DNA of 64,000 nt from Telmatactis stephensoni (taxonomy: Eukaryota; Cnidaria; Anthozoa; Actiniaria; Isophelliidae). Below the pieces are notes generated by a model that did no database searches, was not told the DNA's origin, and saw only the letters and a list, made by a program, of their open reading frames with translations. The position numbers and the translations under genes were made by a program. The DNA is taken from assembly GCA_029948255.1 (NCBI GenBank), contig JALIZF010001815.1:752001-816000 (forward strand). The letters run 5' to 3'. Shown piece after piece: positions 1 through 64,000 of this stretch; the first letter of the stretch is position 1, and each line of letters begins with the position of its first letter.

Positions 1-253
1 GTGCGAGCAGAGCCTTACGGTTCATATGATAAATTTGCATTATTAGTACCGGCATAGAAATACCTTGCAATATTGCGCGCAACTAATGCATGGGTGTACA
101 TACGATGCAACTACCTTGTGCGCAACGTTACAGAAAGCGTCGCATCGTGCATACGTACCTAGGTAACTGCGCTCGAATTAGTCTGCTAGAGTAAGATTGG
201 TTTTGTTTACCTGCTTTGTTTTATGTTATCCTGTTTTTTTTCTCTCTCCACAG
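1..253 (+). other. Intron upstream of GT31 copy A catalytic exon
   Basis: This is non-coding sequence ending in a pyrimidine-rich tract and CAG at 251-253, a good 3' splice site. The same sequence precedes the catalytic exons of copies B (to 7759) and C (to 14926), where a first exon lies upstream, so this stretch is the end of the copy A intron. The first exon of copy A is left of the window. Confidence 0.7.
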
Positions 254-1027
254 GCTGCGTGCTACTTTGTAACTGATGGGTACATCGATGAGATGTTTTA
301 CAATGAATTACTTCAAGAACAAAATACGTACAACGATTTGCTCTTCCTACCAACTGATGAGGGCCTTAATTTTGGAATGCGCTTATACTTCTTAATGGAA
401 TGGGCACAGGCCAAGTTGAAACCAAAGTTTTTCCTGCGAATTGACGACGATTACTTCTTATGCATCGAGAAATTGCTCCATGAGTTGACAGAACGACCAC
501 AACAAAACTTAGTTTGGGGTTGGTGGCATTGTGATAAACCCACAGCAGTTTTTATAGACGAATCTTTTATGTTGTTAACGTTTGACCTAGTAGAGTTGTT
601 TATGTCGTTTGATGAGCAGACGCTGTTGTGTCACCCATTTGGCGACCAACAACTGGCCTTATGGCTGAACAAGTACTCAGTCAAGTTTAAAGACTTTCAT
701 GATGTCAGACTCCACCACAACCCCCCTGCGTCCAAATCCACTCAGTTCAAAACTATGCGAAATATATGTGAACGCTACCTTGGTCTTCATGGAACGTACC
801 CTAACGAAATGAGGACGTTTTGGTCTGTTGCAAACGACGGACCTAAGAAAATACCCAAATTATCGTCGATTTATCCGTACGTTTGTCGAAGTCGACCATA
901 TTATAAATGGGACGCAATGAAAGAACAGTATCGATTTAAACCAGAATACTGCGCGAAAAACCCAAGATGGACAAGAGAAAGAGAGGCTTGGGAAGGAAGG
1001 CAGACAGGTGGCAAGAAATTCTCCTGA
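254..1027 (+). CDS. GT31 family glycosyltransferase, copy A, catalytic (last) exon only
   Basis: This exon has 258 codons including the stop and encodes the main part of a GT31 (beta-1,3-galactosyl/N-acetylglucosaminyl-type) catalytic domain. The family transfers a sugar from a UDP donor in the Golgi lumen. Visible GT31 hallmarks are the block FYNELLQEQNTYNDLL, followed by a W-containing helix and then RIDDDYFL, whose DDD (exon residues 64-66) is the metal/UDP-binding DxD motif. Where most GT31 enzymes have an Glu-Asp-Val motif, this one reads HPFGDQQLALW. The exon starts after CAG at 253, in phase 0, and ends at TGA 1025-1027; AATAAA follows at 1123. It differs from copies B and C at scattered residues, such as GWWHC for GSWHC. 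The membrane anchor and stalk exon lie outside the window. The acceptor sugar is unknown. Confidence 0.8.
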   Translation, partial: AACYFVTDGYIDEMFYNELLQEQNTYNDLLFLPTDEGLNFGMRLYFLMEWAQAKLKPKFFLRIDDDYFLCIEKLLHELTERPQQNLVWGWWHCDKPTAVFIDESFMLLTFDLVELFMSFDEQTLLCHPFGDQQLALWLNKYSVKFKDFHDVRLHHNPPASKSTQFKTMRNICERYLGLHGTYPNEMRTFWSVANDGPKKIPKLSSIYPYVCRSRPYYKWDAMKEQYRFKPEYCAKNPRWTREREAWEGRQTGGKKFS

Positions 1028-4000
1028 TGGGACCTAACAATGTGCTCCGTGTTAGTAATGCTTTTTGCACTGTTTAAAGATAAAAATTGAAGCAACCTCA
1101 ATTTCCTCATAAATTTAATGATAATAAACCTCGCTTAGAACCAAACAGAGTTCCAACCTCAAATATACTACTGAATGGAAACGTTGAATTAGTTGGACGT
1201 CTGCGTTGTAATATTATAGACCTTAAGCTTCACGCAAACGGGAAACGGCAGACGGCAAAGAGGGTTATGCGGCCCGCTTTTTTTCGCGCCTGGCGTTGTG
1301 TGTTTGATATTAAAAGTGAGCGAGGCTTTTCGTGTTTACGTTTAACCGGTAAAGACAGCTGGTCACGTGATCCTTCTGCTGTCTACAGCCGTTTTCCGTG
1401 TATGTGAAGCTGAAGGTCTCTAGTTACTTATCTGTACGTTCTCGTTCAGGAAGGAAGGAAGGAAACGACGAACCTTACACCTTTTACTGGAAGATGTAAA
1501 TGGTGGCATACTCGGGGGCTCAGGGGCCTGTGACGTCATAGATGCCCATTAAAAAGTTTAATGAAGAAGTATATTCATGAATAACTGTCTAATAGTCATA
1601 TGGGAAATTGTGAACGATATTTATGAAAATAACTTCTTCATTAAACTTTTTTGTTTGAAGTCCGACTGCCCTAATCCTTTGCACAACGAAAGAACTTCTA
1701 AGTCTCCCAAATCAGTCGTATGTTTTTAGATTTTTGATTTTTTAAAGACTTTTAAGAATAATCAGAATATATAGCAAAATCCTATAACGTCGTAATGACG
1801 ACGTCACCAATAATTCAAAATATCTCTAAAAAATGCTCGGAGACCAAAAGCCAGTTTAGCTTAGCGGAGCGGTGCACCATACCTAAGAAAAAATGGTAAC
1901 CCATCGAGTTGATTTTTCATGGACACACAGGAAGCCCAGCGGCTGTACGTCCGTCCGTCCTTGTACATCGCGATGCTGATTGGCTGATTGATTTTTGGCG
2001 CCAACTTGACGCGCGCTGACACTTTGAAAACTAAAAATTTACAAGCTTCCTTGCGGTTTTAACTTGCAAAACTTGGAAATATTATTCTGGAAACGTCGTA
2101 AAAATTAAGCGATTTTCATGATCATTAATCTGTGCCAATCGTGACGGGTTAAAGCGAAAGAAACGTGCGTTTCAATTTTTTTCGGGCCCGGTGCCGTTTC
2201 AAAAACTGCTCGAAAAGACGAAGGACACAGAACATTTTCAAAGTTGGACGCCGACTTTTTAGTTGGATTCGTAGCTTCAAAAACCTCTCATAATGAATGA
2301 GTCATTGAGGATCGTGTATTCTTCGTTTCGTGAAGATGCCTTCAGTAAAGCTGCTTAAAATTTTAGCCAAAGAATTGTCTGCATTGAGGGTGAAACAAAG
2401 GACAATGCTTCGAAAGGCAACTGCAAGGAAAGCACTTCAAGGTAAATACCCTGGCCAGAAAATGATGTCGAAAAGCCTCTTGTACCTGTATTTGATAATA
2501 TATCTTTCATTTGGGATTGATGACTTAAAAAAAATAAACGTTTATGCACACTGCACTGTGGCCAAGTTTAAACAAACACTCAAATACACATCCTCGGGGA
2601 CCAATACATGACATGTACAATGACATTTTGTTTTACAGTGAACTTTTTGCATTACTTTTAATATAAAATTAGTAAAAAAAAAATAGATTTTTAATTTATT
2701 TCAACCCCACTAATGTGTAAATACAGCTCACGTTTGGGTCTGGAATTTAATGAAAAAATTGACAGGAAAAAAAGAAGGAATTTTGCATGGCAAACTAGAG
2801 TTGTTTTTATACCATTAAGGGTAGCTGGGACATATTTCGTTGCTAACTACAACGTGGTTGCTCTGTTGGCTGTAAAAGCGAGTGCCAGACTGCTCATTGA
2901 TGTCTTCGATTTACGATTTTTTTGAGAAAATGCCACTTGGAATGCCTACGTTTCTTTGGGTCTTAAAGGCTCGCATTTCTGTCGAGAGAGCGGGAAATAT
3001 AATTTTTCATTGAGATTAATTCAACAAAGTATGCTTCAAATTTCTGAAATTATCAGTCGGCCGAAGCTACGCAAAATAATGTATCAAACATTGTAAGTAA
3101 AAGTCTTAAAACCAAATATAAGTATATTGAAGCTCTTCATTATGATACTGCCGAATTATAAAGTATCGAACATCTGAAATCTCCAGTGCGCATGCGCAAA
3201 CAGCTGGTTTTCATTTGAAATTCTATAATCTTTGCAGCTAAAATAATTATTTTTATCTTGAAATGCTTTATGTATTATGCTCTACAAAGTATCGGATGGA
3301 CTTTTTAGAAAAGACGAAAAAAATTAAAGAGCTCTAACAATTTATCTTTCAACGAAATGAAAAATACATACGTCACTTTGTGCACCTTGAAGAATAAAGC
3401 CATACTATGTAAGAATTGAATAACTATGTTTCGAAACGGCCAAAATTATAGAAATTTTCTGTTTCGATGGCGTCATTTGATGACGTCACGTGATGACGTC
3501 ATCAAACTAAAAAAAATTGTGATTGTTGTTTACCTCATAAGTATTATTGCTTGAATCCAAATATTAGCCGACTTACAAAAATATGTAGTTTCCCTAGCAA
3601 CGGGCTCCAGAAATAGATCCCGGCACCCTTAAGCATGAAGTTGCTCAGTGAGCCAAAAACAAAAAAAATAACGATCAAAAAACAAGATGCCACAAGATCA
3701 AAAACAAGATGCCACAATATTGTCAAGACAGAATCTGAAATATAATGTTCTGCAATGTCCAGTTTGATTGAAGGATGTTGAAATGGTTCAGTATTTATGC
3801 GAAGCAAATCGGTTGGAGGGATTTTTGTATTGTATTTCTGACAATTATGAACCACTACTACAAAGTCAATGATAAAATCTGACTGAATCTGAATAAATAT
3901 CACTGTAATAAAGGTGACTGAGCTTGAAAGCCTTATAATTCTCAGGAGACTGAAGAGCAAGAGTTTTGTCAATCCCTAAAGCAAATGCTATAAAGCTTGA

Positions 4001-4761
4001 TCTATAATCTTTATTTTAACTTTTTCAACAAAATGCAATCTTTGTTTGCCTATTTCCACAGGAAGCCCAATTCACATTTGAAACAAAAACGTCAAAAACA
4101 AAGTAATTAAAATCATTATTATTTATTTAAATGGGAGCTCCCCTATTAGGTACTACCTAATTTTTATATTAACCCATCAACAAATTGCCGCATCGACATA
4201 AACGGTTGTGCCAAATTTTTGAGAATGTTATTCGCTATCATAATGTACACTTTTGAGAAACGCTTGAGTTGATCTGGGTTTTCTCGAGGAATGTAATAAT
4301 TTACTATGCATGACGTCGACATGACGTCAATGGTAGCTCTCTGCATAACAAAATATAATGCTACATGTAATAACCCATCTCCGAAAATTTCGTCCCAATC
4401 GATAAAAGACTGTTGAAGATAGGAAGGTTTCAGTAAAATGGCGTCATTTGGATGAGCATTTTGGGAGTCATTTATGCCAAGTGTGTTTTCTTGTAAATGC
4501 TTTCAGTATCAAAATCGCTGTTTGTTTTGGTTTAATGATTTGATTGACGGCCGTGAGAATGCTAGTTTCCAGACTAGACGACACGGTCGCGCGTCAACGA
4601 TAAGGATATAATCATTTGCTTATATTTTGTTCGGGGTATCAATAACAGCTTAATTACTTTCTTTTCTTCTCTTTGTTTGCGCGCTATGATAGAGTTTGCC
4701 TCCAGAGCTCATTAATGGTCTGCCAAAATGTTCTTTATCGTCGACTAAAACGACTATCTTT
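1028..4761. other. Intergenic region between GT31 copies A and B
   Basis: I see no convincing gene here. The first 550 bases are the copy A 3' flank and match the flanks of copies B (8534 on) and C (15701 on). Then comes the GCGGAGCTCC element (1862-4145). About 600 bases of copy B upstream sequence follow, closely matched upstream of copy C at 10970-11580. Short open frames here (for example 2330-2611 and 2713-2925) are interrupted differently in each unit and are not supported as genes. Confidence 0.6.
1862..4145. mobile_element. GCGGAGCTCC-ended repeat element, unit 1
   Basis: This block of about 2.3 kb starts TAGCGGAGC and ends GGGAGCTCCCCTA, next to AT-rich sequence. Related blocks lie at 9138-10966 and 17701-19886, where the ends are cleaner (TAGCGGAGCTCC and GGAGCTCCGCTA), which suggests short inverted ends flanked by TA. 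The inside holds shared segments, such as a ...CCCAGCGGCTGTACGTCCGTCC... stretch near 1935-1960, but no intact transposase that I can recognise. The left end of this copy is diverged. The first two blocks sit at equivalent places in the tandem array and were probably duplicated with it. Confidence 0.45.
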
Positions 4762-7700
4762 ATGATGAACAGATTTCTTCAAAGATGCATAAGAATCATT
4801 TGCCTCAGAGGTCGAGGCAGAAGGCTTCAAAGTTTTCGTATAATTCTAATAATCATGGGTCTTGCAGCTGCCTGGAATGTCGCATACTGGTCGGGCTATC
4901 ATTCAGCGATGAGTAAAAGCCACACCCTAAAAGCCAAGTACAGCAGAGAAATGACAAATGAAGAGGACAGTTCAAGGAATCACTATCATACAATTCACGA
5001 TAGCAATTCTTGGAGGACTCAACCGAAATCAACCAGCAAAAGCAGCTGGCTTTCCTCAGAGAACATTTTACTGAAAAAGATAAATAACCAAGAAAATAGC
5101 ATTTCCAACAAGAAACTTTTGAGCTCAAGGCTGAAAATCGATAAGTCATATTTGTGGCAAAATGAACATAAGAAAGATTTGGATTCAAACGGTAAGCACA
5201 ACACAAAGAACCATCTATTTAATAGAAAATCTTTTTCAAAAGAAAATTTGGCACCGAAAAGTGGCCATCTTATCCGTTTCAGAGAAGAAATCAGAAATGA
5301 AAATGCTGGAGATAAAATTAAAGAAGCATCATTGAAAAGGGGCAACGATTTGGATATTCATTCTGAGGAATTTGCCAAGCATACCAACCTGAAATCATCA
5401 TATTCAGCACCTGTTGAAGATGGCAATAAGTTTATAATTTGGCGTCCAGTTGTAAGACCAAAAACCACTCCTAAAAACCCTCAGCATCGCAAAAAGAAAA
5501 TATTTATTCCAAATATCATCATACCTCAGTTGCAGGATCAAAAAATGAATAATGGACAAAAAAATAAACAATTTGAGCAGGCGGAAATGGACGAAAATCA
5601 TCATGATACGAAAAGTAGTTATGCATATGACAAGGATAGGCGTCAAAACGTTGAAGATGAGAAGAAAAAACAATCTGAAAACATGCCAAACCAAAGAAAT
5701 AACCGACAAAATGAAGGAATTGTAGGACTGAGCTTGAAACGAGGAAATCAGCAAAGGAACCAACGAGCGAAACAAGACGAAGAGCCTGATATGAGAAGAA
5801 ATGCCAAAAGCCAGAGAAACCAAGAACGTTACAAGCAAGTTGGACAAGATGAAGTGATTGAGCTAACGAGGAATGTTGAAAATGAGCGAAACCCGGAAAT
5901 TCGCCAAAGAAAACAACAAAATGATGAGGCTGAGGAAAGCAGAAAAAGATTTAAACAGACAACGGACAACCGAAATCAACAAAACGTGGACCGAAAACAG
6001 GTGAATCAACGAAAGGACGAAACTAAGCAGAGAAGAATGCATGAATATCAGCGAAACCAGGAAAGCGACCAACAAACGTTCCAAGATGAGACCGAAGAGA
6101 CGAGGAAAAATGATAATCCTAGCAACAGCGAAAATGACCAAAGAGCAATAGAAGATGACAAGCAGAGAAGAGACGAAGAAAATCAACGAAATCTGCATAG
6201 TCAGCAACAAAGACAACCAATAACGGAAGCTTATGAAAGAACGGAACAGGGAAATCAGCAAAATCAAGAGGAAAAGGACGAACTTCCAAAGCAAGATAAA
6301 GAAGTTTTGCAAAGAAATCGTGAAGACCAGCAATATGCCCAGCAAAGCGAAAATCTTGCAAATCAAGAAAATCTCGAAAGAGAGCCACAAAAACAGCGAG
6401 ATGGGAAAGCAGAAGAAAGAATGAGACAAGAAACAAAAGAAAAAGAGAAACAAATTCAGCAGGATGAAAAAAGAAATCTAGGAGACCATCAGAAGCTGAC
6501 AGAAGCTGACCAACGCAAAGAGCAAGACGAAGATGACGATCAAAGAACTAAACAAGAGCATCAGCAAAATGTGGAGAGCGACCAACATGAACAACAAAGC
6601 AAAGAGACCGAAGAGCGAGCAAACAGTAAAAATCAGTATAACTTGGAAAGTGAACAACCCAATCAGCCAAATGTCCAAGGTGAACAAAAAAGGAACCTTG
6701 AAAATCAACGAAGTCTTATGAGGACTGTACAGAAAACTGGCAATCTAAAGCAAATGCCCCTGATAGACTTAGATGATCTGGAAGAAGACAGAACAAGTGT
6801 TCTAGTTGTTATATTTGTATTGACGTCTGTTATACGGTCCGACCGTCGAAAAGGCATCCGTGACACTTGGTGGACAAAATGTAAACGACCAGAGGTAAGA
6901 CAACGTAGTACACTCGCGTACGCATGGTATGCTTGGTGGTTACGATCCTTGACAAAATTAGTTGATATGAAATTTAGTCTGCTAGACTGATTGCCGAGTA
7001 GTAAGTATCGGAGGTTTCACACCACCATTGTACATGGGGCGTGGGGGAGCCAATCTCATTACCATCCATTGCGCGCGCATCTCGACAAAATCGTGCCAAT
7101 AATTGTGGCAATGATTGTAGCTACGGTACTGCACTTGATCGAATTAGTCTCACTAGCTGTGATTTGTATTAAACTTAACCCCTTAAACTATAGGCTTAAG
7201 CTAACACTTCACTTTTAAGCTAATTACTTATTAGTATCTACTCAATGAGTGGGAGGGGCGGACAGGAAAATATTTGGTTCGAGGTCATGCCAGCGAGGTC
7301 CGTACAAATGACCAAGAGCTAAACATTTTCCCGTCCGGCCCGATCGACCTACTCAATCAATAAGCATTTTACCATATGACCTGTGATTTTTCTGTGAAAA
7401 AAGGGCTAAAAATCTCTGTATACAAATAAAATTATAGCGCGCGGAAATGAGCAGGGTCGTACGGGTTTTCCGGCCCGCTTGCGCAAAGTCGTACGGCACT
7501 TAAGCTAAAGACCCGCTCCAACCCATACAGTTGCGCACAGCGTTGCATAGTTGCAAGAGTTGAACCGAGTTGTGCTACTTCTGCATATTTTTCTGCAATA
7601 TTGCGCGCGACTATTGCATGGGTGCACACACGGTGCAGCTGCCTTGTGTGGACCTAGGTAACAGCTGCACTCGAATTAGTCTGCTAGAGCAAGATTGGTT

Positions 7701-8533
7701 TTAATTGTTTGCAAGCTTTGTTTTGTGTTATCCTCTTTGTGTTTTTTTTCTCTCCACAGGCTGCGTGCTACTTTGTAACTGATGGGTACATCGACGATGT
7801 GTTTTACGATGAATTACTTCAAGAACAAAATACATACAACGATTTGCTCTTTCTACCAACTGATGAGGGTCTTATTTTTGGAATGCGCTTATACTTCTTA
7901 ATGATATGGGCACAGGCCAAGTTGAAACCAAAGTTTTTCCTGCGAATTGACGACGATTACTTCTTATGCATCGAGAAATTGTTCCATGAGTTGACAGAAC
8001 GACCACAACAAAACTTAGTTTGGGGCTCGTGGCACTGTGATAAACCAACAGCAGTTTTTGTAGACGAATCTTTTATGCTGTTAGCGTTTGACTTAGTGGA
8101 GTTGTTTATGTCGTTTGATGAGCAGACGCTGTTGTGTCACCCATTTGGTGACCAACAACTGGCCTTATGGCTGACTAATTACTCAGTCAATTTTACAGGC
8201 TTTCACGATTTCAGACTCCACCACAACCCCCCTGCGTCCAAATCCACTCAGTTCAAGACCATGCAAAATATATGTGAAGTCTACCTTGGTCTTCATGGAA
8301 CGTATCCTAACGAAATGAGGACGTTTTGGTCTGTTGCAAACGACGGACCTAAGAAAATACCCAAATTATGGTCGATATATCCGCACATTTGTCCAAGTCC
8401 ACCACATTATAAATGGGACGCAATGAAAGAACAGTATCGATTTAAACCAGAATACTGCGCGAAAAACCCAAGATGGACAAGAGAAACAGAGGCTTGGGAA
8501 GGAAGGCAGACAGGTGGCAAGAAATTCTCCTGA
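4762..8533 (+). CDS. GT31 family glycosyltransferase with long Gln/Asn/Glu-rich stalk, copy B (2 exons)
   Basis: Exons are 4762-6894 and 7760-8533, joined at CCAGAG|GTAAGA and CCACAG|GCTGCG in phase 0. The protein is 968 residues. The start is the ATG-ATG pair at 4762, which puts a basic tail before a hydrophobic segment (about residues 27-44, FRIILIIMGLAAAWNVAYW), a typical type II Golgi anchor. Residues about 50-660 form a polar, repetitive stalk rich in Q, N, E, K and R, probably disordered or coiled-coil. Ordinary GT31 enzymes are about 330-500 residues, so the stalk is very unusual. The catalytic part begins with VLVVIFVLTSVIRSDRRKGI and ends exon 1 with the RRxxIRxTW-like motif. Exon 2 holds IDDDYFL (DDD at about residues 775-777) and HPFGDQQLALW in place of the usual EDV motif. 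It is likely a Golgi sugar transferase; the acceptor is unknown. Confidence 0.82.
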
Positions 8534-11500
8534 TGGGACCTAACAGTGGGATGGACTCCATGTTAGTAATGCTTTTTGCACTGTTTAAAGATGCAAATTA
8601 AAGCAACCTCAATTTCCTCATAAATTTAATGATGATAATGGGAACCAAACGGAGCTCAAATCTCAAATATACCACTGAATGGAAACGTTGAATTAGTTGG
8701 ACGTCTGCGTTGTAATATTATAGACCTTAAGCCTCACGCAAACGGGAAACGGCAGACGGCAAAGAGGATTATGCGGCCCGGTTTTTTTCGCACCCGGCGT
8801 TGTGTGTTTGATATTTAAAAGTGAGCGAGGCTTTTCGTGTGCTCGCGTTTAACCGGCAACGACAGCTGATCACGTGATCCTGTCTGCCGTTTTCCGTGTA
8901 TGTGAAGCTTAAGGTCTCTAATTACTTATCCGTACGTTTTCCTTCAGGAAGGAAGGAAGGAAACGACGAACCTTACACCTTTTACTTGAAGATGTAAATG
9001 GTGGCATCCTCGGGGGCTCAGGGGCTGTGACGTCATAGATGCCTCTTAAAAAGTTTAATAAAGAAATATATTCATGAATAACTGTCTAATAGTCATATGG
9101 GAAATCGTGAACGATATTTATGAAAATAACTTCTTCATAGCGGAGCTCCCGAGCGGAGCACCGTAGCTAAGAATAAATGGTAACCCATCGAGTTGATTTT
9201 TCATGGACACACAGGAAGCCCAGCGGCTGTACGTCATACGTCCGTCCGTTGTACATCGCGATGGTGATTGGCTGATTGATTTTTGGTGCCAACTTGTTGA
9301 CGCGCGCTGACACTTTGAAAACTGAAAATTTACAAGTTTCCTTGCGGTTTTAACTTGTAAAACTTACAAATATTATTCTGGAAACCTCGCAAAATTTTCA
9401 TGATCATTAATCTGTGCCAATCTTGACGAGTTAAAGTGAAAGAAACGTACGTTTCAATTATTTTCGGGCCCGGTGTCGTTTCAAAAACTAATCGAAAGAC
9501 GAAGGACACAGAGAACATTTTCAAAGTTGCACGCCGACTTTTTAGTTGGATTCGGCGTAGCTTCAAAAAATTTCTCATAATGAATGAGTCATTGAGGATC
9601 GTGTATTCCTTTCGTGAAGATGCCTTCATAAAGCTGCTTAAAAATCTAGCCAAAGTTGGAAATGAAGAATCGTCCGCATTGATCGTGAAACGATTTTTTG
9701 AGAAAATATCACTTGGAATGCCTCCACTTCTTTGGGTCTTAAAGGCTCACATTTCTATCGAGAGAGCAATAAATATAATTTTTCATTGAAATTAATTCAA
9801 CAAAGTATGCTTCAAATTTCTGAAATTATCAGGCGGCCGAAGCTAAGCAAAATAATGCATCAAAACATTGTATGTAAAAGTCGTAAAACCAAATATAAGT
9901 ATATTGAAGCTCTTCATTACGATACTGCCGAATTATAAAGTACCGAACCTCTGAAATCTCCAGTGCGCATACGCAAACAGCTGGTTTTCATTTGAAATTC
10001 TATAATCTTTGAGGAGTTTGCAGTTAAAATAATTATTTTTATCTTGAAATGCTTTATGTATTATGCTCTACAAAGTATCGGATGGATTTTCTAGAAAAGT
10101 GTAAAATAGCGAAGTTATCAGCAAAAATGTCTTTACGCCGTCTTAAAGACGAAAAAAATTAAAGAGCTCTAAAGAATTTATCTTTAACGAAATGAAAAAC
10201 ATACGTCACTTTGTGCACCTTGAAGAATAAAGCCATACTATGTAAGAATTGAATAACTATGTTTTGAAACGGTAAAAATTATAGAAATTTTCTGTTTCGA
10301 TGACGTCATTTGAGGACATCACGCGAGGACGTCATCAAACTAAAAAAAAATGTTATTGTTGTTTACCTCATAAGTATTATTGCTTGAATCCAAATATTAG
10401 CCGACTTACAAAAATATGTAGTTTCCTTAGTAACGGGCTCCAGAAATAGATCCCAGCACCCTTAAGCATGAAGTTGCTCAGTGAGCCGAAAACAAAAAAA
10501 TAACGATCAAAAAACAAGATGCCACAAGATCAAAAACAAGATGCCACAATATTGTCAAGACAGAAAAATCTAAATATAATGTTCTGCAATGTCCAGTTTA
10601 ATTGAAGGATGTTGAAATGGTTCAGTATTTATGCGAAGCAAATCGGTTGGAGGGATTTTTGTATTCTATTTCTGACAATTATGAACCACTACTATAAAGT
10701 CAATCATAAAATAAAAATATCAATGTAATAAAGGTGACTGAGCTTGAAAGCCTTATAATTCTCAGGAGACTGAAGGGCAAGAGTTTTTTCAATCCCAAAA
10801 GCAAATGCTATAAAGCTTGATCTATAATCTTCATTTTAACTTTTTCAACAAAATGCAATCTTTGTTTGCCGCCTATTTCAACAGGAATCCCAATTCATTT
10901 GAATCAAAAACGTCAAAAACAAAGTACTTAAAATTATTATTATTTATTTAAATGGGAGCTCCGCTATTAGGTAGTACATAATTTTTATATTAACTCATCA
11001 ACGAATTGTCGCATCGACATAAACGTTGCGCCAAAATTCTGAGAATATTATTCTCTATCATATTGTACACTTTTGAGAAACGCTGGAGTTGATGTGGATT
11101 TCCTCAAGAAATGTAATAATTCACTATGACGTAGAAATGACGTCAATGGTGGCTCTCTGCATAACAAAATATAATGTTACATGTAATAACCCATCTCCGA
11201 ATATCTCGTCCCAATCGATAAAAGACTATTGAAGATAGGAAGATTTCAGTAAAATGGCGTCATTTGGATGAGCGATTTTGGGGTCATTTATGCCAAGCGT
11301 GTTCTCTTGCAGTTTTAGTCTCAATTGAAGCTGTTTGTTTTGGTTTAATGATTTGATTGACGTCCGTGAGAATGCTAGTTTCCAGACTAGACGTCACGGT
11401 CGCGCCTCAACGATAAGGGTATAATTGTTTACTTATATTTTGTTCGGGGTATCAATAACAGCTTAATTACTTTCTTTTCTTCTCTTTGTTTGCTATGGTA

Positions 11501-11661
11501 GTGTTTGCCTCCAGAGCTCGTTAATGGTCTGTCAAAATGTTCTTTATCGTCGACTAAAACGACTATCTTTATGATGAACAGATTTCTTTAGAGATACACT
11601 CATGGGTTACATCTTGTTTAAATATTCCTAATTATTATTATTATTATCATCATTATTAATC
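8534..11661. other. Intergenic region between GT31 copies B and C
   Basis: This region is homologous to 1028-4761 throughout: 3' flank, then the repeat element at 9138-10966, then gene upstream sequence. An open frame at 9436-9789 is not kept open in the other two units and is not called as a gene. A short AT-rich insertion at about 11596-11660 disrupts the ancestral start of copy C. Confidence 0.6.
9138..10966. mobile_element. GCGGAGCTCC-ended repeat element, unit 2
   Basis: Starts TAGCGGAGCTCC and ends GGAGCTCCGCTA, giving a short inverted repeat with TA at each edge, as expected for an element that targets TA. It is about 1.83 kb, shorter than the other two copies. The inside contains segments shared with 1862-4145 and 17701-19886. 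No transposase is recognised, so it is either non-autonomous or decayed. Confidence 0.5.
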
Positions 11662-13804
11662 ATGTTGCTCAGAGGTCGAGGCGGAAGGCTTCGACGCTTT
11701 CGTATAATTCTGATAATCATGGGTCTTGCAGTTACCTGCAATATCGCATACTGGTCGGGTTATATTGTCGCGATCAGTCAAAACCATATCCTAGCAGTCA
11801 AGTGCAGCAGAGAAACGAGAAATGAAGAAGACAGTTCAAGGAATCACTATCATACAATTCACGATCGCAGTTCTTGGAGGATTCAACCGAAATCAATCAG
11901 CAAAAGCAGCTGGCTTTTCTTAGAGAACATTTTACTGAAGAAGATACATAACCAAGAAAACAGCATTTCAAACAAGAAACTTTTGAGCTCAAGGCTGAAA
12001 AATGAACATACAAAAGATATGCACAACATAAAGAACCATCATTTTAATAGAAAATCTTTTTCAAAAGGAAATTTGGCACCGAAAAGTGACTATCTTATCC
12101 GTTTTAAAGAAAAAATCAGAAGTGAAAATGCTGGAGATAAAATTAAAGAAGCATCATTGAAAAGGGGCAACGATTTGGATATACATTCTGAGGAGTTTGC
12201 GAAGCATACCAATCTGGAATCATCAGATGTCAATAAGTTTATAATTTGGCGTCCAGTTGTAAGACCAAAAACCACTCCCAAAAACCCTCAACATCGCAAA
12301 AAGAAAAAATTCACTCCAAATATCATCATACCTCAGTTGCACGTCGATCCGAGCAATCTTGTGGTCTCCACCCAATATCAACCAAAAGATGATATGAAGA
12401 CATTGCGTATTCAAAATACTAGATTACCACAAGATCGCAGCACTCCTGGAAGAAGCCATTTACAACATAATCAGCAAAAAATGCGTGAAATTGGAAAGAA
12501 GGATCAAATGAGTCTTTCCATTTTAGGAAGACAAAATGGCCACAATGAGAAAGCTGATGATCAAAGAGGTTATCGCGAAGAGCAACAAAATAATGAAAGT
12601 ATACAGACTGAAGAAAACGAGGAATTCATTTCTCAATATCAGAAAAATCTGGAAAACGAAGAAACAGTGAAACAAGACGAGAAAAGTGGCGAAGGAAGAA
12701 AGCATAAAAAGGATAAAAAAGTTGATGATCAAAGAGGTGATCGTGAGGAGCAATGGAATCAGGAAAATTTGGAGAAGTTTCAACAGAACGAAGACGAATC
12801 TGAAAACATGCAAAACCAAAGAAATAACCGACAAAACGAAGGAATTGCAGGATTGAGCTTGAAACGAGAAAATCAGCATAGGAACCAACGAGCGAAACAA
12901 GACAAAAAACCCGATATGAGAAGAAATGCTAAAAGCCAGCGAAACCAAGAACGTCACGTGCACAAGCAAGTTGGACAAGATGAAGTGATTGAGCCAACGA
13001 GGAATGTTGAAAATGAGCAAAACCCAGAAATTCGCCAAAGAAAACAACAGCCTGATGAGGCTGAGGAAAGCAGAAAAAGATTTAAACAGACAACGGACAA
13101 CCGAAATCAACAAAACGTGTACAGAAAACAGGTGAATCAACGAAACGACGAAACTAAGCAGAGAAGAAAGCATGAATATCAGCGAAACCAGGAAAGCGAC
13201 CAACAAACAGGCCAAGATGAGGCCGAAGAGACGAGGAAAAATAATAATCCTAGCAACAGCGAAAATGACCAAAGAGCAATAGAAGATGACAAACAGAGAA
13301 GAGACAAAGAAAATCAACGAAACCTGCATGGTCAGCAACAAAGACAACCAAGAACGGGAGCTTATGAAAGAACGGAACAGGGAAATCAACGAAGTCTTGT
13401 GACGACTGTACGGAAAACTGGCAATCTAAAGCAAATGCCCCTGATAGACTTAGAAGATCTGGAAGAAGACAGAACAAGTGTTCTAGTTGTTATATTTGTA
13501 TTGACGTCTGTTATACGGTCCGACCGTCGAAAAGGCATCCGTGAAACTTGGGGGACAAAGTGTAATCGACCAGAGGTAAGGCAACGTAGTACACTTGCGT
13601 ACTCATGGTATGCTTGGTGGTTACGATTCTTGACAAAATTAGTTGGCACGATATGAAATTAAGTCTGCCAGACTGATTGCCGAGTAGTAGGTTTCGGAGG
13701 TTTCACACCAACATTGTACATGGGGCGTGGGGGAGCCAATCTCATTAGCACTCATTGCGCACGCGCATCCTGACAAAATCGTGCTAATAATTGCGGCAAT
13801 GATA

Positions 13805-13896
<92 letters not shown>

Positions 13897-15700
13897 GCAA
13901 TTTTAATTGACACTCCCCTCATGAAGGGGCTTTTCAGTGTCAATCATTCCACACTCACTACCACTACATTTCGATATACTCTACATACATCACTCAACTC
14001 ACATGTTTGATTTTTGCCGAGGGAGGAAAATCCGGAGAACCCGGAGAAAAAACCCTTGTGGCAAGTGAAAGAACAACACATCAAACAGTTGCAAAGTCAA
14101 TTCACGTATGGCCCGAGCCGGGAATCGAACTCGGACCACAGCGGTGAAAGGCGAGCGGTGAACCGGTACGCCACCCTTGCCACGATTGTAGCTACGGTAC
14201 TGCACTTGATTGAATTGTGATACATTTGTATTAAACTTAACCTCTTAAGCTATAGCCACACCCATACTACACATTTAAGCTAATTTTTTATTACTATCTA
14301 CTTACTGATTGAGTGGGACGGCCGAACGGTAAAATATTTGGTTCGAGGTCATGCCGGCGAGGTCTGTACAAATGACCAAGAGCTAAACATCTTCCCGTCT
14401 GGCCCGACCTAACTCAATCAATAAGCATTTTATTATGATTTTACTGTTATAAAAGTGTTAAAAATCTCTGTATACAAATAAAGTTAAAGCGCGCGGAAAT
14501 GAGCAGGGTCGTACGGGATTTCCTGCCCGCTTGCGCAAAGCCGTACGGCATTGATCACGTCAACTTTTCCGAAAGGTTTTATTAAGAGTGTGCGAGCAGG
14601 TTCTTACGGGTCATATAATAAATTTGCATTACTAATACCTTCAACAACTACTACTATCTTATATTAGCCTCAAATTAAGCTAAAGGCCCGTTCCAACCCA
14701 AAACAGTTGCGCATAGCGTTGCATAGTTGCAAGAGTAGAACCGAGTTGTGCTACTTCTGAATATTGTTCTGCAATTTACGCGCAAGTATTGCATGGTGCA
14801 CACACGGTGCAGCTGCCTAGTGCGGACCTAGGTAATTGCACTCGAGGTGGTCTGCTAGAGCAAGATTGGTTTTAATTGTTTGCAAGCTTTGTTTTGTGTT
14901 ATCCTGTTTGTTTTTCCTCTCCACAGATTTTGTGCTTTTTTGTAACTGATGGGTACATCGACGAGGTGTTTTACGATGACTTACTTCAAGAACATAATAC
15001 GTACAACGATTTGCTCTTCCTACCAACTGATGAGGGCCTTATTTTTGGAATGCGCTTATACTTCTTAATGAAATGGGCACAGGCCAAGTTGAAACCAAAG
15101 TTTTTCCTGCGAATTGACGACGATTACTTCTTATGCATCGAGAAATTACTCCATGAGTTGACAGAACGACCACAACAAAAGTTAGTTTGGGGCTCGTGGC
15201 ACTGCGATAAACCCACAGCAGTTTTTGTAGACGAATCTTTTATGTTGTTAACGTTTGACTTAGTAGAGTTGTTTATGTCGTTTGATGAGCAGACGCTGTT
15301 GTGTCACCCATTTGGCGACCAACAACTGGCCTTATGGCTGACTAATTACTCAGTCAAGTTTATAGGCTTTCATGATGTCAGACTCCACCACAACCCCCCT
15401 GCGTCCAAATCCACTCAGTTCAAAACCATGCGAAATATCTGTGAACGCTATCTTGGTCTTCATGGAACGTATCCTAACGAAATGAGGACGTTTTGGTCTG
15501 TTGCAAACGACGGACCTAAGAAAATACCCAAATTATCGTCGATTTATCCGTACTATTGTCCAAGTCCACCACATTATAAATGGGACGCATTCAAAGAACA
15601 GTATCGATTCAAACCAGAATACTGCGCGATAAACCCAAGATGGACAAGAGAAAGAGAGGCTTGGGAAGGAAGGCAGACAGGTGGCAAGAAATTCTCCTGA
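11662..15700 (+). CDS. GT31 family glycosyltransferase with long stalk, copy C (2 exons)
   Basis: Exons are 11662-13575 (donor CAGAG|GTAAGG) and 14927-15700 (acceptor CCACAG|ATTTTG), phase 0, giving 895 residues. The ATG-ATG start used by copy B is present at about 11571 but is followed five codons later by a stop and then an AT-rich insertion. I therefore take the ATG at 11662, which keeps the basic tail and the membrane anchor (FRIILIIMGLAVTCNIAYW). The stalk is again Q/N/E/K/R-rich. It contains a block of more than 100 residues (about 12340-12800) absent from copy B and lacks a C-terminal block of about 150 residues that copy B has. The catalytic motifs RRKGIRETW, IDDDYFL and HPFGDQQLALW are intact. 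Exon 2 starts ILCFF instead of AACYF. The intron carries a SINE (13803-14182). Probably functional, but the new start is inferred. Confidence 0.78.
13803..13895. repeat. (GAAA)n microsatellite, tail of SINE
   Basis: An uninterrupted GAAA repeat of about 90 bases. It abuts the 3' end of the minus-strand SINE and so reads as that SINE's simple-repeat tail. It is absent at the matching position of copy B (near 7113). Confidence 0.85.
13896..14182 (-). mobile_element. tRNA-derived SINE in intron of GT31 copy C
   Basis: Read on the minus strand, the element starts near 14182 with a tRNA-like head. An A-box-like TGGCGTACCGGTT is followed by a B-box GTTCGATTCCC, the internal RNA polymerase III promoter. 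A body containing CTCCGGGTTCTCCGGATTTT follows, then a short hairpin (GCCCCTTCATGAGGGG) and a (TTTC)n tail. The same intron in copy B reads straight through GGCAATGATTGTAGC at 7107-7121 without it, so the insertion happened after the gene duplication. The tRNA head is part of the SINE and is not counted as a tRNA gene. Confidence 0.75.
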
Positions 15701-16224
15701 AGGGACCTAACAGTGGGATGGGTTCCATGTTCGTTTTGCACTGTTTAAAGATGCAAATTGAAGCAACCTCAATTTCCTCATAAATTTAATGATGATAAAC
15801 CTCGCTCAGAACCAAACAGAGTTCCAATCTCAAATATACCACTGAATGGAAACGTTGAATTAGTTGGACGTCTGCGTTGTAATTGTAATAGACCTTAAGC
15901 TTCATGGAAATGGGAAACGGCAGACGGCAAATTAAAGAAGATTATAGTGCGCGAGGCTTTTCGTGTGGTCGCGTTTAATGCTTGTCACGTGATCCTGTCT
16001 GCTGTCTGCCGTTTTCCGTGTGTGTTAAGCTTAAGGTCTCTAATTACTTATCTGTACGTTTCCGTTCAGGAAGGAAGGAAGGAAACGACGAACCTTACAC
16101 CTTTTACTGGAAGATGTAAATGGTGGCATCCTCGGGTGCTCAGGGGCCTGTGACGTCATGGATGCCCTTGGGTCCGAGATGAAATGTATGCAACACCAAG
16201 TTGATCATATACAATACAATACAA

Positions 16225-16425
16225 TTGGTGGCTATGAACTCCATGTTCCAAGAACCTACTGCAAGTCATGCATTTGGTGATAGAGCGTTTGCGCATGCTG
16301 GCCCCTCTTTGTGGAACGATTTACAATCTCACTTGAGGAACATTACAAACATTAATACCTTTAAAACTGATTTAGTTGATATGAATAATAAGCACTTACA
16401 ATGTGTTTATAAATTACGTCTTTGA
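16225..16425 (+). pseudogene. C-terminal fragment of a non-LTR retrotransposon reverse transcriptase ORF
   Basis: The translation contains FGDRAFAHAGPSLWNDL followed by L..I.NINTFKTDL. This matches the pattern at the end of many LINE (CR1/L2/Jockey-like) pol proteins, of the form (R)(S/A)F..A.P.LWN.LP..IR....(L)..FK..L. Only this tail of about 60 residues is present; no reverse transcriptase core or endonuclease is near. It is taken to be a 5'-truncated, dead LINE copy. Confidence 0.6.
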
Positions 16426-17523
16426 GTTGGCTTGGCTCGATTTCTAGCCGTCAAGTGAAAACCAAACCAGAATATATTAGATTAGAAGTGTCCAAATACA
16501 AATCTTAGCCTACCAGTTGACGGATGGAAGCGGGAGTTGCTTCCAAATGTTGCCGGTAATTAAGGGCGGACGCACACTGTGATCGTGGAAAAATATCTCT
16601 TCAGTGAAGACGAAAAGGGGGCAAGCTAAGGGGGAGGGGAAAGGGGGCTCCCAGGGACGGATCGAGGATTATCTTTTAGTTTAGAGAGAGATGCAGAGTT
16701 CTAGAAATTTGAAACCGTCTAGACGATACCGGATACTAATGCCGAAAAGGAGCTAGGAGAAAATGGCCCAAAGTCGTCTCAGGAGGGAGTGCTAACCCCC
16801 TGTACCTGTAACAGTATTATATTTTGTTTACTTTTTTACATTGTTTCCTTTTGTATTCACATAAATAGTTTTCATTAAATTAGTGACTTAGCAATGTAAA
16901 TGTTGTCTATCTCAAGCACGTGTAAATGTTTGTAACTTTGATTTAAATACGCCCTGAATGTCCTGACGAGCAGACCGAACTCCATAACGTCAACTGTGGA
17001 GGATTAAAAGAAAAGTTCTAAGAGCGAAGACCTCTAGTTGGAGAATCATCCAGAAAGCCGGTGGCTGGTATCAGTAAAGAACTCCTCTTTACAGAACACA
17101 GCGAAAGGCTCTTTACAGGGCTCTGCGAAAGGCTCTTGAGAGAACACAGTGAAAAGTTCTTAAAGAACACAAGTCTGAGAACTCTGTGAAAAGTCTGTGA
17201 ACATGAATTACTGCTAGCGAAGACTGCACAAATTAACGCATGGCTGTGGTGCGACGCCAGCAAGTCAAAAACGCAAGTCTTCCTGCATGATTGAAGTACC
17301 TAAATAAGATCCCAGGGCAACTACAAGTAAAGTAAGAAAGAAAGAAAAATATTGTAAGAAAAAAAATCTTTTGAACTTTAGTTTAAATTTGTATATTTAT
17401 AAGTTATCTTATATTAGATTCATATCCACGTCAATTTATCTTAATATTTCAATTTATTTTAATATTTCAATTTATCTTAATAGTTATTTAATTAGCATTG
17501 GATTTAAGTTATTTAATTAGCAT

Positions 17524-17668
17524 TAGAGTGGTTTTCATAAACCCGTGAAATACACTTTAGTTTAATACACTTTAGTAAACCCTAATACCATTGTTTTCTT
17601 TTGTTGTCATCTGACTATTACACTTTAACTAATAGTTTTTGTTTCACGGGTTTATGAAAACCACTCTA
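17524..17668. mobile_element. MITE with perfect inverted ends and TA duplication
   Basis: The ends are GAGTGGTTTTCATAAACCCG... and its exact complement ...CGGGTTTATGAAAACCACTC, an inverted repeat of about 25 bases. TA flanks both sides (17524-17525 and 17667-17668). The core is about 90 bases and has no coding capacity. The TA flank fits a Tc1/mariner-type non-autonomous element. Confidence 0.75.
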
Positions 17669-17700
17669 ATTAGAACGAATACGAATTTATCTCTTCATTA

Positions 17701-19886
17701 TAGCGGAGCTCCGCGCGGGCCAGGCAAGCTGCGGAGCACCATACTTTAGAAAAAATGGTAACCCATCGAGTTGATTTTTCATGGACACACAGGGAGCCCA
17801 ACGGCTGTACGTCCGTCCGTACATACATACATACATACATACATACATACATACATACGTCCGTACGTCCGTGTACATCGCGATGCTGATTGGCTGATTG
17901 CTTTTTGGCGCCAACTTGACGCGCGCTGACACTTTGAAAACTGAAAATTTACAAGTTTCCTTGCAGTTTTAACTTGCAAAGCTTAAAAATAGTATTCTCG
18001 AAACCTCGTAAAAATTTAGCGATTTTGATGAACATTAATCTGTGCCAATCTTGACAGGTTAAAGCGAAAAAAACCGTACGTTTGAATTTTTTTCGAGCCT
18101 GGTGTCGTTTCAAAAACTGCTCGAAAGACGAAAGACACAGAGGATATTTTCAAAGTTGAACGACTTTTTAGTTGGATTCGTAGTTTAAAAAAATTCCTCA
18201 TAATGAATAAGTCATTGAGGATCGTGTATTCTTCGTTTCGTGAAGATGCCTTCAGTAAAGCTGCTTAAAAATCTAGCCAAAGTTGGAAATAAATCAAGAA
18301 TCGTCTGCATTGAGCGTGAAACAAGGACCAGTATGCTTCGAAAAGACAACAAGGAAAGCACTTCAAGGTAAAGACCCTGGCCAGAAAATGATATCAAAAA
18401 GTCTCTTGTACCTATATTTGATCTTTTATCTTTGATTTGGGATTGATGACTTAAAAAAAACCTTTTATGCACGTTGAACTGTGGCCAAGTTTAAAGAAAC
18501 ACTCGATCAAGCCTTACATGAAATGTACAACGACATTTTGTTTTACGGTGAACTTTTTGCACTAGTTCTAATAATAATAAAATTAGTAAAAAAAATTGAT
18601 TTTGAACTTATTTCAACCCCACTAATGTGTAAATACAGCTCAAGTTTTGGTCTGGAATTTAATGAAACAATTGACAGGAAAAAAAGAAGGAATTTTGCCA
18701 TGCAAACTAGAATTGTTTTACTTTATTCATCTGGATGAAGTTGCTCAGTGAGCCCTGTTAAGCCTTAAATACAGACTGAAAATGCTTAATTCCTTGTTTT
18801 CTTGTTATTTCAATTAGCTGTTTTTATAATCACTTTAAATTGTATTATCAGTGTAATCTGGAAGAGAAAAGTGGGAGACAAGTATTCGCCTAGCTAGTGT
18901 CATTCTTTTCTACTGTACATTAAATAACAAAACAAAATAACAACAACAACCACAAAAAACAAGATGTCACAAATATAGTGAAGACAGACAAATCAATATA
19001 TGTTGTTCTGTAATATTTGGGATGTCGAAAAGGTTTAATTACTTGTATCAATTTAAAAAAATGTTTTGGAGATTTTGCTTTCTATTTCTGAAAATTATGA
19101 ACCCTTACAAAGTCAGTTATGAAATCTGACAGTGAATCTGAATATTAAAATTTACTGTAACAAAGGTCACTGAGCATACAAGCCCATACAATATACAAAC
19201 CAAAACCAAAACTTATTTTAAAAATGCTTTTTAAATAATCTTCATTTCAACTTTTTCAATTACCACAGGAAGCCCAATTCATTTGAATCAAGAACATAAA
19301 AAAATTAAAATTGAAATTGGAGCTTTGCTTTTAGGTAGTAGTTGTTTTGAGTTGTTTTACAATTTCATCTAAAGTCATGATTAGTGTAACCTGGAAGAGA
19401 GAATTCTTGTTTCATGTAAAGACAACTATTTATCAGTGTCATTCTACTCTACATAATACAAAAAAAAACCAAGATGCCACAATACTGTCAAGACAGAAAA
19501 ATCTAAATATAATTTTCTGCAATGTCTAATTGTTTAATTGAAGGATGTTGAATTAGGTTCAGTATTTATGTGAATGAAATCAGTTTGAGGGATTTTTGCA
19601 TCCTATTTCTGAGAATTATGAAGCACTACTACTAAGTCAATTATAAAATCTGACACAAATATCTGAATAAATATCACTATGGTCACTGAGTTGAAAGCCT
19701 TATAATTCTCAGGAGACTGAAGGTCAAGAAATAAAGCTTGATCTATAGTCTTTATTTCAACTTTTACAACAAAATGCAATCTTTGTTTGCCTATTACCAC
19801 AGCAAGCCCAATTCATTTGAATCAAAAACGTCAAAATAAAACAAAGTATTTAAAATTATTATTATATTTAAATGGGAGCTCCGCTA
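17701..19886. mobile_element. GCGGAGCTCC-ended repeat element, unit 3
   Basis: Starts TAGCGGAGCTCC at 17701 and ends GGAGCTCCGCTA at 19886. The contents follow the other two copies: the CGGCTGTACGTCCGTCC stretch, then the MPSVKLLK-like open piece, then a polyA-rich block. An (ACAT)n microsatellite lies at about 17820-17858. Unlike the other copies it is not followed by a GT31 gene, so it marks the broken right edge of the array. Confidence 0.5.
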
Positions 19887-20734
19887 TTAGGTAGTACCTA
19901 ATTTTTATATTATTTTTTACTAAGAAGTTAGTGCGAATAAATGTCCAACCAAAAAGGAAGATCGAGGAGACTTGTTGTTGTTGGGAGAAGGGATTGAACA
20001 CCCACATGTGGATGGGTCACAGTACCCCTAAATCCAACGCTGAGTCCTTCATTCCCGTTCACTTCTGTTATTTGTAATAAATAGTTCCTTGCTTTCCTCT
20101 GTCACAGCGTTTTATAAACATTCCATTATTTGCGTGTTGATATTGCTGTAACGCAACTTTGACGTTAGCAGTACTTATTAAATATTTCAACACCGTCAAT
20201 CAATATTAGTTGTAGTTACACATCTCTTAAATTTTCCTCTTGGGCCTGTAGAATGGTTGTTTGATTATTGATTTGTATAACAATATAATTTATTTTTGTT
20301 GCATTTGACATGGGATGGTTTTAAATGGCGCTATATAATCTCAGTAAAATGTTTTTCTCTTTGAAGAGAGACTTGGAAGGTATTGCAACACACGTCATCA
20401 TCACGTCACGTTTTCAGTGAACGACTTAGACTGAAACCAAGTGTTAAACTGATAGCGAGAAACACGTGTTTGTCATCTTTCGATTTCCACAAGCGGAAGT
20501 TTCACTCAAATAACTCTATTTTCGAGTTTGCTCTAATTATTCCATTAAACAGCAGTTTCCCACGGATATGAAACTCTGGAAATAACATGCTCGATTTACT
20601 AAAGCAACATTAGTGATCCATTAGCTCTTAAAGTTGTCATAGCAACGTCATATTTCATTGTGGTGTGGTAACACGTCTTGACACAAGAACAATATCAAAG
20701 TGATCATAACTTTAGTATTGATTATCGTGGCGTG

Positions 20735-22309
20735 ATGGCTCCGGCTGGTAGAGTTTTGTTGGTACAAATTCTCTGTTTCTTGTGTTCCTTTTCCATTGGA
20801 CAAGATCGTTTCTCTATTTCACGATCAGAAACAGATTCCTCCGATGTTTTCAAAGTGCATGCTTCTAACTGCAGTTCCTGCTCAAGCTATACAGGCGCTG
20901 AATCCTACGACCCTTCAAGTTGCAAATGTGAATGTAAATATCACTCTTCTACTTTTGGTTTCCATACTTCGTCCTGGTCTTGTCAGGACAATACTGAACT
21001 TAGAAAGAAAGCTGGTAAGTATAGAATTTGTCCATTTATTTTGGTGCTAGAATCAGTCAGGAATTTGGAAATTGCTAAATATCCACTTATGTATCAGCTA
21101 GACATGTGTAGACACTTGCAAATCCGTACACCAATGTGACAGGAAATATTGACCTTTTGAACTCAGAGAACACCTTTGATACTTATGTGATGCTTATGAA
21201 CTTGTCTTTTGCCGGGCTTTTTTGTAAGCCATTTTATAGCCACATCTGAGCCAGTGACATTTCTATCAGATATAATGGTGCTGCTTTTGATTGATCGCCA
21301 CAATTAATGTCTTAAGATATCAGTCTGCAAATTTTAACAAGATTTCTGTCACGATTATACCCTGCGAGCAGAGTCACCCTTTTAAAGGTAAAGGGGGACT
21401 CTGCTCGCAGGGTATCACGATTATCGAACTAACCTACTCTTGATCAAACGCAATCATACTATCATTGCCAGTGACCCGGTCGCTCTGACTTATGCGCATT
21501 TTGTTCCATTCCTCAGTTGAAGAAAGATACTGAAGAAAGTACTTGTATTGATATCATATTTCTTTTCAACTGTTTTGACTTACATCTGTGAATTCTTAAT
21601 TTGGTGTTGACATTGATTGCTGAAGGGTATAAATAGTAGCTTTAAAATGCCATGCGTAAAAATGATCTACATTTAATAATATATAATACATACTGCAATT
21701 TTAAGAGTATTGTTAAAAATTAAAAGAAAATGGATATAAAATGAATAAAAGGTATAGGAACGGAAAACTGTGGGGTTTTTTTCATTTTGGTTTCATTTTC
21801 TATCACTTTTTCAGTTTCACTTTTTAATAATAATTATTCTTGCTATTTCCTTCCTTGTCGCAAATACATCATGTTTCAACACATAAAACCAGCCAGCAAA
21901 GAAACCTTTCACTTTCGAGTACTTGCGTGATTAATCCCCTTTTCGAACTATAAAAACATTAAAATAAACATTGTAGACTGATGTTATCACCGATATAAAT
22001 GGTTTTATGTAAGTACTTATCTCATGTTTAGTGATGGATAGAAGTTGTGACAAGTTCACAAACGTACACATACATAAATATTTAATTACAATGTGTGGAA
22101 GTTTGGGAATCGTTCCATGCATAAATTCGTGATCAGTAATATACAATTTACCTATTTTATTATATAGTGTGTTTTACATCGAATTTTATATTTGTAAATG
22201 TGTACAGTGGCATCTATAAAATTTGTCATTGGCATATTTCAACCCTACACTGATGTGTATTCTCTTATTTTCTTTCTCTCTTTTTTCTCTCTTTGTTTCT
22301 TTGATTCTC

Positions 22310-22342
<33 letters not shown>

Positions 22343-25300
22343 TTGTTGTTGTTGTTGTTTTTTCTCTTCCCGTCTTAGTTGCATTGTTTCTTTGTTTTTT
22401 GTTTCAGTTTTTAATCCCTTGTTTTAATATTCGCTCGAGGACACATTTACGGTTTTTGAGTTGGGAATACAATAGACAGCGAACCCAATACATTCTATTT
22501 ACAGAAATTTGAATTTACAGGTTGTACATTTTATTTTGATCGGGAAGATGCCGACGATCACATCAAAGTTCTTAGAGAAGGATCATCCTTATATGGAATT
22601 GCCCTTCCATCTGTAAACTGTTTCACTGACTATTCATCATCGCAGTTCTTCAAATGTAATTCATGGAAACGACTAAATACGTTGGTTAATTCACCAGGAC
22701 CGTTTTCAATGATACCGGGACTTACTGAAATAATACCTGGAAGCAACATGATATTACACAGAATGCAGGTACAGTGAGATACATATATGATATTGCCTTG
22801 CAATATTTGACTCCCATACCCTAATATAAGGAGACCATATAGTTACTGTCATTCAATGTGCATTTCTCTTTTTAAGGTAAAAAAAGAACCTCTGTTGAGA
22901 GGAATGCTTATTAGTTTACGCTTCACGTGTGCTGGGACGAAAACGTCTTGCATTTTGTTTAAAATAGCTGGACAAATTCAATGTAAGTATTTAAATTAAA
23001 GATAACGAGACAGAGAACATGCGGATGAAAGTTGAGACACGGTCATCTTTGTTGGTTAGAAGTGTGTTATTTCTTCAAACATAATGGGCACAATCCCTAC
23101 ATGTAAAGAAGCATTATTTTTCCTAGTATCCTTCCTTCTTTTGATTCTTCCTTCCCTTTTTCTTTCTTTCTTTCTTTCTTGCTTGCTTGCTTGCTTGCTT
23201 CCCTCTTTCCTTCCTTCCTTCCTTCCTTCCTTCCTTCCTTCCTTCCTTCCTTCCTTCCTTCCTTCCTTCCTTCCTTCCTTCCTTCCTTCCTTCCTTCCTT
23301 CCTTCCTTCCTTCATTTCTTTCTTTCTTTCTCTCTTCCTTCCTAGTTCCTTTCTTCCTTTGTTTCCTCTTTTCTTTCTTTCTTTCTTTCTCTCTCTCTTT
23401 CTCTCTTTCTTTCTTTCTTCCTTTCTTTCTTTCTTTCCTTCCTACTGTACCCAGTAACCTGATATAACATGTTGTTTCTTTTGTAAAAGGTCCTATGAAC
23501 ACATCTTTGACTCTCACTACTACTAAGAGCACAGTGGTGTCAACAAGTCTTTCCTCTGACACCACAAAACAGACATCGACCTCGTTCGTTTACATTCCAG
23601 AAACAACACAACCTTCTACAACGTCCAGCAGTTTACCAGTGACATCTGGAACTGCAGCTCAATCAACAGAGGTAATTTATTGACATTATTACATATTAAC
23701 AGAGGTAATATATTAAACAAGTTATCTACGAATGTAAAGAATTGTTTGTTTTCAAATTGGTGAACCTCTGATAAAAAATATTAGTTTTGTGGCTTTTTTT
23801 CTAGAAAGAATAACTTGATATCCCGTTTTAGTTGACTACTTACAAGAAATTAGTATTGCCGGGTAATTGCAATTGTGCGTCATGGCACCCATTTTGTTTG
23901 TTCGGTTGTGTGTTCCACTCTCACCTTCGTGTCAACTTTCTTGTCATAATCCCTAGTCTGCAGGTCCAGGTAATTGAAAATGTGCGTCATGGCACCCATT
24001 TTGTTTGTTCGGTTGTGCGTACCACTCTCACCTTCATGTCAACTTTCTTGTCATAATCCCTAGTCTGCAGGTCCAGGTAAAGGCAGGCATCGTACCAACA
24101 AAGATGAAACTCCTTCTAGTATAATTGCTGCTGTTTCTGTACTCGTCTTTTTTGTTATCGCCATTGCTGTCGTGTTTGGATATATCATTTGGAAGAAAAG
24201 GCGGTAAGCTATTCTACTTTGGATTTATTTATGAATGAATGAATGAATGAAAAATTTGGTTTTAATTCAGTATTCATTATGGTGGTGAAATGTGTACATT
24301 TTGGTTCGGTTCGATTCATGAATGTATTATGTTTTCTAATAAAATGTTTGTAAATTTCAGAGGTGAAAACGTATGGCTTTTGGACAAACTACGGAATATT
24401 AATAGAGGTACAACGAAAAAGCATCAATTTCTGCCTTATCGCCGTTGCATAATTACGTCTACGATTGGAAATAGGGAGATAGGCTTCCATGAACCCAACA
24501 CAATTTTCTGACATCCTGTAACACATATAGAGGCCGCAGAGTTTTCTGAACTCCGTCAATTTGTGTGACTAATTCAAGTTAACTTATCGCCCATTTCCAT
24601 TCGAGACTTTTGTGTCGCAGCGTGCAGTTATGAAAATGGGCCGGGTGTAGGAAGTGCCCATTTTTTACGGTATTTTTACTCTGTTCTCCGTCGTACATCG
24701 TCATCATCATCATCATGTTTTGTTATTGTCTCTTCTCCTTCCGCAACCCCATCCTTTTCCTCTTCTGTCTGACGCAGTGCGCAGTTATGCAAACGATTGT
24801 AAGAAGCATCCATTTTTACGGTATTTGTATTCAGTTCTCTTTCATACATCTTCATCATCATCATCATCATCATCACCATCATCATCATCATGTTTTTATC
24901 ATCATCTCTTCCTCCGCTAGCTTTTCTACTTTTCTCCAATCTCAGACATACCTAAGTATATCTGTATATTCATTAAATTATAGCAAGGTCAAGAAAAGGC
25001 AGATCTGCACCATCAAAAACATACAAGCAAGAAGAACCAGATGACTCGATTTATGCAGAAATTCCTGAGAGGCCAAATGTTGCTGTTGTTGATAGGAAAG
25101 CCATTGCACCTCCAAAAGGTAAAACCCTTGTTGATGATCTTATCGTTGTTTTATTTGATGAACTTCAATTTAATTTGGATATTATATTCAATCCATAGTT
25201 GTTCTTAACCCTATTTTTTTCGATTCAATATTTTGGTCCAACAACATCCGTTGTATTTAAGAAGATATTGTTTTAGGTCGTTTAAACTTGCTGCCTCGGT

Positions 25301-26276
25301 TTGGACAAGTTTATCCTTAATCCCCAATATAATTGGCCGATTCCAGTTATAAACAACGAAATAGCCAGAAAATCGCGACGCTTGTCACGTGATGTGATGG
25401 TTGCCCCACATTTGGCCTATTTTTTAGACCACCGGCAACTTGCGTGCAGTGCGTTCTGAAAAGTGCTAAAAATAGCCCCAATGCGCAGCTACAAAATTTT
25501 ATAAAGGCGCGGAGTCTCAGTCTCCTGGTCGCGCTCTCCTGGCAACAAGTTCTCCTCAACAGCCATCCTTTTGAGATCCCATCCAATCTCTTATTTTGCT
25601 CAAAACTCCGCATATATTGAGACGTTCTTTATGCAGAGGACCAGCTCCGTACCTATCTTTAGTAACATTTAAAGTGGCAGCCATTTACGAACCCTTGAAT
25701 TTCTTCGTATTTTCTCTCAGATGATTGAAATTGGTTATATTTGCTTTTATGACAGAAATGACCAGATTTACTTTCGAAGATCCCCAGTCAGCCTACGCCC
25801 AACCAATCGAAGGCGACGACGGATCTATGTATGAAGAAGCAGGCTCGGTGCTTCATGGCCGTTTGTCGGTCCATGATGATCAAGATTACGTCCTACCCGT
25901 AGACTCACATCGACTACCACTTAGAAAGCCACCTGTTCCTTTGAACGAAGAATACCCCACTGAACAAGAATATAATGTACTTGAAGGTGAACAAGAATAT
26001 AATGTTCTTGAAGGTGAACAAGAATATAATGTCCTTGAAGATCCAAACAAAGAGACCAATCCTCGCTATGTTCCCAGAGGAGACCGACGAAGGCCACCAA
26101 GTCCTCCAAGACGAAATAATGATGGCGCAAGTAATAGAGAACAAGGAATAGACAATATTGCAGGCAACTACAATGAGAGCGATAGAACAAGCACTTATGA
26201 AGTGCTTAATAGCGGAGGAAGACCTCGATCAATTTATGAGTCTTTGGATCATAGCACATTGACCAGACCCAAATGA
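20735..26276 (+). CDS. R1: single-pass Cys-rich membrane protein with ITIM/ITAM-like tail (9 coding exons)
   Basis: Exons 20735-21014, 22521-22768, 22877-22982, 23490-23671, 23832-23862, 24077-24203, 24361-24407, 24984-25118 and 25756-26276 sum to 1677 bases (558 residues), with phases matching at every junction. Order: signal peptide (MAPAGRVLLVQILCFLCSF); a Cys module ending CKCECKY...SWSCQDNTELR; a second module (GCTFYF...VNC...FFKCNSW, then LRFTCAGTKTSCILFKIAG); a Ser/Thr-rich, probably O-glycosylated stalk; a transmembrane helix (IIAAVSVLVFFVIAIAVVFG); and a basic tail. Tyrosine motifs are SIYAEI, DYVLPV, three EYNVLE repeats, STYEVL and SIYESL, and there is an RRPPSPPRR SH3-type site. 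SIYAEI, STYEVL and SIYESL fit the ITIM consensus. It is likely a plasma-membrane receptor or adhesion protein signalling through SH2 proteins. The ectodomain is unrecognised and the ligand unknown. The start has a G at +4. Confidence 0.75.
21358..21414. mobile_element. 57-bp MITE with 9-bp target duplication, in R1 intron 1
   Basis: Ends TACCCTGCGAGCAGAGTC and GACTCTGCTCGCAGGGTA are inverted. The 9-base sequence TCACGATTA flanks it on both sides (21349-21357 and 21415-21423). A 9-bp duplication is typical of Mutator-like elements. A relative lies at 32468-32551. Confidence 0.8.
22265..22345. repeat. CTTT-rich low-complexity tract
   Basis: Imperfect TTTC/TTTG pyrimidine repeats in R1 intron 1. 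The open frame across it (22198-22512) is a by-product of the composition. Confidence 0.6.
23155..23445. repeat. (CCTT)n / (CTTT)n compound microsatellite
   Basis: A long pure CCTT tract (about 23205-23313) is flanked by CTTT and CTTG tracts in R1 intron 3. It generates long SerPheLeuPro frames on + and GlyArgLysGlu frames on -, which are not genes. Confidence 0.9.
23863..24076 (+). repeat. Two 107-bp tandem units forming a putative new intron of R1
   Basis: GGTAA recurs at 23862, 23969 and 24076, exactly 107 bases apart. The two units between (23863-24076, 214 bases) are about 90% alike. The block starts GTAATT and ends GTCCAG, and removing it joins CCGG to GTAAAGGC in frame. R2 encodes the matching stretch in one exon. 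Confidence 0.75.
24618..24905. repeat. Diverged tandem duplication with (CAT)n tracts in R1 intron 7
   Basis: A unit of about 155 bases containing GCAGTTATG, a CATTTTT(A/T)CGGTATTT stretch and a (CAT)n run occurs twice, with the runs at about 24698-24716 and 24849-24893. Non-coding. Confidence 0.6.
25962..26042 (+). repeat. Three in-frame 27-bp units encoding EQEYNVLEG
   Basis: Units at 25962, 25989 and 26016 differ only at silent or single positions. Each encodes one YNVL tyrosine motif, so the repeat number sets the number of phospho-docking sites in the R1 tail. R2 has a single copy (HEYNVLEQ). Confidence 0.9.
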
Positions 26277-27551
26277 TTTGGAGGTACTCTGGGACATCGT
26301 CCAGAGTTCCCAACATGAACTCAGTTTTCAAGAGAGACTAAGCTAAGATTTATTCCGGAGAATGTTTTCAGACGGTAGAGACCGAGATGAGCGCTAATCA
26401 AGAGTGACTAAAATATAGACCTAAGGAAAAGGCGACTGTTGAAAATTTTGGCTTTGAACAGTGATTCTTCATAAGTATACATCCAAAATTATGAACTGTA
26501 AGATAGTGTACTATATGATGTACAGTATTGCAATTTTGACTCAAACATTTTACTCATATATAGCTAGTTTATTCCCCCCGGGGGGGGGGGGGGGGGGACT
26601 CCTATATATAAGAGGACGGGAATGCTCGTCGGAAATTTTAAAAATGACCCCTAAAAGGTACCTGAGTGGGAGTGGCAACAATTGATTTCTACCCCTAAAA
26701 GGTACCAATTCAAAAACAATAATAAAGAATTAAAGTAATGAAACACTTTGTTATCGATGTGCTTTGAAGATTCAGTTCAGATCATCGAAATCGTCCCTTT
26801 TATGCATATATTAGGTAGTTTATTTACCCCAAAACAGTCCCTAAAAGGTACCAGCTATGTCTCTAGTAGTCCACTTAAGTCTGAGACACCCTAAAAGGTA
26901 CCAGATTGCAGATTTTGATCCCTAAAAGGTACGACGAGCATCCCCGTCCATTTACAATCGGAGTTCCCCCCCCCCCCCCCCCCCCGGGTTTATTCAATAT
27001 TTTAAAGTGAGAACATTTCCTTAAGAAATATACATTGCATTCTTATTATTGTTTGATTTTTACATCAAAAACCTATATGACCATGCATATGCATCATCTT
27101 ACAAGATACCATTTCGATCCTCACTATCTCATCCCTCACTCTGGCGTCTCTATGCAGTTTGATTATCCAGAAGTACCTGGAACAATCATGGCTATTTTTG
27201 GGAAAACTATGACTATTATTTGACATTTTTGATAAATTGCACGAGAAAAATAACTTAAAAAGCTGTAAGTTAAAAACTGTAGCTTGAGAACATAAGTCTT
27301 TCCCCGGTGCGCTCCAAGACGTAAAAATCTTTTTTGTGTTTTGCAGTATCCTTACAATTTAACTCATATTTTCCTTTTCCTGATGCGTGCACATGATAAT
27401 TAGTTCCAAGCATAAAATATGCGTATTTCATATTTACAAAAACACTTGAAGAAAGAAGAAAAAAACACTCGAAGGCCTCAGGGCTCGGGCTTGTCTCTTG
27501 TCGTCATTTCCGGTGAGAAACGAAAACGAAGTGAAGTGTAACAGTTCCAAA
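26277..27551. other. Intergenic region between R1 and R2
   Basis: Holds the presumed R1 3' UTR, the G/C-run element (26574-26988) and about 500 bases of R2 upstream sequence. No further gene is seen. Confidence 0.6.
26574..26988. mobile_element. G-run/C-run bounded element with five CCTAAAAGGTACC repeats
   Basis: The left edge is C6G18 and the right edge C20G3, so the ends are inverted. They continue as GGGGACTCC.../...GGAGTTCCCC and as GACGGGAATGCTCGTCG/CGACGAGCATCCCCGTC. TTTATT occurs immediately outside both ends, a likely target duplication. CCTAAAAGGTAC(C) occurs at 26650, 26694, 26840, 26890 and 26921. It has no coding capacity. Confidence 0.65.
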
Positions 27552-30500
27552 ATGGCGCTTCTCTTGTTCGGTTGTGCCGTCATGTTTATGCTTAATACTC
27601 TTTGTTGTGGGCAAGAAGTCTTTACAATCAAACGGGAAGTCAAATTTACCTTTGATTTATTTAAAGTTCCATCTTCCAAATGCACCGCTTCTGGTGAACA
27701 TTGCAAATCATATGATCCAAACGCTTTCGATTCTGGGAGATATTGTTACTGTAGTTGTCCTTATAGGTTTTCTACGTTTGGATTCTTCCACAAGTCATGG
27801 AGCTGTATTGGTAATACTGAAATACGAACTCTAGCAGGTAGGTGTTGATAGTAATGGTTTTGTTAGATTTGCTTAAATTTTGAACTGATGAACTGGAACC
27901 TAAGGTGAGCATCCCATTGCTTGAAATTGTTTCATTTGATGCCGTTTCTGGAAAAGTGGAGAACTATGAGTAAGAAGCTAGGTTCAAAAGAATCGAATTA
28001 AAGATTTTAGAATTTTCGAACAACGGAGTAACAATCAATTCACTTCAAATAAACTGTAAAAGAGTGAAAGAAATCATCCAAAATCATCCGACTATGACAA
28101 AACAACAATACCAAAGGAAGCCCGCGTACATGATAATTTATCCTGTCTTTAACAGCCTGATTTTAAAACGATGCTTTTAGCTCAAAGAGTCGTATCAAAT
28201 TCACAAATTATGATTATTTTTAAACTTTTTTTGTAGAATGAAAGCGTTTGGAAAAAGGGAAAGAGTTATAGATTGATGTCAATATCGTGTTACATGCATC
28301 ATAATGACGTATGAGAAACTCATCAAAACTGAATGCGAAACTCTTTTGGCAGTTTTATTAATAAGCTTTTTTCTATTTGGCAATATATATTATATATTAT
28401 AATATATACATATTATTTTGAAGCTTATACAAACTTATGCCCAGAACTATAAAATAGAATTTTTAAAATGAGCATTTTCATGAGCCACTCCATGCTTTTT
28501 TATATACAAAATTGTCTTGAACATAGTATTAACTATGTCTTGAATAAATAGTTTTACACGTGTTAGGGAACTAGACCGGGATCACTTTGACGACCGGCAA
28601 CATTAAGCCATACCTTTCTGCTGGGAGCTTCGGGACCATTCCGAATCTACAAATCCAGAACTGAGATAAAATACACAATCGAGGATAACCTTGCCTAGGC
28701 TAGCACATTTGTGTGTAGTTGGTCCTGCCCCTGCGAGGTCCAACAACTAGCCATAACAAAATTGTCATGAGGAATCTACGTCACAAAAAGTCCCTTGCCA
28801 AAATTATTAATAGACTACAAATTAAAATCACTGAAAATATAAAATGCATCGAAAAGTGTCGCGTAACAAATGTATAATCACAATTAATTATATTTTATTT
28901 AAGGATGTACGTTGAAGTTCCCGTTAGAAAAAGATTATGAGCCCTTGAGAGTTTTCAACGCAAATCACAATCCACCGCCGTCTGTGACTATTGGAAGTAA
29001 AGGATGTTCAATCGACTTTTCTAAATCACAGTATCTGGAATGTAATGGAAAATGGAGTAAAATACCTTCAGAGCCTGGCAAAAGACCAATGAGTACTTTA
29101 TCAGAAAGAGTTGGCCAGTCACAAAACTACAAGCACACGCTAGGGGTAAGGAAATAGACGCGCCTCGACCTCGATTAGTTGGTTGGAGCTCTTTTGTAGA
29201 GCGATACTTCATGTTTACTAACCAAAGGAATTCGACCAACATTTGCTCTGCAACTTGTAACGCAACAATGTTGCGCAAAGTGTTGCATGATTTTGTTACC
29301 CGTATTTCCGCACCTTTATTTGTTTTTGCTTTTTGAGATCAGATTACGAATGCAGCTTCAGTGAAGGGAAAAGTCATTAAATTGTACTTCAAATGTCCAT
29401 CGTTTTCTCCTTGTGTTCTTTTCAAGGTGGCAGGAGAAACTAAATGTAAGTAACCAACACTTCCTAAAGAAAGCTACGCATTACAATACAACACAACACA
29501 ACACAACACAGCACAACACAACACAACACAACAACACAACACAACACAACACAATACAATACAATTGATGCAATACAATACAATACAATACAATACAATA
29601 CAATACAATTGATACAATACAATACAATACAATACAATACAATACAGCACAACAATACAACACAATAATCAAATAAATTCATCAATTTATATCAATCATA
29701 GTGTAACAATAAATGTCTCAATTCATAAATGTAAAGGTATAATAAACAAATAATCATGAAATAAATGTAGATCAATAGATTAAGATGAAGTTTAGATTTA
29801 TATGTTAATGACGCACACAAAGGTATAAATCTTACATATTGAGTTTCATGTAATTATAATGAATTGAAATCTGTCTCTTCGCCAAAGTAAAAAACAGGTT
29901 TCTTCTCAAAGAGATTTGCCTTGTTCTTGCAACAATGGGAACTCTCTAATATATATCGTATTCTGTATATGGTTAGCTGTTTGTCGAGGTTTACATTTTG
30001 GTTTTAAGAATGATATATTTTTATTTCAATTCATTGGGGTTTTCAGTTTAGAGTATACCTTTCCCAAAATGGCGGCCGATCTCTTTTTTCAACCTAAGAC
30101 GTAATGATCCCCGAAATACCAAATAGTATGTCTCATTTATCAACTGTGCAAAAATTTAGAAAGCTGCAATAAAAATCCGCAGAGATATGAATTTTTCAAA
30201 TTTGCTAATTTTAGCCGAGACAAATGCATGATTGTCTTGGAGTGTAGCATACACCCCCAGCCACACAGTTTCTGTAAAATTTCAGGATTTCAAACACATT
30301 CATATCTGTGCTACCCTGGGTGCCAGGGGTTTATCGTCTCGTTCCGACGTTTATTACTTGATAGGAGAGTCACACGACGAGAAACCCCTGGCCGCGGCAG
30401 TTACAAATCTCACTTCCATGTTGTTTACTAACGATTTGCCTTATTTGGAAACATGGCCAACCCGGCTTTAGGTCACCGTGAGGTCACGCAAACACTGTAG

Positions 30501-33500
30501 ATTGAAGAATGTATACTTTGTAAGGGCTTAAGTGAGAGGAAAAGTCAAACTCAGCTCAAATAAGAAACATTAGTTTGAAAAAAGTAACAATAAACCGGCA
30601 TAAATGTATATAGTATTTTTAAAACGCGTCTTTTACTCGCCATAACGTCAACACTAGTAACGCTTGTAATACAACGCCGGATGTGGCAAAATAGAACCGG
30701 TTGAACGAATCATCCAATCAAATCGCTCGTCAGTGTTTTAGCCAATCACAGAGTTACCTTCAGATTTTTGAAGGTAGTGCTCTGATTGGCTCGGCGCTTC
30801 AAACGGTTAACTCGTGCGCCCAGGGGTTTATTTTCGCTTCTCGCGCCTTCGGCGCTCGCCAACTCTCTCTACCTAAGCTCTAAGGAAAGCGAATAATAAA
30901 CCCCTGGAGCCCAGGGTATATCTGTGCAGATTTTCATTAGAACTTTCTAAATTTTTGCACATTTACCAAGTCAAACATGCTTTTTAGTATTTAGGAATCA
31001 TTACGTCTTGGGTTGAAAAACAATTATGCTAATGAGCAGCAGCCATTTTGGAGAAGGGTCTTTTGAACATGTTCGTGATAGATCTTACAGGGGCCCGTAG
31101 CCCAATCTAATCATAAATCCATGTATCAAACTAACCTTAATATTTGGCGCGCTCAAAATATTTTGATGTTTCTATTGTCAGGTACTGTTGATAGATCAAC
31201 AATAACATCTGCAGTTCCAATACTCACTACTCCTACTACTAGTACTGATTTGCAGACAACATCAAGCAATAATGTGAGTCATTTCAATTTTATTCTCGGT
31301 CCAGCGATTGATGAAACCTCGAAGCATCAGTAAAGTTTTATATTTTGGCGAGTCCAGAATTTTGAAAAGGGGATTCCTCTAGAACGCCCAGGAAATATTC
31401 ATTCAATTACATGGTCGGCTTAAAGAGGAGTGCATAGAACCCTAGGAACTCCTCTAGATCCACTACTGATATATAAGTAGAACAGTATTGGAAATGGTTC
31501 ATTTGACTTATTATAGCAATCATAGCATCAATCCGTTACGATTTCAGTTCATAATAAATTCGCAATTGAATACAGTTTTATACTTACATAAAGTAAGTCA
31601 GTATTGACTATTATAAGTATTAACTATTTCATGTATATTTAGACAATAGTGCCTACCGAAGGGATACGCCCACGTAAAAATGACAGTGGAACCTCATCTG
31701 GTGTAATTGCTGCAGTTATAATCATCGTTATTATCATCATCATCATTGTAGTATTGATTGGTTACGTACTTTGGAAGAGAAAACGGTACATATTGTGAGC
31801 TTATTACCATGTAAAAGGATTTCTTACTCTTCAATATTTCATATTACTTTTTGGATTTCCGCGCGTTGGTGTTTTTAATTGTAGATTGTTTCGAGAAAGG
31901 CATCGAAGGCCGGGACAAGAGTTAAGGTTTATCAATGGGAAAGCGCATTGCCAAATAAATACCAGGGCGAGCGAAAAAGTGCTAGTTTTTGTGTTTCAGT
32001 TTTCTCTACGTAAAAAATGAGCATTGGCTGTTGACGTTTGGTTTTGTGTTACTCAACCGACTTTCGCCGCAGTCTTCATCTTTAACTGAGTAAGGTGTAT
32101 GGAATGTCTAATAATACACACGCACTTTTGTCTATGTTTTTCAGAGGTGAAAGAGTTTGGCTACTTGATAAGTTTTCAAACATAGGTATGGAAGTTATAT
32201 GTACAAATTGAATATACGAAAATTGTGCGTAGCAAGGTCTAAGCTAAGTTTTAAAAGTTACCATTAAACACAAACAAAATACAAACAAACAATCAAACAA
32301 TCAAACAAAAACAATCAAACTTTCTGCTTCTGAGTTTTGTGCTGAATATTGACAAAATTGATGTTGCTCTCTTACTAAAACTATTGATAAAATTGTGAAT
32401 CTAACACTATTTTGTAGTCAGCTGCGGCGTTGCATTCTTACCTTATGTGACGTCATATATGCACAACTACCCTGCGAGCAGAGTCCCCCTTTACCTTCTA
32501 ATCGAGCGAACGCTCGATTAGAAGGTAAAGGGGGACTCTGCTCGCAGGGTAATGCACAACTCACTTGTTATCACGACATTTCTTGATAATTTCGCCAGGG
32601 TTTATATTATCTTAAATGCATGTAATTTCATGAGACATCATTCAGTAAGCTTTGATTTAATTGACGACTTTGCAGATTTCCGATCACTGTCCAGAACAGT
32701 CCGAAAACCCAAAAAATCAAAGCCATACAGAGCAAAAGAAGAACCAGAAATAGAATATCAAGACGAACATATTTATGCTGAAATACCCGATGTGCCTGAT
32801 ATCACTATTGTTGAAGGAAAAACCAACAAGCCATCATCAAACGGTAAAGGCTTTAGGAAACATGCGTCGTCATGGCGACGGTGGTACAATGGCAGATCTA
32901 GGATGGGTTCCATATAGGTTCTAAGGACCCCCTCCCCCCACATTTTGTGAAGTTGATCATTTTAGCGTACCGAACTCCGTCCTTAAACCTAGTTCGATTG
33001 CATCTTCATTGCTATTGCCCCGTCATCCTCTGAAAAAAAATTAACAAAATCACAAACAAACTGGGGAATACAAACATCACAGAATTCCTGCACTAAAAGT
33101 TGGAACCAAATGACATTAAATTACTTTCATCTATAAGGAAATTTAAAGAGCACTATAAAATGTTACTTTTAAGCAAATAATTAGCCTATAATTTTTATTT
33201 TATTCTTTTGTTTATATGTTGTTTTCTAGCTATTTATTATTTATATATTTCTTAAGTGCAGTTCCCTATTGTAAATCACCTCAGTGACATAGGCTTACTG
33301 TTGAAAGAAAACATATATTATATATAAGAGTCTATTCTTAGAACTACATTGGCAATGTGTTTTGCACGTTTTTTAACCCCCCTTTTTATAAAATCAGAGA
33401 TCCGCCTCTGTAACAGAACTCGAAAACAACTCAACGTTACTAGTGAACTTAATGGAGAAACCGCAATACATTTTGAGGATGTAACTAGGACTAGGCAGGA

Positions 33501-34314
33501 TAAGTTCAGCTTAGATGGGTTCCTTGTTCCGATGTGCCGCCGTCATCAATATCGTTAATGACGTCCGGCGATTTAACATGATGTATCACCCCTGGAATGT
33601 GAAACTCGTCTCGCAACGGCAATTGAGGCAAGTTACAGAGAAAAGTTTCAGCGTGTAACAGCACCTTAAGTGCATGTGAACTGAGCCAGTTAGCTACTCG
33701 ATCTTCAGTGACTAACTTAGTGTCAGCGCCCTCGGGCTGCGATTTTAATTTGGGCATTAAAATTATTCAGTCATCTCGGATTGAGTGACTTACCCTCAAT
33801 TTAAGCATACTTTACCTGCTCAAACTCTTACCTGCATGCTGATGCATGTCCTACTTGATTCTCAGGGATGCCTAAGCTAACTTTTGATATTGCAAGTGCC
33901 AATGCTGGACAATCCCAAGATGGTCCCGTAAGGCAAGGGCGGGACTCTAATACTGACGAAGCAGGCTACGTGGTGCCAGTAGACGAATCACCAGAAGCTG
34001 AACGGAGAAGTTCCCAAAAGAGTCCTTATAGTGAGCCCTACGCTTCAAGAAAAAACATAATAGAGGGAGAACCACCTACCGACCAATATGGCTACTCCTG
34101 TCCAAATGCTGATTCACACGAGTACAACGTTTTAGAGCAATCAAAGAGGCATAGCAGTAATGTCTCTGACAGGAATTCCAGAAGACATATCTACAACGAA
34201 GCAGAACAAGTTATTCCTGAACAACAGGATCACGAACCAAGAAGAAATACTACTAAAAAAATTAGACGAAGACCACCTAGTCCACCAAGAAAGATTGTCA
34301 CTGGTGATGTTTAA
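27552..34314 (+). CDS. R2: single-pass Cys-rich membrane protein with ITIM/ITAM-like tail (8 exons)
   Basis: Exons 27552-27837, 28904-29145, 29343-29445, 31182-31273, 31643-31785, 32145-32185, 32676-32843 and 33866-34314 sum to 1524 bases (507 residues), all phases matching. The start AAAATGG is a good context and gives a signal peptide (MALLLFGCAVMFMLNTLCCG). Modules follow R1: CYCSCPY...SWSCIGNTEIR; GCTLKF...KGC...YLECNGKW; LYFKCPSFSPCVLFKVAG; a short Thr/Ser-rich stalk; a transmembrane helix (GVIAAVIIIVIIIIIVVLIG); WKRKRGERVWLLDK. The tail contains HIYAEIP, GYVVPVDE, EYNVLEQ, IYNEAEQ and RRPPSPPRK. It is convergent with R3. It is inferred to be a phosphotyrosine-signalling receptor paralogous to R1, with no known extracellular domain. 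Introns carry several MITEs and a microsatellite. Confidence 0.77.
29484..29668. repeat. (ACAAC)n / (ATACA)n pentanucleotide microsatellite
   Basis: AACAC and AATAC pentamers alternate over about 185 bases in R2 intron 3. The minus-strand Cys/Val/Leu-rich frames across it are artefacts. Confidence 0.9.
30058..31059. mobile_element. Outer inverted-repeat element in R2 intron 3
   Basis: The left arm (about 30058-30190) and right arm (about 30929-31059) are complementary: AAAATGGC...AAGACGTAATGAT...GTGCAAAAATTTAGAAAG on the left is mirrored by CTTTCTAAATTTTTGCAC...ATCATTACGTCTTGGG...GCCATTTTGG on the right. The arms are about 80% alike. The 30312-30918 element is nested inside. Exact outer borders are uncertain. 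Confidence 0.55.
30312..30918. mobile_element. 607-bp TACCCTG-ended element with 9-bp target duplication
   Basis: Ends TACCCTGGGTGCCAGGGGTT and (complement) TACCCTGGGCTCCAGGGGTT are inverted with few mismatches. TATCTGTGC flanks both sides (30303-30311 and 30919-30927). The TACCCTG terminus and 9-bp duplication match the small MITEs at 21358 and 32468. No transposase is seen, so it is a Mutator-type non-autonomous element nested in an older inverted-repeat element. Confidence 0.75.
32468..32551. mobile_element. 84-bp palindromic MITE with 9-bp target duplication, in R2 intron 6
   Basis: Nearly the whole element is a palindrome, with ends TACCCTGCGAGCAGAGTCCC mirrored by GGGACTCTGCTCGCAGGGTA and a centre of TCGAGCGAACGCTCGA. 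ATGCACAAC flanks both sides (32459-32467 and 32552-32560). It has the same ends as the 21358 copy. Confidence 0.85.
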
Positions 34315-34499
34315 CCTGGCAGGAAAGTTGACAAAACTTTACAACATGAATTAACATAAATGAATATAAAGGAAATAGAAATAAAAGAAAGAAAATTAAT
34401 AATTCAACCAAGGGAAGAGGGAGGAAGGATGAAAATAGAGGAAGAAGAGGATGCCAACGACGACTACGACGACTACGAAGAAGATGAGAATAAAAAGAA

Positions 34500-34568
34500 G
34501 CTAGAAGATGAGAAGAAGAAGAAGAAGAAGAAAAAGAAGAAGAAGAAGAGAAAAAGAAGAAGAAGAAA
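34500..34568. repeat. (GAA)n/(AAG)n microsatellite
   Basis: Purine trinucleotide tract just after the R2 stop codon. It gives a Lys/Glu frame that is not a gene. Confidence 0.85.
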
Positions 34569-35417
34569 CACAATTGTGTATAACGCAAAAAACAACAATA
34601 GCAACAACAAAAAAGTATTCAGCAACTTTTCCAAAACGACAGCCGTTTTAAATAAACACATTTTTTTTGTTAAGTTATCGACTTTTGTCGGACAATATGA
34701 ATTTCTATTATACATAAGTCGCTTTTTAGTATTTATTGACCTTAAGCTGGTTAAAGTGGAAAAAAGTTTATTGTAAAAATTATATGATAGTTCTTGAAAA
34801 GTAAACCATTCTATATGAAACAAGCCTTGATTTTGCCCTTGAATTTTGCTGTGTGGGCAGTCACAACTCCTATTCAAAAGCTAAATTGACTCCAGAATTA
34901 TATGGCTTTTTATTTGCTACATAAGATCACTCCGACGTAAACTAGCAAAGACATAAAGAATCGAACCACTTCGTCCTGTTTTACAAACACAAAGTTTCCA
35001 TCGCAAAAAATTTGTTAAAAAGGTGTCATAAGAGGAACGTTTTTTAAAGTCTGACAGCCGGAGTACCCAAAAAGACATTGTAAATTTTAAATCAGTCAAG
35101 TTCAATGTTACGTCAGGGTTGTTGAGATCCATCTGGCTATCTCTGTCACAAGGATTTCAATTAATTAGCACTGTCTACGTACTGAAACAGGGTCCCCTAT
35201 ACCCCTTTGCAAAATGAAATCACGCAAAAAATATTTAGTCTTTTCACGCGTCACGGATGATTCAAAAATCCTTTTCGCGTTCACAAAAAAAACCAAAATT
35301 GCTTCACGAGGACTTAAAAAGATTTTAGACCTTAAATCACGTTTCACGTCAAAATAAATCAGTCATTCACGTTTCACGCAAAAGGTATAGGACACCCTGC
35401 TGAAATTCGGTAAATTT

Positions 35418-36143
35418 TATTATCCTATAACTATTACACATTAGCCAATCAGAGCTAAGCACTTTCTATGAATACAGAGCGGTATTTCATGGATTTGCTA
35501 TGAATACAGAGCGGTATTTCATAAAATGTATTAGCCAATCAGATTGCTCAAAATTTGAATTCAGCCAATGAAATTCAATATTTTTTGAATATATAATTAG
35601 CTGAGAAACGAGCGGGAAACCGCCGGCGCGTTTGCATCGTCGAGTTTCGATCGAGTTCAACTACTTCAAATGCGATTTCTTCTCTCTCAGAAGAAAATAT
35701 TGATCATTATAGAGGCACAAAAGAACCCAAGAACACAAAAGAAGACTGACGTGGACACTAAGAAGGTTTGGACTTTATTTCACAAGCTCCGTACTGCAAA
35801 GAGAGTCCAACTGAACCAGAACGCTTGAACATTCTTGTCAAACATTGTCTACTGGAAATTCGCAAGTATAATGGATCTGAATACGAACCAAATACTCTAA
35901 CGTCTTACAGAAACTCCACTGGCCGATATTTGAGAGGTAAAAACTACCCAAAGCTCATCGAGAAGTGCTCAGTCAAGCAAAGAGAAAACTGATAAAACGG
36001 CTTCGCTAAGATGGGTTGGGGAAAAAAACAAACGCACGAAAATGTTTGACAGAGGATTTTTCCAATAAAATTAATGTTGGCGTCATGATATCTTTAGAAA
36101 AGCGTAATTTTTGACTAAAATGTGTAATAGTTATAGGATAATA
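35418..36143. mobile_element. Element with perfect 25-bp inverted ends, carrying a recombinase-like fragment
   Basis: The left end starts TATTATCCTATAACTATTAC and the right end finishes GTAATAGTTATAGGATAATA; the match extends to 25 bases without mismatch. It is 726 bases and includes the 35768-35992 open piece. I could not define a target duplication. Confidence 0.65.
35768..35992 (+). pseudogene. DUF3504/Crypton-type recombinase-like fragment
   Basis: The translation contains LNILVKHCLLEIRKYNGSEY followed by EPNTLTSYRNSTGRYLR. This fits the family pattern of a Leu-rich start, then (I/V)RK..G..YEP.TL.....(S/G)..R.L, found in DUF3504 proteins (KIAA1958/QRICH/KCTD1-like) that derive from Crypton tyrosine recombinases. 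Only about 60-70 residues are present; the catalytic core with its Arg and Tyr residues is missing, and the frame just upstream is broken. It is taken to be a captured or decayed fragment. Confidence 0.5.
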
Positions 36144-36145
36144 TG

Positions 36146-36297
36146 GTTATTTGATGTTTTTTATGGAGTACTGGTGAACATTTCACTCGAAATTTATGTT
36201 ATTTTGTATACAACTCGCCTAAAGGCTCGTTGTATACTAATAACATAAATTTCTCGTGAAATATTAACCCGTATTCCATAGAAAACCATCAAATAAC
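36146..36297. mobile_element. 152-bp palindromic MITE-like element
   Basis: Ends GTTATTTGATG and CATCAAATAAC, with a near-continuous palindrome through to the centre (GTATACAAC...GTTGTATAC). It lies directly beside the 35418-36143 element. TA at both edges suggests a TA-targeting family. Confidence 0.6.
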
Positions 36298-36401
36298 GAC
36301 TAAATATCTGTATTGTAAAATCTGGTATAGACGATGAAATGCACCTTAACAATCACAGATACTTTTATTATGTTTAATTGAACGAAGTAACGGTGAAAGA
36401 T

Positions 36402-36575
36402 AAGGTCCAAGGGGTGACACCCGTGGAACACCACAAAGATACAAAACTTTTTTTCAATAGAATCCACTTCAAAATACGTCAATTAGGTTCTATGGGTGAA
36501 GTCTAAAGTGAATAAGGCCCATGGATTGACACCCGTGGAACACCACAAAGATGCAAGAACGTTTTTCTCAATAAA
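36402..36575. repeat. Duplicated segment, 112-bp spacing
   Basis: GACACCCGTGGAACACCACA occurs at 36416 and again at 36528, with further similarity on both sides (AAGGYCCA...RAT.CAA). Non-coding. Confidence 0.65.
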
Positions 36576-37990
36576 GACTCGGTTTCAAAACTGTTTTTGA
36601 GATTTAATTTATTTTGTAATTTTAAGTATATTTACAAACATAACGTTATAAAGTACAATATTTGTACTGGTCATCGTTCTTGTTCTTGATTTTTATCGTT
36701 GTATGATATTCATGTGACATACTCTCGCCTCCTCATTTCCAGTAGAGGCCTGTCTTTTTTATTTACCAAATGATATTTAACTTATATACAGAAGCGCATA
36801 TAAATTCTTGCTGAGATCGGCATTCGTGCGTGGGAATAAAGGCTGATTACTGGTAATGGTTATATGGTTGATTTATTTATAATTAGGCGTCTGAACACTG
36901 AAAATAGCCGACTTTTAAACAATTATTTTGACTTTTGTATTAATCATATCTTTTCTTTCGGAACACGACTTTATTTTTTAGAAAAAAAATTGTAGTTTTT
37001 GATGACGTATAGATAAGGGGAATTTTAATTTGGTATAAACTCATAGAAATTATCAAACGTATCTTTCAGAGGAATTGCTTTTTACTTCAAGGAAGAGGTA
37101 CCTCCTTACTGAAATATGATAACTTTGTCCTCAGCAAACTGATGTAAGGTATTTTCAAATTGAGTCGCATTCTTAGAGAACACTTGCGAAATCGTTGATA
37201 TCAAAGTCTAACTAATCATTCAAAAATCGTATTTTTAGGTTCAGTCCTCCTTTAAGACTGTAGTCTCTGTAAATCCCATCTAACACTCTTTGGATCGTAT
37301 CAAATATCACGAACGTTCTCACATGGCATTTCCAGAGGCCTACGTTAGTTATAATTATGTATTTTGTTATAATGAGAAGCATGCAGACTTGGTAAAGTAC
37401 TGTTTCATCGGCGCTTGTGTTTCCACACACATATGGTGGTGTACAGCCGAGGCAGAAGCGCTCAGTAGTAACAGTGCTTCAAACTTCTGATGGACAGTAC
37501 ATTCTTGTGTCATGTTACTTGTGATCATGTTGATATCGGCTAAGGTGTGTTCAGTCTATGCGAATAAACTATAGGTCGGCCATTGAGCCAGTGTTTCATT
37601 CATGGTCGTTTTAAGCAATAAGAATGTTAAATTTATTGAATCTGAGATGACCTCATGTGGATATATGAAATGGTACATTTTCCACGGTGTACGTACACTA
37701 TAGAGTCGAACCATTTCTTAGAACGAATCGAAATTAGATGTTGTCAACTGTCTTCTCTATGATTTATCGTTGTTAATATTGGTGCTGTACAACTTGCAGC
37801 TTGTAGGTTGAAGAGCTCAAGCACTTTGTGTATTTGCGACTCCGTTTACTAGATGCAATTTTCCGTGAGTTGCGAATGAACCGGAAGTTCTGTTAAAGTT
37901 TGATTGCAATCCACCTTCGTTTTCTCTGTGACAATTACATCCGAATAGTCACTTTGTGTTTTAAGAAACACCATCCAATTTCATCATTCT

Positions 37991-40900
37991 TCATGAGACA
38001 CTTTCACTTTGCGATGGAAGATTGGAATAACTCTGTTCATCGATAAAAAATCCCTTTTCGCTTTCGTAAATCGACGACGGAAAACTAGTTCCAGAATTTC
38101 TGGGTGATGTTTCATCTGTAAGAGACAAGGTGTTCGATGTTGCTGTGGCATCAGATGTGGTCCGTAGTCTGTTAATTCCTGCAGATATTTTATACAAACA
38201 ACTGTAGTGAGTTAATCACTAATTTCCAAGACATTAAATATTTCGTGATACAATACAACTCATTATAAAATATTTGAGATATAACGCGCACACTGATTGG
38301 CTGGCTACCATGTTTATATTAGAGGACAAAGACATGCGCGCGCGTTTTATATTCCTTAAACACAACACAACACAACGCAACACAGCACAAAACAACACAA
38401 CACAGCACAATGCAATGCAATGCAATACAATTATAAATTGTGTCATTAATCATGATATTTTAAAACTCTATTTTAATTACGCTACCTTTTCGCTTAAAAA
38501 TGTGTTTTCCCTTGTATGACCTGTGAAAGTGGAATATGGAACTTTTAGTCCTATTGATGCACATAGCAATTGTAATCAGAAACAAACAGAATCAGTCGAA
38601 ATAGCATACAAACTAAATGAACTACGAAATAAATCAACTGTTCCGTTGAAGGATGGTACCATGATAAATTTCTTCATCTTATTACAATTGTTCATGCCCG
38701 AAAGTTTGGTGAAATAAACCAATTGTAATAAGATAAAGAAACAAAGTAAACATAAATTAATATGAGTGAGGTTGTTGAGATTCACTGGAAAATTTTGCTC
38801 ATTTCCAATAATAGGAAATATCTAGGAAATTGCATTTTCCTTATAATAGGAACTGGACAAAATATAGGAAAATACATTTTCCGACATATTTTCTAGATAT
38901 TTCCAATCATTGGAAATTGCATTTTCCTAGATATTTCCTATACCTTTTCATTTTCATTTTCATATGGGATATCGGAGCAAAAATTATAAGAGATGCTGGA
39001 TTGGAATACCGTGGTAAAAAAATTGGGTTAAAAATATAAGGTACGGGATATCGTGGTACATAAAAGATACAATTGAGGATATTGGATATTGTGTAGAAAA
39101 AATTAAAGGAGATATCCAGACGCCCCTAAAAAGACCTCATCAGTAGATTTGTGCATGTGATGAAATACAATAAAGGAGAAGGCGGAACGCATCAAAGACC
39201 TCCTTCAAGATACCCCCTATTGAACTCGCATCTTGTAGAAGCCAGTTTCAATCACCAAGTTCATTTTTTCCACATTCCAGGAAGTGGCTAGGTCATTTAC
39301 AAAATCATGCATTGTAGATGATCACTTACTCTTGGTTCGTAGCACAAAAGCACAAATTAATTGCGAGGCCCAACACAACGAGGCCTAGGAACACAGCGCT
39401 AAAGGTTAATATCAGCGTCATTACTCTCCTGTCGTTAACTTTAGAATTGTTAGCCTGTACAACGAAAGAAATCATTAGCAGCGAATATAATTACAGAATA
39501 ATATCAGTTGATGCGTACATGCAAAACAGAACAAAACAAGTAGAGATTAGTCAGACAATTGACAAGGCCCTCCTTTACTCGCCTTCCTTCAATCAATCAA
39601 TTAATCAATCAATTAATTAATCAATCAATCAATCAATCAATTAGTCAATCATTCATTACAATCATTTATTTAAACACGTTTTGTCATATACAAATCTATA
39701 TATAATCTTTTTTAATAATAAAGAAAGATTATATCTTCCTTCCTTCCTTCCTTCCTTCCTTCCCTCCCTCCTTCATTCTTTCCTTCTTATAAAGTAGTTA
39801 AGTAATTCCAGCAGAACGTACCCCTATTTCAGACATGTTGTTTTTCTCTAGTATCACTCGTTTGTTAAACAAAGTCCAATTATCTGTCTTCCCTCCAGGA
39901 ACCGAACTTGATATCTGTTTTTTCATGGAGGGTGAAGGGTGAAAGGAAACACGCGCGAACTTTTTGTTCTTCTTCCTGGCTTTTTTAGAATATTTATAGA
40001 CTCTCCGTGTAAAACCTAAGAGAAAAATAAGATTTGTTGATTAAATATTTTGTGTGGCAATTATACAGTGAGGAGTTCGATAAACTGATACAGAGATCAT
40101 CTCAAATTCTTCACACTTACAGTTTTGATTTCCTCTCATTTTGATCAAGAGACACGGGTTTCCACCAAATGACGCACAGTTGAGATACAGCTTGATCAAT
40201 TTTCCCTTTAAAAGGCTTTTCTTTTTTATCTGCAATGAACGAAATTTTAATATAAAAAAGACAGATCATTCTTAGTCGATATCATAATGACATAACTAAT
40301 ATTCGTGCCCATGTTTTTAATAATCTTTTTTTGGCAAATGGAAAAGGATTTTCTAAACATTTCATGAAAAATCTTGTAGTCTTTTCTTAGTTTTAATGGC
40401 CTTAGAGGTCAGACCTTATTCACTTGCAATCTCATCTCAAAACGCGCGGGCTCTTTTCAGATATACACCTTTTCATCGCTCGCGCGCCGTTTTAACAGTT
40501 TAGAGATTCTCGAAGATTCTCTTCATTTGTTTTCAAAATATAAAAGCAAACTATATCAATTACAAGCTCAAAGATCTACAGTGTCATGACTTTCTGGAAT
40601 GTCTGCCAAAGAAAACCCAATAATACTTTTAAAAATGAATGTTTTATCAAGCAAGCATCCAAAAATGTGCTATTTTCCATCACTCCAAGAGTTATTACAT
40701 CCGATAGAACAAAGGAGGCCACAAAGGCTGCTGAATTCCCACACAAACAGTGGAGACAATAGAGGAGAAATCCCAAGAATCGGGGTGATACAAGGCTAGT
40801 TACAGGAGCACAGTTATACTGGATCAAGTTTAGCTCAGTTGGTTTGTGTGACGACTTTCCATTCCGTGTACGCAGCTTTAAGTATAACTTTAAATACCCT

Positions 40901-43900
40901 AAAAACGGAGCACTGATGGTGAGAGGGGGGTAAAGATTGCACCGTCGGCTACCTGGGAGACCAGCGTTGAGCTGAAGGAACTACCGACGCTAAATATAGT
41001 GCTTGACCTGTAGTTAATAAAAAGCTCTTAAAAACAGGAGCACGACCTTGTAAAACTTGGACTCCCTGTAAGATGAATGCTCTTCTGTCAATCAAGTTTA
41101 TTACTTACCCTGATTTTGTAAGCGTACCCTCTAGCAACCGGATCATAACCTTGCATTACGAGGTCAACATGGTTTACTACATTAGGAATCTGTACCCATA
41201 ATCCATTGCAGGATAAGTAACTCGTCTTGGTTTTACTTATGTTGCATCCTGAAGATGGTGCATCGAAATTCTGCCATTTGTTGGCACTGACCACTTTGAT
41301 AAAGGAATCAGATGCCTCGTATTGGAAATAGAATCCACATCCTGCAAGCAAAAGAAAAGAGAGCTTAAGCAGTTTGGAAAATTACCAGCAAAGCCATTAA
41401 ATGTCAAAATTGTCATAAATTATATCAAAGCTATACGTTCACTGTACGAAATTCTCGAAGTTGATTGACTGGTGGGTGCGTGCGTGGCCATTATATGATA
41501 ATCGCTATATTACGCGCGCTCTGATTGGTCGAGAAACGTGTGACCACAGGAAGCAGGAAGCACGCATACGACGTCATTGAATCTTTCTTTTACAATCTTA
41601 CGCACTCTCTGATTGGTTGAAATGTTTATATAAAACTAGCCTAATTGACATTTAGTGAGTGCTGCCTAATATTGTTTTTCCTAATACAATAAACCGATTG
41701 CTCAAGGTTGTTCGCTTCAGAAATCGAAACACGAAATGAAATGCATGATTACTACAGAATATGCAAAAAATATTTCCAAAGAACTGGAATGTATTTTGTT
41801 TTCAAATACCTCATTTTACATGTGACCAAGGGCACTAGAACCATGAAATTGAGCTTATTATTAAGCTGAGATCATTGATAATAAACAAAGTTTTCCTTAA
41901 CTCAAATGTCGCTTGTTATGTAGTAATTGTAGTAATATTTTGCTGCTTATAAGCCTTCAATTGCCTTCTTTACCGCTCAACGATCCAAGGAACAGTTGTA
42001 TACTACGATTGTTTACCGCTGTACCGCCTGTACCAGCCATTGCCGTCGCGACAGTTGTTATTGATTAACTGATAAATTGAACTAAGTCGCCTCTTTACAC
42101 CAAAAGGGTTAGGGGTAGGAAACAACTAGCGGCTCCTTTGACCATTCGTCTGCCTGGATAATTGGATTAAGTTGGCAGTACCTAGGGCAATTTGTTCACT
42201 CAACGATGACGGATTAACCTACGTCGGTTGAGTAATCGTACGCCGAAGTTGGCTTGGCAAAACGTCGGGATTTGAAAAACGATCCCGTCGCGATGACAGG
42301 TCGTGCTCTGTTTTGAAACCATCGACATCTCTGTCATTCATTGCTCTATTCCGTCAAAATCCGATCAACGTACAAGAAACTGTACAAAACAGTCTAGTAG
42401 GTATTTTAATTTAATATCCCGTTTAATATGCCAGTACTATTAGAACCACAAACAGCAAGTAATCTATTACTGTCAACTACGAATACCGAGGTACCCCAAT
42501 TTTGCTCCTCCAAGGTTGGTCTCCAGAGAAAGAGTACTATTGGTGGTGGTTTTGAAGATGTTCTCCTCTCCCTGGTATATCAAATAGTCGTAGTAATAGC
42601 TGTCAGTTTTATTTATGGAGCCCGTTACAGCAGGACAACTAATAACCCGTTTCAAAACAGAGCACGACCTGTCATCGCGACGGGATCGTTTTTCAAATCC
42701 CGACGTTTTGCCAAGCCAACTTCGGCGTACGATTACTCAACCGACGTAGGTTAATCCGTCATCGTTGAGTGAACAAATTGCCCTAGGTACTGCCAACTTA
42801 ATCCAATTATCCAGGCAGACGAATGGTCAAAGGAGCCGCTAGTTGTTTCCTACCCCTAACCCTTTTGGTGTAAAGAGGCGACTTAGTTCAATTTATCAGT
42901 TAATCAATAACAACTGTCGCGACGGCAATGGCTGGTACAGGCGGTACAGCGGTAAACAATCGTAGTATACAACTGTTCCTTGGATCGTTGAGCGGTAAAG
43001 AAGGCAATTGAAGGATTATAAGCAGCAAAATATTACTACAATTACTACATAACAAGCGACATTTGAGTTAAGGAAAACTTTGTTTATTATCAATGATCTC
43101 AGCTTAATAAATTTCATGGTTCTAGTGCCCTTGATGTGACTACCATTAGCTTTTTCTGAAAATAGTGACAAACTATTACGTGACGCCGGATTGCTGTCAT
43201 CTTGTCTTTCACGCCGTTGTATGCCCTTTGCCCTCTATTTGAAACTAAATCTTGATATTATACATTAGATCTGTCGTGAAGATGCGAAAAGCGCGAGGTG
43301 ATTCAAGGCAATTTAAAGGCACCAGATGAACTATTTAAGCTATTATTGACCGTAATTATTACTTCGAAAGATAGTATAAGAAATTATAATATAATGAATT
43401 GAATATAATAACTTATGGCAGCGTTTTCAAAGCATTACATGAAGTGATCAGTTGACGCTCAACGACGAGAAGACGCAGGCCACGAGTTTTTATATTCTAG
43501 GCTCGCAAAGCATGGTGGTAAGAAGTAATTTTGCATTGTGGGATAGCAAGAACAAAGAAATCTATTGTTTTATGCGACACTCGCTAAGCATTGTGGTCGT
43601 ATCCAAATCTCGATTTTAGCTAGCTACTGAAATAGGATCGCTGCCTTGCTGCGCTCGCTCAGGCTCGCTCCGCTGCGGCAGCAACAAATAGATTACATTT
43701 TCCCTGGGGTCAGTACGTACTCTAATAGATTCACAGAATACGTCAGAATGGGGTGATCAGAACAACAGTCACGCCACTGGCGACTTCGTCTCGTGCCGGC
43801 AATTTTTTATTTTCACTTCATTTTGGGTCATCTGTAAATCTATTAGAGCATAGACACACACGGAAAAATGGAATCTATTTTTAAACAACATCTGGTGATT

Positions 43901-46900
43901 ACAGGCATTTCAACTTCGTTATCTTAATTCCTAAACAGTATACACTTGTTTACAAATCGATTGTTGATCATATTGTCCCGATTCGAAAAAGGGTATTGGC
44001 ATTTGCAAACCACAATCTGAGTTTGGGGTAAAAATAGCATAAATTCACATATAGTACGAATGATAATAATAATCTACAGTGAAAAGCACCTGTAGCCACC
44101 AACTTTTATACTGACATCCTCCCTTAAGGGTAATTTATAGATCAGAGACAAGATAAGCATATATAATTACTCAGTGTTTATTAGATTACATTACATTATA
44201 TAAATTACATTATATATCCGGTGCTCATAATCTTAGGCTTCATATTCTACCATTCGATCTAACAAGTAGATGTTGAGTGGAATGCTAAAACAGAAAGAGG
44301 AACTATAATTCCACAAAAACAACCGAATCATCTTTTTCTCCTGAATGGTACCAGATATTTTTAGTCATTTATAGGTACATTTGGTTATTTTTATAACAGA
44401 CGCCAGTCACTGACCCAGAAATTGGCAATCTATATTTTTTCAATAGGGTCTGAACAGGAATTATAGTGGAGAATGTAGATAATTGACTTTCAAGGCACCA
44501 AATTTCTAAGAGCTACTTAACTAGCTACTTAACTTGTAGGAAAATATTACATTACATTTGGGCTAATTCTTGTGTTTTTCGTGTTCGCAGGGATACAAAA
44601 GAAACAAAAAGTTATCCCTGCTGCTCCCTTAATTCATGAAAACGGGCTCCAACATTTCAGTTTGTTATGAAGGAAAAAAAATTGTAAAGTAAAGTTTGTC
44701 AAGCGTATATATCTAAGTAATATATATGCCGCCAGGATCGACTTCAATTTTGAAATTCTAGTCTATTGAAATGCAAGAATGATTTTCAAGCAAGATAGGG
44801 ATGTATGGAATAGTTCTTCATAGATTTTATTTTCTTTTTTGGCTAATTTAATCCCTACTTCTAAAGTCTGGATGTTCTTTGTCGAGTTCCTGATCTAAAC
44901 TGCTTTTTACCATTTAGTCACTCTAAAGCCAGTCACTATTGAATACACCCAAAGGTTCTATTCTTATATTAATATCTCTCAAAAGTCTGCGGATGTTCTT
45001 TGTCGAGTTCCTGATCTAAACTGCTTTTTACCATTTAGTCACTCTAAATCCAGTCACTATTGAATACACTCAAAGGTTCTTTTCTTATATTAACATCTCT
45101 CACAGGTCTTATTCTTATATTAATCTCTCTCCTAAAAGGTTCTATTCTTATACATTAATATCTCTCAAAGGTTCTATCAATATTTTTAACGATCAACAGC
45201 TCAACCGCAAGAAAAATATCACTAGCCCAAAGCTCTGAATTCCTAATAACTGAGTAGACTTCTTTAATTTTTTAGCATTTAATCACTCTCAAGACAACCA
45301 GTAATTGATAAATTACCATTCTTTATGGGTTCAGATATTGTTTTTAGCAACACCTTAACCGCGACAAAAATATCACCCCACGCTACACGTTCATGACGTC
45401 AAGAAACAAAAAGATTAATAGTAACTTACCATTTTTGTACAACGACACTATAAGAGAAAAAGAACTTGCGTGCCCTGGCATGTCGTGCGGCTCAATGTAC
45501 ACGTTAACCATTCCATTCGTAGCTTTCAATATTTCTTTGTATATTTGAATGAGTCGCTCGGCTAGACTTTGTATTCATTTGGTGGTCCCCTGTTTGATCA
45601 GGGGGTCGCTCAATCGAGATCAGTAAAACTGAAGTATTTCTAGGCTCTGTTATATGAAGGTGCTCGTTGTCCTTGATATAGCTGGGATAAATCTTTTTAG
45701 CATTCTCAGGGAAAATAATATCCCGGCCGCTTCCAGGAACAACACGACTTCATATGAGCGTCTTGATGGGATTAACAATCAACCGTCACATTTTTTTAAC
45801 GTCGACCATCAAATTCAAAGAAAAAAAAACGTTGGCCTACAATTTAACAGTAGAGCGTCTAATGCCGAAATTTTTACCCGACAACCGTCGTAAAAGAAAT
45901 TTCAACCAAAGCTACTGGTCCATTCATCCCCCCCTCTCATAAAAACAAGATCTCTTCTGTCGGCAAATGAGATTAATTTGTCGTGTCGTCACCATTTCCG
46001 TCTTTAGCTGTTTGACGGGATTGTATAAAAGGCTTCCGAAAATTAGTTTAACCAGTCCATGGACTAAAGGTGAAAGCCGGTAATACAGCTTTGTAATTAC
46101 TTCTCGATTGATTGTGGTTTTGCAATAAAACCGAAAAATTTTGTCTCTAAAGTTTACGGTCTATCTTGGGTGCAATATCTTCCAGTAGTGCAACTATTCG
46201 GATTATGTAAGTTTATGATTGGATTGTCACTCGGAAATGCGTTAGTTATTCGGATTATCTTTCCTATTGTTTGATATATTACGATAAATAGAACTAATCA
46301 TAATAATTATATAAATCAATATTAATAATATAAATAGATAATTATAATGATTATATACACTTATGTATCATTTTTATAGTTTTTAAAGTTATACAATTTT
46401 CAAAGACATATTTATCTTATATTTATGAGGGCCACAAGTTTATTAGCAAACGCTATTGAGTGTTACCCTCGTTTAAATATAGTGTTCATCACACTTCATT
46501 TTAAAGTAAATGCCAAAAACAACATATAAATTTGGTCAATTTTGGAATGTAAATGAGAGCGGTGCGGTTAAGCCTTCTCATGCGATCACTAATCATCCAC
46601 TTTTACTGTTTTACAGTTCTGCTTCTATCCTCTTTTACCAGATTCACATCAGCATTGATTTTGTATATATATCAGCTATAAGCAAGATTTCAAATTAAGT
46701 ACAATATTTTTCTTTATCGAACATGATCGTCTGTAGGGACTTCATGCATTTGGTCGTTAGATGAAAATTGAAACTTCTCAGTTTTGGATGATTCCTTTAA
46801 AACCATGTTGTTAAATCACAAGAAAAAAGCAATAGTGAATGCGGTAGAAAGAAAGAAAGAAGTTAATTTGTGAGCATTATACTTTCAAAAAACATCGAAA

Positions 46901-47939
46901 ACATCATGGTTTTTTTTAACTCTATCACTCTGCTCAAGTTAGCAATTGACGGCCATGTCGCTTAGAGATTCCAATATCAGTGTTTTGCCAAACACCTTTG
47001 TCGGGGAGGCAAATAAGTTGTTGATAAATTGTTTAAAATATATATTTGTATATCAAGAGTGCAGACTGCACGTTGGAATAAAAACAAAGGAGTAGATCTA
47101 TAGATATTAGATGTTAGATCTGTACTAAGTGGTGCAAAGCTGATGTAGGATTAAATCCATTGTCCTCGCAGCAGTCATTCAACGTGCTCGTTCTTCTTGA
47201 AATCGGAATATCACGTAGTGCCAAATGATGCAGTTTAGTATATAACTATATCACATACACGTCAAATAGTATTGTTGCACGGTTATAGCGCGTACGACGA
47301 CGATTAGGGGAAAATATGCGCACTAGCTCTAATAAAAGACAGTGATGATTATGATAAATATCATCACCTATTATGCTCTCTCACTTCTTACATGGTATTG
47401 TGAAGGTATTTGACAGATCTGATCTCTCGCTGCATGCTTATCAGTTGCATAACGTAACAAAATAAATCATATATTAACTTTTTGCTTTTTCCTAAAAAGG
47501 TATTTCCATGAGGTTTCAAAACTATGTGAGTTATGTGCCTTTTGATATTGCACTATTGCATATCGATAAACTACAAACTTTTTCAATTAATCGTTGTTTA
47601 TAATATTGTGAATTGACCAGTCTTACCTTCATGCTGCCTAAGTGCCTCATTACTTCGACATCGCCACTGTTTGTTTTGCATTGTAATAGTTCCCCTCATT
47701 GGAGGACAGTGACACTTGCATGGGTTGTTGGGAGATCGTTCAAAACCACCATAGACCCCACATTTGTTCCCTTGTCTAATATCTGTACATTTGGAACGTT
47801 GTATGTTAAATCGATCCTTGTGGTATACGTCCTTCTTGTTGACTTTCCGTATTATGACCAAATCGCAATTTACAACAAGAAAATGCATTGTCCAACCCAA
47901 GATGAATGTCCAACACGTGTAATAGCGTAACCACCTCAT
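37991..47939 (-). CDS. R3: single-pass Cys-rich membrane protein, basic stalk, short tyrosine tail (7 exons)
   Basis: Exons on the minus strand are 47939-47627, 41341-41109, 40229-40121, 40015-39822, 39454-39330, 38520-38486 and 38178-37991. They sum to 1197 bases (398 residues), and all junction phases match R1/R2. Exon 1 gives a signal peptide (FILGWTMHFLVVNC) and CKCHCPP...QWRCRSNEALR. Exons 2-3 give GCGFYF...SGC...YLSCNGLW and LYLNCASFGGNPCLLIKMRG. Exon 4 is basic (YKYSKKARKKNKKFAR), not Ser/Thr-rich. Exon 5 is the transmembrane helix (MTLILTFSAVFLGLVVLGLA). The 35-base exon 6 (SYKGKHIFKRK) was chosen by phase and charge. The tail has SIYESEKG and SYSNLPS. Intron 1 is 6.3 kb and carries a fold-back element, so linking exon 1 to exon 2 is the weakest step. 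Confidence 0.65.
38812..38942. repeat. Inverted repeat with TAGGAAATATCTAGGAAA ends
   Basis: TAGGAAATATCTAGGAAA on the left and TTTCCTAGATATTTCCTA on the right are exact complements about 95 bases apart. Both are next to TTGCATTTTCC in the same direction. It is a small MITE-like palindrome in R3 intron 5. Confidence 0.55.
39590..39780. repeat. (AATC)n and (CCTT)n microsatellites
   Basis: AATC/AATT repeats at about 39590-39650 and CCTT repeats at about 39737-39772, in R3 intron 4. Confidence 0.8.
40340..41095. repeat. Intronic block shared with R4 (R3 intron 2 copy)
   Basis: Shares ordered segments with 60680-61250 on the same strand: AAGGATTTTCT.AACATTT, CTTTCTGGAATGTCTGCCAA, AAGCAAGCAT.CAAAAATGTG, and AGGAGCACGA near the end. 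Extra sequence at about 40800-41015 is absent from the R4 copy. Confidence 0.7.
41827..43133. mobile_element. Fold-back element with arms of about 490 bp and a 7-bp target duplication
   Basis: The left arm 41827-42319 and right arm 42649-43133 are near-perfect complements, starting CAAGGGCACTAGAACC and ending GGTTCTAGTGCCCTTG. One 8-base indel and a few mismatches are visible. The loop (42320-42648) is unique. ATGTGAC flanks both sides (41820-41826 and 43134-43140). No transposase is seen. The open frame at 42428-42754 runs from loop into arm and is not supported as a gene. Confidence 0.8.
44866..45110. repeat. Two tandem units of about 121 bp
   Basis: GATGTTCTTTGTCGAGTTCC occurs at 44871 and 44992, and the units match almost throughout, ending in TTCTTATATTAA.ATCTCTC. 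Shorter partial units with the TTCTTATA/ATCTCTC motif continue to about 45175. In R3 intron 1. Confidence 0.8.
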
Positions 47940-49046
47940 TGCATGTATAATTTCCAGAGTAAAATGTTCGTGTTTTGGCTTCTTGTGAGTTCAAAATTTC
48001 CTTCACGCATCAGCAACCTCTCACGATGCGCTACAGGCTAGCATATCAACCATTCCTTTAGTGTGAGCTAAAGAAAATAGAACCACGTTCTTTCGTAATC
48101 TTTAGCTGATAACAAGCAAGAAATAGATCCTCCTTTATATACAAACCGTCGTATGATCTTTCTACGCCACTGTGCAGTATTCAGTTGCTTAATGTCTCGT
48201 CAATAGGTCACAACGTCTATGTGACAGTAGTGCATTAATTGAGTTGACGAACAGCTTGAAACAAGAAATAAAACACTGCCTTATCGACCAGTTCGTACTG
48301 CTTAACTCCTCTGTACTTTGGTGAACTTGTTAAAGACGCCCTTGTACAGTGGATAACAGACGATACCTGTAGACAGTAAATCGCATGAATTAAAACAACA
48401 AAGATTGGACAAATACTTGTAGAGCTGTCTTCCAAGCCGGTAATGACGTTGTTTACCATTTGCCCATAATATAAATTTGCATAAACACATTTAGACCTTC
48501 TATTTACGTGAGACTGATATGATCAACTGAACCTGCCATTCAAACTTGACAAAGCGTGGATACTCACTTTGTAGAACGAATGAAGATGACCGATAACCTT
48601 GGGTATGTTAACTGGGTTGTGTTAATGAGAATTTAATTAGCTAGGAAGAGTACGAATGTAATAAAAGAAAAAGACTTTGAAAGGAGTCATTAAGACGTAT
48701 GCTACTGTCCTTATAATCGAGCAAATCCTACTATTATGCAAAATACAATCACTTAACTTGTTGTTATATTTTCTTATTGGTTGCACTTTGGTTGACAATA
48801 GATGTCATCTGCCTGACAAGATTTAGGGCCTTGTCTTATTATTAAGGCTAATTGCTAATAAGCTAAAAATAAAGCACTTCAATTAAATCATGAAAGACAA
48901 ATAACAGGTATACAAAAAGTTTACGAAGTTTACGAAGAGCAAAATGAAGAGCTGTTCAAGAGAAGACATAGAAGTAAGATAGATAAACAAATATGGGGAT
49001 AGATACAAACAAACAAACACACACACGAAAGTAAGGAAGGAAAGGA

Positions 49047-49082
<36 letters not shown>

Positions 49083-49555
49083 AAAAAAGAAGGAAAGAAA
49101 GGTAGGAAGGAAGGAAGGAAGGAAGAGAGGGAGGGAGGGAGGGAGGGAGGGAGGGAGGGAGGGAGGGAGGGAGGGAAGGAAGGAAGGAAGGAAGCTAGGA
49201 AGAAGGCAAGCAAGCAAGCAAGAACATCCTACAGTTACTATAACTTATAATGCAGGTGAAAGAGGCATCATTTTGAAACGTGAAAGGGTTTTTGATATTG
49301 GCTCTCAAAATGAAATATAGAAAGGACTTTCCCCTGACTTTCGCTTAAAAATTTAATATAGAAGAGAAAAGGACATCTAGGTGGAGCGTTCTCATAAAAC
49401 TTTAATTTCCCGGGCGTATTCGACAATGTGCACCTATCATAATTATTAATTATTATTATTATTATATATCATAATTATTATATATATGATTATTTGTTTA
49501 CTTTTAGTTTGTTTTCATTGATTATTTTAGTGGAATACCTGTAAATTAACCCATG
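47940..49555. other. Region upstream of R3, left of the retrotransposon
   Basis: Presumed R3 promoter and upstream sequence, then unassigned AT-rich DNA and a purine microsatellite. Short minus-strand frames at 48235-48490 have no recognisable features. Confidence 0.5.
49040..49222. repeat. (GAAA)n-(GGAA)n-(GGGA)n compound microsatellite
   Basis: Pure purine tetranucleotide runs change unit from GAAA to GGAA to GGGA and back to GGAA, then CAAG. Minus-strand SerPheLeuPro frames here are artefacts. Confidence 0.9.
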
Positions 49556-49559
49556 GTTA

Positions 49560-49799
49560 TGTCGGAAATGAGTTTCAATAATATATGCAAACATAGTATT
49601 ATGTTCCAGTTAAACATTACATGTATTAGCCAATCAAATGATTTAGAAGTGACAGCTTGAAGTTAGTGACCCGTGACTGGGGATGAACATTAGTTAGTTA
49701 GGAGATTTCAAGAGTTGTGTAAGCATATAAACTACTGTGTGATTAAAACCCCTTGTGACCTGTTGCGGACAATCAGCTTTACATTTAGCATTCGCAACA
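49560..49799 (+). repeat. 5' LTR of the BEL/Pao element
   Basis: 240 bases. It contains CATATAAAC (about 49723-49731), a candidate TATA box, and ATTAAA at 49742, a candidate polyadenylation signal. Assignment of these signals is by position only. Confidence 0.9.
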
Positions 49800-49801
49800 T
49801 T

Positions 49802-49819
49802 TGGCGACCACGCCAGGAC
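49802..49819 (+). promoter_or_regulatory. Primer binding site
   Basis: TGGCGACCACGCCAGGAC begins two bases after the 5' LTR and starts with TGG, the complement of a tRNA CCA end. The first 11 bases fit the 3' end of some arginine tRNAs; the exact tRNA is not established. Confidence 0.65.
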
Positions 49820-49828
49820 ACTGGAGCT

Positions 49829-52800
49829 ATGGAAGAGAAGTTAAACGTGAAACTCAAGCTTTTGGAATTGACACGAGGCAAAACAAAAGGAGTCATTGAA
49901 ACAGGGAATGTCGACAAAATCAAGAGACAAAAGGATCTTATTGAAGGAGTTTTAAAAGCCGTAGAACTTCTTAAGATTGAAGTGGAGGAGCAGAAGCTAA
50001 GTAGCGGTGAGTCAATGGAAACTATAGAAGAATGGGGGCAACAAATCGACGAGAAAATCGCCCTTGGTGACGAAGGTATGTCAATACTGTCTAAAGGTAT
50101 TAAAGAAATTGAAGCTCGCGAAGAAAACGAGAAACTCGAAAAGCAAGAAATGCTAAGCGCCCGAAAGCGTGAGGATGAATTGAAGTTCCAAATGGAAATG
50201 CAAGCCAAACTTGGAGAGCCAACGAATGTTAACAAATTGTCTAACGAGAAACCTCGTGTAAAATTACCTAAGTTAACAATCACGCCTTATGATGGGAAAT
50301 TGGAGAACTGGCTATCGTTTTGGAACAAATTCGAGGCTGAAGTTGATTCTGTTAGCATGCCAGCGATTACAAAATTCGCTTATCTAAAGGAAATGGTGGA
50401 GCCGAAAGTCTTGAGTGCTATAGATGGACTTCCTTTCTCCACGGAAGGATATGAAAGAGCGAAGAACATACTAAAATCTAACTACGGTAAGACGAGTGAA
50501 ATTATTAATGCTTACGTCGAAAACATCCAATCATTGCCTGTTATTAATGGATCACAGCCAGCAAAAATTCACCAATTCTGCAAGACACTGACATTTAATG
50601 TTCAATCTTTGGAAACTCTTGGAAAAACTACAGAGTGCTGGGCTTTAGTGCGTGGTGTCCTCGACAAATTGCCAGGAATCAAAGCTGATTTAGTAAAAGG
50701 AAAACCAGATTGGCAGTCTTGGGGTTTCTCCCAGCTATTATCTGCATTGCGTGAGTGGACAGAGATACACCCTGAGACACTTGTTACAACACCAAGACCT
50801 ACAGAAAAACCAGCCCGTCAGCAGAGAAGTTTCCAAGCGCAGGAATATACACCCTCATGCGTGTATTGTGAGCAGTCAACGCATAAGTCTGTGGAATGTA
50901 CAAAGTTGAAGACAAGTGAGGAGAGAAAGAAATTCTTGAGTGAGCATAAAAGGTGTTTTAATTGCACTGGAACCAAGCATCAGGCAGCGAAATGCAGGAG
51001 CCGTGGAAATTGTGGAAAGTGTCAAGGGCGTCATCATACATCTATCTGTGATAAAACCCAGCAAAGATCAGCTGATGGCGCTGCAATGACCGCGGTAAGT
51101 GAAAAAGTTTGTCATCCTGTTGTAATTGTTAGAGTCAATGGAGTGAAGTGTCGTGCACTCTTGGATACGGGGTCAACAAGCACCTATATATCAGCTTTTC
51201 TTGTGGATATGCTAAAAATTAAGCCCAAAGAGACACTCACTCGCAGTATTAAGACCATTGTGGGTCAAGTTACTAAGCGTGTAGAGACTTATGATGTTAA
51301 GATTAGCGACAATGATGAAAAATGTGTACTTCCGGTTTCTGCAACAAAAGTTGAACGAAGGGAACTGTTGTCGCTAGATAATCCAAATTACCCAGAGCTT
51401 TTAGGAAGATACGAATACCTCAAAGGTATAAATATGGAAGAAACATCTACCAAACCTGTTCTCCCAATACATGTTATTCTCGGAGCCAACGAGTACACAA
51501 AGATTAAAATGGCTGGTTACCAGAGAGCTGGAAAGATGGGGGAGCCTGTAGCTGAGCAAACAAGGTTCGGGTGGAAAATCATGACGACAGGCGCTGAAGC
51601 TGACTTGGAAAGCATGTTTCTCACTCAAACCGCCATTGGAGACTACGAGGAGCTGTGTCGCTTGGACGTGCTTGGGTTGGAAGACAGACCAACAGGAGAC
51701 CAGAATGTGGTGCATGAAGAGTTTATCGAGCAACTTAAGCGAAGCACGGAAGGCTGGTACGAAACTGGACTTCCCTGGAAGGGAGATCACCCTCCTTTAC
51801 CAGATAACAAGGCAGGAAGTCTGAAACGACTGGAAAGTTTGGTGGCAAAACTTAAGCGAAATGGAAACCTTGAAGCCTACAACGACATCATAAGTGAGCA
51901 GCTCGAGAAAGGAATTATAGAGCCTGCTGATGAACCTGCCAAAGGTAAGGAATTTTATATTCCTCACAAACTTGTAATTAGAGAAAACGTTGAATCAACG
52001 AAGTTACGAATTGTGTATGACGCCTCTGCAAAAGCGAGCGCAAATGCGCCATCACTGAATGACTGTCTGGACATAGGACCACCATTACAAAACCAATTGT
52101 GGAAGGTTTTGGTGCGTTCCAGATTCCACGCAGTAGCTATAATCGGAGATATGAAGAAAGCATTCCTCCAAGTGCGCATCCGCGAACAGGATAGGGATGC
52201 CTTGCGCTTCCACTGGATCGACATAGAAAACCCTGGTGTTGTGAAAACGTACCGGTTTACACGAGCGTTATTTGGTTTGGGGCCATCACCCTTTCTGCTT
52301 GCGGGAGTGGTGCAACAGCATCTGAGTACCAGTCGCCACGAAGCGCCTAAGTGTGTTAACGAGATTGAGCGTGGGCTGTATGTTGATGATCTTTTGCTGG
52401 GAGGCAACACAGTGGAGGAAGCTCGTGAGATGAAGCAAACGGCGACGGAAATATTTGGAAAGGCTCACTTCGAGCTGCATAAATGGAATTCTAACGTCGG
52501 TGAGCTGGAGTGTGATCAAGATAATGACTCTGTGCAACAAGTGAGTAACTCTCTCCAGCAGTCACAAGTAAGTGAAAACTCTGTTACTTATGCTAAAGAA
52601 CAGCTTGGTGTAAGAACCGGAGAATCCAAGATTCTTGGGTTAGATTGGGACAAACAGAGTGATACATTAGCTGTAAAGTTTCCTAAGGAAGAAACTCAGC
52701 CTACCAAGAGGGGGATACTAAGCAAAGTTTCTAAAGTGTATGACCCTCTTGGTTTGGTTTCACCCCTCACCCTGCAAGGGAAACTCCTATACAGTGAAGC

Positions 52801-55027
52801 GTGCAAAGAAAAATGTGCATGGGATGCAAAACTTCCTGATGACTTATTAAAGAAATGGAGTAAATGGGAGAAGGGCCTTCCTGTTCATGTTGAAGTACCT
52901 AGAGCTCTTGTAAACGTTGCCCAACCTATTAAGGACATTGCGCTCCATGTTTTTGGAGATGCAAGTGGTCATGGAGTAGCTGCGGCTGTTTACGCTGTGG
53001 TGAAGCAAGAATCAACCATCAGTCAAGGGCTTGTAGGGGCACGTGCGCGCCTAGCTAAACAAGGGCTTACAATACCACGTTTAGAACTCGTTGCAGGTCA
53101 TATGGCAGTCAACTTGTTAACCAACGTCCAGAATGCACTTGACGGGCTACCAGTGGTGTCTTTGAACGCATGGCTCGACAGTACCGTTGCACTTCACTGG
53201 ATATCTGGCAGTGGCGAGTACAAGCAATTCGTGGGAAATCGTGTGCGTAAGATCAAAGAGCACGACAAAGTCGTCTGGAGACACGTTCCAACACATGACA
53301 ATCCTGCTGATCTAGGTAGCCGCGGTGGACCTGTAGACAAAGACAAGCAACTATGGTGGAAGGGACCTGACTGGCTCAGCGACCCATCAGCATGGCCACC
53401 AGATATCATCACCTCGCCCACAGTTGAGTCCGAAGCAGAGAAGAAGACTGCAACACATGTAGCCGCCTTGGCCAAGCAAGAGCTTGATGAGTTTGATCAA
53501 CTTCTCCAAAGGCAGACATTATGGCGCACGTTTAGAGTTGGCGCTTGGATGTACAGGTTCATACATAATGCGAGACAACAACGAGAGAACAGGATAACGG
53601 GTCCATTAAAGACCGAAGAAATAGAAAAGCAAAGAACCATTTGGGAGAAGAAGGTCCAGAAACAGTGTTCAGGAAACGAAAAGTTCAAAAGGGAGCAAAC
53701 TCAGCTGAATCTACAACCTAACAGCGACGGAGTGTTATTGTGCCATGGAAGAATTCAGGGAGAATATCCTGTCTACATACCAGACAGCTCTGCTCTCGCT
53801 GAAAAGCTAGTAGAAGACGCCCACAAGAATACTCTACATGGGGGAGTAGGCCTCACCATGGCCAAAGTGCGTGAGAGATATTGGATTCCTCGTCTTCGAA
53901 GATTGGTGAAGCGAACCGTGAAGATGTGTGCTGGATGTAAAAGGTTTCAAGCTGTGGCCTTCTCGAATCCTCCTGTCGGCCCACTGCCGAGGGACAGAAC
54001 TGAAGGGAGTACTCCCTTTGAAGTAGTCGGGGTTGATTATGCAGGCCCTATTGAGTACAAAGTATCTCAAAAGAAAACAGGTAAAGCATATGTCTTATTG
54101 TATACATGCAGCTTAACACGTGCTGTACATTTGGAGTTACTCCCAACGCTGGAGACCCAAGACTTCATGAAAAGTTTCAAAGCTTTTGTAGCAAGAAGAG
54201 GTCGCCCAAAGAAGATCTATTCAGATAACGCGAGCACCTTCGTGGGAGCGGCTAAATTGTTACGCACAATAATGAACGACGAGAAGTTCAACGACTTGCT
54301 GGCGAAGAATAGTATTGTCTGGCAGTTCAATTTAAGTCGAGCCCCATGGTGGGGAGGCCAGTTTGAACGACTGGTGGGGCTGATGAAGCGTTCTCTTCGA
54401 AAGTCTATTGGCCGGGGACTCCTTAAGTGGAAGGAACTAGAGGAAGTACTTCTAGATGTCGAGATTGCACTGAACGGAAGACCATTAAGTTACGTCGAGG
54501 ATGATGTCCAGCTACCAATCCTAACTCCAAACACACTGTTGTATGCACAGACCAACATCGTCCCAGAGCTATCTACTCATCACGTGGAAGACGACTATCT
54601 GAGAAAACGAGCAAAGTACTTACAGCGTTGTAAACAGGTGCTGTGGAATCGCTGGACGTCGGAATATGTGCGTGGACTACGAGAACGTCACAACATGAAG
54701 AACAACAGCAAAACAGTCGTGCTTAGTAGAGGAGATGTGGTGGTAATTAGAGGAGATGACAAGGACCGAAATAAGTGGAAGATAGGAATCGTGGAAGACC
54801 TTATCGTCGGACGTGACGGCGTACTGCGTGCTGCCAAGCTACGAAGTGGCAGAGGAATACTGGAGCGGGCGGTACAACAGTTGTACCCTTTGGAACTCTC
54901 ATGTGATCGAGAAAATCGCAACACTGAAGTACAACTCAACCCACAGGCGCAAGTGTTCAGACCACGAAGAGATGCTGCTGTGGCTGCTAGACTACGCATC
55001 CAAGATGATGCAGACGATGAAAACTGA
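49829..55027 (+). CDS. BEL/Pao Gag-Pol polyprotein
   Basis: The frame is 1732 residues from the first ATG after the primer site (MEEKLNVKLK). An in-frame start further upstream lies inside the LTR and is less likely. Approximate order: coiled-coil-rich Gag-like region 1-330; two zinc-knuckle-like CCHC/CXXC clusters near residues 344-395; retropepsin motif LLDTGST near 445; Pao-type linker; reverse transcriptase with YVDD near 851; RNase H with FGDASG near 1046; integrase HHCC zinc finger near 1330-1370 and the D,D,E core (VDYAGP near 1402, SDNAS near 1465, E near 1514). The frame shows no stop or frameshift, so the element may still be active. Gag and Pol are fused in one frame, as is common in this group. 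The protein makes the DNA copy of the element and inserts it. Confidence 0.93.
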   Translation: MEEKLNVKLKLLELTRGKTKGVIETGNVDKIKRQKDLIEGVLKAVELLKIEVEEQKLSSGESMETIEEWGQQIDEKIALGDEGMSILSKGIKEIEAREENEKLEKQEMLSARKREDELKFQMEMQAKLGEPTNVNKLSNEKPRVKLPKLTITPYDGKLENWLSFWNKFEAEVDSVSMPAITKFAYLKEMVEPKVLSAIDGLPFSTEGYERAKNILKSNYGKTSEIINAYVENIQSLPVINGSQPAKIHQFCKTLTFNVQSLETLGKTTECWALVRGVLDKLPGIKADLVKGKPDWQSWGFSQLLSALREWTEIHPETLVTTPRPTEKPARQQRSFQAQEYTPSCVYCEQSTHKSVECTKLKTSEERKKFLSEHKRCFNCTGTKHQAAKCRSRGNCGKCQGRHHTSICDKTQQRSADGAAMTAVSEKVCHPVVIVRVNGVKCRALLDTGSTSTYISAFLVDMLKIKPKETLTRSIKTIVGQVTKRVETYDVKISDNDEKCVLPVSATKVERRELLSLDNPNYPELLGRYEYLKGINMEETSTKPVLPIHVILGANEYTKIKMAGYQRAGKMGEPVAEQTRFGWKIMTTGAEADLESMFLTQTAIGDYEELCRLDVLGLEDRPTGDQNVVHEEFIEQLKRSTEGWYETGLPWKGDHPPLPDNKAGSLKRLESLVAKLKRNGNLEAYNDIISEQLEKGIIEPADEPAKGKEFYIPHKLVIRENVESTKLRIVYDASAKASANAPSLNDCLDIGPPLQNQLWKVLVRSRFHAVAIIGDMKKAFLQVRIREQDRDALRFHWIDIENPGVVKTYRFTRALFGLGPSPFLLAGVVQQHLSTSRHEAPKCVNEIERGLYVDDLLLGGNTVEEAREMKQTATEIFGKAHFELHKWNSNVGELECDQDNDSVQQVSNSLQQSQVSENSVTYAKEQLGVRTGESKILGLDWDKQSDTLAVKFPKEETQPTKRGILSKVSKVYDPLGLVSPLTLQGKLLYSEACKEKCAWDAKLPDDLLKKWSKWEKGLPVHVEVPRALVNVAQPIKDIALHVFGDASGHGVAAAVYAVVKQESTISQGLVGARARLAKQGLTIPRLELVAGHMAVNLLTNVQNALDGLPVVSLNAWLDSTVALHWISGSGEYKQFVGNRVRKIKEHDKVVWRHVPTHDNPADLGSRGGPVDKDKQLWWKGPDWLSDPSAWPPDIITSPTVESEAEKKTATHVAALAKQELDEFDQLLQRQTLWRTFRVGAWMYRFIHNARQQRENRITGPLKTEEIEKQRTIWEKKVQKQCSGNEKFKREQTQLNLQPNSDGVLLCHGRIQGEYPVYIPDSSALAEKLVEDAHKNTLHGGVGLTMAKVRERYWIPRLRRLVKRTVKMCAGCKRFQAVAFSNPPVGPLPRDRTEGSTPFEVVGVDYAGPIEYKVSQKKTGKAYVLLYTCSLTRAVHLELLPTLETQDFMKSFKAFVARRGRPKKIYSDNASTFVGAAKLLRTIMNDEKFNDLLAKNSIVWQFNLSRAPWWGGQFERLVGLMKRSLRKSIGRGLLKWKELEEVLLDVEIALNGRPLSYVEDDVQLPILTPNTLLYAQTNIVPELSTHHVEDDYLRKRAKYLQRCKQVLWNRWTSEYVRGLRERHNMKNNSKTVVLSRGDVVVIRGDDKDRNKWKIGIVEDLIVGRDGVLRAAKLRSGRGILERAVQQLYPLELSCDRENRNTEVQLNPQAQVFRPRRDAAVAARLRIQDDADDEN

Positions 55028-55136
55028 ACACTAGTATAACCATATATATAGCTAAGAAACATTTAATTTTTTTGTATTCTGAACAATTTTTTATGAACAT
55101 TTATTGATTCGGTGTTCATCCACCTTCGGTGATGAA

Positions 55137-55146
55137 CAGGGGAGTG
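55137..55146 (+). other. Polypurine tract candidate
   Basis: AGGGGAGTG-type purine run immediately before the 3' LTR, the expected position for plus-strand DNA priming. Confidence 0.6.
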
Positions 55147-55386
55147 TGTCGGAAATGAGTTTCAATAATATATGCAAACATAGTATTATGTTCCAGTTAA
55201 ACATTACATGTATTAGCCAATCAAATAATTTAGAAGTGACAGCTTGAAGTTAGTGACCCGTGACTGGGGATGAACATTAGTTAGTTAGGAGATTTCAAGA
55301 GTTGTGTAAGCATATAAACTACTGTGTGATTAAAACCCCTTGTGACCTGTTGCGGACAATCAGCTTTACATTTAGCATTCGCAACA
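55147..55386 (+). repeat. 3' LTR of the BEL/Pao element
   Basis: 240 bases, identical to the 5' LTR except for one G-to-A difference. Confidence 0.93.
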
Positions 55387-55734
55387 GTTAATATAGTATT
55401 GTTTTTTTTTATCTAGCTATTGATGATTAGATGATAAATACGGCCCAATACCAGTTTCTAAATGGTATAGGCATTAAAACCCTAGCCTGACGTTGTTGTT
55501 TAGTTTGACAAATTCAAACCCTCTTCAGGATATGAGCATCAGAAGTATTCGATGACAGATAGCCTTGGAGACCACCCCGCGCCAGAAGTATCGATAACTC
55601 TATAGCTGGTTAGTCCTTAAAGGAATGCCGCCAGACTGCTAGCTAAAACAAAGATGAGTTGCGCTAGTATAAAGTGGTACGAAGACGATCAAAATCTGAC
55701 CAACAAACTACTGACCAACCAACAAACAAACAAA

Positions 55735-55797
55735 CTAACGAACGAACGAACGAACGAACGAACAAACAAACGAACGAACGAACGAACGAACGAACTA
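55735..55797. repeat. (CGAA)n microsatellite
   Basis: Tandem AACG/CGAA tetramers with a few CAAA interruptions. Confidence 0.85.
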
Positions 55798-56639
55798 GTT
55801 AAATGAATAAATAACGAACTAACAAACAAAGAAACAAACAAACAAATTTAACTGACCTTCAGTGATTCCAAGGAAAAATTCAATCAAAGTTAAGATACAA
55901 AGATAACCCTCGGTCCGCCCCTGTACTTGAGTGCATGCGTAAGGGAGTATTCGCCCTTCCACCTAACAACGTTTTCTTCATTGTTACTTTAAATACACCA
56001 CTGGAATCACTTCCACAGTCAGTGTAATAGTCATGTAAAAAAGCCATGTATAGATCAAGTAAATTGCTATTACTTTTACATTGTTTTTCATAGATTTTCC
56101 ATGCTTTCCAGAAAAAATACGGTTCTTACAGTCATCATTTCAGAAACTTTTCGGAGGTAATTGCCATAGATTTTACATGGATTTACATCTTGCAAATACA
56201 TTTACATACCATGCAAAGCTATCATAACTATGTAAATAACATACCGTGTTAAAGTGCCATGGGAAAATACCTTTGTCAAAAATAGCAATTTAATTACTGA
56301 ATCATGATGTGGTTTAGACATGTATTACGTAAGTCATTCAAATTTTCTAGTGACAAAGCATGACAAAGCATGACAAAGCATGACAAAGGCACAAGCCCCA
56401 GCAGCATAAAATCCATCAGATATTATCAGATATAATATATTTAGCTAAATATCTATTGAGGCAAGTGAGATATACCGAGAATGGATTTGCCGATATGGAA
56501 GACTCAAGCAAAAACGAACACTGTCAATGAGAAGTTCACATGTTGATTTTTCTTATGCTTTTATCAGTAATAATAATAATAAGAAGAAGAAGAATGATGA
56601 TGATGATGATGATGATGATATAATTAGTGTCAATGTCTT

Positions 56640-56745
56640 CTAGCGCTTGCGTACTAATTGGGGGACACTATACTCTCACACTCACTACCTGTACATTAAA
56701 TATTTTTCACACATCGCTTAACTCACATGTTGATTTTTGCAGTAA
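56640..56745 (-). mobile_element. Truncated SINE copy
   Basis: Contains CACACTCACTAC, TACATT and TAACTCACATGTTGATTTTTGC in the same order and spacing as the body of the 13896-14182 SINE. A simple repeat (GATGAT) lies on its left, as in that copy. The tRNA-like head is missing. Confidence 0.6.
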
Positions 56746-59700
56746 GGAACAGAGCTTACTTATAGTAAATGTTAAGTGAAACGTGATCTACTGCATGTGG
56801 TGTGTTTCCCCATGGCCAATGAGTTCCCCATGCAACATCATCTTATTATCAAACGAGTTTATGAAGAAAACCAGAGCTATCTGACAGTTTAAAATACAGA
56901 AGCCAGACAGCCAACCTGAGTAAGATGATCATCTCACAGGCAAAAATCAATGTCGTCGTCGTACAAGAATCCAAAACTTGGATTTTGCCTACGAGATGAT
57001 CACTTTCCTCAAGTTTAGGAAGACAACGGAACTTACTTCTCTTTGGATGTAGAATACCACATATCACTTTGCACGGACAGCCAAATTCGTTGAGGGTGTT
57101 CTATAATGAAACAACACATGCGCGGACTTTGCGTCCGATTGGGGATGGCATACCCGATCACTAAAAAGAAGATGTTCTATTAGAAAGCTCATACTTCAAT
57201 GCTATCATGAAAGGTCACCAAAGTGTTGGAACGTAATCATATATTTGAACCAATAGGGTGTTCCGTTTGTCCACAGCCAAAAATCTAATTGAACAGATCA
57301 CCTTGTTAATCAGCCTTAGCGAAACTCCTTGAAATGGAGTAGTTTGCAACATGGTTTTGAAGAAACCTATCAGCAATCCAGCAGTTTAGGAAGATTGGAT
57401 ACGCAAATGGTGTGAGATTACGTACGCCCTTCGATGCACTACCTTGTTGACCTTTCTAAAACTATTGTTAAAATACAGATTAATTTAATAATGATTAATG
57501 GTAAGAACCAGAATCTAGACACGCGCGGTAGTTTTGGAGCACGTTAAACTCGGCGACAGCAACCTAAACGTGCCCGTGAAACACAAATCATACTGAGGCG
57601 GGACTGAAAAATAGCGCGCGCTTTTGAGAAACACCCGGGAAATTTAACGAGATTTTTGGCGGGCCCATGCATTCCTAGAAACGGGAGGGCACCTTTCATC
57701 AAGGGGATATCTTCATTGGAAGCCGTTTGAAGGTGATAACCTAGTCTTGTCTAAAAGCCTTTTGCATTTTAGGAAAGGAAAAGGGTAAGAGAAGACAGAA
57801 CTGAACAGAGAGTTCCCTGATCTTCCCTGTTCAACCCTCGCGCGCATGCGCAAAGTCGATGCTCAGGCTATAGCGTCAACCACATAACACTCTATCAGTT
57901 TACACGGTTGAAAATTTAGTTTTCTGAAGTAGCTAAGCACGAAGAGATGTCTATTTATAGTAAATAGCTAGTATTACTAATAAGTCTATATATCTTGTAA
58001 TGTATGTAGCTTTTTCAGTATGGGATAGGTCAAAGAAAGACGTGAATTGACATGGTTCGAAGAATTGGAGCCGTTAGTACCAACGTTAGTACCAACGTAG
58101 GTTCCCTTAGTACATTCTCCACTATTTCACACGCGTTGTATTTTAATTGTCACGTCTTGAATTCTTTTCTATTTTGAGAACCTCAAGAGCTTACTCAACG
58201 TGTGACAGTAAGTATGTAAGATCATTTGAAAAGATGAAGGTCTTAACGCGCAGGCTTGTATCAAATTTAGAAAACGTTTCGGGATGTGCACGGAAATAAA
58301 TGTCATTTGTTTTCCATTTTTCCGACTCTAAGAAAGTTTCTGTTTGGCTAAATTACGGTAAAAACAACATGGTGAAACGTCGAAGACAAAGGAGATAATA
58401 TTTCTAATGTACAAAAAAAGAGAGAGAATCTCTACTTGATTATTCACACAGGCTCGGTGAAGTCAATTCGAAGTTGGTGAAGCAGTCAAAAGTTTCCGAA
58501 AAGTCAAAAGTTTGTCTCAGTAAAGCACAAAATTTCGAAAATGATGGTTATTTAGGTAGTGGTCAGTTTTGTTGTAAACCAGAAAGAACTTACCAACAGC
58601 CTTGTAAAGTGTTCAGCTCTCTATGCATATACAGGCCATGTAGAGTCGTTTTTGTGGATGCTTCAAATCTGTTTCTTTGGATAGAAAAAACTGTTGAGCA
58701 ATAAGGTATGATCCTCTATAGAGATTTCACTGCGCATGCGTTCCTTGTTACAGTGGTTTTGAAATCACGCCACAAAGGCCAGGTCAGTCGTGAACATCCG
58801 TTTCAGGAGGATGAGGGATAGACTTCCGGATTTGCGTTTCCCTGTGTTTGATGTAAGCAGTTTACTGATCCAAGGATTACTGGATTACTTACTTACTTAT
58901 ATACACCGCCTTTGTATGGCAACTGAGGCTGAAACTTACACACGAAAGATTGCTGTGGTCACAGCATTTAACTGTTGTTATCTCACCTTGACCATAGTTG
59001 TCATGGTAACCTGGTTAAAGGTGAGTTACCGCATCCAATAGTTCGGGAGGTTTTTTTTCGATTCTTTGTTTGTTTGTTTTGCTTGCCTTTTGTTTGTTTA
59101 TAGCTTGCTTGTTTGTTTGCTTATAGCTTGTTTGCCCCTTTTTAATTTGTTTCAGTTTTTTACAATGAAATAGAAAAATGTAAATTGGAAAATCTTCAGC
59201 ATAAGCGTTCTGAGGACAAAGCTTTAGCTCCTAATAAAATGGGATCAGAAATGTTATCTTTCTTATACGAAATGCTCTTTCTCGGTAAAGCCTCTCCCAA
59301 CTTCAAGTCCATGACCTTTCTATACGCTTAACGCTAAAGCACTGAAATTCTAGCCTTTCAGTCCAAAACCGCCAGGATAAGCTATCGTTTAAGTGCACAA
59401 ATCATTTGGCGAAAGCTTTCGACTATCATATAGCAAACCTGTTGGAATTTGGTTGATAATTCTAACAATTAATGCTTTCTCAGAGCTGGATTTTAAATGA
59501 TTTCAAATAAAAACTCGCGCGAGCCAGCATTTGAAATGTGAAATTATTGGCTATGCAAAAAATCTGGCAACCGCCCAATCGATGCGGCACTTTTTGTTTG
59601 ATTAGTAGACAAAAAAGTATCCCCTTAGTGGCTGATGACAAAAATAACAAATGTAACCTGTATAATGTAACATATAGTGCCATAGTGAAATTTTGCAGTC

Positions 59701-60330
59701 AGTACTTTTCACAGCTGTTTGGATTTAGCTAGACCAGGTTGTCATACAATGGAACTTTCCCAGGAATGATGCGTGTAACAATAAGACAGTTTTTGTCAGA
59801 TGATGGAAGTTTGCCTGGAACGATGCCGGTAACAAGAAGGCAGTTTTGGGGTGTCATATTTTGGACGCTTGCCCATCACGGGTTTGGGTCGTCAGAACGT
59901 TTCCTAGAACGATGCGTACAACAAGACAGTGGTTTTAAGCTGTGTTCATCGCAGCCATCATTGCACTTCATTAACGTTGGGAGTCTTTCAGTGTAATGTT
60001 GTTGAAGTAGCACTTATTAAGAAGTTCTGCAACCTCCACACACAACCTTGCACGCAGTTGCAGATCTAGAGATGGACGCAAGGCACAATTCTTGTGTTGT
60101 GGAAAGATGGAAAGCTAACTGTAAATACGACATACGTGACAATGCAAATAATTTAAAGTGACTTAGGATCTAATTTGGCAACAACGCAAATGTAAAACGC
60201 AAAGTTCACAGCAATTCCTGGTATCCCTTTGTCGTTTATTTACATGTTGACCAATAAAAATAAACTATTTACATAAATTTTGATTGCTTTGTTGCCATAG
60301 CAACTATGCTTGCTCTGCAAGTCCCAATAA

Positions 60331-61550
60331 TTACGTCTGCCAGCCTGGACTACCGTCATCATTATATAATGTCACGTACTCCTCGTTGTCACGCAAAGTA
60401 CTACCTTCGCCATTTCCTAGCAGGCCCTGCGCAACCTCATAAACTGGTTCTGTAGTCTTTGGAATATTTATGTACAGTTTTTTACCATTTTCTTTTGGGA
60501 TTTCGTAGCCTGTGTTGGGATCCCTGTGTGTCACCCAAGCGGGGTTTATCCTTGAACTTTCCACGATTGCGTAATCGTAAATTAAACCTATAACAATTTT
60601 GGATATGATGATCACTATGACAACTATGTCACAAAAGTTCATGCCCCAGATGTTTCCTTAATTATCTTAATTTGACTAATCAAAAGGATTTTCTGAACAT
60701 TTAAAGAAAAATCTTGTAGATTGTTCTTAGTTTTAATGGGCTTAAAAATTGGACGTTATTCATTCGCATTTTATTCCCAAAACGGCTCTTTTCAAATATG
60801 CGCATTTTCGTAGCCTGTCATTTTGTTCACAATAAGCAGTTTTGAGTTTCTCAAGCCATTCATTTTTAAAATATAACGAAAATAAGCCACATCTTTTGAT
60901 CTTTTACAGGCTTAAAGATCTAAAATGAGACTTTCTGGAATGTCTGCCAAAGACAACTTAAAAGTACTCCAAAAAAATGCGAATGTTTTATTAAGCAAGC
61001 ATGCAAAAATGTGAAATTTTCATCACGCCAAAAGCCATCACAATTGATTCCGTGGTTGTTAAATAACGGGATAAAAATAAAGGACGCCACGTTGGCTGCT
61101 ACTGAAATTCCTCACTGACACAAATAGTGGACACAACAGAGAAGAAATCCTAAGAATTTTGGTAACTCAGAGCCAGTTGATAAAAAGCTATTGCAGTTAA
61201 AATCAGGAGCACGAACTTTTGAGACTTCCTGTAAAGAGTTAATCTACGATAATCTTGCATTACCTTGGTTTGGTGTTTGTGATGGAGTTGGTTCTATGTA
61301 GCTGCTGCGAGAGGCATTCAAATCATCTCTATTTGAACTGCGTTTTGATCTGAGAAGTAAAAAGAACTTATTGTTTATTTCCGATTATTTTAAAGGAGGG
61401 CGTAGTGCACGATGGGATAAATTTGTGCACACGTAATTATTGGTTCTCTTTTCCCCTACTCGAGGTTATTAAGTCCATTCGATTCCTTCCACCTTCCTTC
61501 CCTCCTTCGTTCCTTTCTATACTTCCTTTTCTCTCTTCCCTCTTTCATTC

Positions 61551-61581
<31 letters not shown>

Positions 61582-63024
61582 TTCTTCCTTCCGTCCTGGC
61601 TTTTCGCTTTATCCCCCCCCCCCTTTTCCCTCCCCCCCATTCCCCCGCTCCGGCCCGCCTCTCTTTTTCTATCTCTCTAGCTTTTCTTTTCTTTCGGTCT
61701 AATTTTTCATAGTATAGTTATGAAAAAATAGATGAGTATGTTTAGATTCTTACTTTTTCCTTTTAAGTAAAATTACTGTGACAACAGTAGCAACAATAAT
61801 TATACAGACGATTCCCAAAGCAGTAACCACGCCCACTATAATCGGTGAGATTCCTTGTGGTGTTTCTTGTTGTTGTGTCGCTAATACTACAGTTGAGATA
61901 AACTAGAAATAGGGAAAAAGGGAAAATTAACAACAATTCAAAATACAACGCCCCGTTTTTGTGAACCATACATAAACTGTACAATGATAATTAACAAACT
62001 CATTTTACAGTGTTAGTCTGTTAATTTTTCATAGATACATTTGACAGGTTTGAACTAGTACCTACGAATAAAATAACTTCTGTATGACAGTAAACAGCCA
62101 TTTTACCCGAGCAAATGAATATGCGCTCAACAGTGCTTCTTGGAGAAAATGGGATTTTAAATACCCAATGATGCTGTCAAACACCTAAATTATACATAAG
62201 AATGCATGGTAAGATAGTTCGAGTAACTCAACCATTGAGTACCTTAATAGTTGATTTACGTTCTGTACTGGTTTTCGTTGTTGTTGTTGTTGGCTTTATT
62301 GTCGTTGTTGATGTAGCAAATGAAACAGGACCTGCATTTATACAAATTGTAATAAGCATAACTTGATATAGCCTCTAACTCTTCTTAACTATCTTGCTTG
62401 GGTTTCCTGTGGCCCTAGAAAGAAGAGAGTCCAGTCTACTTCATCTTTCTAAGCCACAGGACACCCAAGTAAGAGGATCTAGAGGAGTTGCCTGCTCAGG
62501 AGACTGAACTTCATTGATAACAATTATGCAAAACATTCCCCGAATTAACGAGCACTTTCTCATCACATGCACCACAGATGGCTGCTAAAGAAAGGTTATG
62601 AATTACAGTTGAAGATCGTTAATACGGCCACGTAAGGGCCGGTCAAACGTAACTGGCCGTAATAACGAGGTGGCAGTATTTTTACAAGAAATTAAGTGGG
62701 ATCTCTAATTGCTAGACCAAAATGGGGTGGAAATCATATAAACCTGTATAAACGATATAGCGGGGTTGCTGTATTAACGAGGTGGCCCTAAGATAGCCTC
62801 AGTATCAGACCCTTTCGGGGAGGAAGAGGGGTGAGGGGAAGGGGTTGCCGTAAGGGCGCGGGATCTCACTGTGTTCGGAGTTAATTAAACTTGTTTCTAT
62901 GTTACTACATACATTTCATTGTCCCAGCCATTTTGAAGAGAATACACGATGACTTTGCAGGTGCTTGGCAGCTAAAATGAAGACTAATAAGTCGACCAGA
63001 TAAAAGCCGTGTAGCCTTGGATAT
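60331..63024 (-). CDS. R4: receptor paralog, 3' part (5 exons; exons 1-2 not seen)
   Basis: Minus-strand exons are 63024-62913, 62331-62243, 61902-61754, 61349-61264 and 60587-60331 (693 bases, 230 residues plus stop), with phases matching R1-R3. The first corresponds to exon 3 of the family (LISLHFSCQAPAKSSCILFK). Then come a Thr-rich stalk (TTTIKPTTTTTKTSTER), a transmembrane helix (PIIVGVVTALGIVCIIIVATV), a basic juxtamembrane exon (KSKRSSNRDDLNASRSSYIE) and a tail with LIYDYAIVES, GYEIPK, LYINIP, VYEVAQ and EYVTLYN. The exons for the signal peptide and first Cys modules should lie beyond 63.1 kb or off the window. The final exon has no PPSPPR motif. It is inferred to be a phosphotyrosine-signalling membrane protein like R1-R3. 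Confidence 0.72.
60680..61250. repeat. Intronic block shared with R3 (R4 last-intron copy)
   Basis: Counterpart of 40340-41095, in the last intron of R4, whereas the R3 copy is in intron 2. Same strand and same order of segments, roughly 75-80% alike by eye. Confidence 0.7.
61480..61680. repeat. CTTT/CCTT/CCC pyrimidine tract
   Basis: Microsatellite-like pyrimidine sequence in an R4 intron, with a (CTTT)n core at about 61550-61585. The open frame over it is an artefact. Confidence 0.8.
62392..62476. repeat. Hairpin of about 85 bases in R4 intron
   Basis: The left arm CTTGCTTGGGTTTCCTGTGG and the complement of the right arm CTTACTTGGGTGTCCTGTGG pair over about 34 bases with a short loop. It could be a MITE remnant or a small-RNA precursor; nothing decides between them. 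Confidence 0.5.
62610..62880. mobile_element. Possible pogo/Tigger-like DNA transposon remnant
   Basis: On the minus strand it begins CAGTGAGATCCCG and contains two CCACCTCGTTA(A/T)TAC blocks with GGCC or GCAA nearby. This style is found in pogo-type element ends. No transposase is seen. Assignment is from memory of the pattern and weak. Confidence 0.35.
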
Positions 63025-64000
63025 CTGAAAATTAACAGAGAAACACTTAACGTAAAGTGTAAATGTAAAATACTTTCTTTATAGTGGAAGAGCGCTTAGC
63101 TATCCAGCTAGTTTCCAGGCACTCCACTGAAATAATCACAACTAAATAGTGTAAATGAAACATAAAGTATTTAAGAAACCCAACTGGCAAGGAGGCAAAC
63201 GAGTTGGCTATTTACAAGCATGGTTGAGAAACTGAATTTGAACATGGCGAACCCAGAACAAATACAGCTAGTGGCCAGAGCGGGACTGGAACTCGGTATA
63301 TTACTGAGTCTGTGTATGTTGCTTGCACTTGTGCGGTAAGGTACGCAATTTTCGCACTCCAGAAACGCAGAATAAACATTATACTGTTGGGCTCCCTGTG
63401 TCACAATACTAACTCTCGAAATTTAAGCCTGGTTCTAGTGAGCGACGCAAGCATAAGCACAAGCCACATACGCAGACTCAGTAATGTACTGCTCATTAGC
63501 AGTGCTTGTCTTTTCACTAGTGACATAAGCATAAGCATAAGCACAAGCAACATACACAGACTCAGTAGTGTATTAGGGGATGTTTACATGGCGCTAGGAT
63601 CATCCCAGCAGGCGAATCATCCTACTATACATTTACTGCATTTTGTTTAGGAGGATGATCCTAGTACCCGAAGTGAAGACACAAATTTGCACGTAAACAG
63701 AATGCAGTAAATGTATAGCAGGTAGGATGATTCGTCTGCTAGGATGATCCTAGTGCAAGGATGATCATAGTGTCATGTAAACACCCCCTAAGTCAGTGTA
63801 TGCAATGCTTGCGCTTGTGCTTGTGTCGCTTGTGAAAACAAGGCCTTGGGAATCGATTTTCACTCGCGCCTCTCCACCGCAGGAAGCCCGCTACCAAAAA
63901 TAAAAGCTGGCATCCTACATTGTAGTCCTAACGTCATTAAGGTGGCTGGAGCCTATTTCGCCAGTGCGCGGGTAGTCGAATTGAAGCGGCTATTAATTGC
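63025..64000. other. R4 upstream intron or flank
   Basis: I searched by eye for family exons 1 and 2 on the minus strand and saw none. Degenerate AAGCATAAGCACAAGC repeats at 63445-63555 are partly mirrored at 63800-63835, and a MITE lies between them. Confidence 0.5.
63576..63788. mobile_element. 213-bp palindromic MITE, TA-flanked
   Basis: Ends GGGGATGTTTACATG and CATGTAAACACCCCC are inverted; TA lies on both sides (63574-63575 and 63789-63790). The inside repeats AGGATGATCCTAG and (A/G)GCAGTAAATGTATAG-type blocks as a palindrome. Confidence 0.75.

Follow-up and report, generated by a model that had tools for sequence, protein, structure and literature searches.

The Alr allorecognition proteins of Hydractinia have ectodomains built from Ig-like folds. 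Candidate Hydractinia allorecognition genes form a clustered family and carry both ITIM- and ITAM-type motifs, according to the accessible part of a review (PMC12065747). Shavenoid (Sha), a Drosophila protein, is described as a regulator of the actin cytoskeleton on which the actin hairs of flies depend (PMC9375228, accessible part), and the accessible part of one paper describes the gene as limited to arthropods. Invertebrate homologues of Syk/Zap70 with ITAM-binding SH2 domains accompany CARD-CC/Bcl10, cnidarians are among the holders of Bcl10, and old ITAM receptors upstream of Syk are themselves only inferred, as far as the accessible text of one study goes (PMC5978004); from this we infer that cnidarians possess Syk. 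Here we compare these systems with a cluster of four genes, R1 to R4, in the 64-kb stretch of Telmatactis stephensoni DNA that was analysed (the window; positions are counted from its first letter). We lean modestly towards the view that R1-R4 are old type I membrane proteins of a Sha_B_N-like class that couple their ectodomain to tyrosine-motif signalling.

R1 (plus strand, 20735-26276, eight exons, 552 aa), R2 (plus strand, 27552-34314, eight exons, 507 aa) and R3 (minus strand, 47939-37991, seven exons, 398 aa, with a short tail) were modelled by manual splicing at GT/AG sites, and each reads from start to stop as a single open reading frame after joining. R4, on the minus strand, is a 230-aa piece with exons 3-7 visible; a search of the 64-kb window for its exons 1-2 found none up to the window edge. 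Exon 1 encodes a signal peptide and a Sha_B_N-like cysteine module (R1, 20735-21014; R2, 27552-27837; R3, 47627-47939). It is followed by exon 2, which in R1 holds a GC.F.F...C...CN..W module (R1, 22521-22768; R2, 28904-29145; R3, 41109-41341), and by exon 3, in R1 an L..F.C...C.LFK.AG module (R1, 22877-22982; R2, 29343-29445; R3, 40121-40229; R4, 62913-63024). Exon 4 encodes a stalk that is Ser/Thr-rich in R1 (23490-23671) and R2 (31182-31273), basic in R3 (39822-40015) and Thr-rich in R4 (62243-62331), and exon 5 the transmembrane helix (R1, 24064-24203, with the acceptor picked by frame; R2, 31643-31785; R3, 39330-39454; R4, 61754-61902). The juxtamembrane exon 6 is basic in R1 (24361-24407) and is found at 32145-32185 in R2 and 61264-61349 in R4; in R3 it is a short basic exon of 35 nt (38486-38520), placed mainly by phase and the weakest exon of that gene. 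The tail occupies exon 7 (24984-25118, with SIYAEI) and exon 8 (25756-26276, with YVLPVD, three EYNVLE repeats, PPSPPR, a STYEVL and SIYESL pair, and the stop) in R1, and exon 7 (32676-32843, with HIYAEIP) and exon 8 (33866-34314, with YVVPVD, EYNVLE, PPSPPR and the stop) in R2. Exon 7 is the last in R3 (37991-38178, a short tail with SSIYESEK and the stop) and in R4 (60331-60587, a tyrosine-rich tail with GYEIPKE and the stop).

Intron phases 1-0-1-0-2-1 are common to R1, R2 and R3, R1 and R2 have an additional seventh intron of phase 1, and the four introns after exon 3 of R4 have the expected phases, 1-0-2-1. The phases therefore agree at all visible introns of the four genes, as an earlier reading made from the sequence alone (hereafter the sequence-only reading) had reported. 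That reading also gave the genes equal exon counts, which turn out to be eight, eight, seven and at least five, the same for R1 and R2 only; its shared module order is found in R1-R3, R4 showing module 3 and beyond only, and its tyrosine-rich tails are found in R1, R2 and R4 but not in R3, whose short tail has three tyrosines. Because the exons were positioned with the help of GT/AG sites and phase, both are only partly independent support for the gene models, and amino-acid similarity is the stronger support. In tblastn comparisons within the window, with masking and composition correction off, exon 1 matches between R1 and R2 (E about 3e-14) and between R1 and R3 (E 2e-6), exon 3 matches between R1 and R4 (E 5e-6), and no match below E 0.3 lies outside the listed exons. 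Downstream of the signal peptide, R1, R2 and R3 share twelve aligned cysteines, three of which are also present in R4 exon 3. All four proteins contain a single strongly hydrophobic stretch, to which R1-R3 add an N-terminal one. These mutual exon-level matches and aligned cysteines bear out the proposal that the four genes are paralogues encoding type I membrane proteins whose cysteine-rich ectodomain is conserved. Between R1 and R2, dN/dS is below 1 in both the ectodomain (dN 0.70, dS 2.50) and the tail (dN 0.68, dS 2.35); dS is saturated, so these values say only that both genes are constrained and old. R1-R4 thus look like real, old duplicate genes.

The sequence-only reading called the ectodomain unrecognised and proposed profile searches, which place a resemblance in exon 1. 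A Pfam scan matched Sha_B_N (PF23328, Shavenoid isoform B N-terminal) to equivalent N-terminal positions in R1, R2 and R3, with whole-protein scores of 19.5, 13.7 and 15.8 bits, respectively, all below the curated cut-off of 24.4 bits. Exon 1 alone scores above the cut-off in R1 (24.6 bits, E 3e-5) and below it in R2 (18.3 bits, E 0.0028) and R3 (17.4 bits, E 0.0054), and no other Pfam model matches exon 1 in all three genes. Among Pfam matches, none is confined to exons 2-3, the only ones there being weak, below cut-off, and spread across exon 3, the stalk and the membrane helix. The likeness to Drosophila Shavenoid, the namesake of Sha_B_N, is a likeness to the Pfam model rather than to the fly sequence.

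Of 8000 candidates scored, a profile of R1-R4 picked out six relatives (P0001 to P0006). P0001 and P0002 are short ENA contigs whose whole-protein Sha_B_N scores (19.9 and 23.7 bits) fall below the cut-off, P0003 and P0004 are uncharacterised Exaiptasia diaphana proteins (LOC110251129 isoform X2 and LOC110244477, respectively), P0005 is an uncharacterised protein of the sponge Oscarella lobularis that is annotated with Sha_B_N in the database, and P0006 is a partial metagenome protein. No bilaterian Shavenoid came up in the R1-R4 profile search, and P0005 as query returned only itself. The tail of R1 matches P0004 (E 7e-34) and P0006 (E 9e-49) far better than R2 does (about 2e-8), which suggests that R1 and R2 probably split before the split from Exaiptasia. 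The available P0004 sequence is tail only, and agrees with R1 motif by motif; that of P0003 starts just upstream of module 3 and continues through the stalk, transmembrane helix and YNVLE repeats, with 11 YxxL/I/V sites compared to six in R1.

The sponge protein P0005 scores 27.7 bits against Sha_B_N, above the cut-off, and its cysteine module sits at the same N-terminal place as exon 1 of R1-R3. It also shares a module-3-like stretch, a Ser/Thr-rich stalk, a transmembrane helix and the tail stretches RLYEEIG and DDGYEVPIEAR; its tail, however, is far shorter and lacks both YNVLE repeats and an ITIM. Aligned with hhalign, the whole profile A1 matches P0005 across a 63-column part of modules 2-3 (E 5.5e-7), and the module-wise probabilities are small (4.9 per cent for exon 1, 11.6 for exons 2-3 and 2.3 for the tail). 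When P0005 was shuffled with its cysteines fixed, the real score was reached by none of 200 shuffles for exons 2-3 alone, by one of 200 for the tail, and by 55 of 200 for exon 1, which is not beyond chance. Evidence for the link to Sha_B_N and P0005 is therefore cumulative, combining the weak match of exon 1 with a match in module 3 and with collinear tail stretches; no single hit is strong. Taken together, these similarities make it likely that R1-R3 are related to Sha_B_N, and we file them as probable relatives, not confirmed members.

Tail motifs were scored with generally known preferences: strict ITIMs as [SIVL]xYxx[ILV], ITAM-type pairs as Yxx[LI]x6-12Yxx[LI], YxxP as an SH2 site and PxxPxR as an SH3 site. 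By consensus scan, R1 has three strict ITIMs (shuffle mean 0.46, P 0.008) and R2, R3 and R4 have none, such that SIYAEI, STYEVL and SIYESL, which the sequence-only reading assigned to the tails, are present in R1 but are not a family-wide character; P0004 has three, and P0003 and P0006 have two each. ITAM-type pairs number one in R1 (P 0.038), four in P0003, three in P0004 and two in P0006, with shuffle means of 0.03-0.04, and none in R2, R3, R4 or P0005; the terminal STYEVL/SIYESL pair of R1 fits loose ITAM spacing. The sites kept among the relatives of R1 take the forms SIYAEI/SIYTEI, STYEVL/SVYEPL/SIYEDL and SIYESL/SIYEPL/SVYEAL. The R1 motifs YEE[AT], Y[VI]xP, YNVLE-type repeats, RRxPxPP and SxYExL...RPxSxYExL recur in P0004 and P0006, and SIYxEIP recurs in P0004. 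YxxPx[DE] is found in R1 (two sites), R2, R4, P0004 (two sites), P0006 and P0005, and is absent from R3 and P0003; taken one at a time these sites mean little (P 0.01-0.15), and what makes them of interest is that they recur. The SH3-type PPSPPR, also part of the sequence-only reading, is found in R1 and R2 and is lacking in R3 and R4. Exon 8 of R1 has three near-identical EQEYNVLE repeats at 25960-26040 (plus strand), and similar arrays are present in the Exaiptasia relatives; given these arrays, gain or loss of repeats seems to alter how many YxxL sites a tail carries.

We propose that the cysteine-rich ectodomain, consisting of the exon-1 module and the exon 2-3 module and presumably held by disulfides, lies outside the cell, carried in R1, R2 and R4 by a Ser/Thr-rich stalk. 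Binding or clustering by an outside ligand would lead to phosphorylation of tail tyrosines by Src-type kinases, whereupon paired YxxL sites could recruit tandem-SH2 proteins (of the Syk/Shark or SHP type), YxxP sites could recruit SH2 adaptors (of the Crk or PLC-gamma type), and PPSPPR in R1 and R2 could recruit SH3 proteins. Adaptor recruitment would most likely result in remodelling of cortical actin, and R3, with its short tail, may signal weakly or act as a decoy. Matches to motifs would not by themselves establish that the tails are phosphorylated, and the suggestion that the family acts in recognition or adhesion signalling is to be read in the same way. Structure models of the family were too weak to lend support, and the lack of strict ITIMs and ITAM-type pairs in R2, R3 and R4 counts against the proposal. 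Nonetheless, the tails of R1-R4 offer a short list of candidate SH2 and SH3 partners, and candidate receptors for a putative cnidarian Syk pathway.

The exon-1 resemblance could reflect shared cysteine spacing only, with R1-R3 having a separate cysteine-rich domain without any tie to Shavenoid. Indeed, four of 52 shuffles of exon 1 with cysteines fixed match Sha_B_N (one of 10 made from R1, R2 and R3, at E 0.036, and three of 42 made from R1, R2 and P0002, with a best E of 0.0078), indicating that cysteine spacing alone yields weak matches; moreover, one of the 42 hit a different, unrelated family (E 0.0015), which leaves the values for R2 and R3 unconvincing alone. The sub-threshold scores of whole R1-R3 and the chance-level alignment of exon 1 with P0005 point the same way. 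Nonetheless, exon 1 of each of R1, R2 and R3 outdoes all 52 shuffles on Sha_B_N by E-value, exon 1 of P0002 scores 25.2 bits on its own and P0005 also clears the cut-off, and P0005 has module-3 and tail stretches in common with the family; hence, we consider coincidental spacing quite improbable. R1-R4 might also be structural anchors between membrane and actin, or adhesion proteins, as Shavenoid is in fly hairs, with tail YxxL sites serving sorting or endocytosis instead of SH2 signalling. The exon-1 resemblance, the requirement for Sha in fly actin hairs (PMC9375228, accessible part) and the SH3-type PPSPPR of R1 and R2 all suit such anchors, and an actin link may be common to Shavenoid and R1-R4; however, the ITIM-shaped and paired YxxL sites kept among the relatives of R1 exceed what single sorting motifs would account for, and we regard a purely structural role as unlikely, though deserving of some weight.

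A cluster of duplicates with ITIM/ITAM-like tails also invites comparison with Alr, in which case R1-R4 would be allorecognition or immune receptors with polymorphic ectodomains and ITIM/ITAM tails that discriminate self from non-self; the accessible part of the review does state that unrelated receptors converge on ITIM/ITAM pathways (PMC12065747). The sequence-only reading considered the ectodomain unlike Ig, and the Pfam matches of R1-R4 agree in including no Ig family at E-values up to 1, a result of sequence profiles, which can miss Ig-like folds, and for R4 one that covers the protein without exons 1-2. R1 and R2, read here from a single haplotype, are also old, with saturated dS and dN/dS below 1, a clear relative of the R1 tail is kept in Exaiptasia, and strict ITIMs occur in R1 alone among the four genes. 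The comparison with Alr thus comes down to tail motifs; an Alr-like role is not supported, and we consider it very unlikely. Alternatively, R3 and R4 may be decaying copies, leaving only R1 and R2 functional: R3 has a short tail, one exon whose position depends mainly on phase, and a first intron of 6 kb that contains a large inverted repeat, and R4 has no exons 1-2 within the window. Given that R3 retains the 12 cysteines, the intron phases and an open frame, and that R4 may extend beyond the window edge, we doubt strongly that the two genes are decaying.

Signalling receptors of a Sha_B_N-like class, the reading we favour, would have consequences for the history of Shavenoid. The link to Sha_B_N, if right, contradicts the limitation to arthropods for the N-terminal domain: a gene called arthropod-specific would have cnidarian and sponge relatives, and a fly hair gene would descend from an ancient family of receptor-like proteins. 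By extension, an ancestral receptor class of sponges and cnidarians, with Shavenoid-type ectodomains and ITAM-like/YxxP tails, might supply the upstream receptors of a cnidarian Syk pathway, with fly Shavenoid as a derived survivor, a scenario to which we give little credence at present.

Other elements lie close to the four genes. The inverted repeat in the first intron of R3 has two arms of 462 nt (41858-42319 and 42649-43110) that are 100% complementary and 329 nt apart, and is either a foldback element of recent origin or an error of the assembly. Between R3 and R4 is a BEL/Pao-type LTR element (49560-55389, plus strand) with 243-nt terminal direct repeats that are 99% identical; its single open frame, about 1750 codons long, exceeds the cut-off for Pao peptidase and for the integrase zinc-binding domain and falls just short of it for reverse transcriptase, and the element looks young. 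Lastly, a galactosyltransferase-like gene is present upstream of R1 in tandem copies on the plus strand (182-1027, 7688-8533 and 14876-15700), the first of which, the sole catalytic copy scanned, matches PF01762 over the cut-off, and two copies have a long Q/N/R/E-rich open frame upstream (4693-6990 and 11632-13656, plus strand).
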